In this document: positions 1 through 64,000 of the stretch, piece by piece
Numbering within the stretch: the first letter of the stretch is position 1
Layout: each line of letters starts with the position of its first letter
DNA from: Thermincola carboxydiphila
GTDB taxonomy: Bacteria > Bacillota > Thermincolia > Thermincolales > UBA2595
Direction: 5' to 3'
NCBI GenBank assembly: GCA_016841045.1
Contig: JAENZX010000012.1
Location: forward strand, 1-64,000
Length of the DNA: 64,000 nucleotides
Translations under genes and position numbers: made by a program
The notes under the pieces: generated by a model
The model's input: the letters and a program-made list of their open reading frames with translations, nothing else
Told to the model about the DNA's origin: nothing
Database searches by the model: none

Positions 1-1180
1 TGCTGCTACTGCTGTTACTGTAGGTACAGCAGTTGTTCCTGACGGTAATACCACACTGTAGGTTGTTACTGCCGGGTCAAACCCGCTTATCATAGTTCCG
101 TCTACCATCAGGCTGCTTAAGGTCGCATCACTGCTTGCAGCTACACTAAAGTTGATTGAGTAAGTCTTAATCGTAACTCTGTCTTCTGCAGTAACTTTCA
201 CTGTTGCTGTTCCTGCTACACTATCAGCCTGGATTATCGCCAGTTGTGCGTTTCCATCTGCTGCTAGTGCTGTGACTGTAGGTACAGCAGTTGTTCCTGA
301 CGGTAATACCACATCGTAGGCTAGTACTGCAGGATCAAATCCGCTTATCATATTTCCATTTACCATCAAGCTGCTTAAGGTTGCATCACTGTTCGCGGCT
401 ACACTAAAGTTTATTGTGTAAGTCTTAATCGTAACTCTGTCTTCTGCAGTAACTTTCACTGTTGCTGTTCCTGCTACACTATCAGCCTGGGTCACTACCA
501 CTTGTGCGTTTCCATCTGCTGCTAATGCTGTTACTGTAGGTACAGCAGTTGTTCCTGACGGTAGTACCACATCGTAGGTTGTTACTGCAGGATCAAATCC
601 GCTTATCATATTTCCATTTACCATCAAGCTGCTTAAGGTTGCATCACTGTTCGCGGCTACACTAAAGTTAATTGTGTAAGTCTTAGTTGTTACTCCGTCT
701 TCTGCTATAACTGCCACTGTTGCTGTTCCTGTTACGCTTGCAGCCTGGGTTATCGCCAGTTGTGCGTTTCCATCTGCTGCTACTGCTGTTACTGTAGGTA
801 CAGCAGTTGTTCCTGACGGTAATACCACATCGTAGGCTAGTACTGCAGGATCAAATCCGCTTATCATATTTCCATTTACCATCAAGCTGCTTAAGGTTGC
901 ATCACTGTTCGCGGCTACACTAAAGTTGATTGTGTAAGTCTTAGTTGTCACTCCGTCTTCCGCAGTAACTGCCACGGCTGCGGTTCCTGTTACACCTGCG
1001 GCCTGGATTACCTCAAGTTGTGCTTTTCCATCTGCTGCAACTGCTGTTACATTTGGAACAGTGGTTGTTCCGTAAGGCAGCTCCACATTATAGGTTGTTA
1101 CTGCCGAGTCAAATCCAGCTATCTCACTTCCGTCTACCATCAGGCTGCCTAAGATTGCATTATTATTCTTTACAGCTACT
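1..1180 (-). repeat. 258-bp tandem repeats (86-residue cadherin-like units)
   Basis: The landmark TACAGCAGTTGTTCCTGAC on the plus strand occurs at 25, 283, 541 and 799, and its diverged form falls at about 1057: an exact 258-bp period. Each unit encodes 86 residues of the form SDATLSSLMVNG...GFDPAV...LPSGTTAVPTV...VTAEDxVTxKTYTINFSVA. Adjacent units look nearly identical at DNA level, in contrast to the rest of the gene. The array continues past the left edge, so the unit number is unknown. Confidence 0.92.
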
Positions 1181-4100
1181 GTTCCTATAGTCTCTGCTAG
1201 TACTGCTCCCCCTACTTCTACCAATTCTAAGGTGTATCCATAGGTTCCTGGTTCATTGAAGGTTACCTTAAACTGACTGGTTACATCTCCTAACGGGAAG
1301 CCTGTACTTGGACCATACCATGCTGCTCCGTTGCTATCAAAGACCAACGGGTAGTACTGACTGTCGTTTACTTCATAGTACTTAAGACTTACATAATTCC
1401 TCTGTGCCGGGTCATTCAATTTTATTCTTACCCTTACTAACTTACCCACGTCACTCTTGGCAGCGGTAGTTACCTGGAATTCTTTCTCTTCACCCCGGGT
1501 GAATGTCGGAACCATGTTAGAACTGATTGTCGGTGCAGCATATTTCACCCGGAAACGCAAGTTATATGTCCTTTGGGTAGTTCCGTCTGCTGCTGTTACC
1601 ACAACAACTGCAGCATCATCAAGGCTGGACGGTTGAGTAATGCAAACACTGGCATTGGCGTCAGTGGCAACAGCAGTTACGGTAGGTAAAACAGTCGTTC
1701 CGTAAGGCAGTTCTACCGTATAAAGGGCCACTGCTGAATCAAATCCTTCAACAGATACTCCATTAACCATTAATGCGCTTAAAGTTGCAACATTGTTATT
1801 AGCTACATTGAAGTCAATGGAATAGGTTTTCTTCGTTATTCCATCTTCCGCTGTTACTGTAACCACTGCCATTCCTGATACTGTTGCAGCCTGAGTTACT
1901 TTCATCTCTGATCGGCTGTCATTTACTGCTGCACTGATTGTAGGTACTTCAGTGGTACCCGATGGCAGGGTAATGCTGTAGTTCAACAAATCAGGTCTAA
2001 ATCCTGAAATCGTCTGACCGTTAACCGTAAGGTCACTCAGTGCAGCATCAGTACTGAAACTGGGTCCCACACCGGTAATTTCTGTCAACTGAGCTTCTGT
2101 TGGTTCACTATGAACCCCCAGCGCATTTATTGCAGTTGCGGTGAACTCATAACTACCTTCTTTGTACATTAGCACAGTGCCTTCGAACTCACCACTTGGT
2201 GCTACAGGGAATACCCCTGTAGGAATCCCGTTAGCCCAGATAGCTGCAAATGGGCTGCCATATACCATACCGGATACTGTAACTATATTTGGCGTTGAAG
2301 AATCCGGACCTGTTACAGTAAACCCAATTGGTGTCTGCGGTACAGACGTATCCAGCACTAATGTAAATGGTGATGTATAAACTAATGAATTATACACAGA
2401 ACTTGCTACATCGGATGACCATCCGGCTCCGGTAATATGTGTTGGGAATTGCCCTGTCATTGCCTGTAGACCAGGATTGATGTTTTCTCCATTTACTGTC
2501 ACCTTAACCGTACCCTGATATGAACCATCAGGCAGGCCTTCAGGGACTGTAAAGCGGCCAAATACGTTCAATCCTCCACTAGGCGGCAAGCTGTTTGGTG
2601 GAGTAGTCTCATCACTCAGCACAAATCTAACATTATTCGCCGGGATGGTATTCCCCTTATCATCTGTCAGATCACTTATCTCATAGCTTAACCCACTTAT
2701 ACCGTACTGGTTCCCGGTTTCAAAGGTCTGGATACTAAAGGCTGCATCACGATTAGAGCTGTAAACAACTGTCGGTATAGTTATATCCGGAACAGTTCCT
2801 AATACCGGCACCTGTAAAGTCCCTAATGTATAGAATGCCGATGGCGAATCGCCGTAAACAGATACATCAACTCGATACTGTCCTGCTGCCGGGTCAATTA
2901 TTCGTACATAATCACCGTTGTTAATTTGTTTTCCAACAGCAGCGCCAATAATTTCGTTAGTTACTTCAGGGCCTCCAACAATAGCTGTAGTTCGATTACC
3001 AGCCGGGTCATAAAGGTTCCATTTGAATGAAGTTCCTGGCTGAGCCGCGAGGAAGACTCTAAGTTCCTTAGTTTGAGGCGCAACACTGATTACTTGTTCA
3101 TCTTTCTCACCGCTAGAAATTTCACGTCCTAAAGGCTGTGCAGCTTTGAATGCTGACCGGGCGGCATTGATTTCAGCCTGAGTTCCTGCGTAGAATCTGG
3201 TAAGATACGGACCTTGAGTTCCGCCAATTGACATGGTTCCTGGTTCAGATACATCAAAAGTTAAAACAGCGTCGTATCCTGCCGCATCAATCAACGTTGA
3301 TCGTGCCACAACAAATGGAATTTTAATTATAGCTGTTTCTCCGGGGAGTACAGATACTGCGCCACCCCCGTTTGAATTAACTAACCCACTATTAGCGTAA
3401 ATAGATACTGACGGTGCAACATCAAGTAATCCTGTATGGTCATTGCGTACCACTAGAACTGCTTCTGACATTATAGTTTCTTCGTCTACCGGAATAACAA
3501 CATTGGGTACCTGGAAGCTTAGTACAGTCAAGGGCAGAGGCGGGTCAATCTTGCGCCATTCATCTACTGCCTTCAGGACTCCCAGAGTTGATTTAGCCAC
3601 ACCGACCTCACGGGAAAGAGTGCGCCCGATTACTTCATAATTACTAGCCAAATTATTTCCAACCATTCTAAAGTTCTGAGACGCTATGTCACTGATAGCC
3701 CCTTCCAGTTGGCCGATAGCATCACTATAGTAATTGGTCCAGGTATCCATTGCAAATGACACGGATACTCCTACTATACCTCCGGATAAACCACCCATCA
3801 AAGAGGTCATCATGTTGGCGTAAGCACCCATAAATTTATAAGTGTTGACCAGGTACTTGTAGTTGACCGTATTGTAGCAGCTGGCTAAAGTCTTATAAAA
3901 TTCGGTTTGTGCTTTGTAAGTCTCACCGAGGTTAAAGTTTACAGGGACAATTTTCTCCTGGTCTCCATCGTACATCCAGAGGTTTGGATAAATGCCTTGA
4001 CTCCATCCTCTTTCGAGCTTACTGTTTACACTATCGTAAAAGTCAATTAAAACTGATGAAGGATAGTAAGACGGTGCCTCAGCAGGGTTGTTAATGTATT

Positions 4101-7100
4101 TATCCAAAATTGCCCTTGACTGATCAAATAAACTGGTTACTTCCTCCTGCATTCCGAAGACATTCAGCCTTTGGGCCTTTTCCAATTCCTCCATCATAAA
4201 CAATTTCATTAATTCAGGAGAATCCGGCAGATAGTTTCTATCTGAACCAGATACGCTGCCCCTATCAACCTTGGCATAGAAGGGCATATATTTGATAGCT
4301 TCTGATACAAGATATTTGGCCCGCTGCTTTTCCGATACAGCCGTGACTCTACTTACAAAATCACTTATTGTCTGGGCATCCAGCTCTTTATTATGCTGCT
4401 CTTTGACATAATTGGCCAGTTCCTGACCCATTTGAGCCGGGTCAGCCGCATTGGCTCTTGAAGCAAGACCTCCTAAGGCTACAGACCACTGGGGAAGTTG
4501 GTCATATACACCTAAGACCTGCTTATGATCAAACAAGGCTGTATAGAGTTCACTCAATTTAGGTATCTTAGAGGTAACTAAGTCCAATACTCCCTTACCG
4601 GTCTGTAAGTCAACCAACCCCAGCGGAATCTTTTTATCAGTTAAATACTTATCAACTTTTACCTTTTCTTGTTTCAGTTCTTCGAGTTCCTGCTGCCGCT
4701 GGAGTAGAGCCTGTAATAGCTTTAAGGGTTCATTTGCCCATATTGTGTGCTCAATGTGCAGTTCCCGCAGCCTTTGAAGGTTGGGCTTTATATCCTCAGG
4801 CGCATTTTCCAGCATATTTGTAAGTTCACTGCTCGCGAGGATTGCATTTCCTTTAGCTTGTGCAAACCACTCTTTACCTTTACGGAACCATTCATCCTTG
4901 GTAGCTCCGGAGTGCGTCTGAGCGCTGCTTAGAGCTGTCCCAGCCTGGTCCCTATACAAAGTCTCTAGCTCAAAGTAGTTCAAATAAGCCTCTGCTTCTG
5001 TATCCCAATTGTAGTCAGGCCTGTTGCCAAGTTGGGCAACCAAAACAGCCATATCTTTTGCAACTTTTTGGGCTCTGGCTAGGTTTTTGGGATTTTCCTT
5101 TAACAGTTCATTAGCTAATTTATTAACCTCTTCTTCTTTAGTGCTAATACTGTTTATGATTTCTTTTCTTTTGGACAGGTACATCTCCAACAGCATTAAC
5201 TCATCTTCAGACATAGAGTCAAGTGAGTCAGTCATAGCTTTTAAATCACGCCAGGTTTGGGGTGCATACCCAGGTACACCCACTATTTTCTGCAGATAAG
5301 AGTGGATATCCGATTTAACAGCATCTTTCCAAAACTTCCACGGATTATCAAGCTCAGTAAACTTATCTACTGTTAAGACATTCGTATTAGTATTAATCGG
5401 AACCTCACTTTTACTATATATCGGTGCTTTAAATGACCTGGCAAGACCTATTACGTTCAACATGGTCTTGGTAATTTCCATGATGCTTCCCCAAGCAGTG
5501 GCTGCAGCTTCTTGTCTAGCATAATCATAAGCATCAAGCACAACACCACTTAAGTCGCTGCTGCTTCGCTCAAGAATCTTCTTAACATTTGTTTCGAGAC
5601 GGTCAATCTGAGCTTTTAGATTAATAAAGTCTCCATAAACAGCCTGTTGAACAGTAATTGGTACCGTAATAATGTTTGGATTAGCCAGGTTTCTGGAAGT
5701 TTCCACTGTCAATGTGGGCAGTTTGGCGAACTGGTCTAAGTCCTGACTAATAACCACAAAGTACCCTGATGCTGTTTCGTTAGGTGCTATATCCCCAAGA
5801 CTCAGTGAAATTGGAGATTCCTGCAGCCCCGCATGTTCCGAAAATGCCGAAACAACTTTAGTGAACTGAGATGCTTCTGTGGGCAATGACGGTATACCTA
5901 TCTTAACATTGCGAGCAGTTCCTCTACCTGCATTGGTTGCCGTCACTACAAAGTTATAAAGCCCTTCTTCCTGTTTTTGTAAAGAATAACTTACGAATAA
6001 TTTGGGCTGTGGTTCAACCCTAATGGATTTACCCCTGGTATACCCTTCATAAAGCTGTCCGTCCAGAACAAAGCTGTAATGAATGTATGCATTAAAAGTT
6101 GCCGCTTCCTGCATATATTCAGCAAGATCAAAAATCTGTCTGTCTAATTCGTCATTAAACATTCTTGTTTCAGCTAAACCTGGATCTGCATTCAACTGCC
6201 AAAGTACTGACAGCTTGCTTTCCGGCAGCAGTGTCCAATCATAAACAGAATTCCCTAACCAATCATCATATAAACCGTAAACCTCATCTATTACTGTCGA
6301 ATCCTCTTCCGATGATATGGTACTTAAACTAAGGGGTGCAGTAGAGGAATTGTTCGGCAGTGTAGTCTCATGGTCAACTACCCCACCATTAACCACCATA
6401 ATTGGCTTGATATTAAATCTGTTGTTGTAAACCCTTGCACCTTCGGAGAGTTTCCCATTTTGTTCTATTACCCCATCAGTAACTACCACTTCGAGATTTA
6501 TGTTTTCAATCAGCTTATACTTTGATGGGTTATAAAGATTGAAGTTAGCAGTGAATACTTCCTGCTCTGTGGCAACTTCTTGTGAGAATGCCAGGTCTGC
6601 CACAGCAGGCCCCACAGGTTCAGGTTTTTCCGGCACAGCTGAATTAATTGTAGACAAGAAATTTGTGCTGAAATACCTGGTAACTCCGCCCTGCATATAC
6701 ATCATTTCATACAGTATAGAAGCCTTCGGACGCGGATACCAGGGATAGGTTCTACGTTTTTTGACAGGTGGTGTCTTAGATTGTTTTGTAAAAGCTGCCG
6801 TTACTTTAGTTTTCTGCCTATCTTCATCCGAAACTGGAATATTTCTGGCATCTGCCGGCTGGTAATGGAACCTTACCGGAACCTTGAAGGAGAAAGCTTC
6901 CCATTCTCCGGCAATGTTGAAACGGTTACCAGTCAGTAAAATACTGAAATCGAAATTATAATTTTGTCCATAGAACTTCGGTATCCTGTTGTCAGGTACA
7001 AAAGGCTGAGAAGTAACTCTGTTGGGAACAATGTTATATTTATAGATTCTGGTGCTGTCATCATAGACCGTTTTTGTTACAGTACTGTTAAAACCTAAGA

Positions 7101-10100
7101 TCTTTTCCCAGGCGGCAATGCGCTCTGGGGTAACCCCTACAGGGAAGGTAACCTGATAATCCCCATAAGCAGATAATGCAACAATCTCAGCAGAATCGTA
7201 GAACTTATCAATATCTACCTCCCAGTAAATTTCTTCAGTAGCACCAGGAGTAAATTCGTCCAGATTCAAAACCGGCCCGCCGCCAATCTGATTTTTCAAA
7301 CGCAGTGCCACAGATCCTTTGGGCATTTCAGCTGGAAGTTCCACCTGCGCCTGTACATCATATACACTTCCTTCGTTAGCTGGGTTCCTAACGGCGAAAG
7401 AGCTGGAAGCATTATCAAGGGTGTAGGTATACCAGAATTCAGAGCCAGGGAAGTTTGCTTCCAGAATTGGAATTTTGGGCGACGGAGGCATTGTGGCTCT
7501 CAATACAGCCTCCTCGTAATCCCCACCTGAAATAATAGCAGATTGAGTTTCATTAATTGTCCTATAGTCATACCCAAGGGTAAAGGGTATCTTCTCCATA
7601 ATATAGTCTATAGGCTCAAGGTCGATAAGCGCAGGAACCTCAATAGTAACCTGCAGGTCTTTGTGATAATCCGCCTTTGCAGTTAAAGTGTAGGCACCTG
7701 CCTGAATGTTCATAAAGGTTACTGTGCCGTCAGAACCTGCTTTTTCCCTGTGAACAACAGGGGTTGCGGGTTGCTCTCCCGGAGTTGAATGAGGCCCATA
7801 CAGGCTGACAGCCGCTTCCGGAATAGGAATATAATCCTGGTCAACCATTTGCAGAACAATAGTACCAACCTTATCTGCACCAACATAAATCCTAAGAGGT
7901 ACCTCAGCAATACCAGCATTTGAATTAATGGTAATTTTATCTTCATAGTATCCCGGTGGAACCTGAATCTCAGGGGTAACTGTAACCAGAATACTAGCCA
8001 GGGTGTTTTGATCCCTGATAGTCCGACCCTCAATAGGCAGGACAAGTTCAGTACCTGAGGCGCTAATAGTAACCCACGGAAGTTTAGCTGGTGGTGTTAC
8101 AACAATATTTTTGATTGGTGCAGTACCAATATTAGCAATGTGCACAACTTTTGTAGAAGTCTCCCCAGGCCTTAAAGCAACTGCAATTTTCTTTTTGCTT
8201 TGTTCACCGTTAACATCTATTCTATATTCCGGATAAGCCTCTTCTACATAAACACTGGTCGTTACTGTAGTGGAGAACCCTTCCGCTGTGAGAACTTTGT
8301 GATATACTTCATATTCTCCAGGTGTTGTGTCCTGAGCCGCACTTATTTCAAGAGTAAAGTTTCCACTCTCGTAAGGAACCAAACTCTGCGGGATATCACC
8401 TGTGAATTTGGCGTCTAAACCTGCTTCAGAAGGCAATGAGGAACTAAGTCCAAAGCCCGTCATTTCCAAAGTGCCAACATTACTAAGAGCAACTTCCTGT
8501 TTAACGGTATAACCTTGAGTTACTTTTATCTTTTCCGGGACGGCTAGATAAGGCCCTTCCACTGTAAATGATTTTGACTTACTGGCTTTTTGGGCACCTT
8601 CAAGGGAGGCGTAAGCCGTCAGAGAATATGTACCCCCATAACCCTCGGGCAGCAATAAACTGGAAGTAAAGCGCCCATCCTGGTCAGAGACCAGATCACA
8701 GGCAAACTCCTCTTCTCCAACCACTACCAAAAGTACTGGAACATCTGGCAGAGGGTTACCGGCCAGGTCAGTCACCTGACCCACCATTTGAACCGGTTCA
8801 TCAACATTATAGGTTACCTTGGTAATATCCACTGTAACACTATAATCCTTCACCAGCTTAAAGGGTATCAAAGATGTCTTTTCTTCACTTCCTCTTTGAA
8901 CTGTAATGTAAGCAAGGTAGTTTCCAGGAATCATTCCTGACCCGGCAGCAGATGGGTCAAGCTCACCGATAAATACGCCTTCTACGGGATCGTAGGACAT
9001 AGTTTTGCCCAAGATAGGTTCCCCAAGCGGGACTCCATCTACAACTCCGGCGTAAACATATGTGTAAACCGATGCTGTAACTCCATCAATGACTCCAAGT
9101 GGTCGCCATGGCTCATCAGTAGACTTTACCAGCATGTTGAATACCGGTTTTTCCGCAACCGTGTATGTCGTACGCTCACTCCAGCCATTCACCTGAAGTT
9201 CATCCTCTACTTCGTAGATAGTATTATACTTTGCGTAAACACGGTTAGCAACATTAATAGCTCCGTTAACATCCGCAAACACAGACAGACGATAATAGGG
9301 AGCGGTCGGTGTGATAGAAGCCTCCCAGGTAATAATACCAGTGGTTGTATCTCCCTGTTTTAGCCCTGGTGGTGTGGCAAAGGTTCCCACTTGCTTGTCA
9401 TTAACAAATAGAGCTGTGTTGAAACCTAAGTTAATTGGCGCTTCTCCGTTATTCTTTAACTTTACGGTTGTCGTCAAAGTATCTCCGAATTTTGCTGAAC
9501 CGGAAGGCGGATTTGTCTCTACACTTTCAACCAGCAATTGAGGAAGCTTCACATACATGTTCGGAGTCAAGCCTTGATAGGTGTTGTTTTCTTCATCAGT
9601 TTCCCTAATGTCGTTACGCTCATCTATTATAGCCCTTATTTCACTAATACCTGACTCTGGGTGGTTCCAGACAAAGGCAGTATTTACTACCATGCCAGCC
9701 GCCAGGTCTCCTACTTTCCTTATACCCAAATACTCTCCACCTGCATAGAAAGTCACAGTAAATGGTCCATTAGTAGCAGCTTGCCCTTCATTAGCAATGT
9801 TCGCCAGAACCATCAAAGGCTGTCCCGGTCTTAAAGCTCCTCCATTAGGGCTAAAGACCAATGATTTTATCCGTAGGTCCGGATAAGTTAATTTTATTGG
9901 AGGAGTGACCAACTCAGCAGCATTATCATCTTGGGAGAGTTCAACCAAATGCGGTATTGGTGAATCTGCCACGACCTCAATAGTGTGTGCTCCAGGTTCC
10001 GTTACCTTCCAGTCAATCCCAACTATAACCCTATTATAACCTGGTTCATGAGACAGTTCTTTGATGTTTTGAGTTCTAACCATCTCGCCGTTTATGAAGA

Positions 10101-13100
10101 AAGCAGCATTAAAACTTGAAGCGTCAGCAGTTCCGTCATTTTCAATTTCCGCCGTTAATGTAACAGTATCATTCCATCCCAAGATACCATCATCAGGCCC
10201 ATCCCAATTAACATTTAACACTTTTAAGTTGGGGAAATATGCTTTAGCCGTATCCATTGGAATACTGCGCTGATTGTTTTCAAAATCAGCTTCATCCACA
10301 GGATGACCAAAGTCATTCGCCTTAATGGTAAACATGTGGTTTCCGGCTGGATTCACCCATGTGAATGAAACCTGCTTGGATTGTCCTGGTGCAATAGGCT
10401 CTGTAACCCTAACGTAGTTCTGATACTTATAATCAACATAGAAACTAACCAGGAATGGTTTATCAGTTGTTTTATACCCTCCGTTATACACTTCACCGGT
10501 AACGGTAATGGTATCTCCTTCACCAGGGTTTTCGGGAGAGATTAATATATTTCGTACTCTAAGGTCAGCCCTGGTTTCCCGAACTGTAATCTGCATCTCT
10601 GCCGTACTGGAGGCCCAGTTATTATCAGTAACAGTTACTTTAACTTTATAGGTTCCAGAGTTCAGGTACTTATGAGTTGGTGTCATACCCGAAATTGATT
10701 CATCATCTCCGAATTCCCAAATCATATTCATAATATAACCGTCTTTGTCATAAGAACGGGTACCATCAAAGCGGGCTTGCTTCAGAACATCGGCAAAGAA
10801 ATCCACTCCGGCATCTGCTACGGGTCTGAAGTTCACCTGAACAGGTTTTTCACCATAAGCTTCAGGGGAATCATTATCTTTAATACGTGCAATTATCTTA
10901 TAATTACCGCCTTCTATAGGCTTCCATTTTTCCAGGTATAGGTAATCATTATGCAGAGGCTCAACGTTATAGCTGACTTCACCAATTTTAATCTCCTGTT
11001 CGTCGCCTTCCTTCACTACGAAGAACTGTACAACGCCTCTTTCCATTTCACTTCCGGTATTGTATATGTTTGCCCTGATTGGCACCATATCGCCTTCATC
11101 AGGCAGATGCCCGATATCATACCAGGTATAGTAACGATCTTCCCAGCTTTCGGGGTTCTCCTTAAAGGCCCATTGAGCGTATTCCACAGCAGTTATCTGA
11201 GCCCCGCTTCTAAAGTCTACCATGTAAGAACTTTGGTAATAACGCTCACTGTCACGCGATACCTCGTCAACAATATATAGATTACCATTTGCCTTCCATG
11301 TATTGTTATGACTTAAGAACGCGTCATAAACGCCGTCATTGTACACGTCTCTTTGTACTGACCTGATGGGTGCACCCGGCAATGGGTCTTTTAACAACAG
11401 CACATGATACCTGGGAGTGTCAGGAGCCATAGGGTCTCCTTCTGGTGCCGGGACCTTAAATTTCAGTGTCCTGTCATAGGGATTAGGCTGCTTGGTGACC
11501 TCCAGTGTCTCAGGTACATAGATGGGCAGTCTTATCCCATACTTCATGTTAATCAGATAACTGGGGAAGCCAGTGTATCCTTCATCTATCAAAGTTAAGG
11601 CCATATCAGGGTCTTTAGCATCAGCAAAAAGGTTGTCTTTGCCGATTATTTCTGTGGTGACTCCCACTATCAATGGGTTAAGCTGAACGCCTTTATAATC
11701 CTTATGGCTTAAAGTGGCAGTAAACTCTCTGAAATCTCCCGTAGGTGGCTTACTGTAATCCTGGGTATCTTCATAGGAGGTCCATTTGATAATCCAATAT
11801 CCTCCTGCCTGACTGTGAGGTGCGACATCCCCCAAGGTCAGGCGGAAGCCACCCCCGTTGTAAGAACCCAGAGATGTCCCGATTATTCTTATATCTGCCT
11901 GCACTCCGGCCTGATTAGTCTCAATTTTAATCTGACCAGAGTCTATGGTAAGATTTTTACCCCAGCCATCACCAATATTTTCCGCTATTACCCCCAGACG
12001 GAAAGGTTCTCCAGCCGTTACTTTTTTAGGCAGGAAATAGTGTAGTTTGATTTTTGGCTGCGGCATAATGGTAATTTCCTCAGCCTGAGTCTGGGTTTCA
12101 ACATAGCGCCCATCTATATAATAGGAAATAATAGCCTTAGCCAGGTAGACCTGTCCTTCAGGGTTCGTCCCTCCAAGTCCTTCACCTGGTATTAACTGCC
12201 AGTCTGCAGTCATTTGCTGACCCGGGCTTAGGGAATCAGAGCCATCGAGAGCAGCTAATCCTGTGAGGCCTGTCGGTATGTTAAACATTTTATCAGTTAC
12301 TTCCCGGCCGTCTAAGTCAAGAATGGCTACACGGACGGCAAGGTTCTGAAGTGCTTTGGTACTATATCCATTGCTTATCTTAAGGGTGGCATTAAAGGCC
12401 TGGCGCTCCAGTGTTGCTGTCTGGTCCAGGGTCAGAGTCATGACCTCATATATTCCCCCGCCTTCTCCGTCGCCGCCACCTGGCATCATACCATCACCGA
12501 GGCCGCCGCCGCCACCGCCGCCGCCACCGCCGCCCATAGGAATTTCCATCTTTAATTCCTGGCCGTCAGGCATTTTATAATCAACATTGACCTTTTGCGG
12601 AGTTGGATTATATATCGGTATTTTGGCCTGAATTTCTTCAGGTGGATCTATTGGCAAACCGGTGTCAGGGTCAAAACTTACGTAGTTACCATGGAAACGG
12701 ATGAAGTTGAATGGCTCACCTTTTTCATTGGATTTCATCAAATATCTGCCCGGAGCAACTCTAATTTTTATTTTAGCGCTGCCATGAGCAGGCATTTCTC
12801 CAATATATCCTCCACCAATTATGCTTATTCCTGTATCAGTAAAGTTTTCGCGTTCAACTTCTGCTACCACATCTGTAACAGCCACAAGGCTTAAGTTGAC
12901 CACAGTAGCTTCAAGAATCATTGGTTCGTCTACTTGTGTCGGGACAGTAATCCATGGTGGCAATATACCAAACTTTGGCGTTGGCAGATTGGCACCAAAT
13001 ATCATCTTTAACTGAATATCATACTGATCAGCTATCGTTGTTGGCGTTACAGTCCATTCTATTTTGACTGGCTCATTTTCTACTGTTACCTGTACAAAGG

Positions 13101-16100
13101 AAGGCTCTGAGCCAGGCATAATTTGTGTTTCACCAGAGATAGTCCTGATTGCAGCTGACTTAACAACGTATCTGTAATCACCTATAGGTTTGTCTTCAAA
13201 GGCAGCTATACCGTTTTCATCTGTACGGGCAAAGAAATTCTGATAATATACTGATTCTTTTCCGTTTACAATTTGAGAATAAGGTTCTTTACCTATCAAT
13301 GTAATTTCAGCATTGGGAACCCTTGTGCCACCTTCATCCTGAACGACAAAGGATATAGAACCCAGGTTGGCGGTGGTAACCTCGACACCAATATCAAAGG
13401 AAACGTTATACTTGCCGTCTCCAACAATAATTTTGTCCTGATAGTATCCCAAAGCTGTCCCAGCCGACGGGGCTACCAAAACATCGAAAGTAGTCCATTC
13501 ACCGGGCTCAAGTTCTGTATCACCCAAGGTCTGTGGAATAACCCAGGGTAGTTTAGAAGGAGCTTGAACGGTAATTCCTGACATTCGGCCAAGGCCTTTG
13601 TTTGTAAGTTTTATGGTACGTACCAGTTCTCTCCCTGGATTAGTTGCCAAAGGCAGTGCCTTGGTATCTAATACAGGGAAGGGAACAGCAGGTCTTAACA
13701 GCAGCTTAACCTGAGTTGAGGCAACTGCCCCTTCGGCAGTAGAAAAGTTAATCTGATATTCTGCAGTATCACTAACTTCAAGGGGTGCATTAATATTTAG
13801 AACTACTCCTGCTGATTCTTCAGGGGCAATAATTGTCCCTAAAGTAGAAGTGTCAAGGACTGCACGCACATTACTTCCTGGAGTAAGGTCAATCAATTGA
13901 GCGGTAAGTCCGGTTACACTCTTGCCAACAGTAGGATTATATACTTCTATTATCTTAGAGAATTGTGAGTTCTTGGAGGCCACAACAGTGAGGTTAGCCG
14001 GTTTAGCAGCCAAACCCCAAACTGTAAAGGGAGTAGACCCGTAAGATATAAATCCGACTTTTATACTAGCCGAGTAGCTGCCTGCTCCAAATTCTTTCGT
14101 ATACTCAAAGCGACCGTCAGAATCAGTTTCAATAGGAATTTTCCTCGGTCCATAACCACTTTGTATTTCAAGAATTGCGCCCATATTGGCAGCTGGAGTC
14201 CCATCTTTATAACGAAGCTCACCACTTAAGGTCACAGGTTCTTCCTGCTGATAATCCTCTTTTTGAGTCTCAACGAAACCTATCATTTCTCCAATAATCA
14301 ATATATCTACATCGCGTCTGACTGATTCGACACCGTCTGTTCCCTCAAGAGTTAAGGTGTACATACCTGTTTCCATACGCACTATTGGTAATTCACCTTT
14401 AAACTCACCTTTAATGGAGTCATAGCCCAGATAACCCGTAATTACTTCTCCGTTTTCGCTTGCTGATTCAAGGACGTAAGAAACACTTACACCGTCTTCC
14501 GGCCCTAAGTTCCTTAAAGGATTGCTGCCAAGATGCAGGTCCGCCCTAATAGGAATATAATCCTGGCCCGTAGTGTACATAGCAAATCCCAGTTCTGGAT
14601 CTTCTTGTGGTGAAGAAACTTTCATCTGTAATGCATCAGCAATTTCAAAGCTTCGCTTCCAGGTCCGTCTGGTATCCGGACCAGGTGGGTTCAAAGTTAA
14701 TTTGTTGCCATCATCAACTACAACCTTAAATTCGTGGTTTCCAACAACATTAGGACCATAACTGAGCCCAACAATTGCTGTACTATGGCCTCTCAGGCCC
14801 ATTACCGGTGCAGAACTTACCTTTTTATCATCTACATAAAGGGCTATATCAAAGTTATCAAAGGCCGTAGCAACACTCTGATTACTGACCCTAACTACAA
14901 AGGAAGTATTGGTGCCATATTTGAGAGTAAGTGGTGACCAGGTAATATCGGAAATCGTCAGGTCCGGGTATATAATTGACAAATCTTCTGTCTGGGTTTC
15001 AACTGCTGCACCATAAACACCTTCGATTACAGTTCCTTTTGAGTCAGCGATGACCTTGACCGTATGAACGCCTGGTGTTACAGGCCAGCGGACCCAGAGC
15101 TGCTTTTCTTCCCCGGCAGATAACCTGTCTACAGGCAAGCTCCTTACCAGTGTATCATCAACCAGGAAATCAACCCAAAAACGGTGAGTAATGTTAATAG
15201 CACTGGTATTAGCTATTTTAGTTTCAAAGGTAAGAGATGTGCCATCGGTAAGTTCCGTTTCCACGGGACGCCAGGTGATATTGTCTATAGCCAATTTTGG
15301 ATAAGTTACATCAAACTCCGGAGTTGTTGCTGACATCGAGTTATTGTCGGTCTCTAACTCAACCAATGCAGGTATCGGATCGTCAGCTTTAATAGTTATT
15401 GTGTGAATTCCGGATTTGGGCTTGAGAACAAAGCTAAGGTCTTGCTCCCCACCTGGTGATAAATAGTTCACATGCTGCTTAGCCACCCACTGCCCATCAA
15501 TATATAAGGAAACAAAGAAGCGTTCAGCAGCTGAACTACCTTTATTGGCCACTTTTGCCCTATAAACAAATGGATCTTCACTGGAAAGCTCCACCCCATT
15601 AGCAGACCAGGTTACACTAGTCACTTCAACATCGGGGAAGTTGAGCTTTTTAGAGCTTAAGGCTACTGCCTTGGAATTATTATTTAAATCAGTCTCCTTC
15701 AGATTATCCAGTATATCGTTAGCAACAACCTTTAGAACATGGATTCCGGGAGTAGCTACCCAATTAAAGGGGACATTGACAGTCTGGCCAAGGTCAAGGT
15801 GCTGATCAACCTTGCGGTAGCCCAGATACTCACCGTCAATATAGAAACCTACCAAGAAGCCCATACGTGCCGGACCATAGCCATTGTTGCCAATAGCAGC
15901 ATTAATCTGAACCACATCGCCCTCGACGGGGTCTATCGGGTTCCAGGAAACATTGGTTACTTTAAGATCAGGACGGTTTTCGTATACATGTATGCTGACA
16001 GAGGTCTTAGTTTCAGCATTATCGTTATCTTTTACAGTAAGAAGTATATTATAGTCACCGGGAATCTGGTACATATGGGCAGCCAAAGCGCCTTTTTTCT

Positions 16101-19100
16101 CAATATTTTCGTCCCCGGTTTTCCATACATACGATACTATTTGCCCGTCAGAATCACTAGAGGTACGAGCATCAAGGCTCACCATATCCCCTGACTTTAC
16201 TGATACCGGGGCTGTAATAACTGCCTGTGGTGCAGTATTTAGACGGAAGGTTTGAACTGCAGAATTATTGTTAGGGCCTATATCTACTGAACCCACATCT
16301 GTTTCAACAACAGCACTAACTTTAGCCGGGGAAGTTAACCCTTGAGGGATAGTCCAGGTTATTGCAGCATTACCCGTTGCCCCTGTGGCAAGTTCTATAT
16401 TTGTAGAACCAATTATAACTTTGCTGTCAGCGTTTTCGAGAGTAAAGGTGACAGTACCTTTTGCCCTTGCGTAACCTAAGTTGGTAATCTTTGCGGCTAT
16501 GCGAGCTTCTCTGCCGTATGTAGGAGCTGTGGGTTCTGCCTGTATTTCAAGCAGGGCCAGGTCGCTTTTGGAAGTAGGGATAGCCCCTGCGCGGTTGGAG
16601 AAATCACTTGCATTTCCTGCTCCGTCAACAGCCTTGACCATGTAATAATAGATTTTTCCATTTTCTAGATTTAAATCTCTTAAAATGAGGCTTTTCGTTT
16701 CGCCGACTTTAGAAAATGCAGCGCTGGGATCAACACTACGATAGATATCATAGTGGTCAGTATCTGTAGATTCACTACGCAGCCAGGAAATAGCCAATTC
16801 GCCGCCAGACTGCGGGTCAGAAACTATTACTTCTGTGGGAGTGGACGGTGGAGTCCGGTCAATTAGATACTTCTTGACAGTACTATTTTCTTTATTTCCA
16901 TAGTTAACAGCCGTCACTTTAATAGCATAATATCCTGGTGCCAGGAACGAAACGTCCCAACTGAGATTTGATAAGTAAGTTCCGCCTGTAGAAACCGGAT
17001 TGTTATCAACACTTATTTCATGCCATACCAAATCGTCTGGTATAAAAGTGGAATTACCTAATACACCGTACTCGTACCTGAAATTTCTGATTCCTACAAG
17101 GTCGGTGCCCTTCACTGTTATATCTGCATGACTGTTAAACCTGGAATATTCTACAGGTTTAATATCAGTGACTACGGGAAGAGTAGTTTCATGCAAAGAC
17201 CTGCCGTAAACTACATCAGATACAGCGCTCTCCCTGCCAAGATCATTAACTACTGAAACCCTATAATAGTACAGTTTCTGTGGGTCAGTCATTTTATCAA
17301 CATGTACATTAGAAGTTGTGTAATTAACCAAAGTTTCCCAAGGCTCGGCTTCGGCCTTTCTGTAAACCACATAATGGTCTACATCTGCCCGAATAATTGG
17401 TGCCCAGCTAAATACCAACTTCCACTCAGCGGGATCTACACGTAAATCCTTTGGAGGAGACGGCGGATCGTTAGCGAGTGAATAGACTTGTATCTTCTCA
17501 GTACTATTCCCGTTAACATCTACAGCGGTTACGCGTATCTGATAATTGCCGTCTGGGTATAGAGCTACAGCCCCCGGGCCAATAGCCAAAGTATCCCACG
17601 CAAGAATGGAATTCTCGTTACCATTTCCGTAAACCTCACCTAAAACGGTCCATGGGGTTTCTCCCAAAATTGCTGCTGTCAAGTAACCTAGGCCAGATAT
17701 AACACCACTATATACCTCGCTGCTGACATTTTCGTTAATGGGACGGAATTCAAAAATATACTTGGCTACTCCAACGTTATCCGCTGCATGTGCTGATAGG
17801 GTCACCTGGTTCCTAAGAGGAGTGCCCTCAACTGGCTCAAAAAGGTCAATAACGGGTCCGGAAATATCTCTGCCCGGGCGAACTTGGATAATATTTGAGT
17901 TGTGGCTTTCATTCCCCAGGTCATCAACTGAGGTAACCGTATAATAACTGTCAATCCCAATGGGCATGGAAGTATCTGCAAATACAGTGTCTTCTGTCCT
18001 GGCAATTAACTGATATACTCCATCAGATGTTGTGGACCGATATACTCTGAAATGGTCAAAATCATCATTTATTCCAACAGGCTGCCAGTTAAGGGTGACT
18101 TTTAGTTCAGAAGAACTACCGGTTAAAACAGGCGGCTGAGGCGCAGTATTATCAACGGTATACTGACCAATTAAGGTACCTTCATTGCCGGCAGCATCTC
18201 TGGCCATTGCTCTTATTTTGAATACACCGTCAGGAACCTGCCCGTAGGTGGCCCAAGTTACTGTCCCCTTTGTATTTAGAGCAATATTGCTCCACATAAT
18301 TCCATCTGCCGAATACGCAAAATCGACCCCTAATAAACTCACATTATCCGTAGCTACAGCGCTTATATTGACATTGCCACTGACCCTACTACCATCAACA
18401 GGAAGGAATCCGGAAATGACAGGGGCCGCAGTGTCAGGTTGTACCACAACAGTATCAGAAACGGCAGCGACACTCTCATGTCCATAAGTATCAAGGGCAG
18501 TTACTTTATATGTATAACTGGAACCGGCCTCTACATTTGTATCTATATACGAACGCAGGCTGGTGTCAGTTATGGCAGTAAACTCCCCACCGTTGACACT
18601 GCGATAAAGCCTGTAAGAATCTAATTCGTCATCATAAACTCTGGCCCATACTACATCAACCTTCATCTGTCCGCCTAAGGCAGTCAAGTATAAGGGGACC
18701 TCTGGTGCGCTGCTTCTAATGTACACGATGCTGGATAAAGGAATACTGGCATTTCCGGCCTCGTCATAAACCCTCACCCGTATGTCATAGTAACCATCGG
18801 CCAAATGTGAAGTATTCCAGTTCACTTTAGCTGTTGCTTTTGCTCCCCTGCCACTATTAACGGTTACAGGTGGAATATCCTTCCAAGTGTTGTTTGAATT
18901 GTAGGCAAAAGAGGCAACAGTTACACCGATGTTGTCCGTAACGTCAACACTTAATGTTAGAACATCACCAACCCTGGATGTTTTAAAGTTAGTGACCGTT
19001 GGCGGAACAATATCTTCAAAGGGAGTAGCCTCAACGGCCTCAGAACGTATACCTTCGTTACCATAAATATCAATTGCCGCTACCTGATAACTATATTTGA

Positions 19101-22100
19101 TACCTGCTGTTACATCTGTATCCTTAAAGGTAGCAGTGGTATTACGAAGTTTATCTGCAACTAAGACAAAAGCTCCCCTTTGTTCCTGCTCATAAACTGC
19201 GCGATAAACACGGTATCCACCTATCTTAGTCCCGGGAACAAGCTGCCATGCGAGATTTACCTCTACCTGTGCCGGGTCAGCAGTAACCTCTGTCGGTGCA
19301 GCAGGAAGTATCACGTTAGCCGTAAACTGCGCCTCTGCAGGGACTTTGCTGGCCTGCCCTGTGAGAGTGAATGTATGGGTACCAGGAGAGACGTTCTTTA
19401 CAAAACGCCAGGCCATTGTTACATTACCTTCGTTATTTGTAGGAGCTGCCGCAACATAAATGCTGCCATCCATATAAAGAGATGTATATTCCCCTGGCCT
19501 AAAGCCTGTGCCCTGGAAAGTCAGGGTAGCTTCTGGTCCGGCAGAGTCTGGGGTTATCGTCAGCGTTGGGGTATAACCTCTTACGGTCACTTCCTTCTCC
19601 GGACTCTTAGCGCTCACATTGCCAATATCGTCTATAGAAGCTACTGTATAGAAATATGTTGCTCCCACGTTTATCGAGTAATCTGAATAAGAAGTAATGT
19701 TTCCAGCGATTGTATTAATAGCATTCCACTGTTCACTGCCTGCAGTACGGCGATAAATTGTGTATTTCAGGAGATCCTCAGACGCAACCGGATTCCATGA
19801 TAAATTAACCCGTCCAGAATAAGAAACAGCATTAAAACCGTTTGGTACAGGTGGTGCAGTATTATCAAGGGTAATGGTGATAACTTTATAGTCTGAATTT
19901 CCACCCTTGTCGACCGCAGCTGCTCTAATGCGGTACACTCCATTTAATCCTGCAGTATTCCATTGATTAGTCGCCTTATAGGAGGAACCATCCCAATATG
20001 CTGAAACAGTCCTAATGTTGCTCCAAGAATCACTGCCTTCAGGTGAATATTCAAAGGAAATGGTCTCAACTTTCAGGTTATCAGATGCAGCTGCTTCCAG
20101 AGAAACTATTCCTGATGCTCTTGTTCCATCTACAGGTTTTAGGGAAATCATTAGGGGAGCTTCTGTATCACCAATAGGGCTAACACTAACTGCCTGGGAT
20201 AAACCACTCTCGTTTCCGAGGCTGTCTACTGAAGACACAGCGAAGAAAACTGTCTGCCCAGCGTCAAGGTCTGTCTTGGTGGCTGTATTTATTGAATTAC
20301 TTACAGTAGTCCAATAAGACAGATTACTATCAGTCGTACCAAAGTACACCTTGTAACTCTTTAAGTCCTCATTAGTTACAGGCTGCCAGCTAACCACAGC
20401 AGAATACAGACCGCCCGTTACCTGTACACCCTGAGGTACAGATGGCGCTGTGTTATCAAACCTATAAGTCTGTACTACAGGCACACTTTCATTACCCAAT
20501 GAGTCACGGGCAATAGCCCGCACCTGAACTTCCCCTTCAAGTGAAGAAGAATTCCAATTGAAGGTGGTGGCACCCAGAGTAGCATTAGTGGCAATTGAGT
20601 TCCAAGTGCTGCCGTCAGTTGAATAATCTAGAGTTATGTTGGAAAGAGTTGTGTTATCAGTTGCTTCAACGGTTATGTCAGCACTAGAACCAAACAGGGT
20701 TCCAGCAGCAGGCAGAATGCTGGTTACAACAGGCGGCGTCGTATCAACTACTGCCGCAGCTGCTGCAATATTGGAAGCTGCTCCCTCCTGATCAAAATTA
20801 TCAACCGCTAAAACTTTATAATAATAGGTTAATCCGGTCTGAACAGAAGAATCTGTATAGGTGGTATTAGTACTGCCAGAAACATAGGTCTTATAATCGA
20901 AAGGACCATTAACACTGTTGGAGCGATAAATATTGTATTTCTTAACATCTGTATCCTGAGGCGCTTCCCAGTTTAATATTATACTGTTGGTACCAAAAGA
21001 GGCCATAAGATTTGACGGTGAAACCGGAGCCGTTCTGTCAACAGTATAATTATTAATACTGGTCGCCATATTCCCGGACGCGTCATAGACAATATATCTG
21101 ACAGCATATATTCCACTGGTAAGGGGAGTTAGGTCCCAGTCGTCATAAAAATAACTGGAATATCTTGTGTTAGAACTGCTAACCGGGCTCCAGGCCACAC
21201 CGTCTGTTGAATAGTCAAAAGCAGCTGTGGAACCCGTCGTACTAGTGTTATCAGAGTAGTAGACATATAATCTTTGACTCTTGGCACCACCTATTGTAGT
21301 CCCATCTGTGGGGTTGACTCTTGTTATTGTTGGCGGTACCAGGTCTGCCAAAGTAGTAGCAGTAAGTTCTTCTGAGCGGGCTTTGTTTCCGAAATTGTCT
21401 TTTGTTTCGATTATATAATAATATGTTGTAGCAGGAGCAAGGCTGGTATTGGTATAGGTATTTGTTGTTTTGTAATATACACTGCCAACTGAACTGTAGG
21501 GACCTCCCGGAGTAGTACTTCGGTAAACAGTATAAGCATAGTAGTATGGTAAATCAGGGTCAGTAACAGGCTCCCATTCTAAGGAGATACTTCCCTCAGT
21601 TGCGGTATATTGGAGGTAAGTTGCTGCACTTACAGTAAGATCCAATTCCCAAGCAGTATCCAGATAACCCTCGTTCCCCACGGTATCCGAGGCCTTAACC
21701 CTAACATTATAATTACCGGAACTCAATCCTTCAGTATTCCAATAGAAATAGCTCTGATAATAAGTAGTATAATTACTAATACCAGATTTTGTACCATTAA
21801 TTGCAGTCCAAGTATTTCCCCCATCCGTAGAATACTCTGCGTCCATATTGGCAACAGTTTTGTTATCCGTTGCACGGGCATAAAAATTTACCTGTGATCC
21901 ACCTGTTAATGAGCCGCTTCCTGGACTGTTTATAGTAATTTGTGTAACTACAGGAGGGGTCATGTCATTTAGAGGAGCAGCCGAAACCACTTCTGTATCT
22001 GCAAAGTTACCCCTAGAGTCAAAATGCCGAATTTTATAGTAGTAGGTAGTTCCTATCTGTCCCGAAGTATCAGTATAGGAAGCAGCAGCTTTATCATATA

Positions 22101-25100
22101 TCGTATAGATAGAGCTGAAACTTCCAGTAAGCCCGGTTGATCTCAATACCTGGTAATATGAAAAATCTGTATCAGGTACAGCATCCCAGGTTAGGGTAAC
22201 ATTGCCCTCACCGGGAGTCGCGGTTACATTATTCGGTGCTGTCGCATAAACATCCAAAACAACGTTGCGCTCAACAGATACATAGTTTCCTGCAAAATCT
22301 GTCGCAGTAAATCTCAACATGTAATCGCCAGAGACGAGATTGTCAGTATTCCAAGTCGCTGAAGCCGAATAATAATATGGCGAATAATATTGTTTGTAAG
22401 CACTCGATGTCCCAATTAGCTGCCATGTACTGCCGGCATCTGAAGAATATTCAAAAGTAAAATTCTTCACGCCTTTAGGAGAGTTGTCTTCAGCCGAAGC
22501 AGACAGATTAATTGACGGTCCGCCAATAACCGAACCCGACGTTGAAGGTGTCGTTCCTTTGATTAGCGGAGGAACAGAATCTCCCAGCGGCATTGTAATT
22601 ACTTCATTAGAATAAGCGCTGGTATTACCTACTTTATCCTCAGCCTGAACTACATAATAATAGTAAACACTGCTGCTAACGGATGTATCTACATAAGAAA
22701 GTGAACTGGTATATGTAAGATATTGATAACCGGTACCTGGTTGTGTGGACCTATATATATAATAAGGTGAACTTGCCAGGTCTGTTTCGGTATTTGCTGT
22801 CCAATTAAGAGTGATTTGGTCAACTCCAGGAACAGCTGTCAAGTTTTGAGGAGCAGCAGGTGCAGTATTGTCTAACTTCCAAATTCGAACAGGAGCACCG
22901 GAAGATGAGTTACCAGCCCTGTCGAAGGCTGTCGCTCTAAACTTATAGGCTCCATCAGAAAGTTTTCCGTGAAGTCCAACCGGCATGGTTGTATCCCACT
23001 TAAACGTACCTGAAGAGTAATAACTGCTGTGATACAATTGATCAATGGTGAGGCGGCCTATCTCGTTCCAGGTTAATTCATCATCTAGTGATACCTCAAA
23101 AACAATCCTGTCAATTTTGGAATAATAACCATCCCTGGCTTCAACGCTGATGGAATATTCCTTACCCGATAAGGTTGAATTATCATAAGGATATAACGAG
23201 TAAATTGTTGGCACAGATGTATCAAGAGTAACAGTCTGCACCTTTGTATGAGTTCCATTTGCATTGGTTGCTTTAACTGTTATAGTATTTGATCCCTCTG
23301 TCAAAGTCAGGCTGTTAGAAAAAGCACCATAAACATCCACAGCAACAGAAACTCCGTTAACCGTAAGAGCAGCCCCCGGCTCTGTCAGTCCCATTAGGTC
23401 ATAATTGCTGTTATGTGTATAAACGAAGGGACCACCTTCAAGAGAAATAGGGGGACCAGTATAGTACTCGGCAAAAACACTTGCGGCTTGGCTTTTATTC
23501 CCCGCCTGATCATAGGCATAGATTATATATTTATAAATTTTTTCAAGTTGATTGTAGTTATCTGTCTTAGTAGTCTCAGGGTCATAAATATACCATGAAT
23601 TATTGTAATACCAATTATCTCCACTGGCATATTGCTTCTCAACATAATAACGGTAAGCTCCCTCAACCCTGTCCCAAGTTAATTTAATCCCAGTAGAAAT
23701 TGTTTCTGCTTTAAAGTTACCGGGAACTGTCGGAGCTACCCGGTCAACGGTGACATTCCTAATAGCAGAACTTGACCGCCCCTCAATATCAGTAGCTGTT
23801 GCACGGAATTGGTAAACGGCTTCCCCAACTGTACTGACATCCCATGTACCGTTCACGGTAAAATAATTATTACTTTTGGTAGGAGTTGAGTTAGATAAGT
23901 TTAAAGCCGTCCAGTTTTGGCCGTCGGTAGAAATCTCTACTAATATAGAGTTGATTTCCAAATTATCGATAAACTGAATGCTATAATATATAGAACTGCC
24001 GTTGGTAATATAGTTATCTGATGGACTAAAACTGTTAAGTACCGGCTTATCTACAGGTATTACACCAAATACTGATTCAGAACCGGTTGAGGTGTTACCT
24101 GCAGCATCCACCACCAAAATTCGGTATTCATATTGCAAGCCTGGAGTAACCGAATAATCAGTATAAGAATTGTCCTTTAGGTTGTAATTTACCGTACTCC
24201 ATGAATAGTCAGAGTACATCCGCCGTTGAACAACCACACCGTAGTCTTCGACAGGGGTTATCCAATTTAAAACCAGGGCAGTGTTATCACTTTTTACTTC
24301 CAATAAAAGACCCGTTACATTACTTGGAGCCAAAGTATCTTTATATACTTCTTTTAAAACAGATAAAGTATTGCCCAGTTCATCCTTGGCTACTGCCTGG
24401 AACCAAAGATTTCCATCCGGTAGACTTCTTAGATCATACCTTGTTTCCCGATAACCTTGATTATAGTTGGAATCCCAGTAAAAGCCATAATCATAATTCG
24501 CTAAAGCTTCCAGGGAGTTCCAATTTTCACCATCTGTTGAGTAGTTATGTTCAATACCTGTAATTGAATTCTGGGCAGCGAAATAGCTTTCCACCCAAAA
24601 GTATTGGGCATTTGCCGTATTCACGATATTATTGTCAGTAAGGTCCCACCGTTTAAAAGTTATCGGACCAGATGCAGTCAAGCTTCCAGTAACCGTCGGT
24701 TCGTCAATGCTCTCATTCCAGTATGTATCCCAGGTCCTAACTTTATAGGTATAAGATTTATAAAGGTTAACTCCCCAATCGGTATAAGAATTGCCGGAGT
24801 AAGTATACCCAATATAACTCCAATACCCGTCGGTAGAATTGCTGTAATTGACCCATCTGTGAATTTCAGCATAGTCCATCTCTGCAGGGTTAGTCCAAGT
24901 TAAGACCAGAGCATTATTTGCAGCGTTTGGTGCCACAGCTAAATTGCTGACGTTTTCTGAAACAGTATCGAATGTAATTTCTGTCTCTGTCGAAAACACA
25001 TTGGCATCTGCGTCGGTAGCTGTAGCCTTTAGATAAAATGAATCCTGAGGAAGGGAACTCAGGTCAACCCTGATTCCCCTCTGCCACTCCTTGTCGTAAC

Positions 25101-26481
25101 TATCATTGTAAAGCCCGTAATCTGATGTAATAAATGAGTCCATCGAATACCAGTTTATCTGGTCGTAAGAATATACATAGTCAATTGCAGTAATGGTTTT
25201 ACTAGCTTTGAAATATGAACTGATATAGAAATAATCTAAATAATCAGCTGTGACAACACCATCATTGGTATTATCCCAATAGGAAAAATAAATAGGTTGG
25301 TCTTTAAGACTGCCACTTGCTGTAGGAGGATTTATAGAAACATTTCCGTTCTTGTCATAAGCTGCAACTTTATAGGTATAAGAGACAAAAGGCTCTACAT
25401 TAGCATCAGTAAGGGTCGTTGCCGATGTATTACCTAGTCTATTCCAATAACCGCCTGATGAACCTTCATAATTATATGTAACATACTTATATACTTCAGC
25501 GTGCTCAAACTCAGAAGGATTCTTCCAACTTATTATCAGGGAATTATTGTTTTCATTTGGAACAACTGTAACGTCATAAACATTTTCGGCCACAGTATCT
25601 TTATGTACTGTTGTCTCCGCCGATAAGGTGTTACCAGTTAAATTTACAGCCTGAGCCTTAAGAGTAAACTGTCCATCAGGTAAATGGGATAAATTGGTGT
25701 AGATAGATCTAAACCATGAACCGCTTTGTGTATCGAAGTCCACCCCATAATCATAAGCGGGAGTGACATTTTGCCATATGACACCATCCGTTGAATATGT
25801 ATAATCTATGACTGTAATATCTTCAACAGATTTGAAGGCGGCGGAAAAATTCCATTCTCCAACATTATGAGAATTGATGATACCATCATTCTGCATATAC
25901 CAATTAAAAAACGTAATAAGCCCCTGATCATACACCTGACTGAAGACTTGGGGAGATTCCGGTTCGTAAACATAATCGTAAACCGAGCTGCTAAACGGAT
26001 TATAAACTTGATTGTAGACTGAACTTGCGACAGTACCGGTAGTAGTTTGGGAATCAGAATCTGAACTGGAGGTAGTTGTCTGACCGTCGAAAATTAGCGT
26101 GGTGGTAGCATTTTTCTGCGAGGTAATTGTACTGCTGTCTTTAGTGTCTGTGGTGAATGTATTGTTATCATCGGTTTCTGTGGTAATTGTATTGTTATCA
26201 TTGGTGTCTGTGGTGACTTGTGTATTATCTGAGGTTGGCGTAGTGCTGTAGACTTCCTGCGAAATAGTTCCATTATTTTGTTCTTCTGAGTCGGAAGTGC
26301 TGCTTTCTTTACTTTCCTTTGGCGGGGAAGCTGTATCTTCGTAAACATTTTGCGTAACGTTGTCCCCGGATGAAGCTATGGCCATAGAAGGCATCGCTCC
26401 TCCCCAGGAGGTAAATAAAAATAAGAACAAGATTACCCAGCTAACGGTCTTGTTTAAATTTTTCATTCGGTAGAATAACAT
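1..26481 (-). CDS. Giant secreted multidomain surface protein (FN3/PKD/CARDB/cadherin-like), C-terminus beyond window
   Basis: A single minus-strand frame starts at ATG 26481 after GGGAGAG and stays open to base 1, giving at least 8,827 codons with no stop seen. Translations sampled near 26, 20, 16, 12.5, 9, 5.6 and 3 kb and at 1-50 all fall in the same frame and read as coherent domains. Residues 1-38 form a signal peptide (basic MLFYRMKNLNK start, hydrophobic core, Ala-rich end). Then follow a Ser/Thr/Asp linker, about fifteen FN3-like modules alternating with Ig-like modules, two copies of a PKD plus four-CARDB block, a helical region, and cadherin-like beta-sandwich repeats. Such modules are typical of adhesive or stalk-like extracellular proteins, so a cell-surface or matrix role is inferred; no enzyme motif was recognised. 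Cysteine is very rare. No anchor (SLH, LPXTG) is visible, but the C-terminus is missing. It lies just downstream of a truncated dcw cluster and has its own upstream region. Confidence 0.93.
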   Translation of the reverse strand, partial: MLFYRMKNLNKTVSWVILFLFLFTSWGGAMPSMAIASSGDNVTQNVYEDTASPPKESKESSTSDSEEQNNGTISQEVYSTTPTSDNTQVTTDTNDNNTITTETDDNNTFTTDTKDSSTITSQKNATTTLIFDGQTTTSSSDSDSQTTTGTVASSVYNQVYNPFSSSVYDYVYEPESPQVFSQVYDQGLITFFNWYMQNDGIINSHNVGEWNFSAAFKSVEDITVIDYTYSTDGVIWQNVTPAYDYGVDFDTQSGSWFRSIYTNLSHLPDGQFTLKAQAVNLTGNTLSAETTVHKDTVAENVYDVTVVPNENNNSLIISWKNPSEFEHAEVYKYVTYNYEGSSGGYWNRLGNTSATTLTDANVEPFVSYTYKVAAYDKNGNVSINPPTASGSLKDQPIYFSYWDNTNDGVVTADYLDYFYISSYFKASKTITAIDYVYSYDQINWYSMDSFITSDYGLYNDSYDKEWQRGIRVDLSSLPQDSFYLKATATDADANVFSTETEITFDTVSENVSNLAVAPNAANNALVLTWTNPAEMDYAEIHRWVNYSNSTDGYWSYIGYTYSGNSYTDWGVNLYKSYTYKVRTWDTYWNESIDEPTVTGSLTASGPITFKRWDLTDNNIVNTANAQYFWVESYFAAQNSITGIEHNYSTDGENWNSLEALANYDYGFYWDSNYNQGYRETRYDLRSLPDGNLWFQAVAKDELGNTLSVLKEVYKDTLAPSNVTGLLLEVKSDNTALVLNWITPVEDYGVVVQRRMYSDYSWSTVNYNLKDNSYTDYSVTPGLQYEYRILVVDAAGNTSTGSESVFGVIPVDKPVLNSFSPSDNYITNGSSIYYSIQFIDNLEINSILVEISTDGQNWTALNLSNSTPTKSNNYFTVNGTWDVSTVGEAVYQFRATATDIEGRSSSAIRNVTVDRVAPTVPGNFKAETISTGIKLTWDRVEGAYRYYVEKQYASGDNWYYNNSWYIYDPETTKTDNYNQLEKIYKYIIYAYDQAGNKSQAASVFAEYYTGPPISLEGGPFVYTHNSNYDLMGLTEPGAALTVNGVSVAVDVYGAFSNSLTLTEGSNTITVKATNANGTHTKVQTVTLDTSVPTIYSLYPYDNSTLSGKEYSISVEARDGYYSKIDRIVFEVSLDDELTWNEIGRLTIDQLYHSSYYSSGTFKWDTTMPVGLHGKLSDGAYKFRATAFDRAGNSSSGAPVRIWKLDNTAPAAPQNLTAVPGVDQITLNWTANTETDLASSPYYIYRSTQPGTGYQYLTYTSSLSYVDTSVSSSVYYYYVVQAEDKVGNTSAYSNEVITMPLGDSVPPLIKGTTPSTSGSVIGGPSINLSASAEDNSPKGVKNFTFEYSSDAGSTWQLIGTSSAYKQYYSPYYYSASATWNTDNLVSGDYMLRFTATDFAGNYVSVERNVVLDVYATAPNNVTATPGEGNVTLTWDAVPDTDFSYYQVLRSTGLTGSFSSIYTIYDKAAASYTDTSGQIGTTYYYKIRHFDSRGNFADTEVVSAAPLNDMTPPVVTQITINSPGSGSLTGGSQVNFYARATDNKTVANMDAEYSTDGGNTWTAINGTKSGISNYTTYYQSYFYWNTEGLSSGNYNVRVKASDTVGNEGYLDTAWELDLTVSAATYLQYTATEGSISLEWEPVTDPDLPYYYAYTVYRSTTPGGPYSSVGSVYYKTTNTYTNTSLAPATTYYYIIETKDNFGNKARSEELTATTLADLVPPTITRVNPTDGTTIGGAKSQRLYVYYSDNTSTTGSTAAFDYSTDGVAWSPVSSSNTRYSSYFYDDWDLTPLTSGIYAVRYIVYDASGNMATSINNYTVDRTAPVSPSNLMASFGTNSIILNWEAPQDTDVKKYNIYRSNSVNGPFDYKTYVSGSTNTTYTDSSVQTGLTYYYKVLAVDNFDQEGAASNIAAAAAVVDTTPPVVTSILPAAGTLFGSSADITVEATDNTTLSNITLDYSTDGSTWNSIATNATLGATTFNWNSSSLEGEVQVRAIARDSLGNESVPVVQTYRFDNTAPSVPQGVQVTGGLYSAVVSWQPVTNEDLKSYKVYFGTTDSNLSYWTTVSNSINTATKTDLDAGQTVFFAVSSVDSLGNESGLSQAVSVSPIGDTEAPLMISLKPVDGTRASGIVSLEAAASDNLKVETISFEYSPEGSDSWSNIRTVSAYWDGSSYKATNQWNTAGLNGVYRIRAAAVDKGGNSDYKVITITLDNTAPPVPNGFNAVSYSGRVNLSWNPVASEDLLKYTIYRRTAGSEQWNAINTIAGNITSYSDYSINVGATYFYTVASIDDIGNVSAKSPEKEVTVRGYTPTLTITPDSAGPEATLTFQGTGFRPGEYTSLYMDGSIYVAAAPTNNEGNVTMAWRFVKNVSPGTHTFTLTGQASKVPAEAQFTANVILPAAPTEVTADPAQVEVNLAWQLVPGTKIGGYRVYRAVYEQEQRGAFVLVADKLRNTTATFKDTDVTAGIKYSYQVAAIDIYGNEGIRSEAVEATPFEDIVPPTVTNFKTSRVGDVLTLSVDVTDNIGVTVASFAYNSNNTWKDIPPVTVNSGRGAKATAKVNWNTSHLADGYYDIRVRVYDEAGNASIPLSSIVYIRSSAPEVPLYLTALGGQMKVDVVWARVYDDELDSYRLYRSVNGGEFTAITDTSLRSYIDTNVEAGSSYTYKVTALDTYGHESVAAVSDTVVVQPDTAAPVISGFLPVDGSRVSGNVNISAVATDNVSLLGVDFAYSADGIMWSNIALNTKGTVTWATYGQVPDGVFKIRAMARDAAGNEGTLIGQYTVDNTAPQPPVLTGSSSELKVTLNWQPVGINDDFDHFRVYRSTTSDGVYQLIARTEDTVFADTSMPIGIDSYYTVTSVDDLGNESHNSNIIQVRPGRDISGPVIDLFEPVEGTPLRNQVTLSAHAADNVGVAKYIFEFRPINENVSSEVYSGVISGLGYLTAAILGETPWTVLGEVYGNGNENSILAWDTLAIGPGAVALYPDGNYQIRVTAVDVNGNSTEKIQVYSLANDPPSPPKDLRVDPAEWKLVFSWAPIIRADVDHYVVYRKAEAEPWETLVNYTTSNVHVDKMTDPQKLYYYRVSVVNDLGRESAVSDVVYGRSLHETTLPVVTDIKPVEYSRFNSHADITVKGTDLVGIRNFRYEYGVLGNSTFIPDDLVWHEISVDNNPVSTGGTYLSNLSWDVSFLAPGYYAIKVTAVNYGNKENSTVKKYLIDRTPPSTPTEVIVSDPQSGGELAISWLRSESTDTDHYDIYRSVDPSAAFSKVGETKSLILRDLNLENGKIYYYMVKAVDGAGNASDFSNRAGAIPTSKSDLALLEIQAEPTAPTYGREARIAAKITNLGYARAKGTVTFTLENADSKVIIGSTNIELATGATGNAAITWTIPQGLTSPAKVSAVVETDVGSVDIGPNNNSAVQTFRLNTAPQAVITAPVSVKSGDMVSLDARTSSDSDGQIVSYVWKTGDENIEKKGALAAHMYQIPGDYNILLTVKDNDNAETKTSVSIHVYENRPDLKVTNVSWNPIDPVEGDVVQINAAIGNNGYGPARMGFLVGFYIDGEYLGYRKVDQHLDLGQTVNVPFNWVATPGIHVLKVVANDILDNLKETDLNNNSKAVALSSKKLNFPDVEVTSVTWSANGVELSSEDPFVYRAKVANKGSSAAERFFVSLYIDGQWVAKQHVNYLSPGGEQDLSFVLKPKSGIHTITIKADDPIPALVELETDNNSMSATTPEFDVTYPKLAIDNITWRPVETELTDGTSLTFETKIANTSAINITHRFWVDFLVDDTLVRSLPVDRLSAGEEKQLWVRWPVTPGVHTVKVIADSKGTVIEGVYGAAVETQTEDLSIIYPDLTISDITWSPLTLKYGTNTSFVVRVSNQSVATAFDNFDIALYVDDKKVSSAPVMGLRGHSTAIVGLSYGPNVVGNHEFKVVVDDGNKLTLNPPGPDTRRTWKRSFEIADALQMKVSSPQEDPELGFAMYTTGQDYIPIRADLHLGSNPLRNLGPEDGVSVSYVLESASENGEVITGYLGYDSIKGEFKGELPIVRMETGMYTLTLEGTDGVESVRRDVDILIIGEMIGFVETQKEDYQQEEPVTLSGELRYKDGTPAANMGAILEIQSGYGPRKIPIETDSDGRFEYTKEFGAGSYSASIKVGFISYGSTPFTVWGLAAKPANLTVVASKNSQFSKIIEVYNPTVGKSVTGLTAQLIDLTPGSNVRAVLDTSTLGTIIAPEESAGVVLNINAPLEVSDTAEYQINFSTAEGAVASTQVKLLLRPAVPFPVLDTKALPLATNPGRELVRTIKLTNKGLGRMSGITVQAPSKLPWVIPQTLGDTELEPGEWTTFDVLVAPSAGTALGYYQDKIIVGDGKYNVSFDIGVEVTTANLGSISFVVQDEGGTRVPNAEITLIGKEPYSQIVNGKESVYYQNFFARTDENGIAAFEDKPIGDYRYVVKSAAIRTISGETQIMPGSEPSFVQVTVENEPVKIEWTVTPTTIADQYDIQLKMIFGANLPTPKFGILPPWITVPTQVDEPMILEATVVNLSLVAVTDVVAEVERENFTDTGISIIGGGYIGEMPAHGSAKIKIRVAPGRYLMKSNEKGEPFNFIRFHGNYVSFDPDTGLPIDPPEEIQAKIPIYNPTPQKVNVDYKMPDGQELKMEIPMGGGGGGGGGGGLGDGMMPGGGDGEGGGIYEVMTLTLDQTATLERQAFNATLKISNGYSTKALQNLAVRVAILDLDGREVTDKMFNIPTGLTGLAALDGSDSLSPGQQMTADWQLIPGEGLGGTNPEGQVYLAKAIISYYIDGRYVETQTQAEEITIMPQPKIKLHYFLPKKVTAGEPFRLGVIAENIGDGWGKNLTIDSGQIKIETNQAGVQADIRIIGTSLGSYNGGGFRLTLGDVAPHSQAGGYWIIKWTSYEDTQDYSKPPTGDFREFTATLSHKDYKGVQLNPLIVGVTTEIIGKDNLFADAKDPDMALTLIDEGYTGFPSYLINMKYGIRLPIYVPETLEVTKQPNPYDRTLKFKVPAPEGDPMAPDTPRYHVLLLKDPLPGAPIRSVQRDVYNDGVYDAFLSHNNTWKANGNLYIVDEVSRDSERYYQSSYMVDFRSGAQITAVEYAQWAFKENPESWEDRYYTWYDIGHLPDEGDMVPIRANIYNTGSEMERGVVQFFVVKEGDEQEIKIGEVSYNVEPLHNDYLYLEKWKPIEGGNYKIIARIKDNDSPEAYGEKPVQVNFRPVADAGVDFFADVLKQARFDGTRSYDKDGYIMNMIWEFGDDESISGMTPTHKYLNSGTYKVKVTVTDNNWASSTAEMQITVRETRADLRVRNILISPENPGEGDTITVTGEVYNGGYKTTDKPFLVSFYVDYKYQNYVRVTEPIAPGQSKQVSFTWVNPAGNHMFTIKANDFGHPVDEADFENNQRSIPMDTAKAYFPNLKVLNVNWDGPDDGILGWNDTVTLTAEIENDGTADASSFNAAFFINGEMVRTQNIKELSHEPGYNRVIVGIDWKVTEPGAHTIEVVADSPIPHLVELSQDDNAAELVTPPIKLTYPDLRIKSLVFSPNGGALRPGQPLMVLANIANEGQAATNGPFTVTFYAGGEYLGIRKVGDLAAGMVVNTAFVWNHPESGISEIRAIIDERNDIRETDEENNTYQGLTPNMYVKLPQLLVESVETNPPSGSAKFGDTLTTTVKLKNNGEAPINLGFNTALFVNDKQVGTFATPPGLKQGDTTTGIITWEASITPTAPYYRLSVFADVNGAINVANRVYAKYNTIYEVEDELQVNGWSERTTYTVAEKPVFNMLVKSTDEPWRPLGVIDGVTASVYTYVYAGVVDGVPLGEPILGKTMSYDPVEGVFIGELDPSAAGSGMIPGNYLAYITVQRGSEEKTSLIPFKLVKDYSVTVDITKVTYNVDEPVQMVGQVTDLAGNPLPDVPVLLVVVGEEEFACDLVSDQDGRFTSSLLLPEGYGGTYSLTAYASLEGAQKASKSKSFTVEGPYLAVPEKIKVTQGYTVKQEVALSNVGTLEMTGFGLSSSLPSEAGLDAKFTGDIPQSLVPYESGNFTLEISAAQDTTPGEYEVYHKVLTAEGFSTTVTTSVYVEEAYPEYRIDVNGEQSKKKIAVALRPGETSTKVVHIANIGTAPIKNIVVTPPAKLPWVTISASGTELVLPIEGRTIRDQNTLASILVTVTPEIQVPPGYYEDKITINSNAGIAEVPLRIYVGADKVGTIVLQMVDQDYIPIPEAAVSLYGPHSTPGEQPATPVVHREKAGSDGTVTFMNIQAGAYTLTAKADYHKDLQVTIEVPALIDLEPIDYIMEKIPFTLGYDYRTINETQSAIISGGDYEEAVLRATMPPSPKIPILEANFPGSEFWYTYTLDNASSSFAVRNPANEGSVYDVQAQVELPAEMPKGSVALRLKNQIGGGPVLNLDEFTPGATEEIYWEVDIDKFYDSAEIVALSAYGDYQVTFPVGVTPERIAAWEKILGFNSTVTKTVYDDSTRIYKYNIVPNRVTSQPFVPDNRIPKFYGQNYNFDFSILLTGNRFNIAGEWEAFSFKVPVRFHYQPADARNIPVSDEDRQKTKVTAAFTKQSKTPPVKKRRTYPWYPRPKASILYEMMYMQGGVTRYFSTNFLSTINSAVPEKPEPVGPAVADLAFSQEVATEQEVFTANFNLYNPSKYKLIENINLEVVVTDGVIEQNGKLSEGARVYNNRFNIKPIMVVNGGVVDHETTLPNNSSTAPLSLSTISSEEDSTVIDEVYGLYDDWLGNSVYDWTLLPESKLSVLWQLNADPGLAETRMFNDELDRQIFDLAEYMQEAATFNAYIHYSFVLDGQLYEGYTRGKSIRVEPQPKLFVSYSLQKQEEGLYNFVVTATNAGRGTARNVKIGIPSLPTEASQFTKVVSAFSEHAGLQESPISLSLGDIAPNETASGYFVVISQDLDQFAKLPTLTVETSRNLANPNIITVPITVQQAVYGDFINLKAQIDRLETNVKKILERSSSDLSGVVLDAYDYARQEAAATAWGSIMEITKTMLNVIGLARSFKAPIYSKSEVPINTNTNVLTVDKFTELDNPWKFWKDAVKSDIHSYLQKIVGVPGYAPQTWRDLKAMTDSLDSMSEDELMLLEMYLSKRKEIINSISTKEEEVNKLANELLKENPKNLARAQKVAKDMAVLVAQLGNRPDYNWDTEAEAYLNYFELETLYRDQAGTALSSAQTHSGATKDEWFRKGKEWFAQAKGNAILASSELTNMLENAPEDIKPNLQRLRELHIEHTIWANEPLKLLQALLQRQQELEELKQEKVKVDKYLTDKKIPLGLVDLQTGKGVLDLVTSKIPKLSELYTALFDHKQVLGVYDQLPQWSVALGGLASRANAADPAQMGQELANYVKEQHNKELDAQTISDFVSRVTAVSEKQRAKYLVSEAIKYMPFYAKVDRGSVSGSDRNYLPDSPELMKLFMMEELEKAQRLNVFGMQEEVTSLFDQSRAILDKYINNPAEAPSYYPSSVLIDFYDSVNSKLERGWSQGIYPNLWMYDGDQEKIVPVNFNLGETYKAQTEFYKTLASCYNTVNYKYLVNTYKFMGAYANMMTSLMGGLSGGIVGVSVSFAMDTWTNYYSDAIGQLEGAISDIASQNFRMVGNNLASNYEVIGRTLSREVGVAKSTLGVLKAVDEWRKIDPPLPLTVLSFQVPNVVIPVDEETIMSEAVLVVRNDHTGLLDVAPSVSIYANSGLVNSNGGGAVSVLPGETAIIKIPFVVARSTLIDAAGYDAVLTFDVSEPGTMSIGGTQGPYLTRFYAGTQAEINAARSAFKAAQPLGREISSGEKDEQVISVAPQTKELRVFLAAQPGTSFKWNLYDPAGNRTTAIVGGPEVTNEIIGAAVGKQINNGDYVRIIDPAAGQYRVDVSVYGDSPSAFYTLGTLQVPVLGTVPDITIPTVVYSSNRDAAFSIQTFETGNQYGISGLSYEISDLTDDKGNTIPANNVRFVLSDETTPPNSLPPSGGLNVFGRFTVPEGLPDGSYQGTVKVTVNGENINPGLQAMTGQFPTHITGAGWSSDVASSVYNSLVYTSPFTLVLDTSVPQTPIGFTVTGPDSSTPNIVTVSGMVYGSPFAAIWANGIPTGVFPVAPSGEFEGTVLMYKEGSYEFTATAINALGVHSEPTEAQLTEITGVGPSFSTDAALSDLTVNGQTISGFRPDLLNYSITLPSGTTEVPTISAAVNDSRSEMKVTQAATVSGMAVVTVTAEDGITKKTYSIDFNVANNNVATLSALMVNGVSVEGFDSAVALYTVELPYGTTVLPTVTAVATDANASVCITQPSSLDDAAVVVVTAADGTTQRTYNLRFRVKYAAPTISSNMVPTFTRGEEKEFQVTTAAKSDVGKLVRVRIKLNDPAQRNYVSLKYYEVNDSQYYPLVFDSNGAAWYGPSTGFPLGDVTSQFKVTFNEPGTYGYTLELVEVGGAVLAETIGTVAVKNNNAILGSLMVDGSEIAGFDSAVTTYNVELPYGTTTVPNVTAVAADGKAQLEVIQAAGVTGTAAVAVTAEDGVTTKTYTINFSVAANSDATLSSLMVNGNMISGFDPAVLAYDVVLPSGTTAVPTVTAVAADGNAQLAITQAASVTGTATVAVIAEDGVTTKTYTINFSVAANSDATLSSLMVNGNMISGFDPAVTTYDVVLPSGTTAVPTVTALAADGNAQVVVTQADSVAGTATVKVTAEDRVTIKTYTINFSVAANSDATLSSLMVNGNMISGFDPAVLAYDVVLPSGTTAVPTVTALAADGNAQLAIIQADSVAGTATVKVTAEDRVTIKTYSINFSVAASSDATLSSLMVDGTMISGFDPAVTTYSVVLPSGTTAVPTVTAVAA
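1180..2075 (-). other. Diverged cadherin-like beta-sandwich repeats and one inserted beta module
   Basis: Two diverged units of the type ATLSxLxVNGxxxxGFxxxxxxYxVxLPxGTT lie at about 1540-2075. They are followed by a different beta module (about 1180-1540, with YEVNDSQYYPLVF). The pattern matches the cadherin-like beta-sandwich family, which is common in Firmicute surface proteins. These units are the older relatives of the near-identical repeats that follow. Confidence 0.7.
3550..5640 (-). other. Helical, coiled-coil-like island in the giant protein
   Basis: About 700 residues with helical character interrupt the beta modules. They are rich in Leu, Lys, Glu, Ala and Gln, with stretches such as LKAQIDRLETNVKKILER and LQRQQELEELKQEKVKV. 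Near its C-terminal end (about 3.76-3.85 kb) is a Gly- and Met-rich hydrophobic stretch, MMTSLMGGLSGGIVGVSV, that could be a membrane-active or buried helix. I do not recognise a family. Confidence 0.6.
5640..10840 (-). repeat. Large intragenic duplication, copy 2
   Basis: This repeats copy 1 in the same order. A PKD domain (10590-10840, with DGYIMNMIWEFGDD) is followed by four CARDB-like domains beginning RADLRV, FPNLKV, YPDLRI and LPQLLV, a regulatory-like module (VQMVGQVTDLAGNPLP), a PAKLPWV module, a second regulatory-like module, and a final module starting at PQPKLFVSYS with LSLGDIAPNETASGYF. It is about 650 bp longer than copy 1 through extra beta modules. Divergence is high at DNA level and clear at protein level. 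Confidence 0.75.
11690..16235 (-). repeat. Large intragenic duplication, copy 1 (PKD, 4 CARDB-like, regulatory-like modules)
   Basis: Module order from the N-terminal side: a PKD domain (15990-16235, with DGQIVSYVWKTGD), four CARDB-like domains of about 110 residues beginning RPDLKV, FPDVEV, YPKLAI and YPDLTI, a carboxypeptidase-regulatory-like module (about 14.0-14.3 kb), NPCBM/NEW-like linker modules with the phrase PSKLPWV, another regulatory-like module, a Gly-rich stretch, and a final module starting at PQPKIKLHYF and containing LTLGDVAPHSQAGGYW. The same order recurs at 5640-10840, so the block is an ancient duplication within the gene. Confidence 0.75.
12455..12537 (-). other. Poly-glycine hinge in the giant protein
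   Basis: The minus strand encodes Met followed by ten Gly residues, then LGDGMMPGGGDGEGGG. The DNA is an irregular GGC/GGT run. It sits inside duplication copy 1 and has no counterpart in copy 2. It probably forms a flexible hinge. Confidence 0.8.
16590..25930 (-). other. Array of alternating FN3-like and Ig-like modules in the giant protein
   Basis: About fifteen fibronectin-III-like modules follow one another, with patterns such as LNWxP, YxVYRS, YYYxVxAxDxxGNxS and TAPS/TPP linkers. Nearly every one is preceded by an Ig-like module of about 100 residues of the type FxYSTDGxxW...LxDGxYxxRAxAxDxxGN. The modules nearest the N-terminus (24.0-25.9 kb) are unusually rich in Tyr, Trp and Asn. 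One pair is interrupted by an IPT/TIG-like insertion at about 19.3-19.6 kb. Boundaries are by eye and the count may be off by one or two. Confidence 0.75.
26120..26235 (-). repeat. Short tandem repeat coding for 10-residue Thr/Asp/Asn units
   Basis: Inside the linker after the signal peptide, a unit of about 30 bp is repeated roughly three times. It encodes decapeptides of the form TETDDNNTFT and TDTKDSSTIT. The surrounding linker (residues about 40-185) is rich in Ser, Thr, Asp and Gln and looks unstructured. It probably acts as a spacer between the wall or membrane exit point and the first folded module. Confidence 0.7.
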
Positions 26482-26608
26482 ACAAATCTCTCCCATCAAT
26501 AATATCGAAGTGAATATTTATCCATTTATAGAATAATTTATATACATAATTTATGAATGTTAAGTATTGGCTAAAAAGCTAAATTTTCCTTCAAAATCAC
26601 CACAACTT

Positions 26609-26638
26609 TTCGTCACAATATTCTGTCAAATTTCGACA
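26609..26638 (-). promoter_or_regulatory. Two Spo0A-box-like heptamers upstream of the giant gene
   Basis: On the minus strand TGTCGAA (26632-26638) and TGACGAA (26609-26615) both match the 0A-box consensus TGNCGAA, in the same orientation and 23 bp apart. They lie about 130-160 bp upstream of the ATG of the giant gene. No convincing sigma-A promoter was found close by; the AT-rich stretch 26510-26575 could hold one. Regulation by Spo0A is an inference. Confidence 0.45.
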
Positions 26639-26672
26639 TCTTTAAATTCCTTTTTAAATTCCTTTTCATAGG

Positions 26673-26719
26673 CAAAAATAAAAACCTGCTCAAAACGGCT
26701 TTAAACCGCTATGAGCAGG
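26673..26719 (-). terminator. Intrinsic terminator of the dcw operon after truncated murA
   Basis: Read on the minus strand, CCTGCTCA pairs with TGAGCAGG around an inner CGG/CCG stem. The hairpin is followed by TTTTTATTTTT. It begins about 30 bp after the murA stop and separates the dcw operon from the giant gene. Confidence 0.9.
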
Positions 26720-26749
26720 CTGGTTAATCGTTATGATAAATCTGTTTTT

Positions 26750-27109
26750 CTATAAAGGGTCACACCCACCGGGGTAAGCCACCTTAACTTTGCCGAAACG
26801 GCCAAGCAATGCACCCATTACCAGGTTTGAAGCTCTCATCCTTCGCATCAGGTCTTCGGCAATTTCCAGACTCTGTACCTGACTACTGTCTATTTTGAGC
26901 ATACTTCCTTCACATTCTATTTTAGCTCCAAGATAGATCAGAACTTCTTTCATAACTTTTACATCCAATAGTTTCGGGACTTCATAAATTACACTTATGC
27001 TTTGGGAAAGCAAGCTCGCTGCAAGTATAGGCAGTATTGCATTTTTAGCGCCATTCACTCTGACCTTTCCCTTTAGTCGTTTGCCTCCAATGACAATCAA
27101 CTTCTCCAT
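26750..27109 (-). pseudogene. murA: Truncated murA (UDP-GlcNAc 1-carboxyvinyltransferase), N-terminal 119 residues
   Basis: The start is well supported by GGAGG 8 bp before the ATG. Residues 1-116 match MurA: the substrate lysine in VNGAKNAILP (Lys22), the MRRMRASNLVMGALLGRFG segment, and the catalytic cysteine loop YPGGC (Cys116). The reading frame then ends DPL-stop, where a full-length enzyme of about 420 residues would continue with an IGxRPxDLH motif. No continuation was found in the other frames downstream, so this is a truncation and not a frameshift. Most of the two-domain enolpyruvyl transferase fold is missing, so it should be inactive, and another murA would be needed elsewhere. 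It sits 21 bp after murB in the operon and is followed at once by a terminator. Confidence 0.88.
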
Positions 27110-27130
27110 TTTGCCACCTCCAAATCCGGG

Positions 27131-28039
27131 CTACTCACCAACAACCCGGACTTCCAATGTTAGCTCAATATTGAATTTTTCAAGGACAAGCTGTTTTATA
27201 CGTTCAATGAGGTTAAGTACATCAGAGGCTGCAGCTTCACCGGTGTTGACAATGAAATTTGCATGTTTTTCAGAAACCATGGCCCCACCAACCCTCATTC
27301 CCTTGCCTCCTACTTGTTCAATCAGCCATCCTGCCCACTGTCCAGGAGGATTGGCAAATACGCTTCCGGCATTAGGAAATTCAAGGGGTTGTGACTTCCT
27401 TCGCTTTGCTAAGTTATCCTGGCTTATTTCCCTGATTTGCTCCGGTACACCTCTTGACAAATCAAATTCAGCGCCCAGAACAATCAGTCCCTTATCTTTT
27501 AAATTGCTCTTTCTATATTCAAAACCTATTTCATGGTTGCTCATGGAAAGGATTTGACCATCAGAGCCTAATACTGTCACCTCCCGGACCACGTCGCTCA
27601 TACATTTACCGTGTGCACCGGCATTCATACATATAGCACCGCCTATTGATGCTGGAATTCCTGCCGCAAATTCAAGCCCGCTAAGCCCTTTCTCCGCAGC
27701 CAGCTTAGAGGCAAGGGGCACCAGAGCCCCAGCTTCAGCTTTCAATGAAGTATCATTAATTTCGAGTTTATTGAACTTACTTGATATTTTAAGGACAATA
27801 CCCCGTATACCATTGTCCCTGACCAGTAAATTGGATCCATTACCCACGACTGTGACAGGTATTCCATTCTCTATTGCTAATTCAACACATAGCTTAATAT
27901 CATCAATCCCGGATGGAACCACCATTAAGTCTGCAGGGCCGCCAATTCGCCACGTGGTATGCTTCCTCATAGCTTCTGAATAAGAAACAGTTCCCGTTAT
28001 GCGGCTTTCCAGGAAGTGCCCTACCTCCCGAAGGTCCAT
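27131..28039 (-). CDS. murB: UDP-N-acetylenolpyruvoylglucosamine reductase
   Basis: MurB reduces enolpyruvyl-UDP-GlcNAc to UDP-MurNAc with NADPH and FAD in the cytoplasm. The 302-residue protein has the FAD-binding VVGNGSNLLVRD loop, the AGIPASIGGAICMNAGAHG segment, and the type II (short) MurB ending with NAGSVFANP and the HANFIVN motif. AGAGG lies 6 bp before the ATG. It begins 3 bp after murC, so the two are translationally linked. Its order next to murC and murA is the usual one in Clostridia. Confidence 0.97.
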   Translation of the reverse strand: MDLREVGHFLESRITGTVSYSEAMRKHTTWRIGGPADLMVVPSGIDDIKLCVELAIENGIPVTVVGNGSNLLVRDNGIRGIVLKISSKFNKLEINDTSLKAEAGALVPLASKLAAEKGLSGLEFAAGIPASIGGAICMNAGAHGKCMSDVVREVTVLGSDGQILSMSNHEIGFEYRKSNLKDKGLIVLGAEFDLSRGVPEQIREISQDNLAKRRKSQPLEFPNAGSVFANPPGQWAGWLIEQVGGKGMRVGGAMVSEKHANFIVNTGEAAASDVLNLIERIKQLVLEKFNIELTLEVRVVGE

Positions 28040-28042
28040 AGT

Positions 28043-29422
28043 CTACCTCTCTTTCAGTTTTTCAACAAGCTTCACACCGGCAGTCCATACGTTACCAGCT
28101 CCAAGAGTCATTATAAGGTCCCCCGATTTCGCAGTCTCAACTAAAAAGTCAGTGATTTCATCTAAAGTACGGAAATATTTTACCGTACGCCTTTCAAATT
28201 CTTTTATGGCATCAACTATTAGGCTGGACGAAACGCCTTCTAAGGGCAATTCTCCTGCCGGATAAATTTCATTAATAATAATTATGTCTGCATCAGAGAA
28301 GCATTGACCAAACTCTCTGAATAAAAACTTAGTTCTTGAGTAACGATGGGGTTGAAAGACTGCAATAACCCTGCCGGCATCTGTCTGCCGGGCCGCCCTT
28401 AATGTAGCTTTCACCTCCGTTGGATGATGGGCGTAGTCGTCAACGACATTTATATTATTAACGCTGCCAAGAAGTTGAAATCTACGGCCAACCCCCTGGA
28501 AGCCTTTAAGAACCCCGGCAATGACTTCGAATTCCATACCGGCTACCTTCCCTACAGCTATAGTTGCCAAGGCATTACTTATATTATGCAGGCCAGGTAC
28601 ACCAAGTTCCACCTGACCAATTTTTTCTTCATTGAAATATATATCAGCAAAAGTCCGAAGCCCCCGGGTAAGAATATTTTTCGCAGTATACTGGGCAGGA
28701 TGATTAACACCGTAGGTAATAACTTTTTTGCCGCAGCAGGATGCAATGTCCCGAACATTATCGTCATCCATACACAATACTACGCATCCACCTTCAGGCA
28801 CCTTTTCCACAAATTCCACAAAGGCTTTCTTTATGGCCTCCCTGCTTCCGTAATAATCAAGGTGGTCATCTTCTATATTAGTTATAACTTCTATATAAGG
28901 CGATAGAAGTAAAAAAGAACCGTCACTTTCGTCAGCTTCCGCGATCAGATACTCACCTTTACCAAGCTTGGCATTACCACCAAGTTCAGCCACTTCTCCA
29001 CCTACAACTATTGTGGGGTCAAGGCCGCCCTGTTCAAATACCAGTGCAATCATTGAGCTGGTTGTGGTCTTTCCGTGAGAGCCTGCAACAGCAATACCTT
29101 TCCTTTCCAGCATTAGCCGTGCCAGCAGCTGCCCTCTTCTTATAATTTCTATTCCTTTTTCGCGGGCAGCTATCAGTTCAGGGTTATCATCTCTGATAGC
29201 TGTGGATATAACTACAAGTTTTACGTCATGTCCAATATTTGCACTATCATGTCCGATAAAAACCTGAGCCCCCAAATTTATTAGCCTGGAAGTAGCCTTA
29301 CCCGGATTTAAATCCGAGCCAGTTACCCGATAACCCTGCTGCAGCAGGATAGTAGCCAGCCCACTCATGCCCGAGCCGCCTATCCCAATAAAATGTACTA
29401 TGCTTTCCTCGTTTCCCAACAA
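28043..29422 (-). CDS. murC: UDP-N-acetylmuramate-L-alanine ligase
   Basis: MurC adds L-Ala to UDP-MurNAc. It has the N-terminal Rossmann motif HFIGIGGSGMSGLA, the ATP loop AGSHGKTTTSSMIA, EADESDGSF, and the C-terminal DDYAHHPTEV and QPHRYSRT motifs. The frame is open further upstream (to ATG 29464), but AAGGAG lies 6 bp before TTG 29422 and 9 bp before TTG 29419, directly ahead of the conserved N-terminus, so a TTG start is chosen. Length is about 459 residues, normal for the family. Confidence 0.95.
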   Translation of the reverse strand: MLGNEESIVHFIGIGGSGMSGLATILLQQGYRVTGSDLNPGKATSRLINLGAQVFIGHDSANIGHDVKLVVISTAIRDDNPELIAAREKGIEIIRRGQLLARLMLERKGIAVAGSHGKTTTSSMIALVFEQGGLDPTIVVGGEVAELGGNAKLGKGEYLIAEADESDGSFLLLSPYIEVITNIEDDHLDYYGSREAIKKAFVEFVEKVPEGGCVVLCMDDDNVRDIASCCGKKVITYGVNHPAQYTAKNILTRGLRTFADIYFNEEKIGQVELGVPGLHNISNALATIAVGKVAGMEFEVIAGVLKGFQGVGRRFQLLGSVNNINVVDDYAHHPTEVKATLRAARQTDAGRVIAVFQPHRYSRTKFLFREFGQCFSDADIIIINEIYPAGELPLEGVSSSLIVDAIKEFERRTVKYFRTLDEITDFLVETAKSGDLIMTLGAGNVWTAGVKLVEKLKER

Positions 29423-29548
29423 CGTCAGCTCCTTCCTGTATTGTGCAAAATCATAGCATACCAATTCTTTTGTATACCCATATTATGCAGTTTATCACCT
29501 GTATGTGCCAATCTCCTTAACGAGCCTGTCCATCAATTGCCCAAATTT

Positions 29549-30664
29549 TTAGGTACTGAGGCCGGCTATTAGTTTTAACAAGTGTCTTAAGGCCTCAGGT
29601 CTTCCCATTTGATGGGACTTCGCAGCCATATTGGCCAATCTGGTTTTATCCCGGGATAAGCTGCTTACCTCTTCCCACAGCCGATGTCCCGTTAGATCTC
29701 TATCCTTAATCATAATAGCGGCCCCACCCTTTACCAGAGCCTTTGCATTATACTCTTGATGGTTATTGGCGGCATAAGGATACGGAATGAGAATAGCAGG
29801 CAAACCTCTGACTTCAATTTCTGCAATAGTTGTTGCCCCAGCTCTGCAAACTACCAAATCAGCAACAGCCAATGCTTGAGCCATATTGTACAGGTAAGGT
29901 TTGACGGTAATGTTCCCACTTTTATCAGGGTGTATGCCTCTTGCCCCAAGCTCCTTTAAAGTTTCGTCGTATCCCAACTGACCCGTCACATGAATTAACT
30001 GAAAATTATCATTTGCTGCTGTGTTGGCAATGACTTCCACCATGGCCCTGTTAAGACTACGAGCTCCCTGGCTTCCTCCAACCCCCAGAACAGTAAATTT
30101 ACCCTCTTTTAGGCCAAAAGCTGAAATTCCCCCGGCCTTATCAGCTGAAAGCACTTCATCTCTGACAGGAAGGCCTGTAACAACTATGTCAGCTTTGGGA
30201 GTAAAATACCTAATTGATTCCGGAAAAGTAACAGCGACCTTTGATGCAACGTGAGCCAGGATTTTATTGGTACGGCCTGGTAACGCATTTTGTTCCTGAA
30301 TAAGTGTGGGGATTTTGAGAAGTGCGGCTAACATAACCACCGAAAAGCAAACGTATCCCCCGGTGCCAATAACAACCGTGGGCTTAAACTCTTTCAGTAT
30401 CCTGTAAGCCTCAAGACCTCCCTTACAGGTCTTTGCCAAAGCTTTCATCACACGAAAAACCCGGTGCAGCTTCCTCGGTAGTCCCTCAACAGTTATTGAA
30501 CGAAAATCGAAGCCTTCCCGGGGTACAACATCAGCCTCCAAACCACTGGAATTTCCAACGAAAAGGATCTTAGCCTTTGGATATTGTTGTTTTATTTCAT
30601 TTGCGATAGCTAGGGCGGGATAAATGTGCCCACCCGTACCTCCACCGGTTAACAAAACCCTCAT
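29549..30664 (-). CDS. murG: Lipid II synthase (undecaprenyl-PP-MurNAc-pentapeptide GlcNAc transferase)
   Basis: MurG adds GlcNAc to lipid I at the inner face of the membrane. The 371-residue GT28 protein starts MRVLLTGGGTGGHIYPA, the conserved Gly-rich loop, and contains GTGGYV, GGSQGA and the donor-binding CRAGATTIAE with PYPYAANNHQ. A GGAGG-like site precedes the ATG. It lies between ftsW and murC, the standard dcw order. The gap of about 125 bp before murC shows no obvious terminator. Confidence 0.97.
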   Translation of the reverse strand: MRVLLTGGGTGGHIYPALAIANEIKQQYPKAKILFVGNSSGLEADVVPREGFDFRSITVEGLPRKLHRVFRVMKALAKTCKGGLEAYRILKEFKPTVVIGTGGYVCFSVVMLAALLKIPTLIQEQNALPGRTNKILAHVASKVAVTFPESIRYFTPKADIVVTGLPVRDEVLSADKAGGISAFGLKEGKFTVLGVGGSQGARSLNRAMVEVIANTAANDNFQLIHVTGQLGYDETLKELGARGIHPDKSGNITVKPYLYNMAQALAVADLVVCRAGATTIAEIEVRGLPAILIPYPYAANNHQEYNAKALVKGGAAIMIKDRDLTGHRLWEEVSSLSRDKTRLANMAAKSHQMGRPEALRHLLKLIAGLST

Positions 30665-30714
30665 CTGCTTCCCTCCGTATAGTCCGTCACTACATCCCAG
30701 GAATTAGATTTCCT

Positions 30715-31818
30715 TTACCTTGAGGATACATAGCGCGATATGTTTAGTAACATGCCCACTCCAATGAGTGTGAAAACGAGGGACGAACCGCCAAAACTAA
30801 TTAACGGCAGGGGTATACCGGTAATAGGAAGCGAACCGGTAACAACTCCGATATTTATAACAGCCTGAAGAGCTATCATGGATGTTAGCCCAACTGCCAG
30901 AAGACTTCCGAAGGAGTCTCCGGTACTAAGGGCAATCTTGAATCCCCTCCAGATAAAAACCAAAAACAGCAGTATGACCAGAGTACCACCCAAGAAACCA
31001 AGTTCTTCGCCCAATACAGCAAAGATAAAGTCTGTATGCTGTTCTGGCAGATAAAACCACTTCTGATGGCTCTGACCAAGTCCAAGTCCGAAAAGCCCCC
31101 CCGACCCTAGGGCATATAAAGCCTGTATTATGTGATAGCCAGTTCCGCTGGGATCTTTCCATGGGTCAAGAAAAGCAAGAAAACGGCTCATCCTGTATGG
31201 TTCAAAGAAAATAGCCAACCCAACAGCCGCAACCCCGGCCAGCGCTAAATAAATAAGGTGTTTTCCTCTTGCCCCGGCAGTAAAAAGCATAATGTAAACT
31301 GTTCCCGCAGCTGAAATTGCTGTGCCAAGGTCAGGCTGAAGCAGAATTAAGCCGCACGCCAAAATGAGGATAACCAAGAAGGGAACAATACCTTTGCCGA
31401 AATATTTGAGTCTGTCCCTACGCAGACTAAGACCATAGGCAATAAAAATAACCAGAGAAAGTTTGATTATTTCCGAGGGTTGAAAGCCAAACGAACCCAC
31501 TCCAATCCACCTTCGCGCACCGTTAACATCTTTCCCGATACCAGGAAGTAACACGGCAACTAAGAGAACAAAGGCTGTAATCAAGAACGGAAATGCCCAC
31601 TTCTTATATTTCCAGTAATCAACTTTCATGACAGCAGTCATAGCTATAAGCCCGAGAAGAGCCCAGATAATTTGCTTCTTTAGATAATAAAAGGTGTCAT
31701 CCAATTTGATAAATGCTGATACCTGGCTGGCGCTGTAAACCATAATCACGCCTATACTGAGAAGCATTATGATTGTTCCGAACAATAGGATATCAGGAGA
31801 TTTTTTTCGAGGATACAA
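30715..31818 (-). CDS. ftsW: Peptidoglycan glycosyltransferase FtsW (SEDS family)
   Basis: A polytopic SEDS protein of 367 residues with about ten membrane segments. It has the family markers GARRWIG, LQPDLGTA, DFIFAVLGEE and PLISFGGSS. SEDS proteins polymerise lipid II with a partner class B PBP, here most likely the SpoVD-type PBP of the same operon, so a SpoVE-like sporulation role is also possible. The TTG start follows AGGAGG by 9 bp and lies 6 bp after murD. Confidence 0.95.
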   Translation of the reverse strand: MYPRKKSPDILLFGTIIMLLSIGVIMVYSASQVSAFIKLDDTFYYLKKQIIWALLGLIAMTAVMKVDYWKYKKWAFPFLITAFVLLVAVLLPGIGKDVNGARRWIGVGSFGFQPSEIIKLSLVIFIAYGLSLRRDRLKYFGKGIVPFLVILILACGLILLQPDLGTAISAAGTVYIMLFTAGARGKHLIYLALAGVAAVGLAIFFEPYRMSRFLAFLDPWKDPSGTGYHIIQALYALGSGGLFGLGLGQSHQKWFYLPEQHTDFIFAVLGEELGFLGGTLVILLFLVFIWRGFKIALSTGDSFGSLLAVGLTSMIALQAVINIGVVTGSLPITGIPLPLISFGGSSLVFTLIGVGMLLNISRYVSSR

Positions 31819-31824
31819 AAAGAA

Positions 31825-33201
31825 CTACCTCCTTAGGTTCATTACAACTTCTTTAAAGCGTTCCCCTCTCTCCTCGAAGTCTCTGAACATATCCCAACTG
31901 GCACAGGCAGGTGAAAGTAGAACAATTTCACCCGGTTTAGCCTCCGTGGCGGCGGTCGTTACAGCCTGATCAAAAGTGTCTGCCTCCAGGATGTTGGTGA
32001 ACCCCGTCTCCAAAACTGCGGTTCTTATCTCTTCCCGGCATTCACCCAAAATTACTAGGCAGCGTACCTTTTCTTTTACCTTACGGGCAAACTCTGTAAA
32101 GTCACTTCCTTTGTTGCGCCCGCCGGCTAAAAGCACAATTGGTTTATCATAAGCTTCGAGGGCTTTTATCGAGGCATCAGGGTTGGTGCCTTTGGAATCG
32201 TTAATAAACTCTACCCCATTAATTTCTGCAACAGGTTCAAGGCGGTGAACTACCCCGCGGAATGTTCTCAGTGTTTCTCCGATTACGTCAGCCGCAACCC
32301 CAGCAGCGTAAGCCGCCGCTGTTGCTGCCAGCGCGTTTTCCAGGTTGTGAGCACCTTTAATATAAACTTCCCCTGCCGGGCAAATGATGTCAGTCTTGCC
32401 ATCAAGTTTGACAGTGATTTGCCCGTCCTCGACAAATATTCCTTCTTTTAAGTTATGCTTACGACTAAAAAATATAACTGTCCCTGGGGTTTTTGTTGTT
32501 AGTTCCGCTGCGCCCGGATCATCATAGTTTAAAACAGTAAAATCAGTTGAATTCTGGTTTTCAAAGATTCTGGCTTTTGCAAGTTTGTAATTTTCCATGG
32601 TTTTATGTCTATCAAGGTGATCGGGAGTGATATTAAGTATCAAACTTACTTTTGGCTTGAATTCATCTATGGTTTCAAGCTGAAAACTAGAGACTTCGGC
32701 AACGATAACATCATTAGGTCCATATTTTTCTACTTCAAGAACCAGTGGAAGACCAATATTCCCTCCTACGCAAACCTTCTTGCCACTATTTTTAAATATC
32801 TCTCCAATAAGAGTTGTAGTGGTCGTCTTTCCATTGGTTCCGGTTATTGCAACAATTGGTGAATCTGAAAACCTGTATGCCAGTTCTAATTCGCCATATA
32901 CCGGAATCCCCAGTTCAAAGGCGCGTTCTATCAGTGGAACGGTTAGCGGTACACCGGGACTCACTACCATAAAATCGTAATCACCTGCATCAAATTGAGG
33001 AGTTGTACCTGCTATGATAGTAACTTCAGATGGAATCTCCTGTATTACAGCTCCCAGTTGTTCTTTAGGTTTATTATCTGTCAATACGACGTGTGTGCCC
33101 TTTCCAACCAAAAACTTAGCAACAGCAACACCACTTCGGGCTATACCAACCACCATCGCCCGCTTATCTTTTAAAGCCGTCAATTTATCTTTCTGAACCA
33201 T
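31825..33201 (-). CDS. murD: UDP-N-acetylmuramoylalanine-D-glutamate ligase
   Basis: A cytoplasmic ligase of 458 residues that adds D-Glu. It has the ATP loop AITGTNGKTTTTTLIGEI, EVSSFQLE, NITPDHLDRH and NDSKGTNPDA, followed by the C-terminal LLAGGRNKGSDF. An AGGAAG-type site precedes the ATG. Almost no gap separates it from ftsW, consistent with tight operon coupling. Confidence 0.97.
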   Translation of the reverse strand: MVQKDKLTALKDKRAMVVGIARSGVAVAKFLVGKGTHVVLTDNKPKEQLGAVIQEIPSEVTIIAGTTPQFDAGDYDFMVVSPGVPLTVPLIERAFELGIPVYGELELAYRFSDSPIVAITGTNGKTTTTTLIGEIFKNSGKKVCVGGNIGLPLVLEVEKYGPNDVIVAEVSSFQLETIDEFKPKVSLILNITPDHLDRHKTMENYKLAKARIFENQNSTDFTVLNYDDPGAAELTTKTPGTVIFFSRKHNLKEGIFVEDGQITVKLDGKTDIICPAGEVYIKGAHNLENALAATAAAYAAGVAADVIGETLRTFRGVVHRLEPVAEINGVEFINDSKGTNPDASIKALEAYDKPIVLLAGGRNKGSDFTEFARKVKEKVRCLVILGECREEIRTAVLETGFTNILEADTFDQAVTTAATEAKPGEIVLLSPACASWDMFRDFEERGERFKEVVMNLRR

Positions 33202-33259
33202 ATGAGCCCTACTTCCTCTTATCTATTCTACTACTTATTTTAATCAATAATTGGTAATT

Positions 33260-34231
33260 TTAACCGAGATTGCGCAAGCCAAGTATCCCCAAGAACGCTC
33301 CGGTCAGGGAAACCAGCCAGAACACCCGCACAACTTTTTGTTCCGACCAACCTCCCAATTCAAAATGGTGATGGAGAGGACTCATTCTAAAAACCCGCTT
33401 ACCTGTATATCTAAAAGAGATAACCTGGATAATTACTGATAAAGTTTCAGCCACATAAACAACACCTAAAAATGGCAAAAACAGCTCGGTTTTCGTTACA
33501 ACCGCCAGTATTGCCAACGCCCCGCCAAGAGCAAGAGAACCCGTATCACCCATAAAAACTTTTGCTGGATGGATATTGTATCTTAGAAAACCGATACATC
33601 CCCCTGCCAGGGCTGCAGCAAAAAACGCCGCCCCAGTGACAGGTTTATCCATCATCAGTGCAATCAATACAAAGGCTCCGGTAGATATGGTCATACACCC
33701 TGCAGCAAGACCGTCAAGCCCATCGGTAAGATTGACCGCATTTGCAGTACCAACAATTATGAACGTTGAAAAAATAAGATATAATACTGGCCCCGGATCA
33801 ATAATATAGCCAATAAAAGGAACTATCAGATCGGTACCCCGACCCAAAAGATTAACTGCAATTATAGAAGCCAGGATGGCAACTCCAAACTGTCCGAGAA
33901 TTTTTTGTAAGGCCCTAAGACCAAGAGAACGCTTCAGTACTACCTTTATATAATCATCAATAAAACCAATAATTCCAAAGGCAAGTGTGGTCCCCAAAAC
34001 CAAGTACACTGTACCTGTTTTTGGAGCAAACAGCAGTGTTCCTACCGTACTGCCCACCAAAAACATTACTCCCCCCATAGTCGGTGTTCCGGCCTTCTTA
34101 AGGTGCCGCTCCGGTCCATCACTTCTTATGTACTGTCCAAATTTAAGATTAAACAGCATGGGAATCAATATGGGCCCTATCAACAATGCACAAATAAGAG
34201 CTGCCAGAAAAGCGTAAATTACCCCGTCCAA
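33260..34231 (-). CDS. mraY: Phospho-N-acetylmuramoyl-pentapeptide-transferase
   Basis: MraY makes lipid I from UDP-MurNAc-pentapeptide and undecaprenyl phosphate. The 323-residue polytopic protein has the GTPTMGG and FIDDYIKV motifs, NAVNLTDGLDGLA, FMGDTGSLALGG, and the C-terminal PLHHHFELGGW with the catalytic His cluster. The TTG start at 34231 is chosen because GGGGGAG lies 5 bp upstream. Confidence 0.97.
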   Translation of the reverse strand: MDGVIYAFLAALICALLIGPILIPMLFNLKFGQYIRSDGPERHLKKAGTPTMGGVMFLVGSTVGTLLFAPKTGTVYLVLGTTLAFGIIGFIDDYIKVVLKRSLGLRALQKILGQFGVAILASIIAVNLLGRGTDLIVPFIGYIIDPGPVLYLIFSTFIIVGTANAVNLTDGLDGLAAGCMTISTGAFVLIALMMDKPVTGAAFFAAALAGGCIGFLRYNIHPAKVFMGDTGSLALGGALAILAVVTKTELFLPFLGVVYVAETLSVIIQVISFRYTGKRVFRMSPLHHHFELGGWSEQKVVRVFWLVSLTGAFLGILGLRNLG

Positions 34232-34247
34232 ATCGTCTCCCCCTAAA

Positions 34248-35636
34248 TCAATTCACCATTTCCCGGAGGTGTATAACAACTTCTTCAAGTTTCATTCCCC
34301 GGGACCCTTTGACAAGTATAACATCACCCTGCCTGATTACTTTTGGCAGATATTTTTTTACTTCTCCGATGGAATTAAGGCTTATAACCTCTATGAGAGG
34401 TTGTTCAGCAAAAGTCGCACCAATGGCAATATCCTCTGCCAATTTGCCGACTGTAACTAAAATATCTATTTTTAACTTCGCCGCTTCAACTCCCACTTCC
34501 CTGTGTCCTTCAGCAGAACGCTGGCCCAGCTCATACATGTCGCCGAGGATAGCAACTTTTCTGCCGCCCGAGTCTACATCGGCAAGTATCCTCAGTGCCG
34601 CTATAACTGAAGCGGGATTGGCATTATAGGTATCATCTATGATTGTCAGTGTCTTTTCTTCTATAATCTCCACCCTCATACCTGTTAGGGTGACATTCTC
34701 AAGTCCTGTCTTAATCTCCTCCAGAGACAAACCTGCTTCGAGGCCGACAGCCGCAGCTGCCATAGCATTTAATACATTATGCCTGCCAGGAATCGGTAAA
34801 ATAATGTCAACATTACCAGCGGGTGTTTTCAAATCAAAGGCGGTAGACCTGCCACCCTTGCCTGAACAAATGTTAACAGCCAACAGTGATGCATCACCAC
34901 CTGTCCCGTAGTATATTACTCTTCCCCGACATCGCCCAGCCTGTCCCCGTACATATTGGTCATCCCCGTTTAACACCGCATACCCATTCGGCCCCATATG
35001 GTCGAGGATTTCTCCCTTTGCCCGTGCGATATTTGATACAGAACCAAGTCTTTCAAGATGAGTTTCCCCAATGTTTGTTATAACCGCGCCATCAGGCTTA
35101 GCTATGCCGGCCAGGAGATCAATCTCCCCCAGACCTCTCATACCCATTTCTAAAACTGCTGCCCCAAAAGTATTATCCAGTTTAAGCAAAGTAAGAGGCA
35201 GTCCGATATGATTATTAAAATTCCCTTTAGTCTTAAGAGTCCGGAATCTCTGCTCCAAAACAGAAGAAATTAAGTCTTTAGTTGTAGTTTTTCCGTTACT
35301 TCCGGTGACACCAATAATCAACCCTGTAAACTGCTGCCGGTTGTAACGAGCCAGTTCCTGAAGGGCCGCCAGGGTATCAGCGACTACAATTACCGCTCCC
35401 GACCACGGACCTGTATCCACCCGTCGATTGACAACCAGCCCCCCCGCTCCGCCTGCTATTGCCTTATCTATAAAGTCATGGGCATCAAACTTTTCACCAA
35501 CAAGGGCAAAAAACAGGTCCCCCTCATTAATCTGCCTGGTATCAGTAGAAACACTGGCAAAAGCCATTTCAGTATTACCTTGAACCAGTTCTCCTGATAC
35601 TGCCTTCGCTATCTCCCCCGCACTAAAACTAATCAT
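34248..35636 (-). CDS. murF: UDP-MurNAc-tripeptide D-alanyl-D-alanine ligase
   Basis: MurF completes the pentapeptide by adding D-Ala-D-Ala. The 462-residue protein has the Mur N-terminal domain (SVSTDTRQINEGDLFFAL), the ATP loop GVTGSNGKTTTKDLI, NIGETHLERLGS, and DDTYNANPASV in the C-terminal domain. AGAGGTG precedes the ATG. It lies 16 bp upstream of mraY. About 265 bp separate it from murE, and that gap holds a repeat element. Confidence 0.97.
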   Translation of the reverse strand: MISFSAGEIAKAVSGELVQGNTEMAFASVSTDTRQINEGDLFFALVGEKFDAHDFIDKAIAGGAGGLVVNRRVDTGPWSGAVIVVADTLAALQELARYNRQQFTGLIIGVTGSNGKTTTKDLISSVLEQRFRTLKTKGNFNNHIGLPLTLLKLDNTFGAAVLEMGMRGLGEIDLLAGIAKPDGAVITNIGETHLERLGSVSNIARAKGEILDHMGPNGYAVLNGDDQYVRGQAGRCRGRVIYYGTGGDASLLAVNICSGKGGRSTAFDLKTPAGNVDIILPIPGRHNVLNAMAAAAVGLEAGLSLEEIKTGLENVTLTGMRVEIIEEKTLTIIDDTYNANPASVIAALRILADVDSGGRKVAILGDMYELGQRSAEGHREVGVEAAKLKIDILVTVGKLAEDIAIGATFAEQPLIEVISLNSIGEVKKYLPKVIRQGDVILVKGSRGMKLEEVVIHLREMVN

Positions 35637-35679
35637 ATATCACACCTCTGGGTAAGTTTTAAAAAAAAGAAGAAAACCA

Positions 35680-35855
35680 AACCACAGAGTACACAGAGTA
35701 CACAGAGAAAACAAAGTAATTTAATATAGTCAGTACCTTTTTTTTTAATTTATTCAGTAAATTAATTACTATTTAAAGAACAACACAAATAGTCTGGTGC
35801 TAAAAATACCAAAATTTAATTTTCTTTCTCTGTGCCCTCTGTGATCTCTGTGGTT
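35680..35855. repeat. CACAGAG-heptad inverted element, copy 1 (murE-murF gap)
   Basis: The left arm (35681-35710) has three CACAGAG heptads separated by 2 nt, and the right arm (35824-35854) has three CTCTGTG heptads with the same spacing. The arms pair perfectly at the heptads, while the 2-nt spacers (TA, TA against AT, GG) do not. The AT-rich centre of about 110 bp has no ORF. It lies inside the dcw operon between murE and murF. Related, more degraded copies lie at 54578-54643 and 59135-59192. Confidence 0.85.
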
Positions 35856-35901
35856 AGTTTTTTATTTTTTCATTTTAGTTGGCGCTTTCAAATAATTACT
35901 G

Positions 35902-37395
35902 CTAGTCGCCGTTTTTGAGCATTTTTAGCGCTTTACTGGCTTCTTCACGGTCGTCGAAGTGATTCACTTTGTCACCAATAATCTGGTAAGTTTCATGGCC
36001 TTTACCCGCAATAAGAACAACATCCCCCGGCTGGGCCATTTTTACTGCATAAGCGATTGCTTCCCTGCGTTCGGGAATTACGCTGTATTTTGAGCGGTCT
36101 ACAGCCTTCCTTACTCCCTCTTCTATTTGGGACAGAATAAACAGCGGCTCCTCAGTTCTGGGATTATCAGAGGTAAGAATAGAAAAATCGCTAAGCCGCC
36201 CCGATATTTCTCCCATTATGGGCCTTTTAGTCCTGTCCCGGTCCCCGCCGCACCCGAATAGTGTTATAACCCTGCCTCCGGTAAACTCCTTTGCGGCCTT
36301 TATTATGTTTTCCAGCCCATCTGGAGTGTGGGCATAATCCACCAGAACCGTAAAAGCCTGGCCTTCGTTCACCGGTTCAAGCCTTCCGGGAACACCTTTG
36401 ACAGCCTCTAATGCATTTTTGATATCATATGGTGAAACTCCCTCTGCCAATCCAATAGATACGGCAGCCAGTGCATTGTATACATTAAAGAGTCCTGTTA
36501 GGTGGAGTTCAAGAAACAGCTCATGTTCAGGAGTCTGAACATTAAAGCTCACTCCGTTTCCCTTCAGATTAATGTTTGAGGCCTGTACGTCACAGTCATT
36601 ATTTATGCCGTATGTCAATATTTTTCCGGCAGCAACCCTGATAATTGCATCTGAGCTGGGATCATCAGCATTTATTATACTATATTTTACCTTCTTTTTT
36701 AGTGCAGAGTTATTCAGATTTGAAAACAGTTTAGTTTTAGCCGCCAGGTAATTTTCCATGGTATTATGAAAATCAAGATGATCCTGTGTTATATTTGTAA
36801 AAACAGCCGTATCAAATTCCACACCGGCAACCCGGTCCAGCTCCAGGGCGTGAGAAGATACTTCCATCACAACATGGGTTACTTTTTCTTCAGCCATTTC
36901 TTTTAGGAGCAATTGAAGGTCAAGGGATTCTGGGGTAGTGTTTTTTACCGGATAAACCCGATCCCCTATTTTATTCACAATGGTTCCTATTAACCCCACC
37001 TTACCGCCATGTTCTATTAAAATCTGTTCTGCCAGATATGTTGTGGTGGTTTTACCATTGGTTCCGGTAATCCCAATCATAGTTAACTTGCGCGACGGGT
37101 GATCTGCAAAAGTGCTGCCCATAAGTGCCAGGGCTTTTCTTGTATTAGGAGTCAGGATAAGGGGTGTCCCCTCTGGTACGCTAATAAGCCTCTGGGCCAC
37201 AATGGCAGAAGCACCTTTTGCTAAAGCAGCATCTACAAAATCATGTCCATCAGACTTAAACCCTTCAATACAGATAAATAGAAAACCTGGCTCCACCTTC
37301 CTGGAATCGTAAGCGATTCCCTTTATTTCGGTACCAAGGTCACCGCTTTTTTCTGTCACCTGGATGTCTCTTATCAGATCACTTAAAGTTCTCAT
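35902..37395 (-). CDS. murE: UDP-MurNAc-L-Ala-D-Glu ligase adding the third residue (probably meso-DAP)
   Basis: MurE adds the diamino acid to the stem peptide. It has GITGTNGKTTTTYLAEQI, the MEVSSHALELDRV segment, NITQDHLDFH, DYAHTPDGLEN and a C-terminal TSDNPRTEEP. The DNPR motif is the signature of meso-diaminopimelate-specific enzymes. An ATG at 37407 overlaps the Shine-Dalgarno sequence, so ATG 37395, 5 bp after GGAGG, is chosen; this gives 497 residues. Confidence 0.96.
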   Translation of the reverse strand: MRTLSDLIRDIQVTEKSGDLGTEIKGIAYDSRKVEPGFLFICIEGFKSDGHDFVDAALAKGASAIVAQRLISVPEGTPLILTPNTRKALALMGSTFADHPSRKLTMIGITGTNGKTTTTYLAEQILIEHGGKVGLIGTIVNKIGDRVYPVKNTTPESLDLQLLLKEMAEEKVTHVVMEVSSHALELDRVAGVEFDTAVFTNITQDHLDFHNTMENYLAAKTKLFSNLNNSALKKKVKYSIINADDPSSDAIIRVAAGKILTYGINNDCDVQASNINLKGNGVSFNVQTPEHELFLELHLTGLFNVYNALAAVSIGLAEGVSPYDIKNALEAVKGVPGRLEPVNEGQAFTVLVDYAHTPDGLENIIKAAKEFTGGRVITLFGCGGDRDRTKRPIMGEISGRLSDFSILTSDNPRTEEPLFILSQIEEGVRKAVDRSKYSVIPERREAIAYAVKMAQPGDVVLIAGKGHETYQIIGDKVNHFDDREEASKALKMLKNGD

Positions 37396-37496
37396 AATTA
37401 CCTCCATGGCCTAAGGTTATTATTTGATATTATTGGCATCAGCCAACCAATTTATCCAAATAATGCTTGCTGTGCATCAAGTTGCCATAAATTTAA

Positions 37497-37528
37497 GTTG
37501 GAACCGGAAAATGAATTCCGATTCCAAC
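37497..37528 (-). promoter_or_regulatory. Intra-operon hairpin between spoVD and murE
   Basis: GTTGGAANCGGAA pairs with TTCCGNTTCCAAC around a short loop, giving a stem of about 12 bp immediately after the spoVD stop codon. No T-run follows on the minus strand, so it is more likely an RNA-processing or stabilising hairpin, or a weak attenuator, than a full terminator. Confidence 0.5.
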
Positions 37529-37535
37529 CCTCATA

Positions 37536-39668
37536 TTACGGAGACGCTTCTGGAATTCTGGGAGAAAACGTTACGGTTATCGTTGTACCTGCTTTTATTC
37601 TCGTACCCGGGGCCATATCCTGCTTTGATGCTATTCCGCTGCCCAAGGGATTAATATGAAGACCAAGTTTAGCGAGAAGCTGCCCTGTTTCCCTCATTGT
37701 TAATCCGGTCAAATCAGGTACCGTCACCTCACGACCATTAGGAACCGTTTTTCCCTGAGTGCCCAGGTATAAAATCACCGAAGTTCCAGCCGGACATTTG
37801 ATTCCACCTTTGGGCTGCTGCTCAATTACCCAGGTCCCTTCTCCTTCCACCCTGGCTTCTAGACCAGCCTCGTGAAGTATCGACTGAGCATCTTCCAGGG
37901 ATGTGTTTACTACATCAGGGACAAGAATCTGTTCTTTAACGGCCTTATTCTTAATTTCCTCTTCTGTAAGCTTAGGGGTAACATTAAGGTAACGCAGCGT
38001 GTCTCTCATTATGTTATGGAATGCCGGTGCAGCAATCTGTCCGCCAAAATACGAAGGACCAGTAGTTGGTTCATCAATAATGACCAACATTGCTACTTTG
38101 GGGTCGTCTGCAGGTGCGAAGCCACCAAAAGATGCAATGTACTTACCCGGAAGATATCCTCCCTTACCTGCTTTCTGAGCAGTACCAGTCTTACCGGCCA
38201 CCCTGAAACCCTCTATATAAGCATTTCGTCCTGTCCCCTCACTTACTACCTTCTCAAGGATTCCACGGAGCTGCTGAGCAGTTGACTTGGAAATAACCTG
38301 TCGTACAGGCTCCGGTGGATAAGTTTTAACCGGCTTCCCTTTCGAATCCCTTATTTCCTGAACCAACTGGGGTTTCATGAGAACTCCGTCATTAGCAACT
38401 GCGGACATAGCCGTAACAAGCTGAATGGGAGTTACTGAAATGGACTGGCCTATAGAAATAGTCGCTAGGTTTATAGGGGTAACTTTCTTTTCATTAATAA
38501 GTATACCGGTGGCTTCTCCGGACAGGTCAATTCCTGTTTTCTGTCCAAAGCCAAAAGCGCGTATATATTTATAAAACTTTTCTTTCCCCATCTTAAGGCC
38601 AATTTCAACAAAGCCCGGGTTGCAGGAGTTTTCAACCACCTCGACAAACGTTTGTGCCCCGTGAGCCCTGGGATACCTCCAGCATTTAATCTTACGGTCG
38701 CTTACTATAGCATAACCGGGGTCATAAAAATTGCTTTCGGGGGTAACCGCACCTTCCTCCAGCGCGGCAGCAGAAGTAATTATTTTGAAAACAGAACCAG
38801 GCTCGTAATTGAGGTGAATTGCTCCATTCCGCCTGTTTTCTGCAGAAAAATCGTTGTAACTGGCCGGATCAAAGTCAGGTCTGTTCCCTATTGCCAGAAT
38901 CCTTCCCGTTTTCGGGTCCATAGCTACAACAGTAGCCCCTTTGGGAGCATATTGAGCCATGATATTGTCAAGTTCGCGTTCAACGAAATACTGTATTGTT
39001 TCATCAATGGTCAAAACCACATTGCTTCCAGGCACCGGAGGTACAAAATCGTGCAATGCCTGGGGAATGTCTCTGCCGGTAGCATCTTTTTCAGTAACTA
39101 TCCGTCCGGAAATCCCGGCCAGGTACTTGTCGAATTTGTTCTCCAAACCCTCAAGACCTATGTTATCTTTTCCTACAATGCCCAAAATATGGGCAGCCAG
39201 CGTTCCCTTTGGATAAACCCGCTGACTTTCTTCAACAATATCAATTCCAGGCAGGGAGAGCTTCCTGATTTCCTTACTGACCGCAGGATCAACTTTTGTC
39301 TTTATGTATACAAGTCTAGTTTTCTTTGTAAGTTTTTTGTAGACATCATCGAAGCTCAGGTCCAAGATACGGGCAAGCTCCCGAGCAATTTTATCAGGAT
39401 CGCCCTTTCTGACCTCTGCGGGAATTGCATAAACAGAATCGGAGCTGATGCTAACCACCAGCTCTTCACCATTCCTGTCAAGTATAAGACCTCTTTTGGC
39501 TGGAACAGGTATATCATCCATCCTGTTTCGAATAGCCATATCCCTGTACTCGTCACCCCTGACGAACTGAATCCAGGCCAGCCTCCCAATTAACAACGTA
39601 AGTATAGTACCCACAATAAGAAAAAGACTGGTAATACGTTTCTTGATAACAACATTAGTGCCGCTCAC
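37536..39668 (-). CDS. spoVD: Stage V sporulation protein D / class B penicillin-binding protein with two PASTA domains
   Basis: A 710-residue membrane-anchored DD-transpeptidase that cross-links peptidoglycan at division or in the spore cortex. It has one N-terminal membrane segment (about 11-30), a PBP dimerisation domain, and a transpeptidase domain with Ser292-x-x-Lys295 (SVFK), Ser348-x-Asn350 (SCN) and Lys493-Thr-Gly (KTGTAQ). Two PASTA domains follow (about 575-635 and 645-708). The PASTA ending separates SpoVD types from plain FtsI. It is the only class B PBP in this cluster, so it may serve in division as well as sporulation. The GTG start has GAGGGG about 10 bp upstream. Confidence 0.93.
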   Translation of the reverse strand: MSGTNVVIKKRITSLFLIVGTILTLLIGRLAWIQFVRGDEYRDMAIRNRMDDIPVPAKRGLILDRNGEELVVSISSDSVYAIPAEVRKGDPDKIARELARILDLSFDDVYKKLTKKTRLVYIKTKVDPAVSKEIRKLSLPGIDIVEESQRVYPKGTLAAHILGIVGKDNIGLEGLENKFDKYLAGISGRIVTEKDATGRDIPQALHDFVPPVPGSNVVLTIDETIQYFVERELDNIMAQYAPKGATVVAMDPKTGRILAIGNRPDFDPASYNDFSAENRRNGAIHLNYEPGSVFKIITSAAALEEGAVTPESNFYDPGYAIVSDRKIKCWRYPRAHGAQTFVEVVENSCNPGFVEIGLKMGKEKFYKYIRAFGFGQKTGIDLSGEATGILINEKKVTPINLATISIGQSISVTPIQLVTAMSAVANDGVLMKPQLVQEIRDSKGKPVKTYPPEPVRQVISKSTAQQLRGILEKVVSEGTGRNAYIEGFRVAGKTGTAQKAGKGGYLPGKYIASFGGFAPADDPKVAMLVIIDEPTTGPSYFGGQIAAPAFHNIMRDTLRYLNVTPKLTEEEIKNKAVKEQILVPDVVNTSLEDAQSILHEAGLEARVEGEGTWVIEQQPKGGIKCPAGTSVILYLGTQGKTVPNGREVTVPDLTGLTMRETGQLLAKLGLHINPLGSGIASKQDMAPGTRIKAGTTITVTFSPRIPEASP

Positions 39669-39726
39669 TTGAAGTCAACCCCTCTGTTTTCTTATGGTTG
39701 CTTCAACTGCGTCCCGTATGTCCCGG

Positions 39727-40215
39727 TCAGCCGTTGATTATGCTAGCCAGGGTCTGAACAAGGGAATTCCTTTTTTGCTGAGGTTGGATTTCCTTTTTGG
39801 TGTCTCCTGCCAAAACAGCCCCTGCCTTATTTGACCCGGCTTTCGAATATTCGACGGGGACAAACTGAACTCCTTCCGCAGTCTCCGGTTTTTGCATTCC
39901 CAACCTTGCTACGGCAATGTACTCAATGTGATCAAGGGAATTAAGCTGGTCGACTCTGGCCTGAAGGGCATGGTTCTCCAGTACAAGTGCCTGCTGCTGC
40001 TTTTTCAGGGCTATTATCTCGTATCCTACCGAATCTATCTGGGCATGCTTTGCGGTTAAAAGAAAAGCCAAAACCAAAATCAACACAGCAACAAAGCAGT
40101 ACCCCGTTTTGGTCGATGGATTTATTCTGGTTACTCTTTTAAGCCGCGGAAGCTCCTTTGACCTGACCTGCGGAAGGTCATAGTAGTCGAAGCGTTCTTT
40201 TTTCGCTACTAACAA
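39727..40215 (-). CDS. ftsL: FtsL-like cell division protein
   Basis: A 162-residue bitopic protein. It has a basic cytoplasmic N-terminus, one membrane segment at about 38-56 (YCFVAVLILVLAFLLTA), and an extracellular coiled coil (about 62-100) ending in the septum-initiator-like IEYIAVARLGMQKPE. Position between rsmH and the class B PBP gene is the usual place for ftsL. The family is poorly conserved, so topology, coiled coil and context carry the call. The Gln/Lys-rich C-terminal tail of about 50 residues is longer than in most FtsL. TTG start. Confidence 0.85.
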   Translation of the reverse strand: MLVAKKERFDYYDLPQVRSKELPRLKRVTRINPSTKTGYCFVAVLILVLAFLLTAKHAQIDSVGYEIIALKKQQQALVLENHALQARVDQLNSLDHIEYIAVARLGMQKPETAEGVQFVPVEYSKAGSNKAGAVLAGDTKKEIQPQQKRNSLVQTLASIING

Positions 40216-40233
40216 GCTTATTCACCCTTCCCG

Positions 40234-41181
40234 TTATTTAGAACCAGGCACTTTTTCGGCCACCCTCAGTTTAGCACTTCTGGCCCGGGGATTATCTGTA
40301 ATCTCCTGTGGACCGGGAAGTATTGGCTTGCCGGTAATGATATCGACCTGTTTCTGTTTATCGCACATGCAAACCGGCAGTTCCGGAGGACAAATGCATT
40401 CTTTTGCTAATTCTCTAAAAACCTCTTTAGCTATCCGGTCCTCAAGGGAGTGGAAAGTTATCACACAGACTCTTCCTCCGGGCCTTAAAATTTCAACTGC
40501 ATCCCGTAAAGCCTCGGCAAACCTGTTAAGCTCATCGTTGACAGCTATCCTCAAAGCCTGAAAAGTCCTTTTTGCCGGATGCGGCCCATCTTTTCTTGCC
40601 CCGGCCGGTATTGCTTTTTTAATTATGTCTACCAGTTCTCCCGTAGTATGTATCAGCTGCCGCCGACGGTGTTCAGCAATAAATGCCGCTATCCGTTTTG
40701 CCCAGCGCTCTTCACCATAATCTTTTATAATTGAAGTCAACTCTTCTTCGGGAAGTTCGTTAACCAACTGTTCTGCCGTCACAGGGTCATTAGCATTCAT
40801 CCTCATATCCAGCGGAGCATCCTGCATATAACTAAACCCGCGGCTACCCTCATCTAACTGGTGTGATGAAACCCCCAGGTCGAACAAAATCCCATCTACC
40901 GTCTCTAATCCCAATCCCGCAACAACGGCCTTAATCTTATAAAAATTGCTATGTGCAAAAATAACATTATTTTCGAAAGCAGAAAGTCTTTCCTTGGCAG
41001 CTTCCAGAGCGTTAGTGTCCTGATCTATACCAATCACCCTGCCATCAGGCAGGATTCTTTTCATTATTTCTAGAGTATGACCACCGCCACCCAGCGTGCA
41101 ATCAACATATGTTCCACCCGGCCGCGGATTAAGATGTGTTACTGCTTCATTTAATAGAACAGAGACGTGGTGGAATTCCAT
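40234..41181 (-). CDS. rsmH: 16S rRNA (cytosine1402-N4)-methyltransferase
   Basis: RsmH (MraW) methylates C1402 of 16S rRNA using S-adenosylmethionine. The 315-residue protein has the SAM-binding segment [31 protein letters not shown], the [15 protein letters not shown] loop, and the C-terminal [15 protein letters not shown] and [19 protein letters not shown] precedes the ATG. It is the second gene of the dcw operon after mraZ, 20 bp downstream. Confidence 0.97.
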
Positions 41182-41201
41182 AAAGCTTCACCTTCTGATA
41201 T

Positions 41202-41639
41202 TTAAATTCCCAGTCCGAAAGACGCAATTTTTTCGGCAATTTCTTCGGAACTATCCTCAATATCGCTGTTATATTTCTCCCAGCGTTCCTTACTCCAAAT
41301 TTCAACCTTGCTCACAAGACCAATTACAACTACGTCCTTTTCCAATTCAGCATAAGTCCTTAAATTGGCTGGGAGTAATATCCTTCCCTGTTTATCAAGT
41401 TCACATTCCGTGGCGCCTGATACAAAAAATCTCACTAGCGCACGTGCATCAGCATTAGTGGTTGGCAGACTCATTAACTTTTCCTCCCACTTGTGCCATT
41501 CCGGCATTGGGTAGACGAATAAGCACTTTTCAAGGCCCTTTGTTGCAACAAACCTCTCGCCCAGGGATGTTCTGAACTTGTTTGGTATTATAAGTCTGCC
41601 CTTGGTGTCTATAGTATGTTGAAACTCTCCCCTGAACAT
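41202..41639 (-). CDS. mraZ: Transcriptional regulator MraZ
   Basis: MraZ is an AbrB-fold DNA-binding protein that represses its own dcw operon and is countered by RsmH. The two half-domains carry [13 protein letters not shown] and [13 protein letters not shown]. An in-frame ATG lies further upstream at 41666, but [15 protein letters not shown] is the conserved N-terminus, so ATG 41639 is chosen, giving 145 residues, normal for the family. The operator just upstream fits autoregulation. Confidence 0.96.
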
Positions 41640-41682
41640 AAGCCTTTTCACCGCCGTTCCCCACAAAAGTGGGATTTGGATG

Positions 41683-41708
41683 CACTTTTAACCACTTTCC
41701 CCCACTTT
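41683..41708 (-). promoter_or_regulatory. MraZ operator (three AAAGTG repeats, 10-bp period)
   Basis: On the minus strand AAAGTG occurs three times with exactly 10-bp spacing (plus-strand cacttt at 41683, 41693 and 41703). A degenerate fourth copy lies at about 41713. This is the arrangement described for MraZ boxes. Overlapping it upstream is a possible promoter: -10 TAGAAT about 12 bp beyond the repeats and a weak -35 TTAGCA 18 bp further. The site lies in the 229-bp region shared with divergent cooS. Confidence 0.8.
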
Positions 41709-41868
41709 ATACCACTACTATTCTATTTTACTATGAAAACTCCTGCTAATTTTTACCGTATTTATAATTTTTTTTTTGGCATTCGCAAAAGATTGAACCA
41801 TATATATTTTGAATTTTTTCTTGTTTAAAGGAAATAATCTAATATATATTTGGAAAGGGGTTTTAGAT

Positions 41869-43989
41869 ATGTCAAATGATGATATTAAGGATTCTTATGA
41901 AAAAAGCGCGGAACGGATGAGAGGTGATGGTAAAACCTTTGTGTCTACTCTATCCGAAGAGGATTCGAATGCCCGGGTTCATAATGATTATCATGAGGTG
42001 GATTATGGCAAGGCAGGAGAACCTATGTCAATGGAAGATGTTCATAGATGGCAGAGAGAACATATTCAAAAAGGAGACCAGTCAAAGGATGGTTACCCCT
42101 TAAATGTTATTATTGATCCTGCTATGAGAGAAATGTACAAGGTTGTTAATGATGCAGGGATGACTAATGTTTTCGACCGATTTAGCCAACAGCAGCCTAC
42201 CCAATGTAAATTCTGCATTGAGGGCCTTTCCTGCCAGTTATGTGCAAACGGGCCATGCCGGATAAGTGATAAGGCACCAAGAGGTACATGCGGGGTGGAT
42301 CGACATACCATGGTGGCTAGAAACTTTGTTTATAGGCATGTAACCATTGGTACGGCAGCAAACATTTTCCACTGTCATCAGGCCGCCAGAACTTTGAAAG
42401 CTGCCGGAGAGCATCCTCAGAGCGGTTTGAAAATCCGGGATCCAGAAAAACTTAAAAAATATGCAGAAATGGCCGGGCTTGATAGCAGCAAGCCTGTTAA
42501 TCAGTTGGCAATTGAGTTTGGTGATTGGGTTATGAGTGACATTCACAGCCCTTTTCATGTTCCTTCAAGAACTGTGGAAGCTTTTGCGCCAGCTAAAAGG
42601 AAGGAATTATGGAGAAAACTTAATTTGTTCCCAGGAGGGGGCTATAGTGAGGTAGCTTACGCCCAGACTCAGTGCATGACAAACTTTACTTCTGATCCAA
42701 TCGAGTTTTTGCTACAGAGTGTTCGCCTTGGTGTAGCCAACGAATATCAGGGGCTTTTCCTCCTTGATATCCTTCAGGAAATCTTGATAGGTACCCAGGA
42801 AATAGCTCATAAGAAGCAAAATATGGGGCTTTTGAAAGAGAATATGGTGAATATTATAACTAACGGACACATGCCTTTGCTATCCCATGTAGCTATCGAT
42901 TTGGCCTCCAGTGATGAATGGCAGCAAAAAGCTAAAGCAGCCGGGGCCGAGGGCATCCAAATTCTTGGTCATGTATGCGAGGGGCAACAGTTGATTAATT
43001 ACGGCGGTACCCACGATCAAAAGGGGTATGCTGGTCAGGAGGGCGAATGGTTATCCCAGGAATATCTGCTTTCAACCGGTGTTGTTGATTTGTTTATGTT
43101 TGATTATAACTGCACCGTACCTACTTTACCAATATTTGCAGAACGGTTTGGAACAAAGCTTTTGAGCACACACCCTGTAATCAAGCTGCAAGACACAGAA
43201 ACTTTAGACTTTGTACCTGAAAAAATGGCCGAACAGGCTACCAAAGCTCTGAATAAAGCTATAGAATCTTTCAAAAAACGCAAAGCCGAAAATAGGAAGA
43301 CTTATATTCCGCCCTATGTTTCCGAGTGTATGGTTGGTTTTAGTACCGAATCGGTTAAGGGAGCATTAGGCGGCAGCTTCAAACCACTTATTGACAACAT
43401 AACCAACGGAAACATTCGCGGGATTGCTACCATTGTTGGCTGTACTACTGCTCGCTATGGTCAGGGCGGAAGTAATATCTTTAAGATTACCCAGGGTCTA
43501 ATCAAAAATAACATCCTGGTACTCTCTGGAGGGTGTACATCTAGTGTAATGGAATATACCGGGCTTACTAACCCTCAAGCTGCCGACGAAGCAGGGGAAG
43601 GGCTTAAAACCGTATGCAAATCTCTGGGCATCCCCCCAGTGCTTAACTATGGCGCCTGCGTGGATATCGGTAAAATGACTCATACAGCTAAGGAAATTGC
43701 CGATGCTTTGGGAGTCGATACCAACATGCTTCCCATTGTTATTGGCGCCCCTGAGTACCTTGAACAGAAAGCTGTTGCTGATGCCTGTACTGCTGTAGCC
43801 TTGGGCTGGCTTGTGCATGTTGCCCCCGTTCCTTCGGTTACAGGCAGCGATATAGTGGTAAAAACTCTTACTGAAACTACTGAAACTTTAGGCCTTGGTA
43901 AAATAGTAGTGGAGATGGACGCTGAAAAAACAGTGCAAATCTACGTAGATCACATTGAGAGTAAAAGAAAAGGTTTAGGATTAAATTAA
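41869..43989 (+). CDS. cooS: Anaerobic Ni,Fe carbon monoxide dehydrogenase, catalytic subunit
   Basis: CooS interconverts CO and CO2 at a NiFe4S4 cluster. The start is ATG 41869, 8 bp after AAAGGGG, not the in-frame ATG 41809; length is 706 residues. N-terminal cluster cysteines are Cys113, 116, 122, 125, 130 and 141 (CKFCIEGLSC, QLCANGPC, TCG). C-cluster ligands appear in the expected order: TNGHMP, GHVCEGQ, DYNCTVP, VGCTTARYG, SGGCTSSV, YGACVD. The first two cysteines are spaced CX2C, where the classical enzyme has CX7C; CX2C is the form associated with a [2Fe-2S] D-cluster. The region before the first cysteine is about 70 residues longer than in classical CooS. No cooC, cooF, hydrogenase or acetyl-CoA synthase gene is adjacent, so electron partner and purpose are open. 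Confidence 0.95.
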   Translation: MSNDDIKDSYEKSAERMRGDGKTFVSTLSEEDSNARVHNDYHEVDYGKAGEPMSMEDVHRWQREHIQKGDQSKDGYPLNVIIDPAMREMYKVVNDAGMTNVFDRFSQQQPTQCKFCIEGLSCQLCANGPCRISDKAPRGTCGVDRHTMVARNFVYRHVTIGTAANIFHCHQAARTLKAAGEHPQSGLKIRDPEKLKKYAEMAGLDSSKPVNQLAIEFGDWVMSDIHSPFHVPSRTVEAFAPAKRKELWRKLNLFPGGGYSEVAYAQTQCMTNFTSDPIEFLLQSVRLGVANEYQGLFLLDILQEILIGTQEIAHKKQNMGLLKENMVNIITNGHMPLLSHVAIDLASSDEWQQKAKAAGAEGIQILGHVCEGQQLINYGGTHDQKGYAGQEGEWLSQEYLLSTGVVDLFMFDYNCTVPTLPIFAERFGTKLLSTHPVIKLQDTETLDFVPEKMAEQATKALNKAIESFKKRKAENRKTYIPPYVSECMVGFSTESVKGALGGSFKPLIDNITNGNIRGIATIVGCTTARYGQGGSNIFKITQGLIKNNILVLSGGCTSSVMEYTGLTNPQAADEAGEGLKTVCKSLGIPPVLNYGACVDIGKMTHTAKEIADALGVDTNMLPIVIGAPEYLEQKAVADACTAVALGWLVHVAPVPSVTGSDIVVKTLTETTETLGLGKIVVEMDAEKTVQIYVDHIESKRKGLGLN

Positions 43990-44057
43990 GCTTATTAGAA
44001 CTTTGTATTGCAGCTGAGATAACCGAATGACGACAATCCAATTTTGACAACCAGAGA

Positions 44058-44085
44058 AAAAGACAGGTGGTTTCACCTGTCTTTT
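44058..44085. terminator. Bidirectional terminator between cooS and ydjM-like gene
   Basis: AAAGACAGGTG pairs with CACCTGTCTTT around a GTTT loop, with A-run before and T-run after. It can end cooS on the plus strand and the converging minus-strand gene that stops at 44094. Confidence 0.9.
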
Positions 44086-44093
44086 GACTTACC

Positions 44094-45080
44094 TTATGAT
44101 GCTTCTCTCTGCAGATAGTCTGCCAGTCTTCTTCTCTTACGGCGGCGTACGGGTCTTTTTACCTGCAGCTTTTGATGTTTTATCTGACCGTTTTCATCCA
44201 CGGTCACTGTTACCCCATGGACCCCTCCTAGATTCGATAGCTGGGCATCTGACCACTCGATTGTATAACTGCCTTCGTTTCTCACTACATTGTAGAACGG
44301 AAAGCGCGCCCTCTTGAGGAATACTTCTACCAGGTCAGATTCACAGGAGCACTTGACACACCTGTGGTAACCGGAAGAAGTAAACTCCTTCACCGCTGTA
44401 ATTTCTTCCCTGCGCGAATCAACACTTATATAGAGATACTGGCTCCGTGCACTGAATATTACGTCCCACATAAAGGGGCTCACTGCTGAAGGGAGAATGT
44501 GCACTTCAGCGTCCTTAAACCGTGGGGTCAATTCTTCTTTGGCAAGCTTCAAAGCCCTGCGTTTCTGGGTAACCCTCAAAACCAGGTATGAGCTTATAAG
44601 TGCAAATGACAAAATATAAATCACCTGCTCCAAATGAGGGTACTGAAAACCAAGGTATACGCCGCCAACCATACTTCCTATAATAACAGGGTCACAAAAC
44701 CAGATTAGGTCAAAACCGTATTTCTTAGAATTTAAGGGATAAAAAAGCGGCAGTCCCCATGGTGTAAGGGAATCCAGCAGTAGGTGTCCCAAGAGCCCCC
44801 CGCCGACCATGGCTATAATGGCAGGCAGATTATGAAAGGGCGTAAAAAGGTAAATCCCCGTACTAATCAGAATCCACAGAATAACAACACCCAGAATTGA
44901 ATGAGTGACTTCACGGTGGTACTTATAAAAAGTCTTGGGGCCTTTTAAAAACGTGATTACGTCCAGATCAGGGGCGATGTTGGCTATCACCATTGTAATG
45001 GTGCTGATTAATCCGAACTTTTTGTTAAGTCCGAGTCCAGCCATCATCGTTCCTACTAGGCCATGTGAGATTAAATCCAT
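44094..45080 (-). CDS. YdjM-like membrane-bound metal-dependent hydrolase family protein
   Basis: The N-terminal half (about 1-190) resembles the YdjM/DUF457 family: DLISHGLVG, IAPDLDV, KYHREVTHSILG and GGLLGHLLLDSLTPWG, with His and Asp residues that could bind metal, and four to five membrane segments. The C-terminal half (about 195-328) is a soluble basic extension ending VKRPVRRRKRRRLADYLQ that I cannot assign. The frame is open to ATG 45173, but AGGAAG 7 bp before ATG 45080 and the conserved MDLISHG start support 328 residues. The biochemical role of the family is not settled. Confidence 0.8.
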   Translation of the reverse strand: MDLISHGLVGTMMAGLGLNKKFGLISTITMVIANIAPDLDVITFLKGPKTFYKYHREVTHSILGVVILWILISTGIYLFTPFHNLPAIIAMVGGGLLGHLLLDSLTPWGLPLFYPLNSKKYGFDLIWFCDPVIIGSMVGGVYLGFQYPHLEQVIYILSFALISSYLVLRVTQKRRALKLAKEELTPRFKDAEVHILPSAVSPFMWDVIFSARSQYLYISVDSRREEITAVKEFTSSGYHRCVKCSCESDLVEVFLKRARFPFYNVVRNEGSYTIEWSDAQLSNLGGVHGVTVTVDENGQIKHQKLQVKRPVRRRKRRRLADYLQREAS

Positions 45081-45185
45081 AAAACACTTCCTTTCCGATA
45101 AACGAAAAGCAGCAAGAACAGCTGTTAAGCAAAAATCTAACCCAAGTATAGCATATTCCATGTATGTTTTCACTAACCCGACAGG

Positions 45186-45989
45186 TTAAATGGGACAGTA
45201 ATTTCTACCCCTTCCGGTAAAAGTGACCACTTTTGTAAATCCCACATCTTTTAACAGGGTCAGCGCTTCAGCAAAGTTGGCCCCTACCTGTTCCGGCTTA
45301 TGAGCATCAGAACCAAGGGTTACATTAACTCCGGCAGCATGGCATAACTTCAGGAAACCGGCCGCAGGATACAGTTCTTTAGCAGGCACCCGAAGCCCCG
45401 CCGTATTTATTTCAATACAGACCCCGGAGTCAGCTATTATTTTGACTGTTTTTTTATACAAAGGAGTTAAATCACCCTCAGGACGGAAACCAAGCTTTTT
45501 AATAAGGTCTGGATGGGATAGGGTATCAAACAGGCCGCTGGCAGCAGCCTGAGCTAAAATTCCAAAATATCTTTCATATAACTCATATAAGTCCCATTTG
45601 TCGTATTCCGATATGTATTCTGACTGGTCAAAGCCCCAGCCGTCTATAAAATGAATTGAGCCCAGGCAGTAGTCAAAATCATAACTGCGGAGTATCGCCA
45701 ATACTTCCTGCTCCATCCCTGGGACATAGTCGGCTTCAATCCCCATTTTAATGGGAAATTCGCTGTACTTTTTCTGAAGTTCCCTTACCTTCTCAATATA
45801 AACAGGAAGTTGTTCCTCTTCCATAGCGATTGACGTGTCCCTTTCCTCCTTCGGAAGAAAATACATGGGTATATGGTCTGAGAATCCTATCTCCTTTAAA
45901 CCTTTATTGATTGCGGCTTCAACGTACTCTTCCATTTCCCCTGAGGCATGGCCGCACATTTTGGTGTGAATATGATAATCCACCGGCAT
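45186..45989 (-). CDS. PHP-domain phosphoesterase, HisJ-type histidinol-phosphatase family
   Basis: A 267-residue PHP-fold protein with metal-binding motifs DYHIHTKMCGHA, GFSDHIP, GIEADYVP, LGSIHFIDGW, TLSHPDLIKK and LGSDAHKPEQVG. The family contains histidinol phosphatase (HisJ), but no his genes are near, so the substrate is uncertain. A GTG at 45998 overlaps the VWA gene stop, but ATG 45989 has GGGGAG 10 bp upstream and is preferred. It is probably co-transcribed with the VWA gene. Confidence 0.85.
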   Translation of the reverse strand: MPVDYHIHTKMCGHASGEMEEYVEAAINKGLKEIGFSDHIPMYFLPKEERDTSIAMEEEQLPVYIEKVRELQKKYSEFPIKMGIEADYVPGMEQEVLAILRSYDFDYCLGSIHFIDGWGFDQSEYISEYDKWDLYELYERYFGILAQAAASGLFDTLSHPDLIKKLGFRPEGDLTPLYKKTVKIIADSGVCIEINTAGLRVPAKELYPAAGFLKLCHAAGVNVTLGSDAHKPEQVGANFAEALTLLKDVGFTKVVTFTGRGRNYCPI

Positions 45990-45994
45990 ATGAA

Positions 45995-47503
45995 TCACTC
46001 TCCCCGTATTTTACCAAATAACTCCCCTGCAACATCCAGCCCCTTTAGGTCTTTGCTGTGAAAAAGCATATCCGAAAAAGCCTCCAAAGAAGCAGTAGAA
46101 ACCTGTCCGTAGTTAACCATGACAGAAATTGCCTTAAACTCTCTCATCTTTTTCTGTAGGTGATAAATTTCAAGAAATTCCGGACTAACACTGCAAACAC
46201 CATCAGTTATGAACACTATGTCTCCCCCAGGATATTTGTCTTTCTCCAAGAATTTCAGAGCCTCGCGAAGGGGTTTCTCGAAATCTGTCCCTGATGAGCA
46301 CAAAAAGTATTCGCCAATTTCCACCAACTGCTCAAAAGTACAAAGTCCTTTTTCAATTTCAAATATCTTTAACTCATCATCAGGGCCGCCAAACATTATT
46401 ACCACAAAATCACGTTTCTGAATCATGGCAATCTCCAGCATAGCAACCGCTATGGCTTTACTGGTTTCTTCCTTAGGCCCCTGCATAGACCCGGAGTTGT
46501 CTAGACAAATGATAAGACTTCCCTTCCCCTTGCCCTCTTTCCCTTTTGTATCGTACAGACAAAGGGATTCATCAATAAATTTTTTCTTAAAACCGGCTTT
46601 TCGAGCTTGATTAAAGTAATCTGCCCATTCTTCGGGCACCACCATTGGCAGATCGTTTCCATAAGTAATTCCCTGCACTTCTGCGGTATCTTCTTTGTGG
46701 TCGGTCGCAAACCTGATTTCCTTCACTTCTTTAAGTCTTCCGATCCTTTGGACCAGCCTCTTTAATTTGGGTGAGTCATAGTATTCCTCAACCAGCTTCA
46801 AGTGTGGTGTAAGGTCACCTCTTGTCCAAACTCCTTTATTATCACCAAGACCCTCGGCCCCAGTCTCAAACTTCCTCTCCCTGCCATCTTTTTCTTCTTC
46901 CCCGGCGGCAGCAACATTCTTGCGGCTTGTTTTATTCCAGGCGACACGCAGGCGTGCCGAAAGGGTTTTTAGTTGAAGGGTTTCTTTCTCCACAACATGC
47001 TGCCATTGTTCTGATAAGGCCTTATACGCTTCGGCAGATTTAATGTTCCTATCTTGTTCTGCTACAGCTATTACGGCATCTACCGCTTTTTTGTGAGTCA
47101 GGGCAAAATCCAACTCTTCTTCACAGCAAAAAATTTCGTTAACCAAATCTGCAATGGGTTCATCAAGTCCGGCAAGGATTGCTTCAGCAAAGTAGGCTGC
47201 GAATATACCACTGCTGAGATTATTGGCTTTAGTGTATTTCCGGGATTTTTTGAATTCGTTAGTTTTCATTAGCTGTTCCAGAACCAGCCTGTTAAACCGG
47301 GCACCCGTCGATGTCTGCGTTACGGGAAACATCTTAGGCTCATCAAGGTAAAGAGCATAATATATATCCTGCAGCAGCCACTTAAACTGATCTATGGATT
47401 TCATGCCTCCCTGGGCAAGTTTTTTACACAGTTTAGACCCGGTCAACAGATTCTCGAATTCATCTATGGAATTAACATCAATAACGTATCTTCTTGTGAT
47501 CAT
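45995..47503 (-). CDS. VWA-domain protein, partner of MoxR-type ATPase (ViaA/CoxE-like)
   Basis: A 502-residue soluble protein. The N-terminal two thirds are helical and end in a linker; the C-terminal von Willebrand A domain has a complete MIDAS motif Asp335-x-Ser337-x-Ser339 (DNSGS), a distal SSGTD, and FITDGVC. MoxR ATPase plus VWA pairs such as RavA-ViaA and CoxD-CoxE act as chaperones that insert metals or mature complexes. The gene lies 30 bp after the moxR-like gene, with GGGAG 8 bp before its ATG, so the two form an operon. The client is unknown. Confidence 0.88.
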   Translation of the reverse strand: MITRRYVIDVNSIDEFENLLTGSKLCKKLAQGGMKSIDQFKWLLQDIYYALYLDEPKMFPVTQTSTGARFNRLVLEQLMKTNEFKKSRKYTKANNLSSGIFAAYFAEAILAGLDEPIADLVNEIFCCEEELDFALTHKKAVDAVIAVAEQDRNIKSAEAYKALSEQWQHVVEKETLQLKTLSARLRVAWNKTSRKNVAAAGEEEKDGRERKFETGAEGLGDNKGVWTRGDLTPHLKLVEEYYDSPKLKRLVQRIGRLKEVKEIRFATDHKEDTAEVQGITYGNDLPMVVPEEWADYFNQARKAGFKKKFIDESLCLYDTKGKEGKGKGSLIICLDNSGSMQGPKEETSKAIAVAMLEIAMIQKRDFVVIMFGGPDDELKIFEIEKGLCTFEQLVEIGEYFLCSSGTDFEKPLREALKFLEKDKYPGGDIVFITDGVCSVSPEFLEIYHLQKKMREFKAISVMVNYGQVSTASLEAFSDMLFHSKDLKGLDVAGELFGKIRGE

Positions 47504-47533
47504 GAGTAATTCTCCCGGGCTTATTGTAATTTA

Positions 47534-48679
47534 TTAACCTGTGCTTGTTTCTATGTCAAGACATTCCCTGATAATAGTGGCGTGAATTTCGCGGACCTGG
47601 TCAAGAGCATCCTGAACAACAGCGCTGGGAACTCCTGATATTTCACCAAGTTCATTTAACCGGTTTTCAATTTCCGTTAGTCTGATATTAACCTCTCCAC
47701 CCAGCACCTGCCTTCTCGCCCTGTCATCAAAGGCAGCAAACCTGCTCATAATCTGCCGTGCTTCTTTCAACAGCTCTGAGGCCTGTACTTCAACAGTAAG
47801 TTTTACAGTAAAGAGAATATCACTAAATGTCTTTTTGTCCCCGGACTGCATCCAGAATATATGACTCAGTGCATTAAGGTCTTCGATAGAGGCCTTTGTT
47901 CTACCCCGGAGGTAAGCATGTGCCTGGAGAATTTTTCTACTTTCCCTAAAACGCCTGTCAGATATATTCACTCCAGCTTCCCTCAGCTTAAGAACTATAC
48001 TTATGACCCGGTTTGTTATATCTGATGGAATTTCAACCTCAAAAGCTTCCTTCTGCCACTGCTGAAGCTCATCCAGTGTGTACAAAGTCGTACTCTCTTT
48101 GCTGCCGTTAAGTTCGAACAGCCTTTTTAAATTATCGATATCGTTGATATATCCAACTTCATACCTAAATAAAAACCGGTCATAAAAAGCTTTAAGTTCA
48201 TCATTTGTTTCGGGAGGCACTTCATTGGCCGCCCCGACAAGCATCACCAAAGGCACGGCAACCGTTTCGTTCCCATTTTGATAGTACCGTTCATTTAAAA
48301 TTGTCAAAATGGTATTTGCACAACTGCTATTGGAATTAAAAATTTCATCCAGGAAGACAAAATGAGCATCTGCCGTCTTACCTGTTAGTATCCTTTTGAA
48401 TTCATCACTTTCCAGGGATTTTAGAGAAACGGGCCCAATAATCTCATCCGGTTTGGTGAATTTGGTCATCAGGTAAGAAAAGAAATTTCCTCCCCTGAGC
48501 CTCGCTCCAAATTCGTTGACCAGCATACTTTTGGCAGTGCCCGGTGGTCCTATGAATAGAACATGGTTACCGGTCAACATACCCATTAGAAGGCCGTCCA
48601 CCAATTCCTCTCGTTCTATCACAATATGTGACAGCTCGTCCCTCAACTGATTAAGTTTATTCATAACTGGTTTATCCAC
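47534..48679 (-). CDS. MoxR/RavA-type AAA+ ATPase
   Basis: A 381-residue AAA+ ATPase with Walker A GPPGTAKS (44-51), Walker B FVFLDEIF (Asp111, Glu112), the sensor segment GAANEVPP, and a RavA-like TILNERYYQNGNE stretch, followed by a helical C-terminal region. The frame extends upstream to 48778 through a leader hairpin, but AAGGAG 8 bp before GTG 48679 marks the likely start. It pairs with the VWA gene downstream. The LARA-type domain of E. coli RavA is not visible. Confidence 0.88.
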   Translation of the reverse strand: MDKPVMNKLNQLRDELSHIVIEREELVDGLLMGMLTGNHVLFIGPPGTAKSMLVNEFGARLRGGNFFSYLMTKFTKPDEIIGPVSLKSLESDEFKRILTGKTADAHFVFLDEIFNSNSSCANTILTILNERYYQNGNETVAVPLVMLVGAANEVPPETNDELKAFYDRFLFRYEVGYINDIDNLKRLFELNGSKESTTLYTLDELQQWQKEAFEVEIPSDITNRVISIVLKLREAGVNISDRRFRESRKILQAHAYLRGRTKASIEDLNALSHIFWMQSGDKKTFSDILFTVKLTVEVQASELLKEARQIMSRFAAFDDRARRQVLGGEVNIRLTEIENRLNELGEISGVPSAVVQDALDQVREIHATIIRECLDIETSTG

Positions 48680-48738
48680 AGCAAGCGCTCCTTGAACTGA
48701 TTTTGGAGGAATTATTTTATTAAACCTATTTATAATAT

Positions 48739-48811
48739 GAGCCGGGCAACAGGTTTTCATCCGACAACCTGTTAACACGGCTCAATTTTCCACCATAATT
48801 AAATTATACCA
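48739..48811 (-). promoter_or_regulatory. Extended -10 promoter and leader hairpin upstream of the moxR-like gene
   Basis: On the minus strand TGGTATAAT (48803-48811) is an extended -10 element; a good -35 is absent. About 20 bp downstream lies a strong hairpin, GAGCCG/CGGCTC plus AACAGGTT/AACCTGTT (48739-48783). It would sit in the 5' leader of the moxR-VWA-PHP transcript. No T-run follows it directly, so it may be a regulatory or stabilising structure; a terminator role for the upstream gene (48847-49446) is also possible. Confidence 0.5.
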
Positions 48812-48846
48812 TAAACCTTTTGATTAACAGAGTAGTCTTACTTAAT

Positions 48847-49446
48847 TTACTCACCCGCCTTTTCGGGAACTTTCTCAGCCGGGTAGCTTAGGCTAATAAG
48901 CATCTCTTTGAAAATCTTCTGGTACTGTTCTGCCTGTGACTCGGGATAAAAGCAGCTAAAACGGTACACCTTTTCGTTTTGCCTGAAAAAATATTCTGCC
49001 GCTATTATCCGGGCGTCACCGGTTCCCCTGGCGTATGCCAGCATATAGCCGCTTTTTTCACCTACTTTTTTGGTGCTGAACTGGAGCGAATCATATCCTG
49101 GAGCCATTGATTTTTGTGCCTGCCCGATGTATTCCGGAATTGGTTGTTTTAAGAGCATTACCTGTACAAAACCATGGGCTGACCCGTCAGGGTTTGAAAA
49201 GGTAACATTTTCAGAAATATCACCGTCTGAATACTTTTCGGTTTTCAACAGCCATCCCTGAGGATAGATAAACTTAACTCCTTCCTTTTCGGAAGAATAA
49301 GTCATCATCATTTCAGCTTCATTGTCACTAATTTGCACAACTGGCACCGAATAAGTAACCACCATCAGCGGAGCAACTACAAAGGCTAAGAGCGCAATGG
49401 TCCACAGAAGCTTTTTCCTCCCCAGCACAACGAGTTTTCCACTCAC
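48847..49446 (-). CDS. Membrane-anchored PsbP-like lipid/protein-binding domain protein
   Basis: A 199-residue protein with one N-terminal membrane segment (about 12-32, LLWTIALLAFVVAPLMVV) and an exported domain resembling PsbP/DcrB-like folds: GVKFIYPQGWLLKTE, FSNPDGSAHGFVQVM, and EYFFRQNEKVYRFSCFYPE. Its function is unknown; such proteins are often stress-related. AGGGGAGGTGAT lies just before GTG 49446, which is preferred over the ATG at 49515. It sits 72 bp after the MetE-core gene on the same strand. Confidence 0.65.
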   Translation of the reverse strand: MSGKLVVLGRKKLLWTIALLAFVVAPLMVVTYSVPVVQISDNEAEMMMTYSSEKEGVKFIYPQGWLLKTEKYSDGDISENVTFSNPDGSAHGFVQVMLLKQPIPEYIGQAQKSMAPGYDSLQFSTKKVGEKSGYMLAYARGTGDARIIAAEYFFRQNEKVYRFSCFYPESQAEQYQKIFKEMLISLSYPAEKVPEKAGE

Positions 49447-49518
49447 CAAAATCACCTCCCCTAATATATATGGGGAAGTCCATAAAAAATGACAATCAGT
49501 CAAATGGTTTGACAAAAA

Positions 49519-50592
49519 TTAGAATTGGCCTCGCATTTTTTGAGCAAGTTCTTTTGTGAATTCATGAGCTCCAACTGCCAGTTCCATGGGCAGTGTTCCT
49601 GTTCCGCAGCTTGGGGTGATCATTGCCTGCTTTTTAAGAACCTCTCTGTTAAATCCCTTTTTCTCAAGGTAGGTAAAGTGTTCATTCAAAACCCCCTCCA
49701 GGCTGTCAACATTCTGCTTAACCAACTGATCGGCAGTAGTCGGAACAATGCCCCAGGCAAGACATCCTCCACGATTCATGAAACCTTTTAGTTCGTCTAT
49801 GTAACTAGCAACAGTGGTGAAATAGTTGAAGGCATCAAAACTGACAATATCAACTTTTGACTCAAACAAAATAGACCAGTCCATCCCTGCACAGGAGTGA
49901 GTTCCAGCAAGTGCTCCCGCACTCTGAACAGCTTCATAGATACTGTTTAACTCAGTAATGATTTCTTCCTTTTTTAGGGTTATAAAGGTTGACTGCCCGG
50001 AAGCATAAAGCCCGGGGTCGTCAACGAATACTATTACAGGCAGGTCAAACTGAGCCAAGGACCTGGCCTGATTTAGCCCCTGCAGGGTTAGGGTTTTAAT
50101 AAGAACATCCCTTCCCTGAGGGTTATAGTAAATCGCCTTCCTGTCCTGGTCGGTAAGAGCCAGACCAACGGTTAGCGGGCCGCTGATGTGACCTTTCAGG
50201 TATCTGGCCTGACCGGTTCCACGCGATTCAAGACGCCTTAAAAAAGCATAAAACCCGGAAGCTGAATTCTCGGGAAATCTGAAAAATTTTAAAGCCTCCT
50301 CATTTCCGTCGAGAGCGGCCAGGTAGGTCTCATAAAAGCGGGCAAGCTTTTCTCCCCACTCCTGCTGCTCCGTATCAAAATAATATTTGTTTCCCTTTTC
50401 TACAACCAGACCAATTTCCACCAGGGGGCCGATAAACTGGTTTAGGAAACCCTCATCGCTTCCCCGCTTAGGAAGCTGTGGCCAATAGGGGACTTCAGGA
50501 AAATATGACATGACAAAATTCACCGCTTCATCAGGGTCCGTATGAGGCACGCTGCCGATACCGGTAGCGAGAAATTCGGGTATAAAGTTCAT
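49519..50592 (-). CDS. MetE-core / UROD-superfamily methyltransferase-like protein
   Basis: A 357-residue single-barrel protein related to the C-terminal half of cobalamin-independent methionine synthase and to UroD-fold methyltransferases. It has a TGIGSVPHTD start, a probable zinc site with His/Cys in AGTHSCAGMDW and Cys in MITPSCGTGTLP, and FVDDPGLYAS. The N-terminal half of true MetE (about 750 residues) is absent, so the methyl donor is probably a corrinoid protein or another carrier and not methyltetrahydrofolate-polyglutamate. GGAGG lies 8 bp before ATG 50592. Confidence 0.78.
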   Translation of the reverse strand: MNFIPEFLATGIGSVPHTDPDEAVNFVMSYFPEVPYWPQLPKRGSDEGFLNQFIGPLVEIGLVVEKGNKYYFDTEQQEWGEKLARFYETYLAALDGNEEALKFFRFPENSASGFYAFLRRLESRGTGQARYLKGHISGPLTVGLALTDQDRKAIYYNPQGRDVLIKTLTLQGLNQARSLAQFDLPVIVFVDDPGLYASGQSTFITLKKEEIITELNSIYEAVQSAGALAGTHSCAGMDWSILFESKVDIVSFDAFNYFTTVASYIDELKGFMNRGGCLAWGIVPTTADQLVKQNVDSLEGVLNEHFTYLEKKGFNREVLKKQAMITPSCGTGTLPMELAVGAHEFTKELAQKMRGQF

Positions 50593-50732
50593 AGATAACA
50601 TCCTCCTGTTAAAAATATGTTAAAATTGGTATTATTTTATGTTATACATAAAAATCCTAAAAATCAATAAGAACTACAGGATTTTTTGATTAAGCTTCAG
50701 AATATTATTATAAAAATATTCGGGAGGAACAT

Positions 50733-51092
50733 ATGAATGAAATTCTAAGAATACTCAGGGCTGGTGGCTATGCTCTTGAAGGGCTGCTGTACCTTATTAA
50801 GGCAGAAAGAAATACCAAAATCCTTCTGGCAATTGCCATTCTTACTATAGTTATATGTCCTTTAATAGGCTTTACTGTTTTACAGACTATGATTGTCTTC
50901 TTTACTGCAATGGTCACTGTCATTGCAGAGGTTCTGAATACAGCAATTGAAATTGCTCTGGACCTGCAGGTGAAAGGCGAATTTCATCCCAAAGTGAAAA
51001 TTGCCAAAGACATTGCTGCCTGTACGGTACTTTTTGGTTTGCTGACTTCACTCATAGTTACAGTGGTCTTTTTTGTTTCCAACATTAGCTGA
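50733..51092 (+). CDS. dgkA: Diacylglycerol kinase / undecaprenol kinase, DgkA family
   Basis: A 119-residue integral membrane kinase with three membrane segments. It has the family motif EVLNTAIEIALDL and the KIAKDIAACTVL segment. In Gram-positives this family phosphorylates undecaprenol, feeding the lipid carrier used by MraY. GGGAGG lies 5 bp before the ATG. It overlaps the end of nagA tail to tail by 8 bp. An AAAATCCT/AGGATTTT inverted repeat sits upstream at about 50648-50685. Confidence 0.92.
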   Translation: MNEILRILRAGGYALEGLLYLIKAERNTKILLAIAILTIVICPLIGFTVLQTMIVFFTAMVTVIAEVLNTAIEIALDLQVKGEFHPKVKIAKDIAACTVLFGLLTSLIVTVVFFVSNIS

Positions 51093-52245
51093 CAACTTTT
51101 CCCTCAACCATAGTCATCATAACCTTGAAGTCTTCGTCCAGTACTGTAATATCAGCATCCATACCTTCCCTGAGAAGACCTTTTGTTTTTATTCCAATAA
51201 TGCGGGCAGGATTTTCTGAAGCCATTCTGGCAGCTTCATTCCAGGATAGCCCCACTTTAGTTACCAGGACTTTTATTGCTTCATTCATACCAATAACGCT
51301 GCCAGAAATAGTTCCGTCTTCAAGGCGGGCTACGCCGTCTTTTACGAAAACAGTCTGCCCTCCAAGTTCAAATTCCCCTTCCCCCATTCTTCCAGCTCTG
51401 ATACAGTCGGTTACAGCGCATACATTGGTTATTCCCTTGACCTTTAAGAGTATCTTAATGACCTTCGGATTGATGTGAACACCGTCAGGGATAATATCAG
51501 CAGTCAGACCTTCTAAGGTAAGAACCGCTCCAGCAGTCCCTACTTCACGGTGATGAAGCCTTCCCATGGCATTAAGGGTGTGGGTAGCATGTCTCAATCC
51601 TAAACTAACAGCTTCGGAAACTTCATCAAATGATGCCTCAGAATGTCCCAGGGAAACCAACATTCCCTGGGATTTTGCGTATTGAATCACTTCTTTTGCC
51701 CCCGGCAATTCAGGAGCCAGGGTAAGCATTTTTACAGTTCCACCGCCGGTTTTAACATATTCCTTTACTTCCTGCAGGCAAGGCATACGCAGGTCTTTCA
51801 GCCTCTGGGCCCCTTTTTGCCCGGGATTTAGGAACGGACCTTCCAGATGTGTACCCAAAATTCGCGCCCCAACAGCTTCCTTTTGAGAAGCTTCTCCGAC
51901 AACTTTTATAACTTCAAGCAGCTTTTCGGGAGGAGCAGACATTGTCGTGGCTAAAAATGCCGTTGTCCCCCCTCCAGCCAAAGCCCTGGATATAGTGTCC
52001 AGGCTTTCACCCGTTCCATCCATAACATCACTGCCACCGGCACCATGAACGTGCAGGTCAATGAACCCCGGACAAATATATGCCGTGCCAAAGTCAAAAA
52101 TATCAACTGATTCCTCAGCTTCTGCTGTTTGGTTAAACCCGACCGCGGTTATGGTTTCCCCCAGTATTTCAACAAAGCCATCCACGGGAAGCTTATTGTC
52201 CGGTGTAATAACACGGCCTTTGAGTACTATTTTCCGCTTTCTCAT
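51085..52245 (-). CDS. nagA: N-acetylglucosamine-6-phosphate deacetylase
   Basis: A 386-residue amidohydrolase that makes glucosamine-6-phosphate, linking wall recycling to precursor synthesis. It has the metal motif GFIDLHVHGAGG, HLEGPFLNPGQKGAQ, LGHSEASF, HTLNAMGRLHHREVG, DGVHINP and the catalytic Asp in AVTDCIRAG. No nagB or PTS gene is adjacent. GGTGAT precedes the ATG. Confidence 0.96.
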   Translation of the reverse strand: MRKRKIVLKGRVITPDNKLPVDGFVEILGETITAVGFNQTAEAEESVDIFDFGTAYICPGFIDLHVHGAGGSDVMDGTGESLDTISRALAGGGTTAFLATTMSAPPEKLLEVIKVVGEASQKEAVGARILGTHLEGPFLNPGQKGAQRLKDLRMPCLQEVKEYVKTGGGTVKMLTLAPELPGAKEVIQYAKSQGMLVSLGHSEASFDEVSEAVSLGLRHATHTLNAMGRLHHREVGTAGAVLTLEGLTADIIPDGVHINPKVIKILLKVKGITNVCAVTDCIRAGRMGEGEFELGGQTVFVKDGVARLEDGTISGSVIGMNEAIKVLVTKVGLSWNEAARMASENPARIIGIKTKGLLREGMDADITVLDEDFKVMMTMVEGKVVS

Positions 52246-52314
52246 ATCATCACCTATTTATGATTCGGTAGATCAATTCACTTCTGCGGTTGATCCTTTT
52301 TTACCGGAAGGCAA

Positions 52315-52986
52315 TTATAGTATTGTCGGAATCCTTTTAATAATTTCTGTGCCTTTGAGATTTATTTTACATATGTAAGCAAAAACGTTGACACCGTTAT
52401 GAAAGGCGTTCCTTAGTGCCGCCCCAAAGGCAGGGTCAGTGGTATCGTTGGGGGAAAAAACTGCAGCATCCTCTCTCTGAATCAAAAAAACTACGGCTGC
52501 CTTGTTGCCTTCTGAGCAAGCCCTGACAAGTTCATTTAAATGGCGTGCTCCCCGTTCTGTAGGAGCATCAGGAAATCTGGCTGTCCCATCTACAACCAGA
52601 GTTACCGATTTGACTTCCACATAATACTTTTGTCCCTCAGAGTCTAAGAGAAGGTCCAGCCTGCTTTCACCGTATTTTATTTCACGTTTAACGACCCGGC
52701 AGCCTTTAAATTCTTCGAGAAGACCGTTGTTTACAGCATCTGCAATTACCCTGTTTGGCACCCTGGCATCCACCGATACAAACATCCCTTTATATTTGAC
52801 AAGGGCCAAGTCGTATAGTGTTGCTCTTCCTGCCCCGCGTTTGTCCTCTAGGTAGACCTCGGCACCTGGACATAACAGTTCTCTTAGTCTGCCTGAATTG
52901 GCCACATGGGCCAAAACTTCCTCTCCTGCCACTTCTACCAGTGCAGCAAAGCGATTTTTACGTTCAATGAATTTTGCCTTTATCAT
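52315..52986 (-). CDS. sfsA: SfsA family DNA/RNA nuclease-like protein
   Basis: A 223-residue SfsA homologue. It has the N-terminal OB-like part RFAALVEVAGEEVLAHVANSG and the nuclease-like core ESRLDLLL...YVEVKSVTLVVDGTARFPDAPTERG, where Asp, Glu and Lys form a PD-(D/E)XK-like site. First described as a sugar fermentation stimulation protein; the cellular role is unclear. GAGGTC precedes the ATG. It lies 69 bp upstream of nagA on the same strand. Confidence 0.93.
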   Translation of the reverse strand: MIKAKFIERKNRFAALVEVAGEEVLAHVANSGRLRELLCPGAEVYLEDKRGAGRATLYDLALVKYKGMFVSVDARVPNRVIADAVNNGLLEEFKGCRVVKREIKYGESRLDLLLDSEGQKYYVEVKSVTLVVDGTARFPDAPTERGARHLNELVRACSEGNKAAVVFLIQREDAAVFSPNDTTDPAFGAALRNAFHNGVNVFAYICKINLKGTEIIKRIPTIL

Positions 52987-53088
52987 AAGACCTCACAAAT
53001 ATATGTTTTAAAAAAGTATAGCTTCACACAGCGCCTAACTTTATTTAATGTAAAAGTAGCCTTTTATGCAGAAATCTTCTTTAGCTGA

Positions 53089-53373
53089 GCCGGGGTTGCT
53101 TCGGGTAGTTAAAACCCGGAGGTATGACCATTTACTCCGTTTTTTCGGGAATCCTCATCGATTCAACTAACCTCACCCCTCATGGCGAAGCCTCGGCTGC
53201 CCGCCAATTCACCGTCCGTGGTTCAGTGCCGGCTTCGGACATCCTATCCTCTGGGCCTTTGGCTTCGCCGAGGGGTTCAGCAAGTTGAATTACGATGAGA
53301 ATTCCAATCGAAAAAACTCCGTAAACGATCATACCTCCTTTTCAGCGAAACCGAAGCAACCCGTACTTTGGGG
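53089..53373. repeat. Large nested palindromic element, copy A
   Basis: The 470-bp gap between sfsA and the next gene is filled mostly by one imperfect palindrome. Paired segments from outside in: GGTTGCTTCGG/CCGAAGCAACC, GGAGGTATGA/TCATACCTCC, GTTTAC/GTAAAC, TTTTTTCG/CGAAAAAA, CTCATCG/CGATGAG, ATTCAACT/AGTTGAAT, and a central GGCGAAGCC/GGCTTCGCC. Between the GTTTAC and TTTTTTCG stems lies an unpaired TCCG opposite CTCC. Both arms contain GGAGGTATG, so short ORFs of about 50 codons exist on both strands. A second copy with different but still complementary stems lies at 57564-57796. Confidence 0.85.
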
Positions 53374-53456
53374 TATCGAGAGCATCTGGTCTAAATACTA
53401 AATTGCATTATACGTTAACAAAGGAGGGGTAGACCCTCCTCCTAAAATTTTCAAAC

Positions 53457-53741
53457 CTAAATTTGTTCTTCAATGTAGTTGGGATTGCACTTATGCCCGT
53501 TCCAGCCCCAAAATAGGAAGTACCCAAGAAAAACAACACTTAAGAAAAGGCTGAGTACGTGAAGTGTCGCGACAGTATTGGGTACGGCATCATAGGGTAG
53601 GTTTTCGCCCACGGTAACAAACCCTCCAAGTAGTTCTACCGAAATCAGCTGATAGTCAATTGAATAACTGGCGTATGCCAGGGCCGAGGAGACAGCTACA
53701 TATTCAAAAATTATAATAAGTATAGGAAACAAATACAGCAA
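53457..53741 (-). CDS. Small hypothetical membrane protein
   Basis: About 94 residues with an N-terminal membrane segment (LYLFPILIIIFEYVAVSSALAY in part), a central polar loop, and a second segment (LHVLSLFLSVVFLGYFLFWGW), ending NGHKCNPNYIEEQI. Not recognised. A GTG at 53750 overlaps AAGG; TTG 53741 with AAGGTG 6 bp upstream is preferred, but the start is uncertain. An AT-rich probable promoter lies at 53755-53800. Confidence 0.6.
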   Translation of the reverse strand: MLYLFPILIIIFEYVAVSSALAYASYSIDYQLISVELLGGFVTVGENLPYDAVPNTVATLHVLSLFLSVVFLGYFLFWGWNGHKCNPNYIEEQI

Positions 53742-53845
53742 AATATTCACCTTTTTCTTTGTATTTTTGACAAGTATATACTTATTATAATTCTTTGCGA
53801 CTCAAAAATACAATTATAAATTACCATAAGTATCGATTTTAAGTA

Positions 53846-53884
53846 AAACAAAAAACCTCAGGGGAATGTCACATCCGCCTGAGG
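53846..53884 (-). terminator. Intrinsic terminator of the small coiled-coil gene
   Basis: On the minus strand CCTCAGG and CCTGAGG form the stem, followed by TTTTTTGTTTT. It lies 17 bp after the stop of the gene at 53902-54138. Confidence 0.88.
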
Positions 53885-53901
53885 CAGTAGTTTATATGTA
53901 T

Positions 53902-54138
53902 TTATTGTGCTTTTCGTAATGGCTCCAAGCTCTTATCAAAACCTGCAAGGACACCCTCTACACGGGCCAGGTGATTGTTGATATTGTCCATTTCAGCCCG
54001 GTGAACCTCATTGCTTTCGACCAAAGCTTTTAACCATTGGTAGCTCTCTTCCACCAATGGTTCAAGCCTTTCAAGCCTTTCTTCAAGCCCGTCAAGCTTG
54101 TCCAGTTTCTTTAGTATTTGCTGCAGAATTTTTTCCAA
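53902..54138 (-). CDS. Small coiled-coil protein
   Basis: A 78-residue protein that is nearly all heptad repeat: LEKILQQILKKLDKLDGLEER, then LERLEPLVEESYQWLKAL, then a second helix ending FDKSLEPLRKAQ. Not assignable to a function; similar small coiled-coil proteins are common in Firmicutes. An upstream ATG (54177) gives a Cys/Trp-containing extension, but GGAGG lies 9 bp before TTG 54138, so TTG is chosen. It has its own terminator. Confidence 0.7.
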   Translation of the reverse strand: MEKILQQILKKLDKLDGLEERLERLEPLVEESYQWLKALVESNEVHRAEMDNINNHLARVEGVLAGFDKSLEPLRKAQ

Positions 54139-54221
54139 ATTAATCAACCTCCAAGACTTACAAACCAGCAAATTCATTATACCAAATATTGTAAGTGATT
54201 GAAAGAGACTTTTTTGTGTTA

Positions 54222-54473
54222 CTACATTACCACACTCCTAAACCCCACCCGCTCATCATAGCCACACTTCGGGCAGGTAAATAGGTGCACACACGGCGCT
54301 TCGTCAGCCATCTCCCAAAACTCTGGCTGCTCATACAAATCCATATCATCATACGGACTGTAAGGGCCGTAATAATCTTCCACCATTCCCCCGTCTTCCA
54401 TTGTCTCACCACATTCCGGACATACCCGGTCCGTTACGGCTAAACCATTACACACAGGACACCCGCACTCCAT
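54222..54473 (-). CDS. Small zinc-ribbon protein
   Basis: An 83-residue protein with an N-terminal CGCPVCNG...CPECG cluster, an acidic Tyr/Asp-rich middle (YYGPYSPYDDMDLYEQ), and a C-terminal CVHLFTCPKCGYDERVGF cluster. Two zinc knuckles with a linker are the likely fold; function unknown. AGGTGG lies just before ATG 54473. It is 83 bp upstream of the coiled-coil gene on the same strand. Confidence 0.72.
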   Translation of the reverse strand: MECGCPVCNGLAVTDRVCPECGETMEDGGMVEDYYGPYSPYDDMDLYEQPEFWEMADEAPCVHLFTCPKCGYDERVGFRSVVM

Positions 54474-54577
54474 ATTGACCACCTCACCAGTTGTTTAACC
54501 GATGCCCCTTCTAGTAACACTGATTAATGACCGGCAGTAAGTAACTTTCACTAGAGAAAAAAGAAAAACCACAGAGA

Positions 54578-54643
54578 TATCTATTCAACTCTAATTTGGT
54601 AAATTTATTTACTCTTTCTCTGTGTACTCTGTGCCCTCTGTGT
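54578..54643. repeat. CACAGAG-heptad element, copy 2 (partly degraded)
   Basis: This lies in the 313-bp gap 54483-54795. The right arm has three CTCTGTG heptads with 2-nt spacers; the left arm keeps only one clear ACCACAGAG. The rest of the gap is AT-rich with no gene seen, except the AAAGGAGG site of the next gene. Confidence 0.75.
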
Positions 54644-54795
54644 TCAATTGGAGATAAATTTTGTTAGAAGGGGTACCAGTTTATCTTATTGTTTCTTGTC
54701 AGCCGATTAATTAAACCTTTCCGTGAACAGCGCGGGGAGGAGTTAGGGTCTGGATGTAGAAAATAAGAGTAAATATCGAAAAAGGAGGTATATAT

Positions 54796-55404
54796 TTGGG
54801 ATACCTTAGAATAATCCTGGTTGCTGTTGTTGTATTCGCTGTTGCCCTTCTCTTCTCACCTGTAGTACAGATGATCGGGGAACCTTTGGTAGTTAAAGAT
54901 CCTCTCCGCAAAGCAGATGCGGTAGTAGTCTTAAGCGGAGGTTGGGAAAATGAAAATAAGCTGTCCCAAAGTACCCTGGAGAGATATAAATATGGGATGA
55001 AGCTCTATCAAAAAGGTTACGGCCACTACATAATATTCTCTGGCGGCAATATGAACGGAAACCCTTCCGAGGCTGAGAAAATGGCGGAAATGGCGTTAAC
55101 TGACGGTTTCCCCAATGAAACCATTATTATTGAGGGAAATTCTGAATCGACATGGGAAAATACCCTGTTTGTCAAAAAAATCCTTCTGGACAGACAGTTG
55201 AAAACAGTAATACTTGTAACCTCCCCCTACCATACACTTAGAGCAAAAACAATGTTTAAAGAAAAAGGAATTGATGTTACCACCGCTCCAGTTCTTAACA
55301 GTGAATTTTTTGCAGCTACGGGCACAGACAATTATCGCATCGCACGGCTGATTTTCACCGAATACCTCAAATTTGGCCTCTATAAATTAAACATTATACG
55401 CTAA
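54796..55404 (+). CDS. YdcF/SanA-like DUF218 protein
   Basis: A 202-residue protein with one N-terminal membrane segment (LRIILVAVVVFAVALLFSPV) and a DUF218 domain: DAVVVLSGG, YHYIIFSGG-like GHYIIFSGGNMNG, SEAEKMAEMAL, IIEGNSESTWENT, and TSPYHTLRA. Members of the family act at the envelope (vancomycin sensitivity, lipid carrier related), but the chemistry is not established. The start is TTG 54796, 8 bp after AAAGGAGG. Confidence 0.88.
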   Translation: MGYLRIILVAVVVFAVALLFSPVVQMIGEPLVVKDPLRKADAVVVLSGGWENENKLSQSTLERYKYGMKLYQKGYGHYIIFSGGNMNGNPSEAEKMAEMALTDGFPNETIIIEGNSESTWENTLFVKKILLDRQLKTVILVTSPYHTLRAKTMFKEKGIDVTTAPVLNSEFFAATGTDNYRIARLIFTEYLKFGLYKLNIIR

Positions 55405-55405
55405 T

Positions 55406-55436
55406 AAAAGTCCCAAATTACACCGGGACTTTTTTT
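55406..55436 (+). terminator. Intrinsic terminator after the ydcF-like gene
   Basis: AGTCCC and GGGACT form a stem followed by seven Ts, 2 bp after the stop codon. A second small hairpin, CTGCCG/CGGCAG (55448-55464), follows. An AGTGGGTAGT/ACTACCCACT inverted repeat lies at about 55572-55620, before the end of the converging ABC permease. Confidence 0.88.
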
Positions 55437-55638
55437 ACAAAAAAAATCTGCCGTTAATCGGCAGTTCATGAAAAGTTACTGAAAAAGTAAAAAGTTACTG
55501 ATTGTGATGCACTATTATTGTGCGTTATTTTTTAGAAAATATACCAAATTTGTTCCGAATAACAAAATTTTAGTGGGTAGTTTACGTGCACAGACCGTCC
55601 GATTTCACACTACCCACTACCCACTCCTCACTACACTG

Positions 55639-56445
55639 CTACTTAATCAACCGGTTCTTCACCATCACCAAAGGCAGCCTCAGGGTCAGTACAATAAATC
55701 CGACCAGCCAGCCCACATGCCCGGCCATTGACCATGAGGTATTCCCCAGTATCAGTGGGCGGACAATCTCTACCGTGTGATAAAGAGGGGTCATCCAAGC
55801 CAGTGTCCGGACTCCCTCAGGAAGAGTCTCAATAGGAAAAAAGATACCTGAAAATAAAAACATCGGAGAAATCAGCAGTGTAAAGAAATATCCAAAAGAA
55901 TCATAATTAGGCGCCAGGCTTGTCCACAGCATGGAGATTATTGAAAATGCAACAGCCATCACTGCCAGTGGCAAAGGGACCATAATAGCTAAGGGTGACT
56001 TTACAAGACCAAACAAAAGTGTAACTGCTAAAAATACAGTTCCGTAAAGAACTCCTTTAAAGGTCCCGTACATGACCTCCCCCATTACGACATCATCCAT
56101 ACTAACAGGCGTTGCTACCATAGCATGAAAAGTTCTATGGTAACTCATCCGGGTAAAACTGTCATAGGTCATTTCATACGATGTTGCAAACATTGCAGAT
56201 GATGCAACAAGTCCAGGGGCAAGAAAGTTAATGTACGAAAGGTCGTTTATTTTTGTAATATACGCCCCCAGCCCAAAACCCATAGCCCACAAATAGAGGA
56301 TAGGATCGATAAAATTAAACATTATATTGGCCTTCCAGGTCTTTTTAAATACCCTGAGGTTCCGGAGAAACACTCTCCATACCAGAGGCCATGAGATATC
56401 AGGCCATGAAGTGTAACCCTTCAGCAGCTTAGCCAGCTTGTACAC
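55639..56445 (-). CDS. ABC-2 type transporter permease (NodJ/DrrB-like)
   Basis: A 268-residue permease with six membrane segments and the ABC-2 family pattern NFLAPGLVASSAMFATSYEMTY, KGVLYGTVFL, FSGIFFPIETLP and TPLYHTVEIVRPL. Together with the ATPase encoded 62 bp upstream it forms an exporter, probably for a lipid-linked or hydrophobic substrate. The GTG start follows GGGGTGAT. Confidence 0.9.
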   Translation of the reverse strand: MYKLAKLLKGYTSWPDISWPLVWRVFLRNLRVFKKTWKANIMFNFIDPILYLWAMGFGLGAYITKINDLSYINFLAPGLVASSAMFATSYEMTYDSFTRMSYHRTFHAMVATPVSMDDVVMGEVMYGTFKGVLYGTVFLAVTLLFGLVKSPLAIMVPLPLAVMAVAFSIISMLWTSLAPNYDSFGYFFTLLISPMFLFSGIFFPIETLPEGVRTLAWMTPLYHTVEIVRPLILGNTSWSMAGHVGWLVGFIVLTLRLPLVMVKNRLIK

Positions 56446-56507
56446 AAGATCACCCCAGATTCATACTTTCCTTTGACCATGCATTGAGGAAGTAATCTAA
56501 ATTCATT

Positions 56508-57464
56508 TTAGTCACCAAGGCTTTCGCCGGTCAGTTTAAAAAATACGTCCTCCAGCGTGGATGGTCTTAACCGGCGGTAATTCACCTGAACATCCAGACT
56601 CTTGGTTTTCACAGACATAAACTCTGAAAGTTCCTCTCCCGCGTTGGTAAAAAACAAAACATAATCTCCTAATTTTTGATGGTCTTTAATAAGGTCCCCC
56701 GAATTTTCCATGAGAGCGGATAAATCATCAGTACTCAAACCCATTTCCAGTACTTCCTTGCCCACGTACCTGTCCATGAGTTCCTGCGGCCCGCCAGTTT
56801 CGATAACCTTTCCCCTGTGGAGGATAACAAGTCGGTCACATAACTGGCTCGCCTCCTCTAGATAGTGAGTAGTCAGCAGCATAGTTGTACCCGTATCTTT
56901 CAGTTTTCTCAACCTCTGCCACAGCATGTGCCTGGCATATGGGTCCAACCCAGTGGTAGGCTCGTCCAGTATAAGAAGTTCAGGTCTATTCAGAAGGGCT
57001 CGCCCCAATGTCAAACGCCGCTTCATTCCTCCTGACAGGTTGTTTACTATAGCATCAGCCTTCTCTGACAAATCCATAAAATCCAGTATTTCCTGAGCTC
57101 TCTCTGCCGCCAGCCTCCTGTTCATTCGAAAATAACCTGCGTAAACCAGGAGATTCTCCAGCACAGTAAGTTCAGGATCAAGATTGTCCTCCTGAGGTAC
57201 AATGCCTATGCGGGCTTTTATCCTTCGCGCACTGTCCACGATACTTTCACCAAATACCCTCAACTCACCCGCTGTAATAGGCGAAAAATCATAAATCATT
57301 TTCACTATTGTGGTTTTTCCTGCCCCGTTAGGGCCCAGAAGACCAAGACACTCCCCTGCATAAACAGAAAAGGTTACTCCCCTTACAGCTTCAAAGCCCT
57401 CGAAGTTTTTAACCAGTTCATTAATGTCTATAACAATATTATTTTCGCTATCCCGCTTCTCCAT
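56508..57464 (-). CDS. ABC transporter ATP-binding protein (NodI/DrrA-like)
   Basis: A 318-residue ABC ATPase with Walker A LGPNGAGKTT, Q-loop IGIVPQEDNLD, signature LSGGMKRR, Walker B LLILDEPTTGLDP and the H-loop TTHYLEEA. The C-terminal part of about 80 residues (from about 235) is typical of DrrA/NodI-type ATPases. GAGGAG lies 4 bp before the ATG. It forms an operon with the permease. Confidence 0.93.
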   Translation of the reverse strand: MEKRDSENNIVIDINELVKNFEGFEAVRGVTFSVYAGECLGLLGPNGAGKTTIVKMIYDFSPITAGELRVFGESIVDSARRIKARIGIVPQEDNLDPELTVLENLLVYAGYFRMNRRLAAERAQEILDFMDLSEKADAIVNNLSGGMKRRLTLGRALLNRPELLILDEPTTGLDPYARHMLWQRLRKLKDTGTTMLLTTHYLEEASQLCDRLVILHRGKVIETGGPQELMDRYVGKEVLEMGLSTDDLSALMENSGDLIKDHQKLGDYVLFFTNAGEELSEFMSVKTKSLDVQVNYRRLRPSTLEDVFFKLTGESLGD

Positions 57465-57563
57465 CTTACTCCTCGGAAAAATCTGACATCAAATGTTATT
57501 ATAACACATTCCGGCAGTTTAATTATTTAATATTGTGATAGTAGGATAAAGTTATAATTTGGT

Positions 57564-57796
57564 GCCGGGGTTACTCCTTTCTCTGCCAAGGGTGTGACTG
57601 TTTACTCCGATTTATCAGGTATCCATATCTGGTCAACTAACCGCCTCAATTTACAAATCCTTGGGTCCCCGCCCAAGCGCCTCCGCCCTGCGGGTTTGTA
57701 AATTGATACGATAAGTTGACAGACGATATTGACACAATGAAAAATCTCCGCAAACAGTCACACCCTATGCTAGTTCCAAGGAGTAACCCGTACTTT
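57564..57796. repeat. Large nested palindromic element, copy B
   Basis: Same architecture as 53089-53373. Outer stem GTTACTCC/GGAGTAAC replaces GTTGCTTC/GAAGCAAC of copy A, and GGGTGTGACTGTTT/AAACAGTCACACCC replaces GGAGGTATGA/TCATACCTCC. The TCCG-opposite-CTCC internal loop is kept. The centre differs: CAATTTACAAA/TTTGTAAATTG encloses CTTGGG/CCCAAG. Shared boundaries are GCCGGGGTT on the left and AACCCGTACTTT on the right. Nothing else is seen in the 380-bp gap 57465-57844. Confidence 0.85.
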
Positions 57797-57844
57797 TAGG
57801 TTAGTAGTGCCCCTTCAACTAACACTGTTTTTAAAAAGGCCCTG

Positions 57845-57985
57845 TTAAAATCCTAAGCCTAGTATTGATTTTCCATCTGTTTGAATTAATTTCTCTAACT
57901 GAGCAATTTTTTCTTTTAAAGGTTCTACTTCTTCTTGAATTATTAATTTAATAATTTTGCAAAAGTCAACTTCCGAATCATTCAT
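57845..57985 (-). CDS. Small acidic helical ORF, 46 residues
   Basis: ATG 57985 follows GGAAGGA. The product, MNDSEVDFCKIIKLIIQEEV and onwards, is a helix-forming peptide with heptad-like LKEKIAQLEKLI and the ending SILGLGF. Not recognised. It lies downstream of the PemK-like gene on the same strand but beyond its terminator. Confidence 0.5.
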   Translation of the reverse strand: MNDSEVDFCKIIKLIIQEEVEPLKEKIAQLEKLIQTDGKSILGLGF

Positions 57986-58074
57986 TCCTTCCACATATAA
58001 AATAAGCTGTCAAAACGACAGCAGAATAAGAGAAAAGACCTCCGATTTTATGAAGATTCTGTTAGCCTATAAAT

Positions 58075-58105
58075 GAGAAAGAGCCCCTTGGTAGGGGCCT
58101 TTCTC
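58075..58105. terminator. Strong hairpin with GAGAAAG/CTTTCTC stem
   Basis: GAGAAAG plus GCCCCT pair with AGGGGC plus CTTTCTC across a TTGGT loop. There is no clear T-run outside the stem in either direction, so terminator function is probable but not certain. It separates the 46-residue ORF from the hairpin-repeat region. Confidence 0.5.
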
Positions 58106-58108
58106 ACT

Positions 58109-58308
58109 TGTGGCTGGTCTTACGATTAATAAATCTGCCCTATCCACCCTTTTCATTGTATGCAAATTGAGTTCAAAATTATACAAAAAAGAAAAAGCAA
58201 ATGGCTTTTTCTCGAATTTTAATTGTGGCTGGATTTATGTCATTTGACTACCCTTCCACACCCATCATTTAGTTAGGGCTGGATTTATGCTAACGCTACC
58301 CTTCCCTC
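58109..58308. repeat. Three related hairpin repeats of about 35 nt
   Basis: Related units begin at about 58110, 58224 and 58276 on the plus strand, with shared GGCTGGNTTTAYG and CTACCCTTCC parts. The ends pair in each unit but with different bases: GTGG/CCAC in the second, AGGG/CCCT in the third. The second and third units lie between the stop of the PemK-like gene and its terminator, so they would be in its 3' untranslated RNA. Confidence 0.55.
58184..58212 (-). terminator. Intrinsic terminator downstream of the PemK-like gene
   Basis: On the minus strand AGAAAAAGC and GCTTTTTCT pair across a CATTT loop, followed by TTTTTT. It is 134 bp after the stop of the gene at 58346. Confidence 0.75.
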
Positions 58309-58345
58309 AAATCAATTATAACACATTTATTTTTACTGTCAAATG

Positions 58346-58975
58346 TTATTCAACTATTTTTACTGTAATTTTCAAATCATTGTCTTCTAAACTTATTAGA
58401 AAATCTCCAATATCAAAGTGCCGCCTAACAATTTCAACAACATCTGATTTTGTGAGTGAGTTGACATTAAATTTTTTGCAACTAAATATTATTTCTTTAT
58501 CTTTTGCGTTTACATTAAAGATGGTATTTGTGTTATTATTATCACTAATTATCGTAGAAAAATCCTGTGAGAAAGCTTGATATTGTTCGAAGTACTTCGA
58601 ATATTCCTTATGCGCTTTATTTGATGACAGCAAAACATATTCTTGCAGTTTTTTATTAACCTTTTCTAATTCTACTAGACTAATTTTCAAATATAAATCT
58701 CCATCTCTCCATCTATTTTTAATATCTCTTTTATGGATTACTTGAAATTTATCTATTCTACCAATTGAATTTGTAGAAGGAATACGTATTCCAAAACCCT
58801 TCTCTTTAATTTTTTCCCACTTTTCTTTTGTATAGGTTGTAAGAGGAACAACCAAATAAATTTCGTTTTCTTTAAGTGTTCTAATTATTAATGAAGGATG
58901 CTCTCCTATAAATTCTGCTCCGTATATTCCATTATATAATACATTATATACACCACCGTTAACAATCTGTAGCAT
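58346..58975 (-). CDS. PemK/MazF-fold toxin-like protein with C-terminal extension
   Basis: A 209-residue protein. The N-terminal part (about 1-100) resembles PemK/MazF-fold ribonucleases: GVYNVLYNGIYGAEFIGEHP, SLIIR and VVPLTTYTKEKW, with a later IDKFQVIHKRDI segment. The C-terminal 100 residues are polar, Asn/Lys-rich and not recognised. No protein antitoxin gene is seen immediately upstream (58976-59191). The gene is clearly more AT-rich than its neighbours and lies among repeats, which suggests transfer. GGGGGG lies 8 bp before the ATG. Confidence 0.65.
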   Translation of the reverse strand: MLQIVNGGVYNVLYNGIYGAEFIGEHPSLIIRTLKENEIYLVVPLTTYTKEKWEKIKEKGFGIRIPSTNSIGRIDKFQVIHKRDIKNRWRDGDLYLKISLVELEKVNKKLQEYVLLSSNKAHKEYSKYFEQYQAFSQDFSTIISDNNNTNTIFNVNAKDKEIIFSCKKFNVNSLTKSDVVEIVRRHFDIGDFLISLEDNDLKITVKIVE

Positions 58976-59134
58976 TCCTTAATCCCCCCAATTCATCTTT
59001 ACAAAATTAGACAAATTGAAGGAAATTCCTGCTAAATATTTTTTACTATACAACTTTAAATTCGCTAATCTTAACAAATAATCACTGTTTTCATCAATAC
59101 TATGTAGACCATTGGATAGAAAAGTCAGCAGTCT

Positions 59135-59192
59135 TCTCTGTGGCCTCTGTGTCCTCAGACCCTTGAGTAGTGCCTGTGAGCACCTCTGTGGT
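59135..59192. repeat. CACAGAG-heptad element, copy 3 (degraded)
   Basis: CTCTGTG heptads occur at the left (two, with 2-nt spacing) and once at the right as CCTCTGTGGTT. The element abuts the GH15 stop codon. The rest of the gap from 58976 shows AT-rich sequence without a gene. Confidence 0.65.
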
Positions 59193-61162
59193 TAACTGTC
59201 TCTTTTGATTTTGTTTCGCTTATCAATCAGCTCTTTGACAGTTAAGACATATTCGGCGTGGGACCAGGTCAGGGGGGCTACTGAGAGGGGTTCTCCGGTA
59301 TACGGGTGAATCTGTTCGGGTAGAACGCCGCTGGAGATAGCCCGGCTGGTCACCCATTTTAATATTTCCAGGGGCCGGGTCAGGTCTTCTTCAGAAATGG
59401 CTTTATTTATATACCACTCTGCTAACCACAGGGTACAGATAAACCATGGATTTCCAGGTACTTTGGCCGTATCCTCCGACTTCTTAAAGTAGTGATCATC
59501 ACTATAACGGGCTATCCCGCCAATCCCCGTCTGTACCCACAGACCCTTTTCCACCGCCTGCATAGTTGTTACGACCCGGGGGTCATCAGGAGGAAGCACT
59601 CCAAATCTTACAACTCCGCATACACTGCTCTCGAGAGTCGGTTCCTTATGTAAAAACCCATCCTCTCCTACATAAACTCCCCGGAGAAAACGGTTAAGGG
59701 ATTTATCATAAAGATGAGTCAAAATCCCCTGTTTGACTCTGGCAGCGGTGTCTCTAAACAATGTTGCCGACTGGAAGTCGGCAAAGACCTCAGCAAAGTT
59801 GGCTGCTGCCATAAGCCCCCCGTAGACAGCGGAACAGGTAAATGTAAAGATTCCGCGCCGTTCTTCCCAAAGGTCGTGGCTTTCCCGGGGCAGATTATAA
59901 TCCTCCATCATGAATTTGACCATAAACTTTGCAGCAGGGCGAATCAGGGTCCTGTATAAAAGAAGCACAAACTCGATATTCTTTGTATACAGGTAATATT
60001 CCCATAAAGCAAATATCACAAGTCCTGTCTCATCTTCCTGAATAGGCAGCTGGGGCTTACCCTTATGAATCCACGGATGCCAGCTGGAACCAACAGAACC
60101 GTCAGGATTGTATTTATGGAGTAAAAACCCCCCCGGCGTCAATGCATTCTCACAAAATCTGAAAAAAGGTTCTGTCATTTCCGGATACCCTGCACGTATC
60201 AGTGCATACGAAACCAGCGCTCCGTCCCTTGGCCAGCAGTAACTATAATGGTCTCTGTTGTAATTCAATATATCTGAATCATTAGCGGCCAGGATGGCGC
60301 CCCTTTTATCAACCTGGGTGCGGATAATCAGCAGACTTCTCTTGTAAAGGCCAATTACATCCTGAGGCAGCCCGACGTTACCCAGGTCTGTTTTATTAAC
60401 CCACTGCATCCAGTAAAATTCCACCGAAGTTAAAATACTTTCAGGTGTACGGTTCAGAACATAATTGTTCAGCTGGCTGACTTCTTTAAATTTCTTCCCC
60501 GTCACTAACCAGTAATATACTGTATCATGCCCTTGCGGATTAAGTTCTGACTTAAAGCTGATTGTACTGTCAACCGAACCCTGAGCAATAGGATTTCCCT
60601 GAAGATGCCCGTCTTCGGCATCCCTCCAGGTTCCTTCAGCGCCGCCAAATCGTTTCGTACCAGTTGCGTACTGGTATATCCCCCCACAATTAGAAATACC
60701 GTTTACCAGGAAATACCTGCCCTTTTTATAATGGTACAGCACCCCAGGGTCGGGTTCATAAGCTGCTGTATCACCAACCTCTGTTTCATAGATGCAAAAA
60801 TCATGGGTAAAGAACAGCCTGACTTCTCTGTATCGTTCCGTATGATTCCGTACAACAAGCCGCTTAAGGAAGATATTGTCATGATAATGTACAGCGTCAT
60901 TTATGGTAATCGATATTTCCATATTCCTGTTAACCAATCTTATACAAGTCATAAGTGTTTCTTTTTTATACCTTAAAGTCTTCTCCCATTCTGGTTCATC
61001 AACCCAAGTGAACTTTCCTTCCACCCAGACACCAAGACTGTTTTTATTACCCTGTATATGATTGCACTGGCCAACGAACGGGTAATACAAGTCCCGCATA
61101 TTTAACCCGTTATCAAAGGTAACCAGCATTTCACCATTTCCCACCACTAAAGGTCTGGGCAC
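59192..61162 (-). CDS. Glycoside hydrolase family 15 (glucoamylase-like)
   Basis: A 656-residue protein of the GH15 type found in bacteria. An N-terminal beta-sandwich (about 1-260, starting PLVVGNGEMLVTFD) is followed by an (alpha/alpha)6 barrel with YSYCWPRDGALVSYAL and a general-acid segment QLPIQEDETGLVIFALWEYY. No signal peptide is seen, so it probably acts in the cytoplasm on alpha-glucans or trehalose-like sugars. The GTG start follows GGGGGAG. It lies 11 bp after the nucleotidyltransferase gene, in the same operon as a GT4 enzyme, which suggests turnover of a storage or wall glucan. Confidence 0.9.
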   Translation of the reverse strand: MPRPLVVGNGEMLVTFDNGLNMRDLYYPFVGQCNHIQGNKNSLGVWVEGKFTWVDEPEWEKTLRYKKETLMTCIRLVNRNMEISITINDAVHYHDNIFLKRLVVRNHTERYREVRLFFTHDFCIYETEVGDTAAYEPDPGVLYHYKKGRYFLVNGISNCGGIYQYATGTKRFGGAEGTWRDAEDGHLQGNPIAQGSVDSTISFKSELNPQGHDTVYYWLVTGKKFKEVSQLNNYVLNRTPESILTSVEFYWMQWVNKTDLGNVGLPQDVIGLYKRSLLIIRTQVDKRGAILAANDSDILNYNRDHYSYCWPRDGALVSYALIRAGYPEMTEPFFRFCENALTPGGFLLHKYNPDGSVGSSWHPWIHKGKPQLPIQEDETGLVIFALWEYYLYTKNIEFVLLLYRTLIRPAAKFMVKFMMEDYNLPRESHDLWEERRGIFTFTCSAVYGGLMAAANFAEVFADFQSATLFRDTAARVKQGILTHLYDKSLNRFLRGVYVGEDGFLHKEPTLESSVCGVVRFGVLPPDDPRVVTTMQAVEKGLWVQTGIGGIARYSDDHYFKKSEDTAKVPGNPWFICTLWLAEWYINKAISEEDLTRPLEILKWVTSRAISSGVLPEQIHPYTGEPLSVAPLTWSHAEYVLTVKELIDKRNKIKRDS

Positions 61163-61173
61163 AAAACTCCCCC

Positions 61174-63591
61174 TTAACTAACTGTCTTTATGCGGTCTAT
61201 CAGACTTACGTAAAAATCAGTAAGCTCCTGAGCATCCTCGATATTACCCGCTTCACTCATCACCCTAAAAACCGGTTCTTCTCCATCAGGTAATATAAGA
61301 GTCCATCCCTTACTGCAGCATACCTTTATACCATCCAGGAGTTCAATTTTTTCCTTTTTAAGGCTGTCAACAAGCTGTCTCATTACTGCTCCCTTTCTTG
61401 AAAAGGGACAGTAGACCTCTTTATGCGTACTGTACATTTGCGGTATCTGTTCCAAAACACTGCTAATATTGGTGTCCTTTTCCTGGAGGTATTCAAGAAG
61501 TTTTAACAAAAAATAGATGCCATCAAACATTGGCTGGAACATATCGTCCCTGTTAATTTCCATCAGGGCTCTGGGACTGCATTTTGTCCTAACTACCTCG
61601 CCACCCTTTAAATCGGCAATTATCTCAATTACTGAGGAAGCATAAACCGGTACACCAACTCTTGACCCTGGCATACTATCCAGCGATATGTATGACCAGA
61701 GTTTCAACATTTTCTCTTCTTCAATAACCTCTCCACTTTCAGTAATTATTGTGAGACTGTCTGCATTGCTGTTCAAAATGACACCAAAGTCTGCTTTGCC
61801 GGACCGGATAATTTTTGACATTTGATGGATCGAAAAGTCCTTACTATTCCTAACTGTTAAACGGCAGTCAAGGTTTTCAGCCAAAGACGGGCTTAACCAG
61901 TTTAGACTATCAGAATCAAATACTGCCAATATCCTAATTCTCCGCTTTTTTATTAAAGCATGGTTTATGACCTGCAGCAGCCCTTCCCTGTAGGCCTTAA
62001 CCATTTGAGGCACATATTTTATTCGCCCAAACCCATCACTTTTTATCCTTCTAAAATCCTCCTGGTTTATATAATTCTCTATTTTTCGTTCCATATCTTT
62101 AGATATATTTATCCCATAACTGTCCAAAAATTCTATAACAAATTCTTGTTCTAAACTGTCACCGACCGCCTTGATATGTAATCCCCCTTTTACATCAAGG
62201 GTTTTAATTACATATCTTGCGACCGGTGTGTTAACAGTTCCAATATCGTAAACATTAACTCCCGTTGATACCAGTCCTGAAATTATCGCCCTCTCAATAG
62301 CCTTGGAAGGCGGGGTATCATCAGAACTTGTAACAACCCAGTCACCCTCTGAAAGTGCTGTCCCAAAAGCCACTGCCAGCTTTACCGCCAGCTCAGGCGT
62401 TATATCTGCATTAATTTCACCCGTTACCCCATAGGTGGAGAAGAGGTTCATCCTGTTCCCCCTGCTCCGGATTAAAGAATTCCTAAGCACCACGTCATCA
62501 TTTACCATTTTATCTGGCCAAATTTTAACCTCCGGCTTTACAGTAACCCCTACACCTATGACAACGTTTTCACCCAGCACACTACCTTCGTAAAGGGCAG
62601 ATTCCTGTCCGATTTTTGCATGGCTGCAGACTATTGAACCTTCCACCGAAGTACCGGCATCCAGCAAAGTGTTATCCCATACTATGCTTGATCTCACTGA
62701 GACATCTTTAGAAATCAGATTATTATTACCAGTTACGGCATGCTCGCCAAGCTGTGCCCCACTTCGAACAATGCAGTTATCCCCTATAAAAACAGGCTTT
62801 CGTATTTCCGCTCCCGGTTCCACAACAGTATTTTCGCCTATCCATATTCCATCTTTAGTCTGCTTACCGTTGATATTGATTTTAATTAAGCCGTTCATAA
62901 TGTCACGTACAGTCTGGCGATACTGTTCGATACTGCCGATGTCTGACCAGTATCCCGACGCAGTATATCCATACATGGGTTTGCCAAGAGAAAGCAGGAG
63001 AGGAAAAAGATCTTTGCTAAAATCAAAGAAAGCATTTTCCTCATAATAATCAAAAATTTCCGGCTCCAATATATAAATACCTGTATTTACCGTATCACTA
63101 AAAACTTCGCTCCAGCACGGCTTCTCCAAAAACCTGATAATTCTCCGGTCTTCATTACAGATAATAACACCGTATTCCAAGGGGTTTTGCACTTTTGCCA
63201 TAACCATAGTTGCAATACCCCTTTTCTGACGATGAAACTCAATAGCTCTGGTCAGGTTATAGTCGGTAATCCCATCACCACTAATAACAATAAATGTTTC
63301 ATCAAGAAACCGCGATGCATTTTTTACACTGCCTGCAGTGCCTAACGGGGTAAGTTCTTCGAAATATTCTATATTCACTCCATAAGATGAGCCATCACCA
63401 AAATACTTCTTTACAGCTTCAGGCAGGTACTGTAAAGTTACCGCAATATCCTTAATACCGTGCTCTTTTAGTAATTCAACGGCATAACTCATGACAGGTT
63501 TATTCAACACAGGAACCATTGGTTTGGGGATTTTAAGAGTTAGGGGCTTAAGCCGGGTCCCCTTGCCGCCCGCCATAATTACAGCTTTCAT
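61174..63591 (-). CDS. Sugar-phosphate nucleotidyltransferase fused to a degenerate phosphomannomutase domain
   Basis: An 805-residue fusion. Residues 1-235 are a nucleotidyltransferase with [37 protein letters not shown] and [10 protein letters not shown]. Residues about 250-370 are left-handed beta-helix hexapeptide repeats. Residues about 380-805 resemble phosphomannomutase/phosphoglucomutase, but the phosphoserine motif TASHNP is replaced by [14 protein letters not shown] and the metal loop by LNSNADSL. The mutase part is therefore probably inactive or regulatory, as in related fusions. Annotation as mannose-1-phosphate guanylyltransferase is usual, but the sugar and nucleotide are not proven. 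Its ATG overlaps the stop of the GT4 gene (TAATG). Confidence 0.88.
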
Positions 63592-64000
63592 TAAGTACCC
63601 ACTCTCCTCCTCGTATTTATCGAACTTATAAAACCATTGGTCTCAGCATCATCAAGGGTTTCCCTGTAAACAGAAACGGTATCGGCTGCTATTACACTCC
63701 AGTTGTAAACCGAGTTAACCTTATCCCATGCTGCCTGTTTTAGCCTTTCTGCCTGGCCCCCGTCACTTAAAATGCGGACAATTGCATTAGCCAACTCCTG
63801 TGAATTATTAGGTGTCACTTTTAGTCCATCGGTTCCGTCTTCAATTACTTCGGACAGTCCTCCTGTGTTGCTTACTATTACCGGCACTTTGGCCGCCATA
63901 GCTTCTAAGGCAACAATGCCAAAGGGCTCATATAGGCTGGGGAATACAGCAGTATCGCTGGAAGCCAGCAGCATGTTACGGGTGTAGTCATCGGCAAACC
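63591..64000 (-). CDS. GT4-family glycosyltransferase, C-terminal part (N-terminus beyond window)
   Basis: The frame runs in from the right edge and ends at 63591; 136 residues are visible, starting [14 protein letters not shown]. It has the GT-B donor-site motif [15 protein letters not shown] (the E-x7-E pattern), then [17 protein letters not shown] and a helical C-terminus. Glycogen-synthase-like GT4 enzymes share this pattern. It overlaps the nucleotidyltransferase start by 1 bp, so the two are translationally coupled. Confidence 0.9.

Follow-up and report, generated by a model that had tools for sequence, protein, structure and literature searches.

The window, by which we mean the whole 64,000-nucleotide stretch of Thermincola carboxydiphila DNA analysed here (positions 1-64000 of contig C4 in a draft assembly of 4.16 Mb and 75 contigs), carries on its minus strand most of a giant gene that is real, single and, as far as it is visible, free of stop codons. 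Its product defines a family of giant surface proteins in little-known anaerobes, apparently not described before, with members in at least six anaerobe-type genomes. We regard the product as probably a Sec-secreted surface protein or fibre that acts in contact or adhesion. The features of the gene are listed below.

1..26481, minus strand: giant open reading frame, ATG at 26481, 8,827 codons, running off the contig at base 1
26488..26494, minus strand: Shine-Dalgarno-like GGGAGAG, 6 bases before ATG 26481, read from the sequence
26374..26481, minus strand: signal peptide (MLFYRMKNLNKTVSWVILFLFLFTSWGGAMPSMAIA), hydrophobic N-terminus, cleavage site estimated by eye
25903..26373, minus strand: Asp/Ser/Thr-rich low-complexity linker, including a 30-bp repeat at 26144-26221
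16570..25902, minus strand: FN3/bacterial Ig-like array, residues ~200-3310 (Pfam)
16000..16239, minus strand: PKD domain, copy 1 (Pfam)
14650..15975, minus strand: CARDB block, copy 1 (Pfam)
10825..14649, minus strand: conserved core, copy 1, mostly without Pfam match
12868..13917, minus strand: core module (residues 4195-4544), resembling parts of plasmid-encoded proteins
11629..12441, minus strand: 'LERQAF' module, 270 residues (4687-4957), common to Eleftheria, Methylomonas and Nostoc plasmid proteins
10582..10833, minus strand: PKD domain, copy 2 (Pfam)
9250..10566, minus strand: CARDB block, copy 2 (Pfam)
5635..9249, minus strand: diverged core, copy 2 (profile comparison)
3526..5634, minus strand: segment of ~700 residues, predicted all-helical, without Pfam match (structure model, modest confidence)
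2059..3525, minus strand: predicted beta-sandwich region (structure model and domain search)
1..2058, minus strand: cadherin-like (PF12733) region (Pfam)

As an earlier note on this DNA had proposed, the frame runs unbroken from 26481 to base 1, with zero stops in 8,827 codons, and is unfinished. At the observed GC content of 43.4% the chance of such a stop-free run is about 10^-226; the remaining five frames over the stretch hold 334-889 stops each. An alternative start, TTG at 26499, gives 8,833 codons that are likewise stop-free to base 1. The ATG at 26481 is the better-placed start, and residues are numbered here from TTG 26499. The protein visible so far has a computed mass of 961 kDa, a pI of 4.6 and 3 cysteines in its 8,827 residues, and thus exceeds in one frame, unfinished as it is, the 5,000 residues above which bacterial proteins are counted as huge. 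Base 1 is the contig end and lies inside a 258-bp tandem array (1-1160; 4.5 copies, 88% matches) that is truncated there, so the absence of a stop codon is due to the assembly break.

From N- to C-terminus the order is signal peptide, FN3/Ig array, PKD and CARDB, a core of ~1,250 residues, a second set of PKD, CARDB and core, the helical segment and cadherin-like repeats. Pfam searches and reading of the translation confirm the modules noted before (FN3, Ig-like, PKD, CARDB and cadherin-like, PF12733) as well as the signal peptide; across the protein Pfam also finds carboxypeptidase-regulatory-like domains. Similar N-termini occur in two relatives (G399 and G400, see below). At an E value of 0.01 there was no Pfam match in the first ~800 residues of the FN3/Ig array or in the slices 10900-14499 and 2800-7299. 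A blastp self-comparison of the protein showed no large duplication, and it was a profile comparison that revealed the PKD-CARDB-core block to be present twice (residues 3413-4904 against 5215-6916; 24% identity over 1,443 columns, E 8e-101). Two AlphaFold models reached mean pLDDT values of 66 and 64, and TM-scores of their Foldseek matches against the query were ~0.1; at these values no fold is assigned. The helical segment gave no convincing relative among solved structures. A search of the window against Rfam returned no match.

Collinear family members were found in five other genomes (G398, G399, G400, G038 and G079), with frames of 7,253-9,750 codons. The closest relative, G398 (DUPU01000231.1; 7,253 codons), is 64% identical to the window protein over 6,140 columns, followed by G399 (DUMB01000002.1; 9,255 codons) with 56% over 7,652 columns. 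G400 (JAJUJI010000004.1; 9,750 codons) shows 31% identity over 6,776 columns, and G038 (8,742 codons) and G079 (matching JAAYKD010000070.1; 8,880 codons) 33% each over about 5,500 columns; the last two share 47% over 8,895 columns with each other. The earlier note had named a split of the frame by frameshifts as a possible objection, which is answered by G400: its protein is complete on a 190-kb contig, with 9,744 residues (1.03 MDa) in one frame from signal peptide to stop. Distant members share 44-45% identity in the core (copy 1, residues 4350-5225), which no Pfam family matches. Of 398 genomes of the phylum, only the present one, G038 and G079 were matched by a core query (window 11050-13500). 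Within the window's own family the core was absent from eight genomes, some of them incomplete, and it was present in both genomes examined from the family of G038 and G079. That family is a different one of the same phylum; G038 itself came to light when 61 genomes were searched with the helical part. A scan of genome contigs with the helical segment gave no match, nor did viral contigs. G398, G399, G400 and JAAYKD010000070.1 came from a pattern-based scan of named genomes, so additional members may exist. Labels of the AS08sgBPME type, borne by one named relative, occur in a biogas-reactor genome paper (PMC7038595).

Nonsynonymous and synonymous differences per site are 0.225 and 0.780 between G398 and the window, 0.265 and 0.788 between G399 and the window, and 0.352 and 0.824 between G038 and G079. 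In all three comparisons, whichever 1,000-codon bin is taken, nonsynonymous change is much lower than synonymous change; no dN/dS ratio is given because synonymous sites are saturated. Together with the collinear relatives, these counts bear out the earlier proposal, which had called for such a comparison, of a single giant secreted gene under protein-level selection, and a 26-kb frame has thus been kept in several lineages. The genes flanking the G399 giant gene find their best matches in the examined part of the Thermincola genome at 56-64% identity, close to the 56% of the giant protein itself, a pattern that would fit inheritance by descent plus loss.

On the same strand upstream of the giant gene lie the mur/dcw cluster and then a 119-codon murA fragment. 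The cluster (26753-41181, minus strand) comprises rsmH, a spoVD-type PBP gene, murE, murF, mraY, murD, ftsW/spoVE, murG, murC and murB. The murA fragment is cut just past its PGGC motif, directly before the giant gene, which suggests an insertion or rearrangement at this junction. A terminator-like hairpin with a T run (~26675-26722, minus strand; by eye) lies between the two. The remainder of murA did not turn up in those parts of the genome that were read, and among 60 contig starts and 20 contig ends no partner was seen for either murA or the giant gene.

The C-terminus of the giant protein lies beyond the contig end, and no SLH domain occurs in the 8,827 visible codons. At the end of contig C55 lie cadherin-like repeats and three SLH domains, with no overlap to C4; an end of this type (68% identity) is found in G007 too, on an unrelated protein of 2,162 residues with no shared neighbours. 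C55 is a candidate, unproven, for the C-terminal part, as is C29, another contig end with Ig-like repeats and SLH, for a piece of the giant. Contig C12, with a cadherin/SLH end, was excluded as C-terminus, because it is part of a different gene: its end coincides exactly with one of C30 over 20 bases (L062:1-20, L042:1-20), within Flg_new-type repeats, so C30 and C12 each carry one half of another large SLH gene. Further large surface-type genes of this genome are severed by contig ends on C37 (L141 start), C29 (L172 end), C7 (L175 end) and C55 (L043 end), and contigs C14 (L121:1-540) and C26 (L133:1-350) open with simple repeats, (Ala-Pro)n and (Asn-Thr)n, in open frames.

The five relatives are alike in being collinear with the window protein and differ in their gene neighbourhoods and C-terminal ends, which are of three types. 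In G398 one in-frame TGA (L082:5177-5179, minus strand) is followed by ~150 more codons in the same frame, leading to a CFI-type end, that is, a CFIATAAYGS-type C-terminus with a transmembrane helix and a basic tail. An unfinished cadherin-like array is the second type; the CFI-type end was looked for in the present genome and in G399 and not found. The third type, a short 'AVYDxxGRM'-type stretch, closes the proteins of G400, G038 and G079, where no SLH or CFI-type end was seen, so surface attachment is not universal in the family.

The reading as a surface fibre draws on the signal peptide, the FN3, Ig-like, PKD, CARDB and cadherin-like content without a catalytic domain, the collinear giants, the selection, the 3 cysteines and the CFI-type transmembrane end that the closest relative reaches, though after a TGA. 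Against it count the ends of G400, G038 and G079 and the low confidence of both structure models. Estimated from domain length, the protein might consist of ~80-90 small beta-sandwich domains in a string plus one long helical segment, and the extended chain could span a few hundred nanometres. In this picture the outward-facing parts that touch other cells, surfaces or polymers would be the FN3/Ig array and the conserved core, while the cadherin-like array near the C-terminus would form a stalk of variable length. We infer this extended shape, the surface location, the orientation and the adhesive role from the features above; by domain content, contact or adhesion seems the likeliest role.

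A second reading, compatible with a surface fibre and not opposed to it, comes from plasmids. In tblastn searches of plasmids the core matched Eleftheria terrae, Methylomonas koyamae (two records) and Nostoc. The LERQAF module (residues 4687-4957) matches the plasmid proteins at ~30% identity, and hhalign gives 34% over 254 columns (E 2.1e-43). Module 4195-4544 resembles large Ig proteins of the Eleftheria and Methylomonas plasmid clusters in their C-terminal part, and also part of the Nostoc protein. The Eleftheria cluster (L194:17851-33633) encodes GspE, GspF, GspG, pseudopilins and a secretin fused to a cohesin domain, together with rhodanese-like and transglutaminase-like genes, large Ig proteins and an RHS protein; the Methylomonas koyamae region (L193) has a similar set with cohesin, rhodanese-like and transglutaminase genes. 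It is possible, though we hold it only tentatively, that the giant is the single-chain Gram-positive counterpart of an undescribed Gram-negative multi-protein secreted system, with two core modules that are separate proteins elsewhere fused and duplicated here in a ~1 MDa fibre. The matches of two modules to different proteins of the same clusters suggest in this way that proteins which cooperate elsewhere are united in the giant. On the other hand, just three plasmid-borne examples were seen, module 4195-4544 contains a generic carboxypeptidase-regulatory-like fold, and no partner gene adjoins the giant in the window: secretin, rhodanese-like and transglutaminase-like neighbours are lacking there, with mur/dcw genes upstream and the contig end on the other side. 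If this reading is true, a single chain of ~1 MDa unites modules that are encoded separately beside type II secretion-like genes. In either case a core module that reaches across phyla to secretion-gene clusters offers a concrete, testable target in a domain of 270 residues.

Rather unlikely, in our view, is a structural sheath or S-layer-like coat, in which many copies would lie side by side and cover the cell. The all-beta Ig-type composition would suit it, arrays of Ig domains build the S-layer of Deinococcus radiodurans (PMC10120038), and the genome holds 74 SLH-domain matches, but SLH on the giant protein itself is unproven and a main coat protein would not usually be so patchily present among genomes of the same family. 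That the protein is a secreted enzyme or a cellulosome-like scaffold is very improbable: the FN3 region does match the NCBIfam exoglucanase CbhB model, yet with a score of 114.9 against a cut-off of 1950, and Pfam finds no catalytic, glycoside hydrolase, cohesin (the mark of a scaffoldin) or dockerin domain above threshold in the window protein. That several genes were fused by assembly or sequencing error, or that the gene is decaying, is scarcely credible given collinear giants elsewhere, one of them complete on its long contig, and selection along the whole frame, even if the contig is a draft and the closest relative has its one in-frame TGA near the C-terminus.

Returning to the surface protein that we favour, its size class and module types are already known (PMC11573180, PMC12863079). 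The earlier note had thought both size and arrangement of modules unusual; the arrangement indeed fits no single catalogued family, whereas size alone is not novel, because bacteria are already known to make giant surface proteins (PMC11573180, PMC12863079). In an open-access literature search we found no description of the family or its core. What is new here is the architecture, the duplicated core outside Pfam and NCBIfam, and the cross-phylum module. The proteins that share the LERQAF module with the giant (Eleftheria terrae WP_301260257.1, Methylomonas koyamae WP_198402810.1 and Nostoc WP_256872037.1) have 1,340 or 4,600 residues and belong to Gram-negative-type bacteria, the Eleftheria one lying beside type II secretion-like genes. 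Huge bacterial proteins of more than 5,000 residues are surveyed in PMC11573180; the sections of that survey covered here describe proteins of the same size class with extracellular cadherin-, Ig- and carboxypeptidase-regulatory-type domains like those of the giant, and not its architecture or core. Giant1-5 of Apilactobacillus kunkeei are giant extracellular surface proteins of 3,000-8,000 residues (PMC12863079), which are encoded by five consecutive genes and carry an N-terminal beta-solenoid, whereas the giant described here is a single gene whose visible N-terminal array is of the FN3/Ig type, its first ~800 residues being without a Pfam match.
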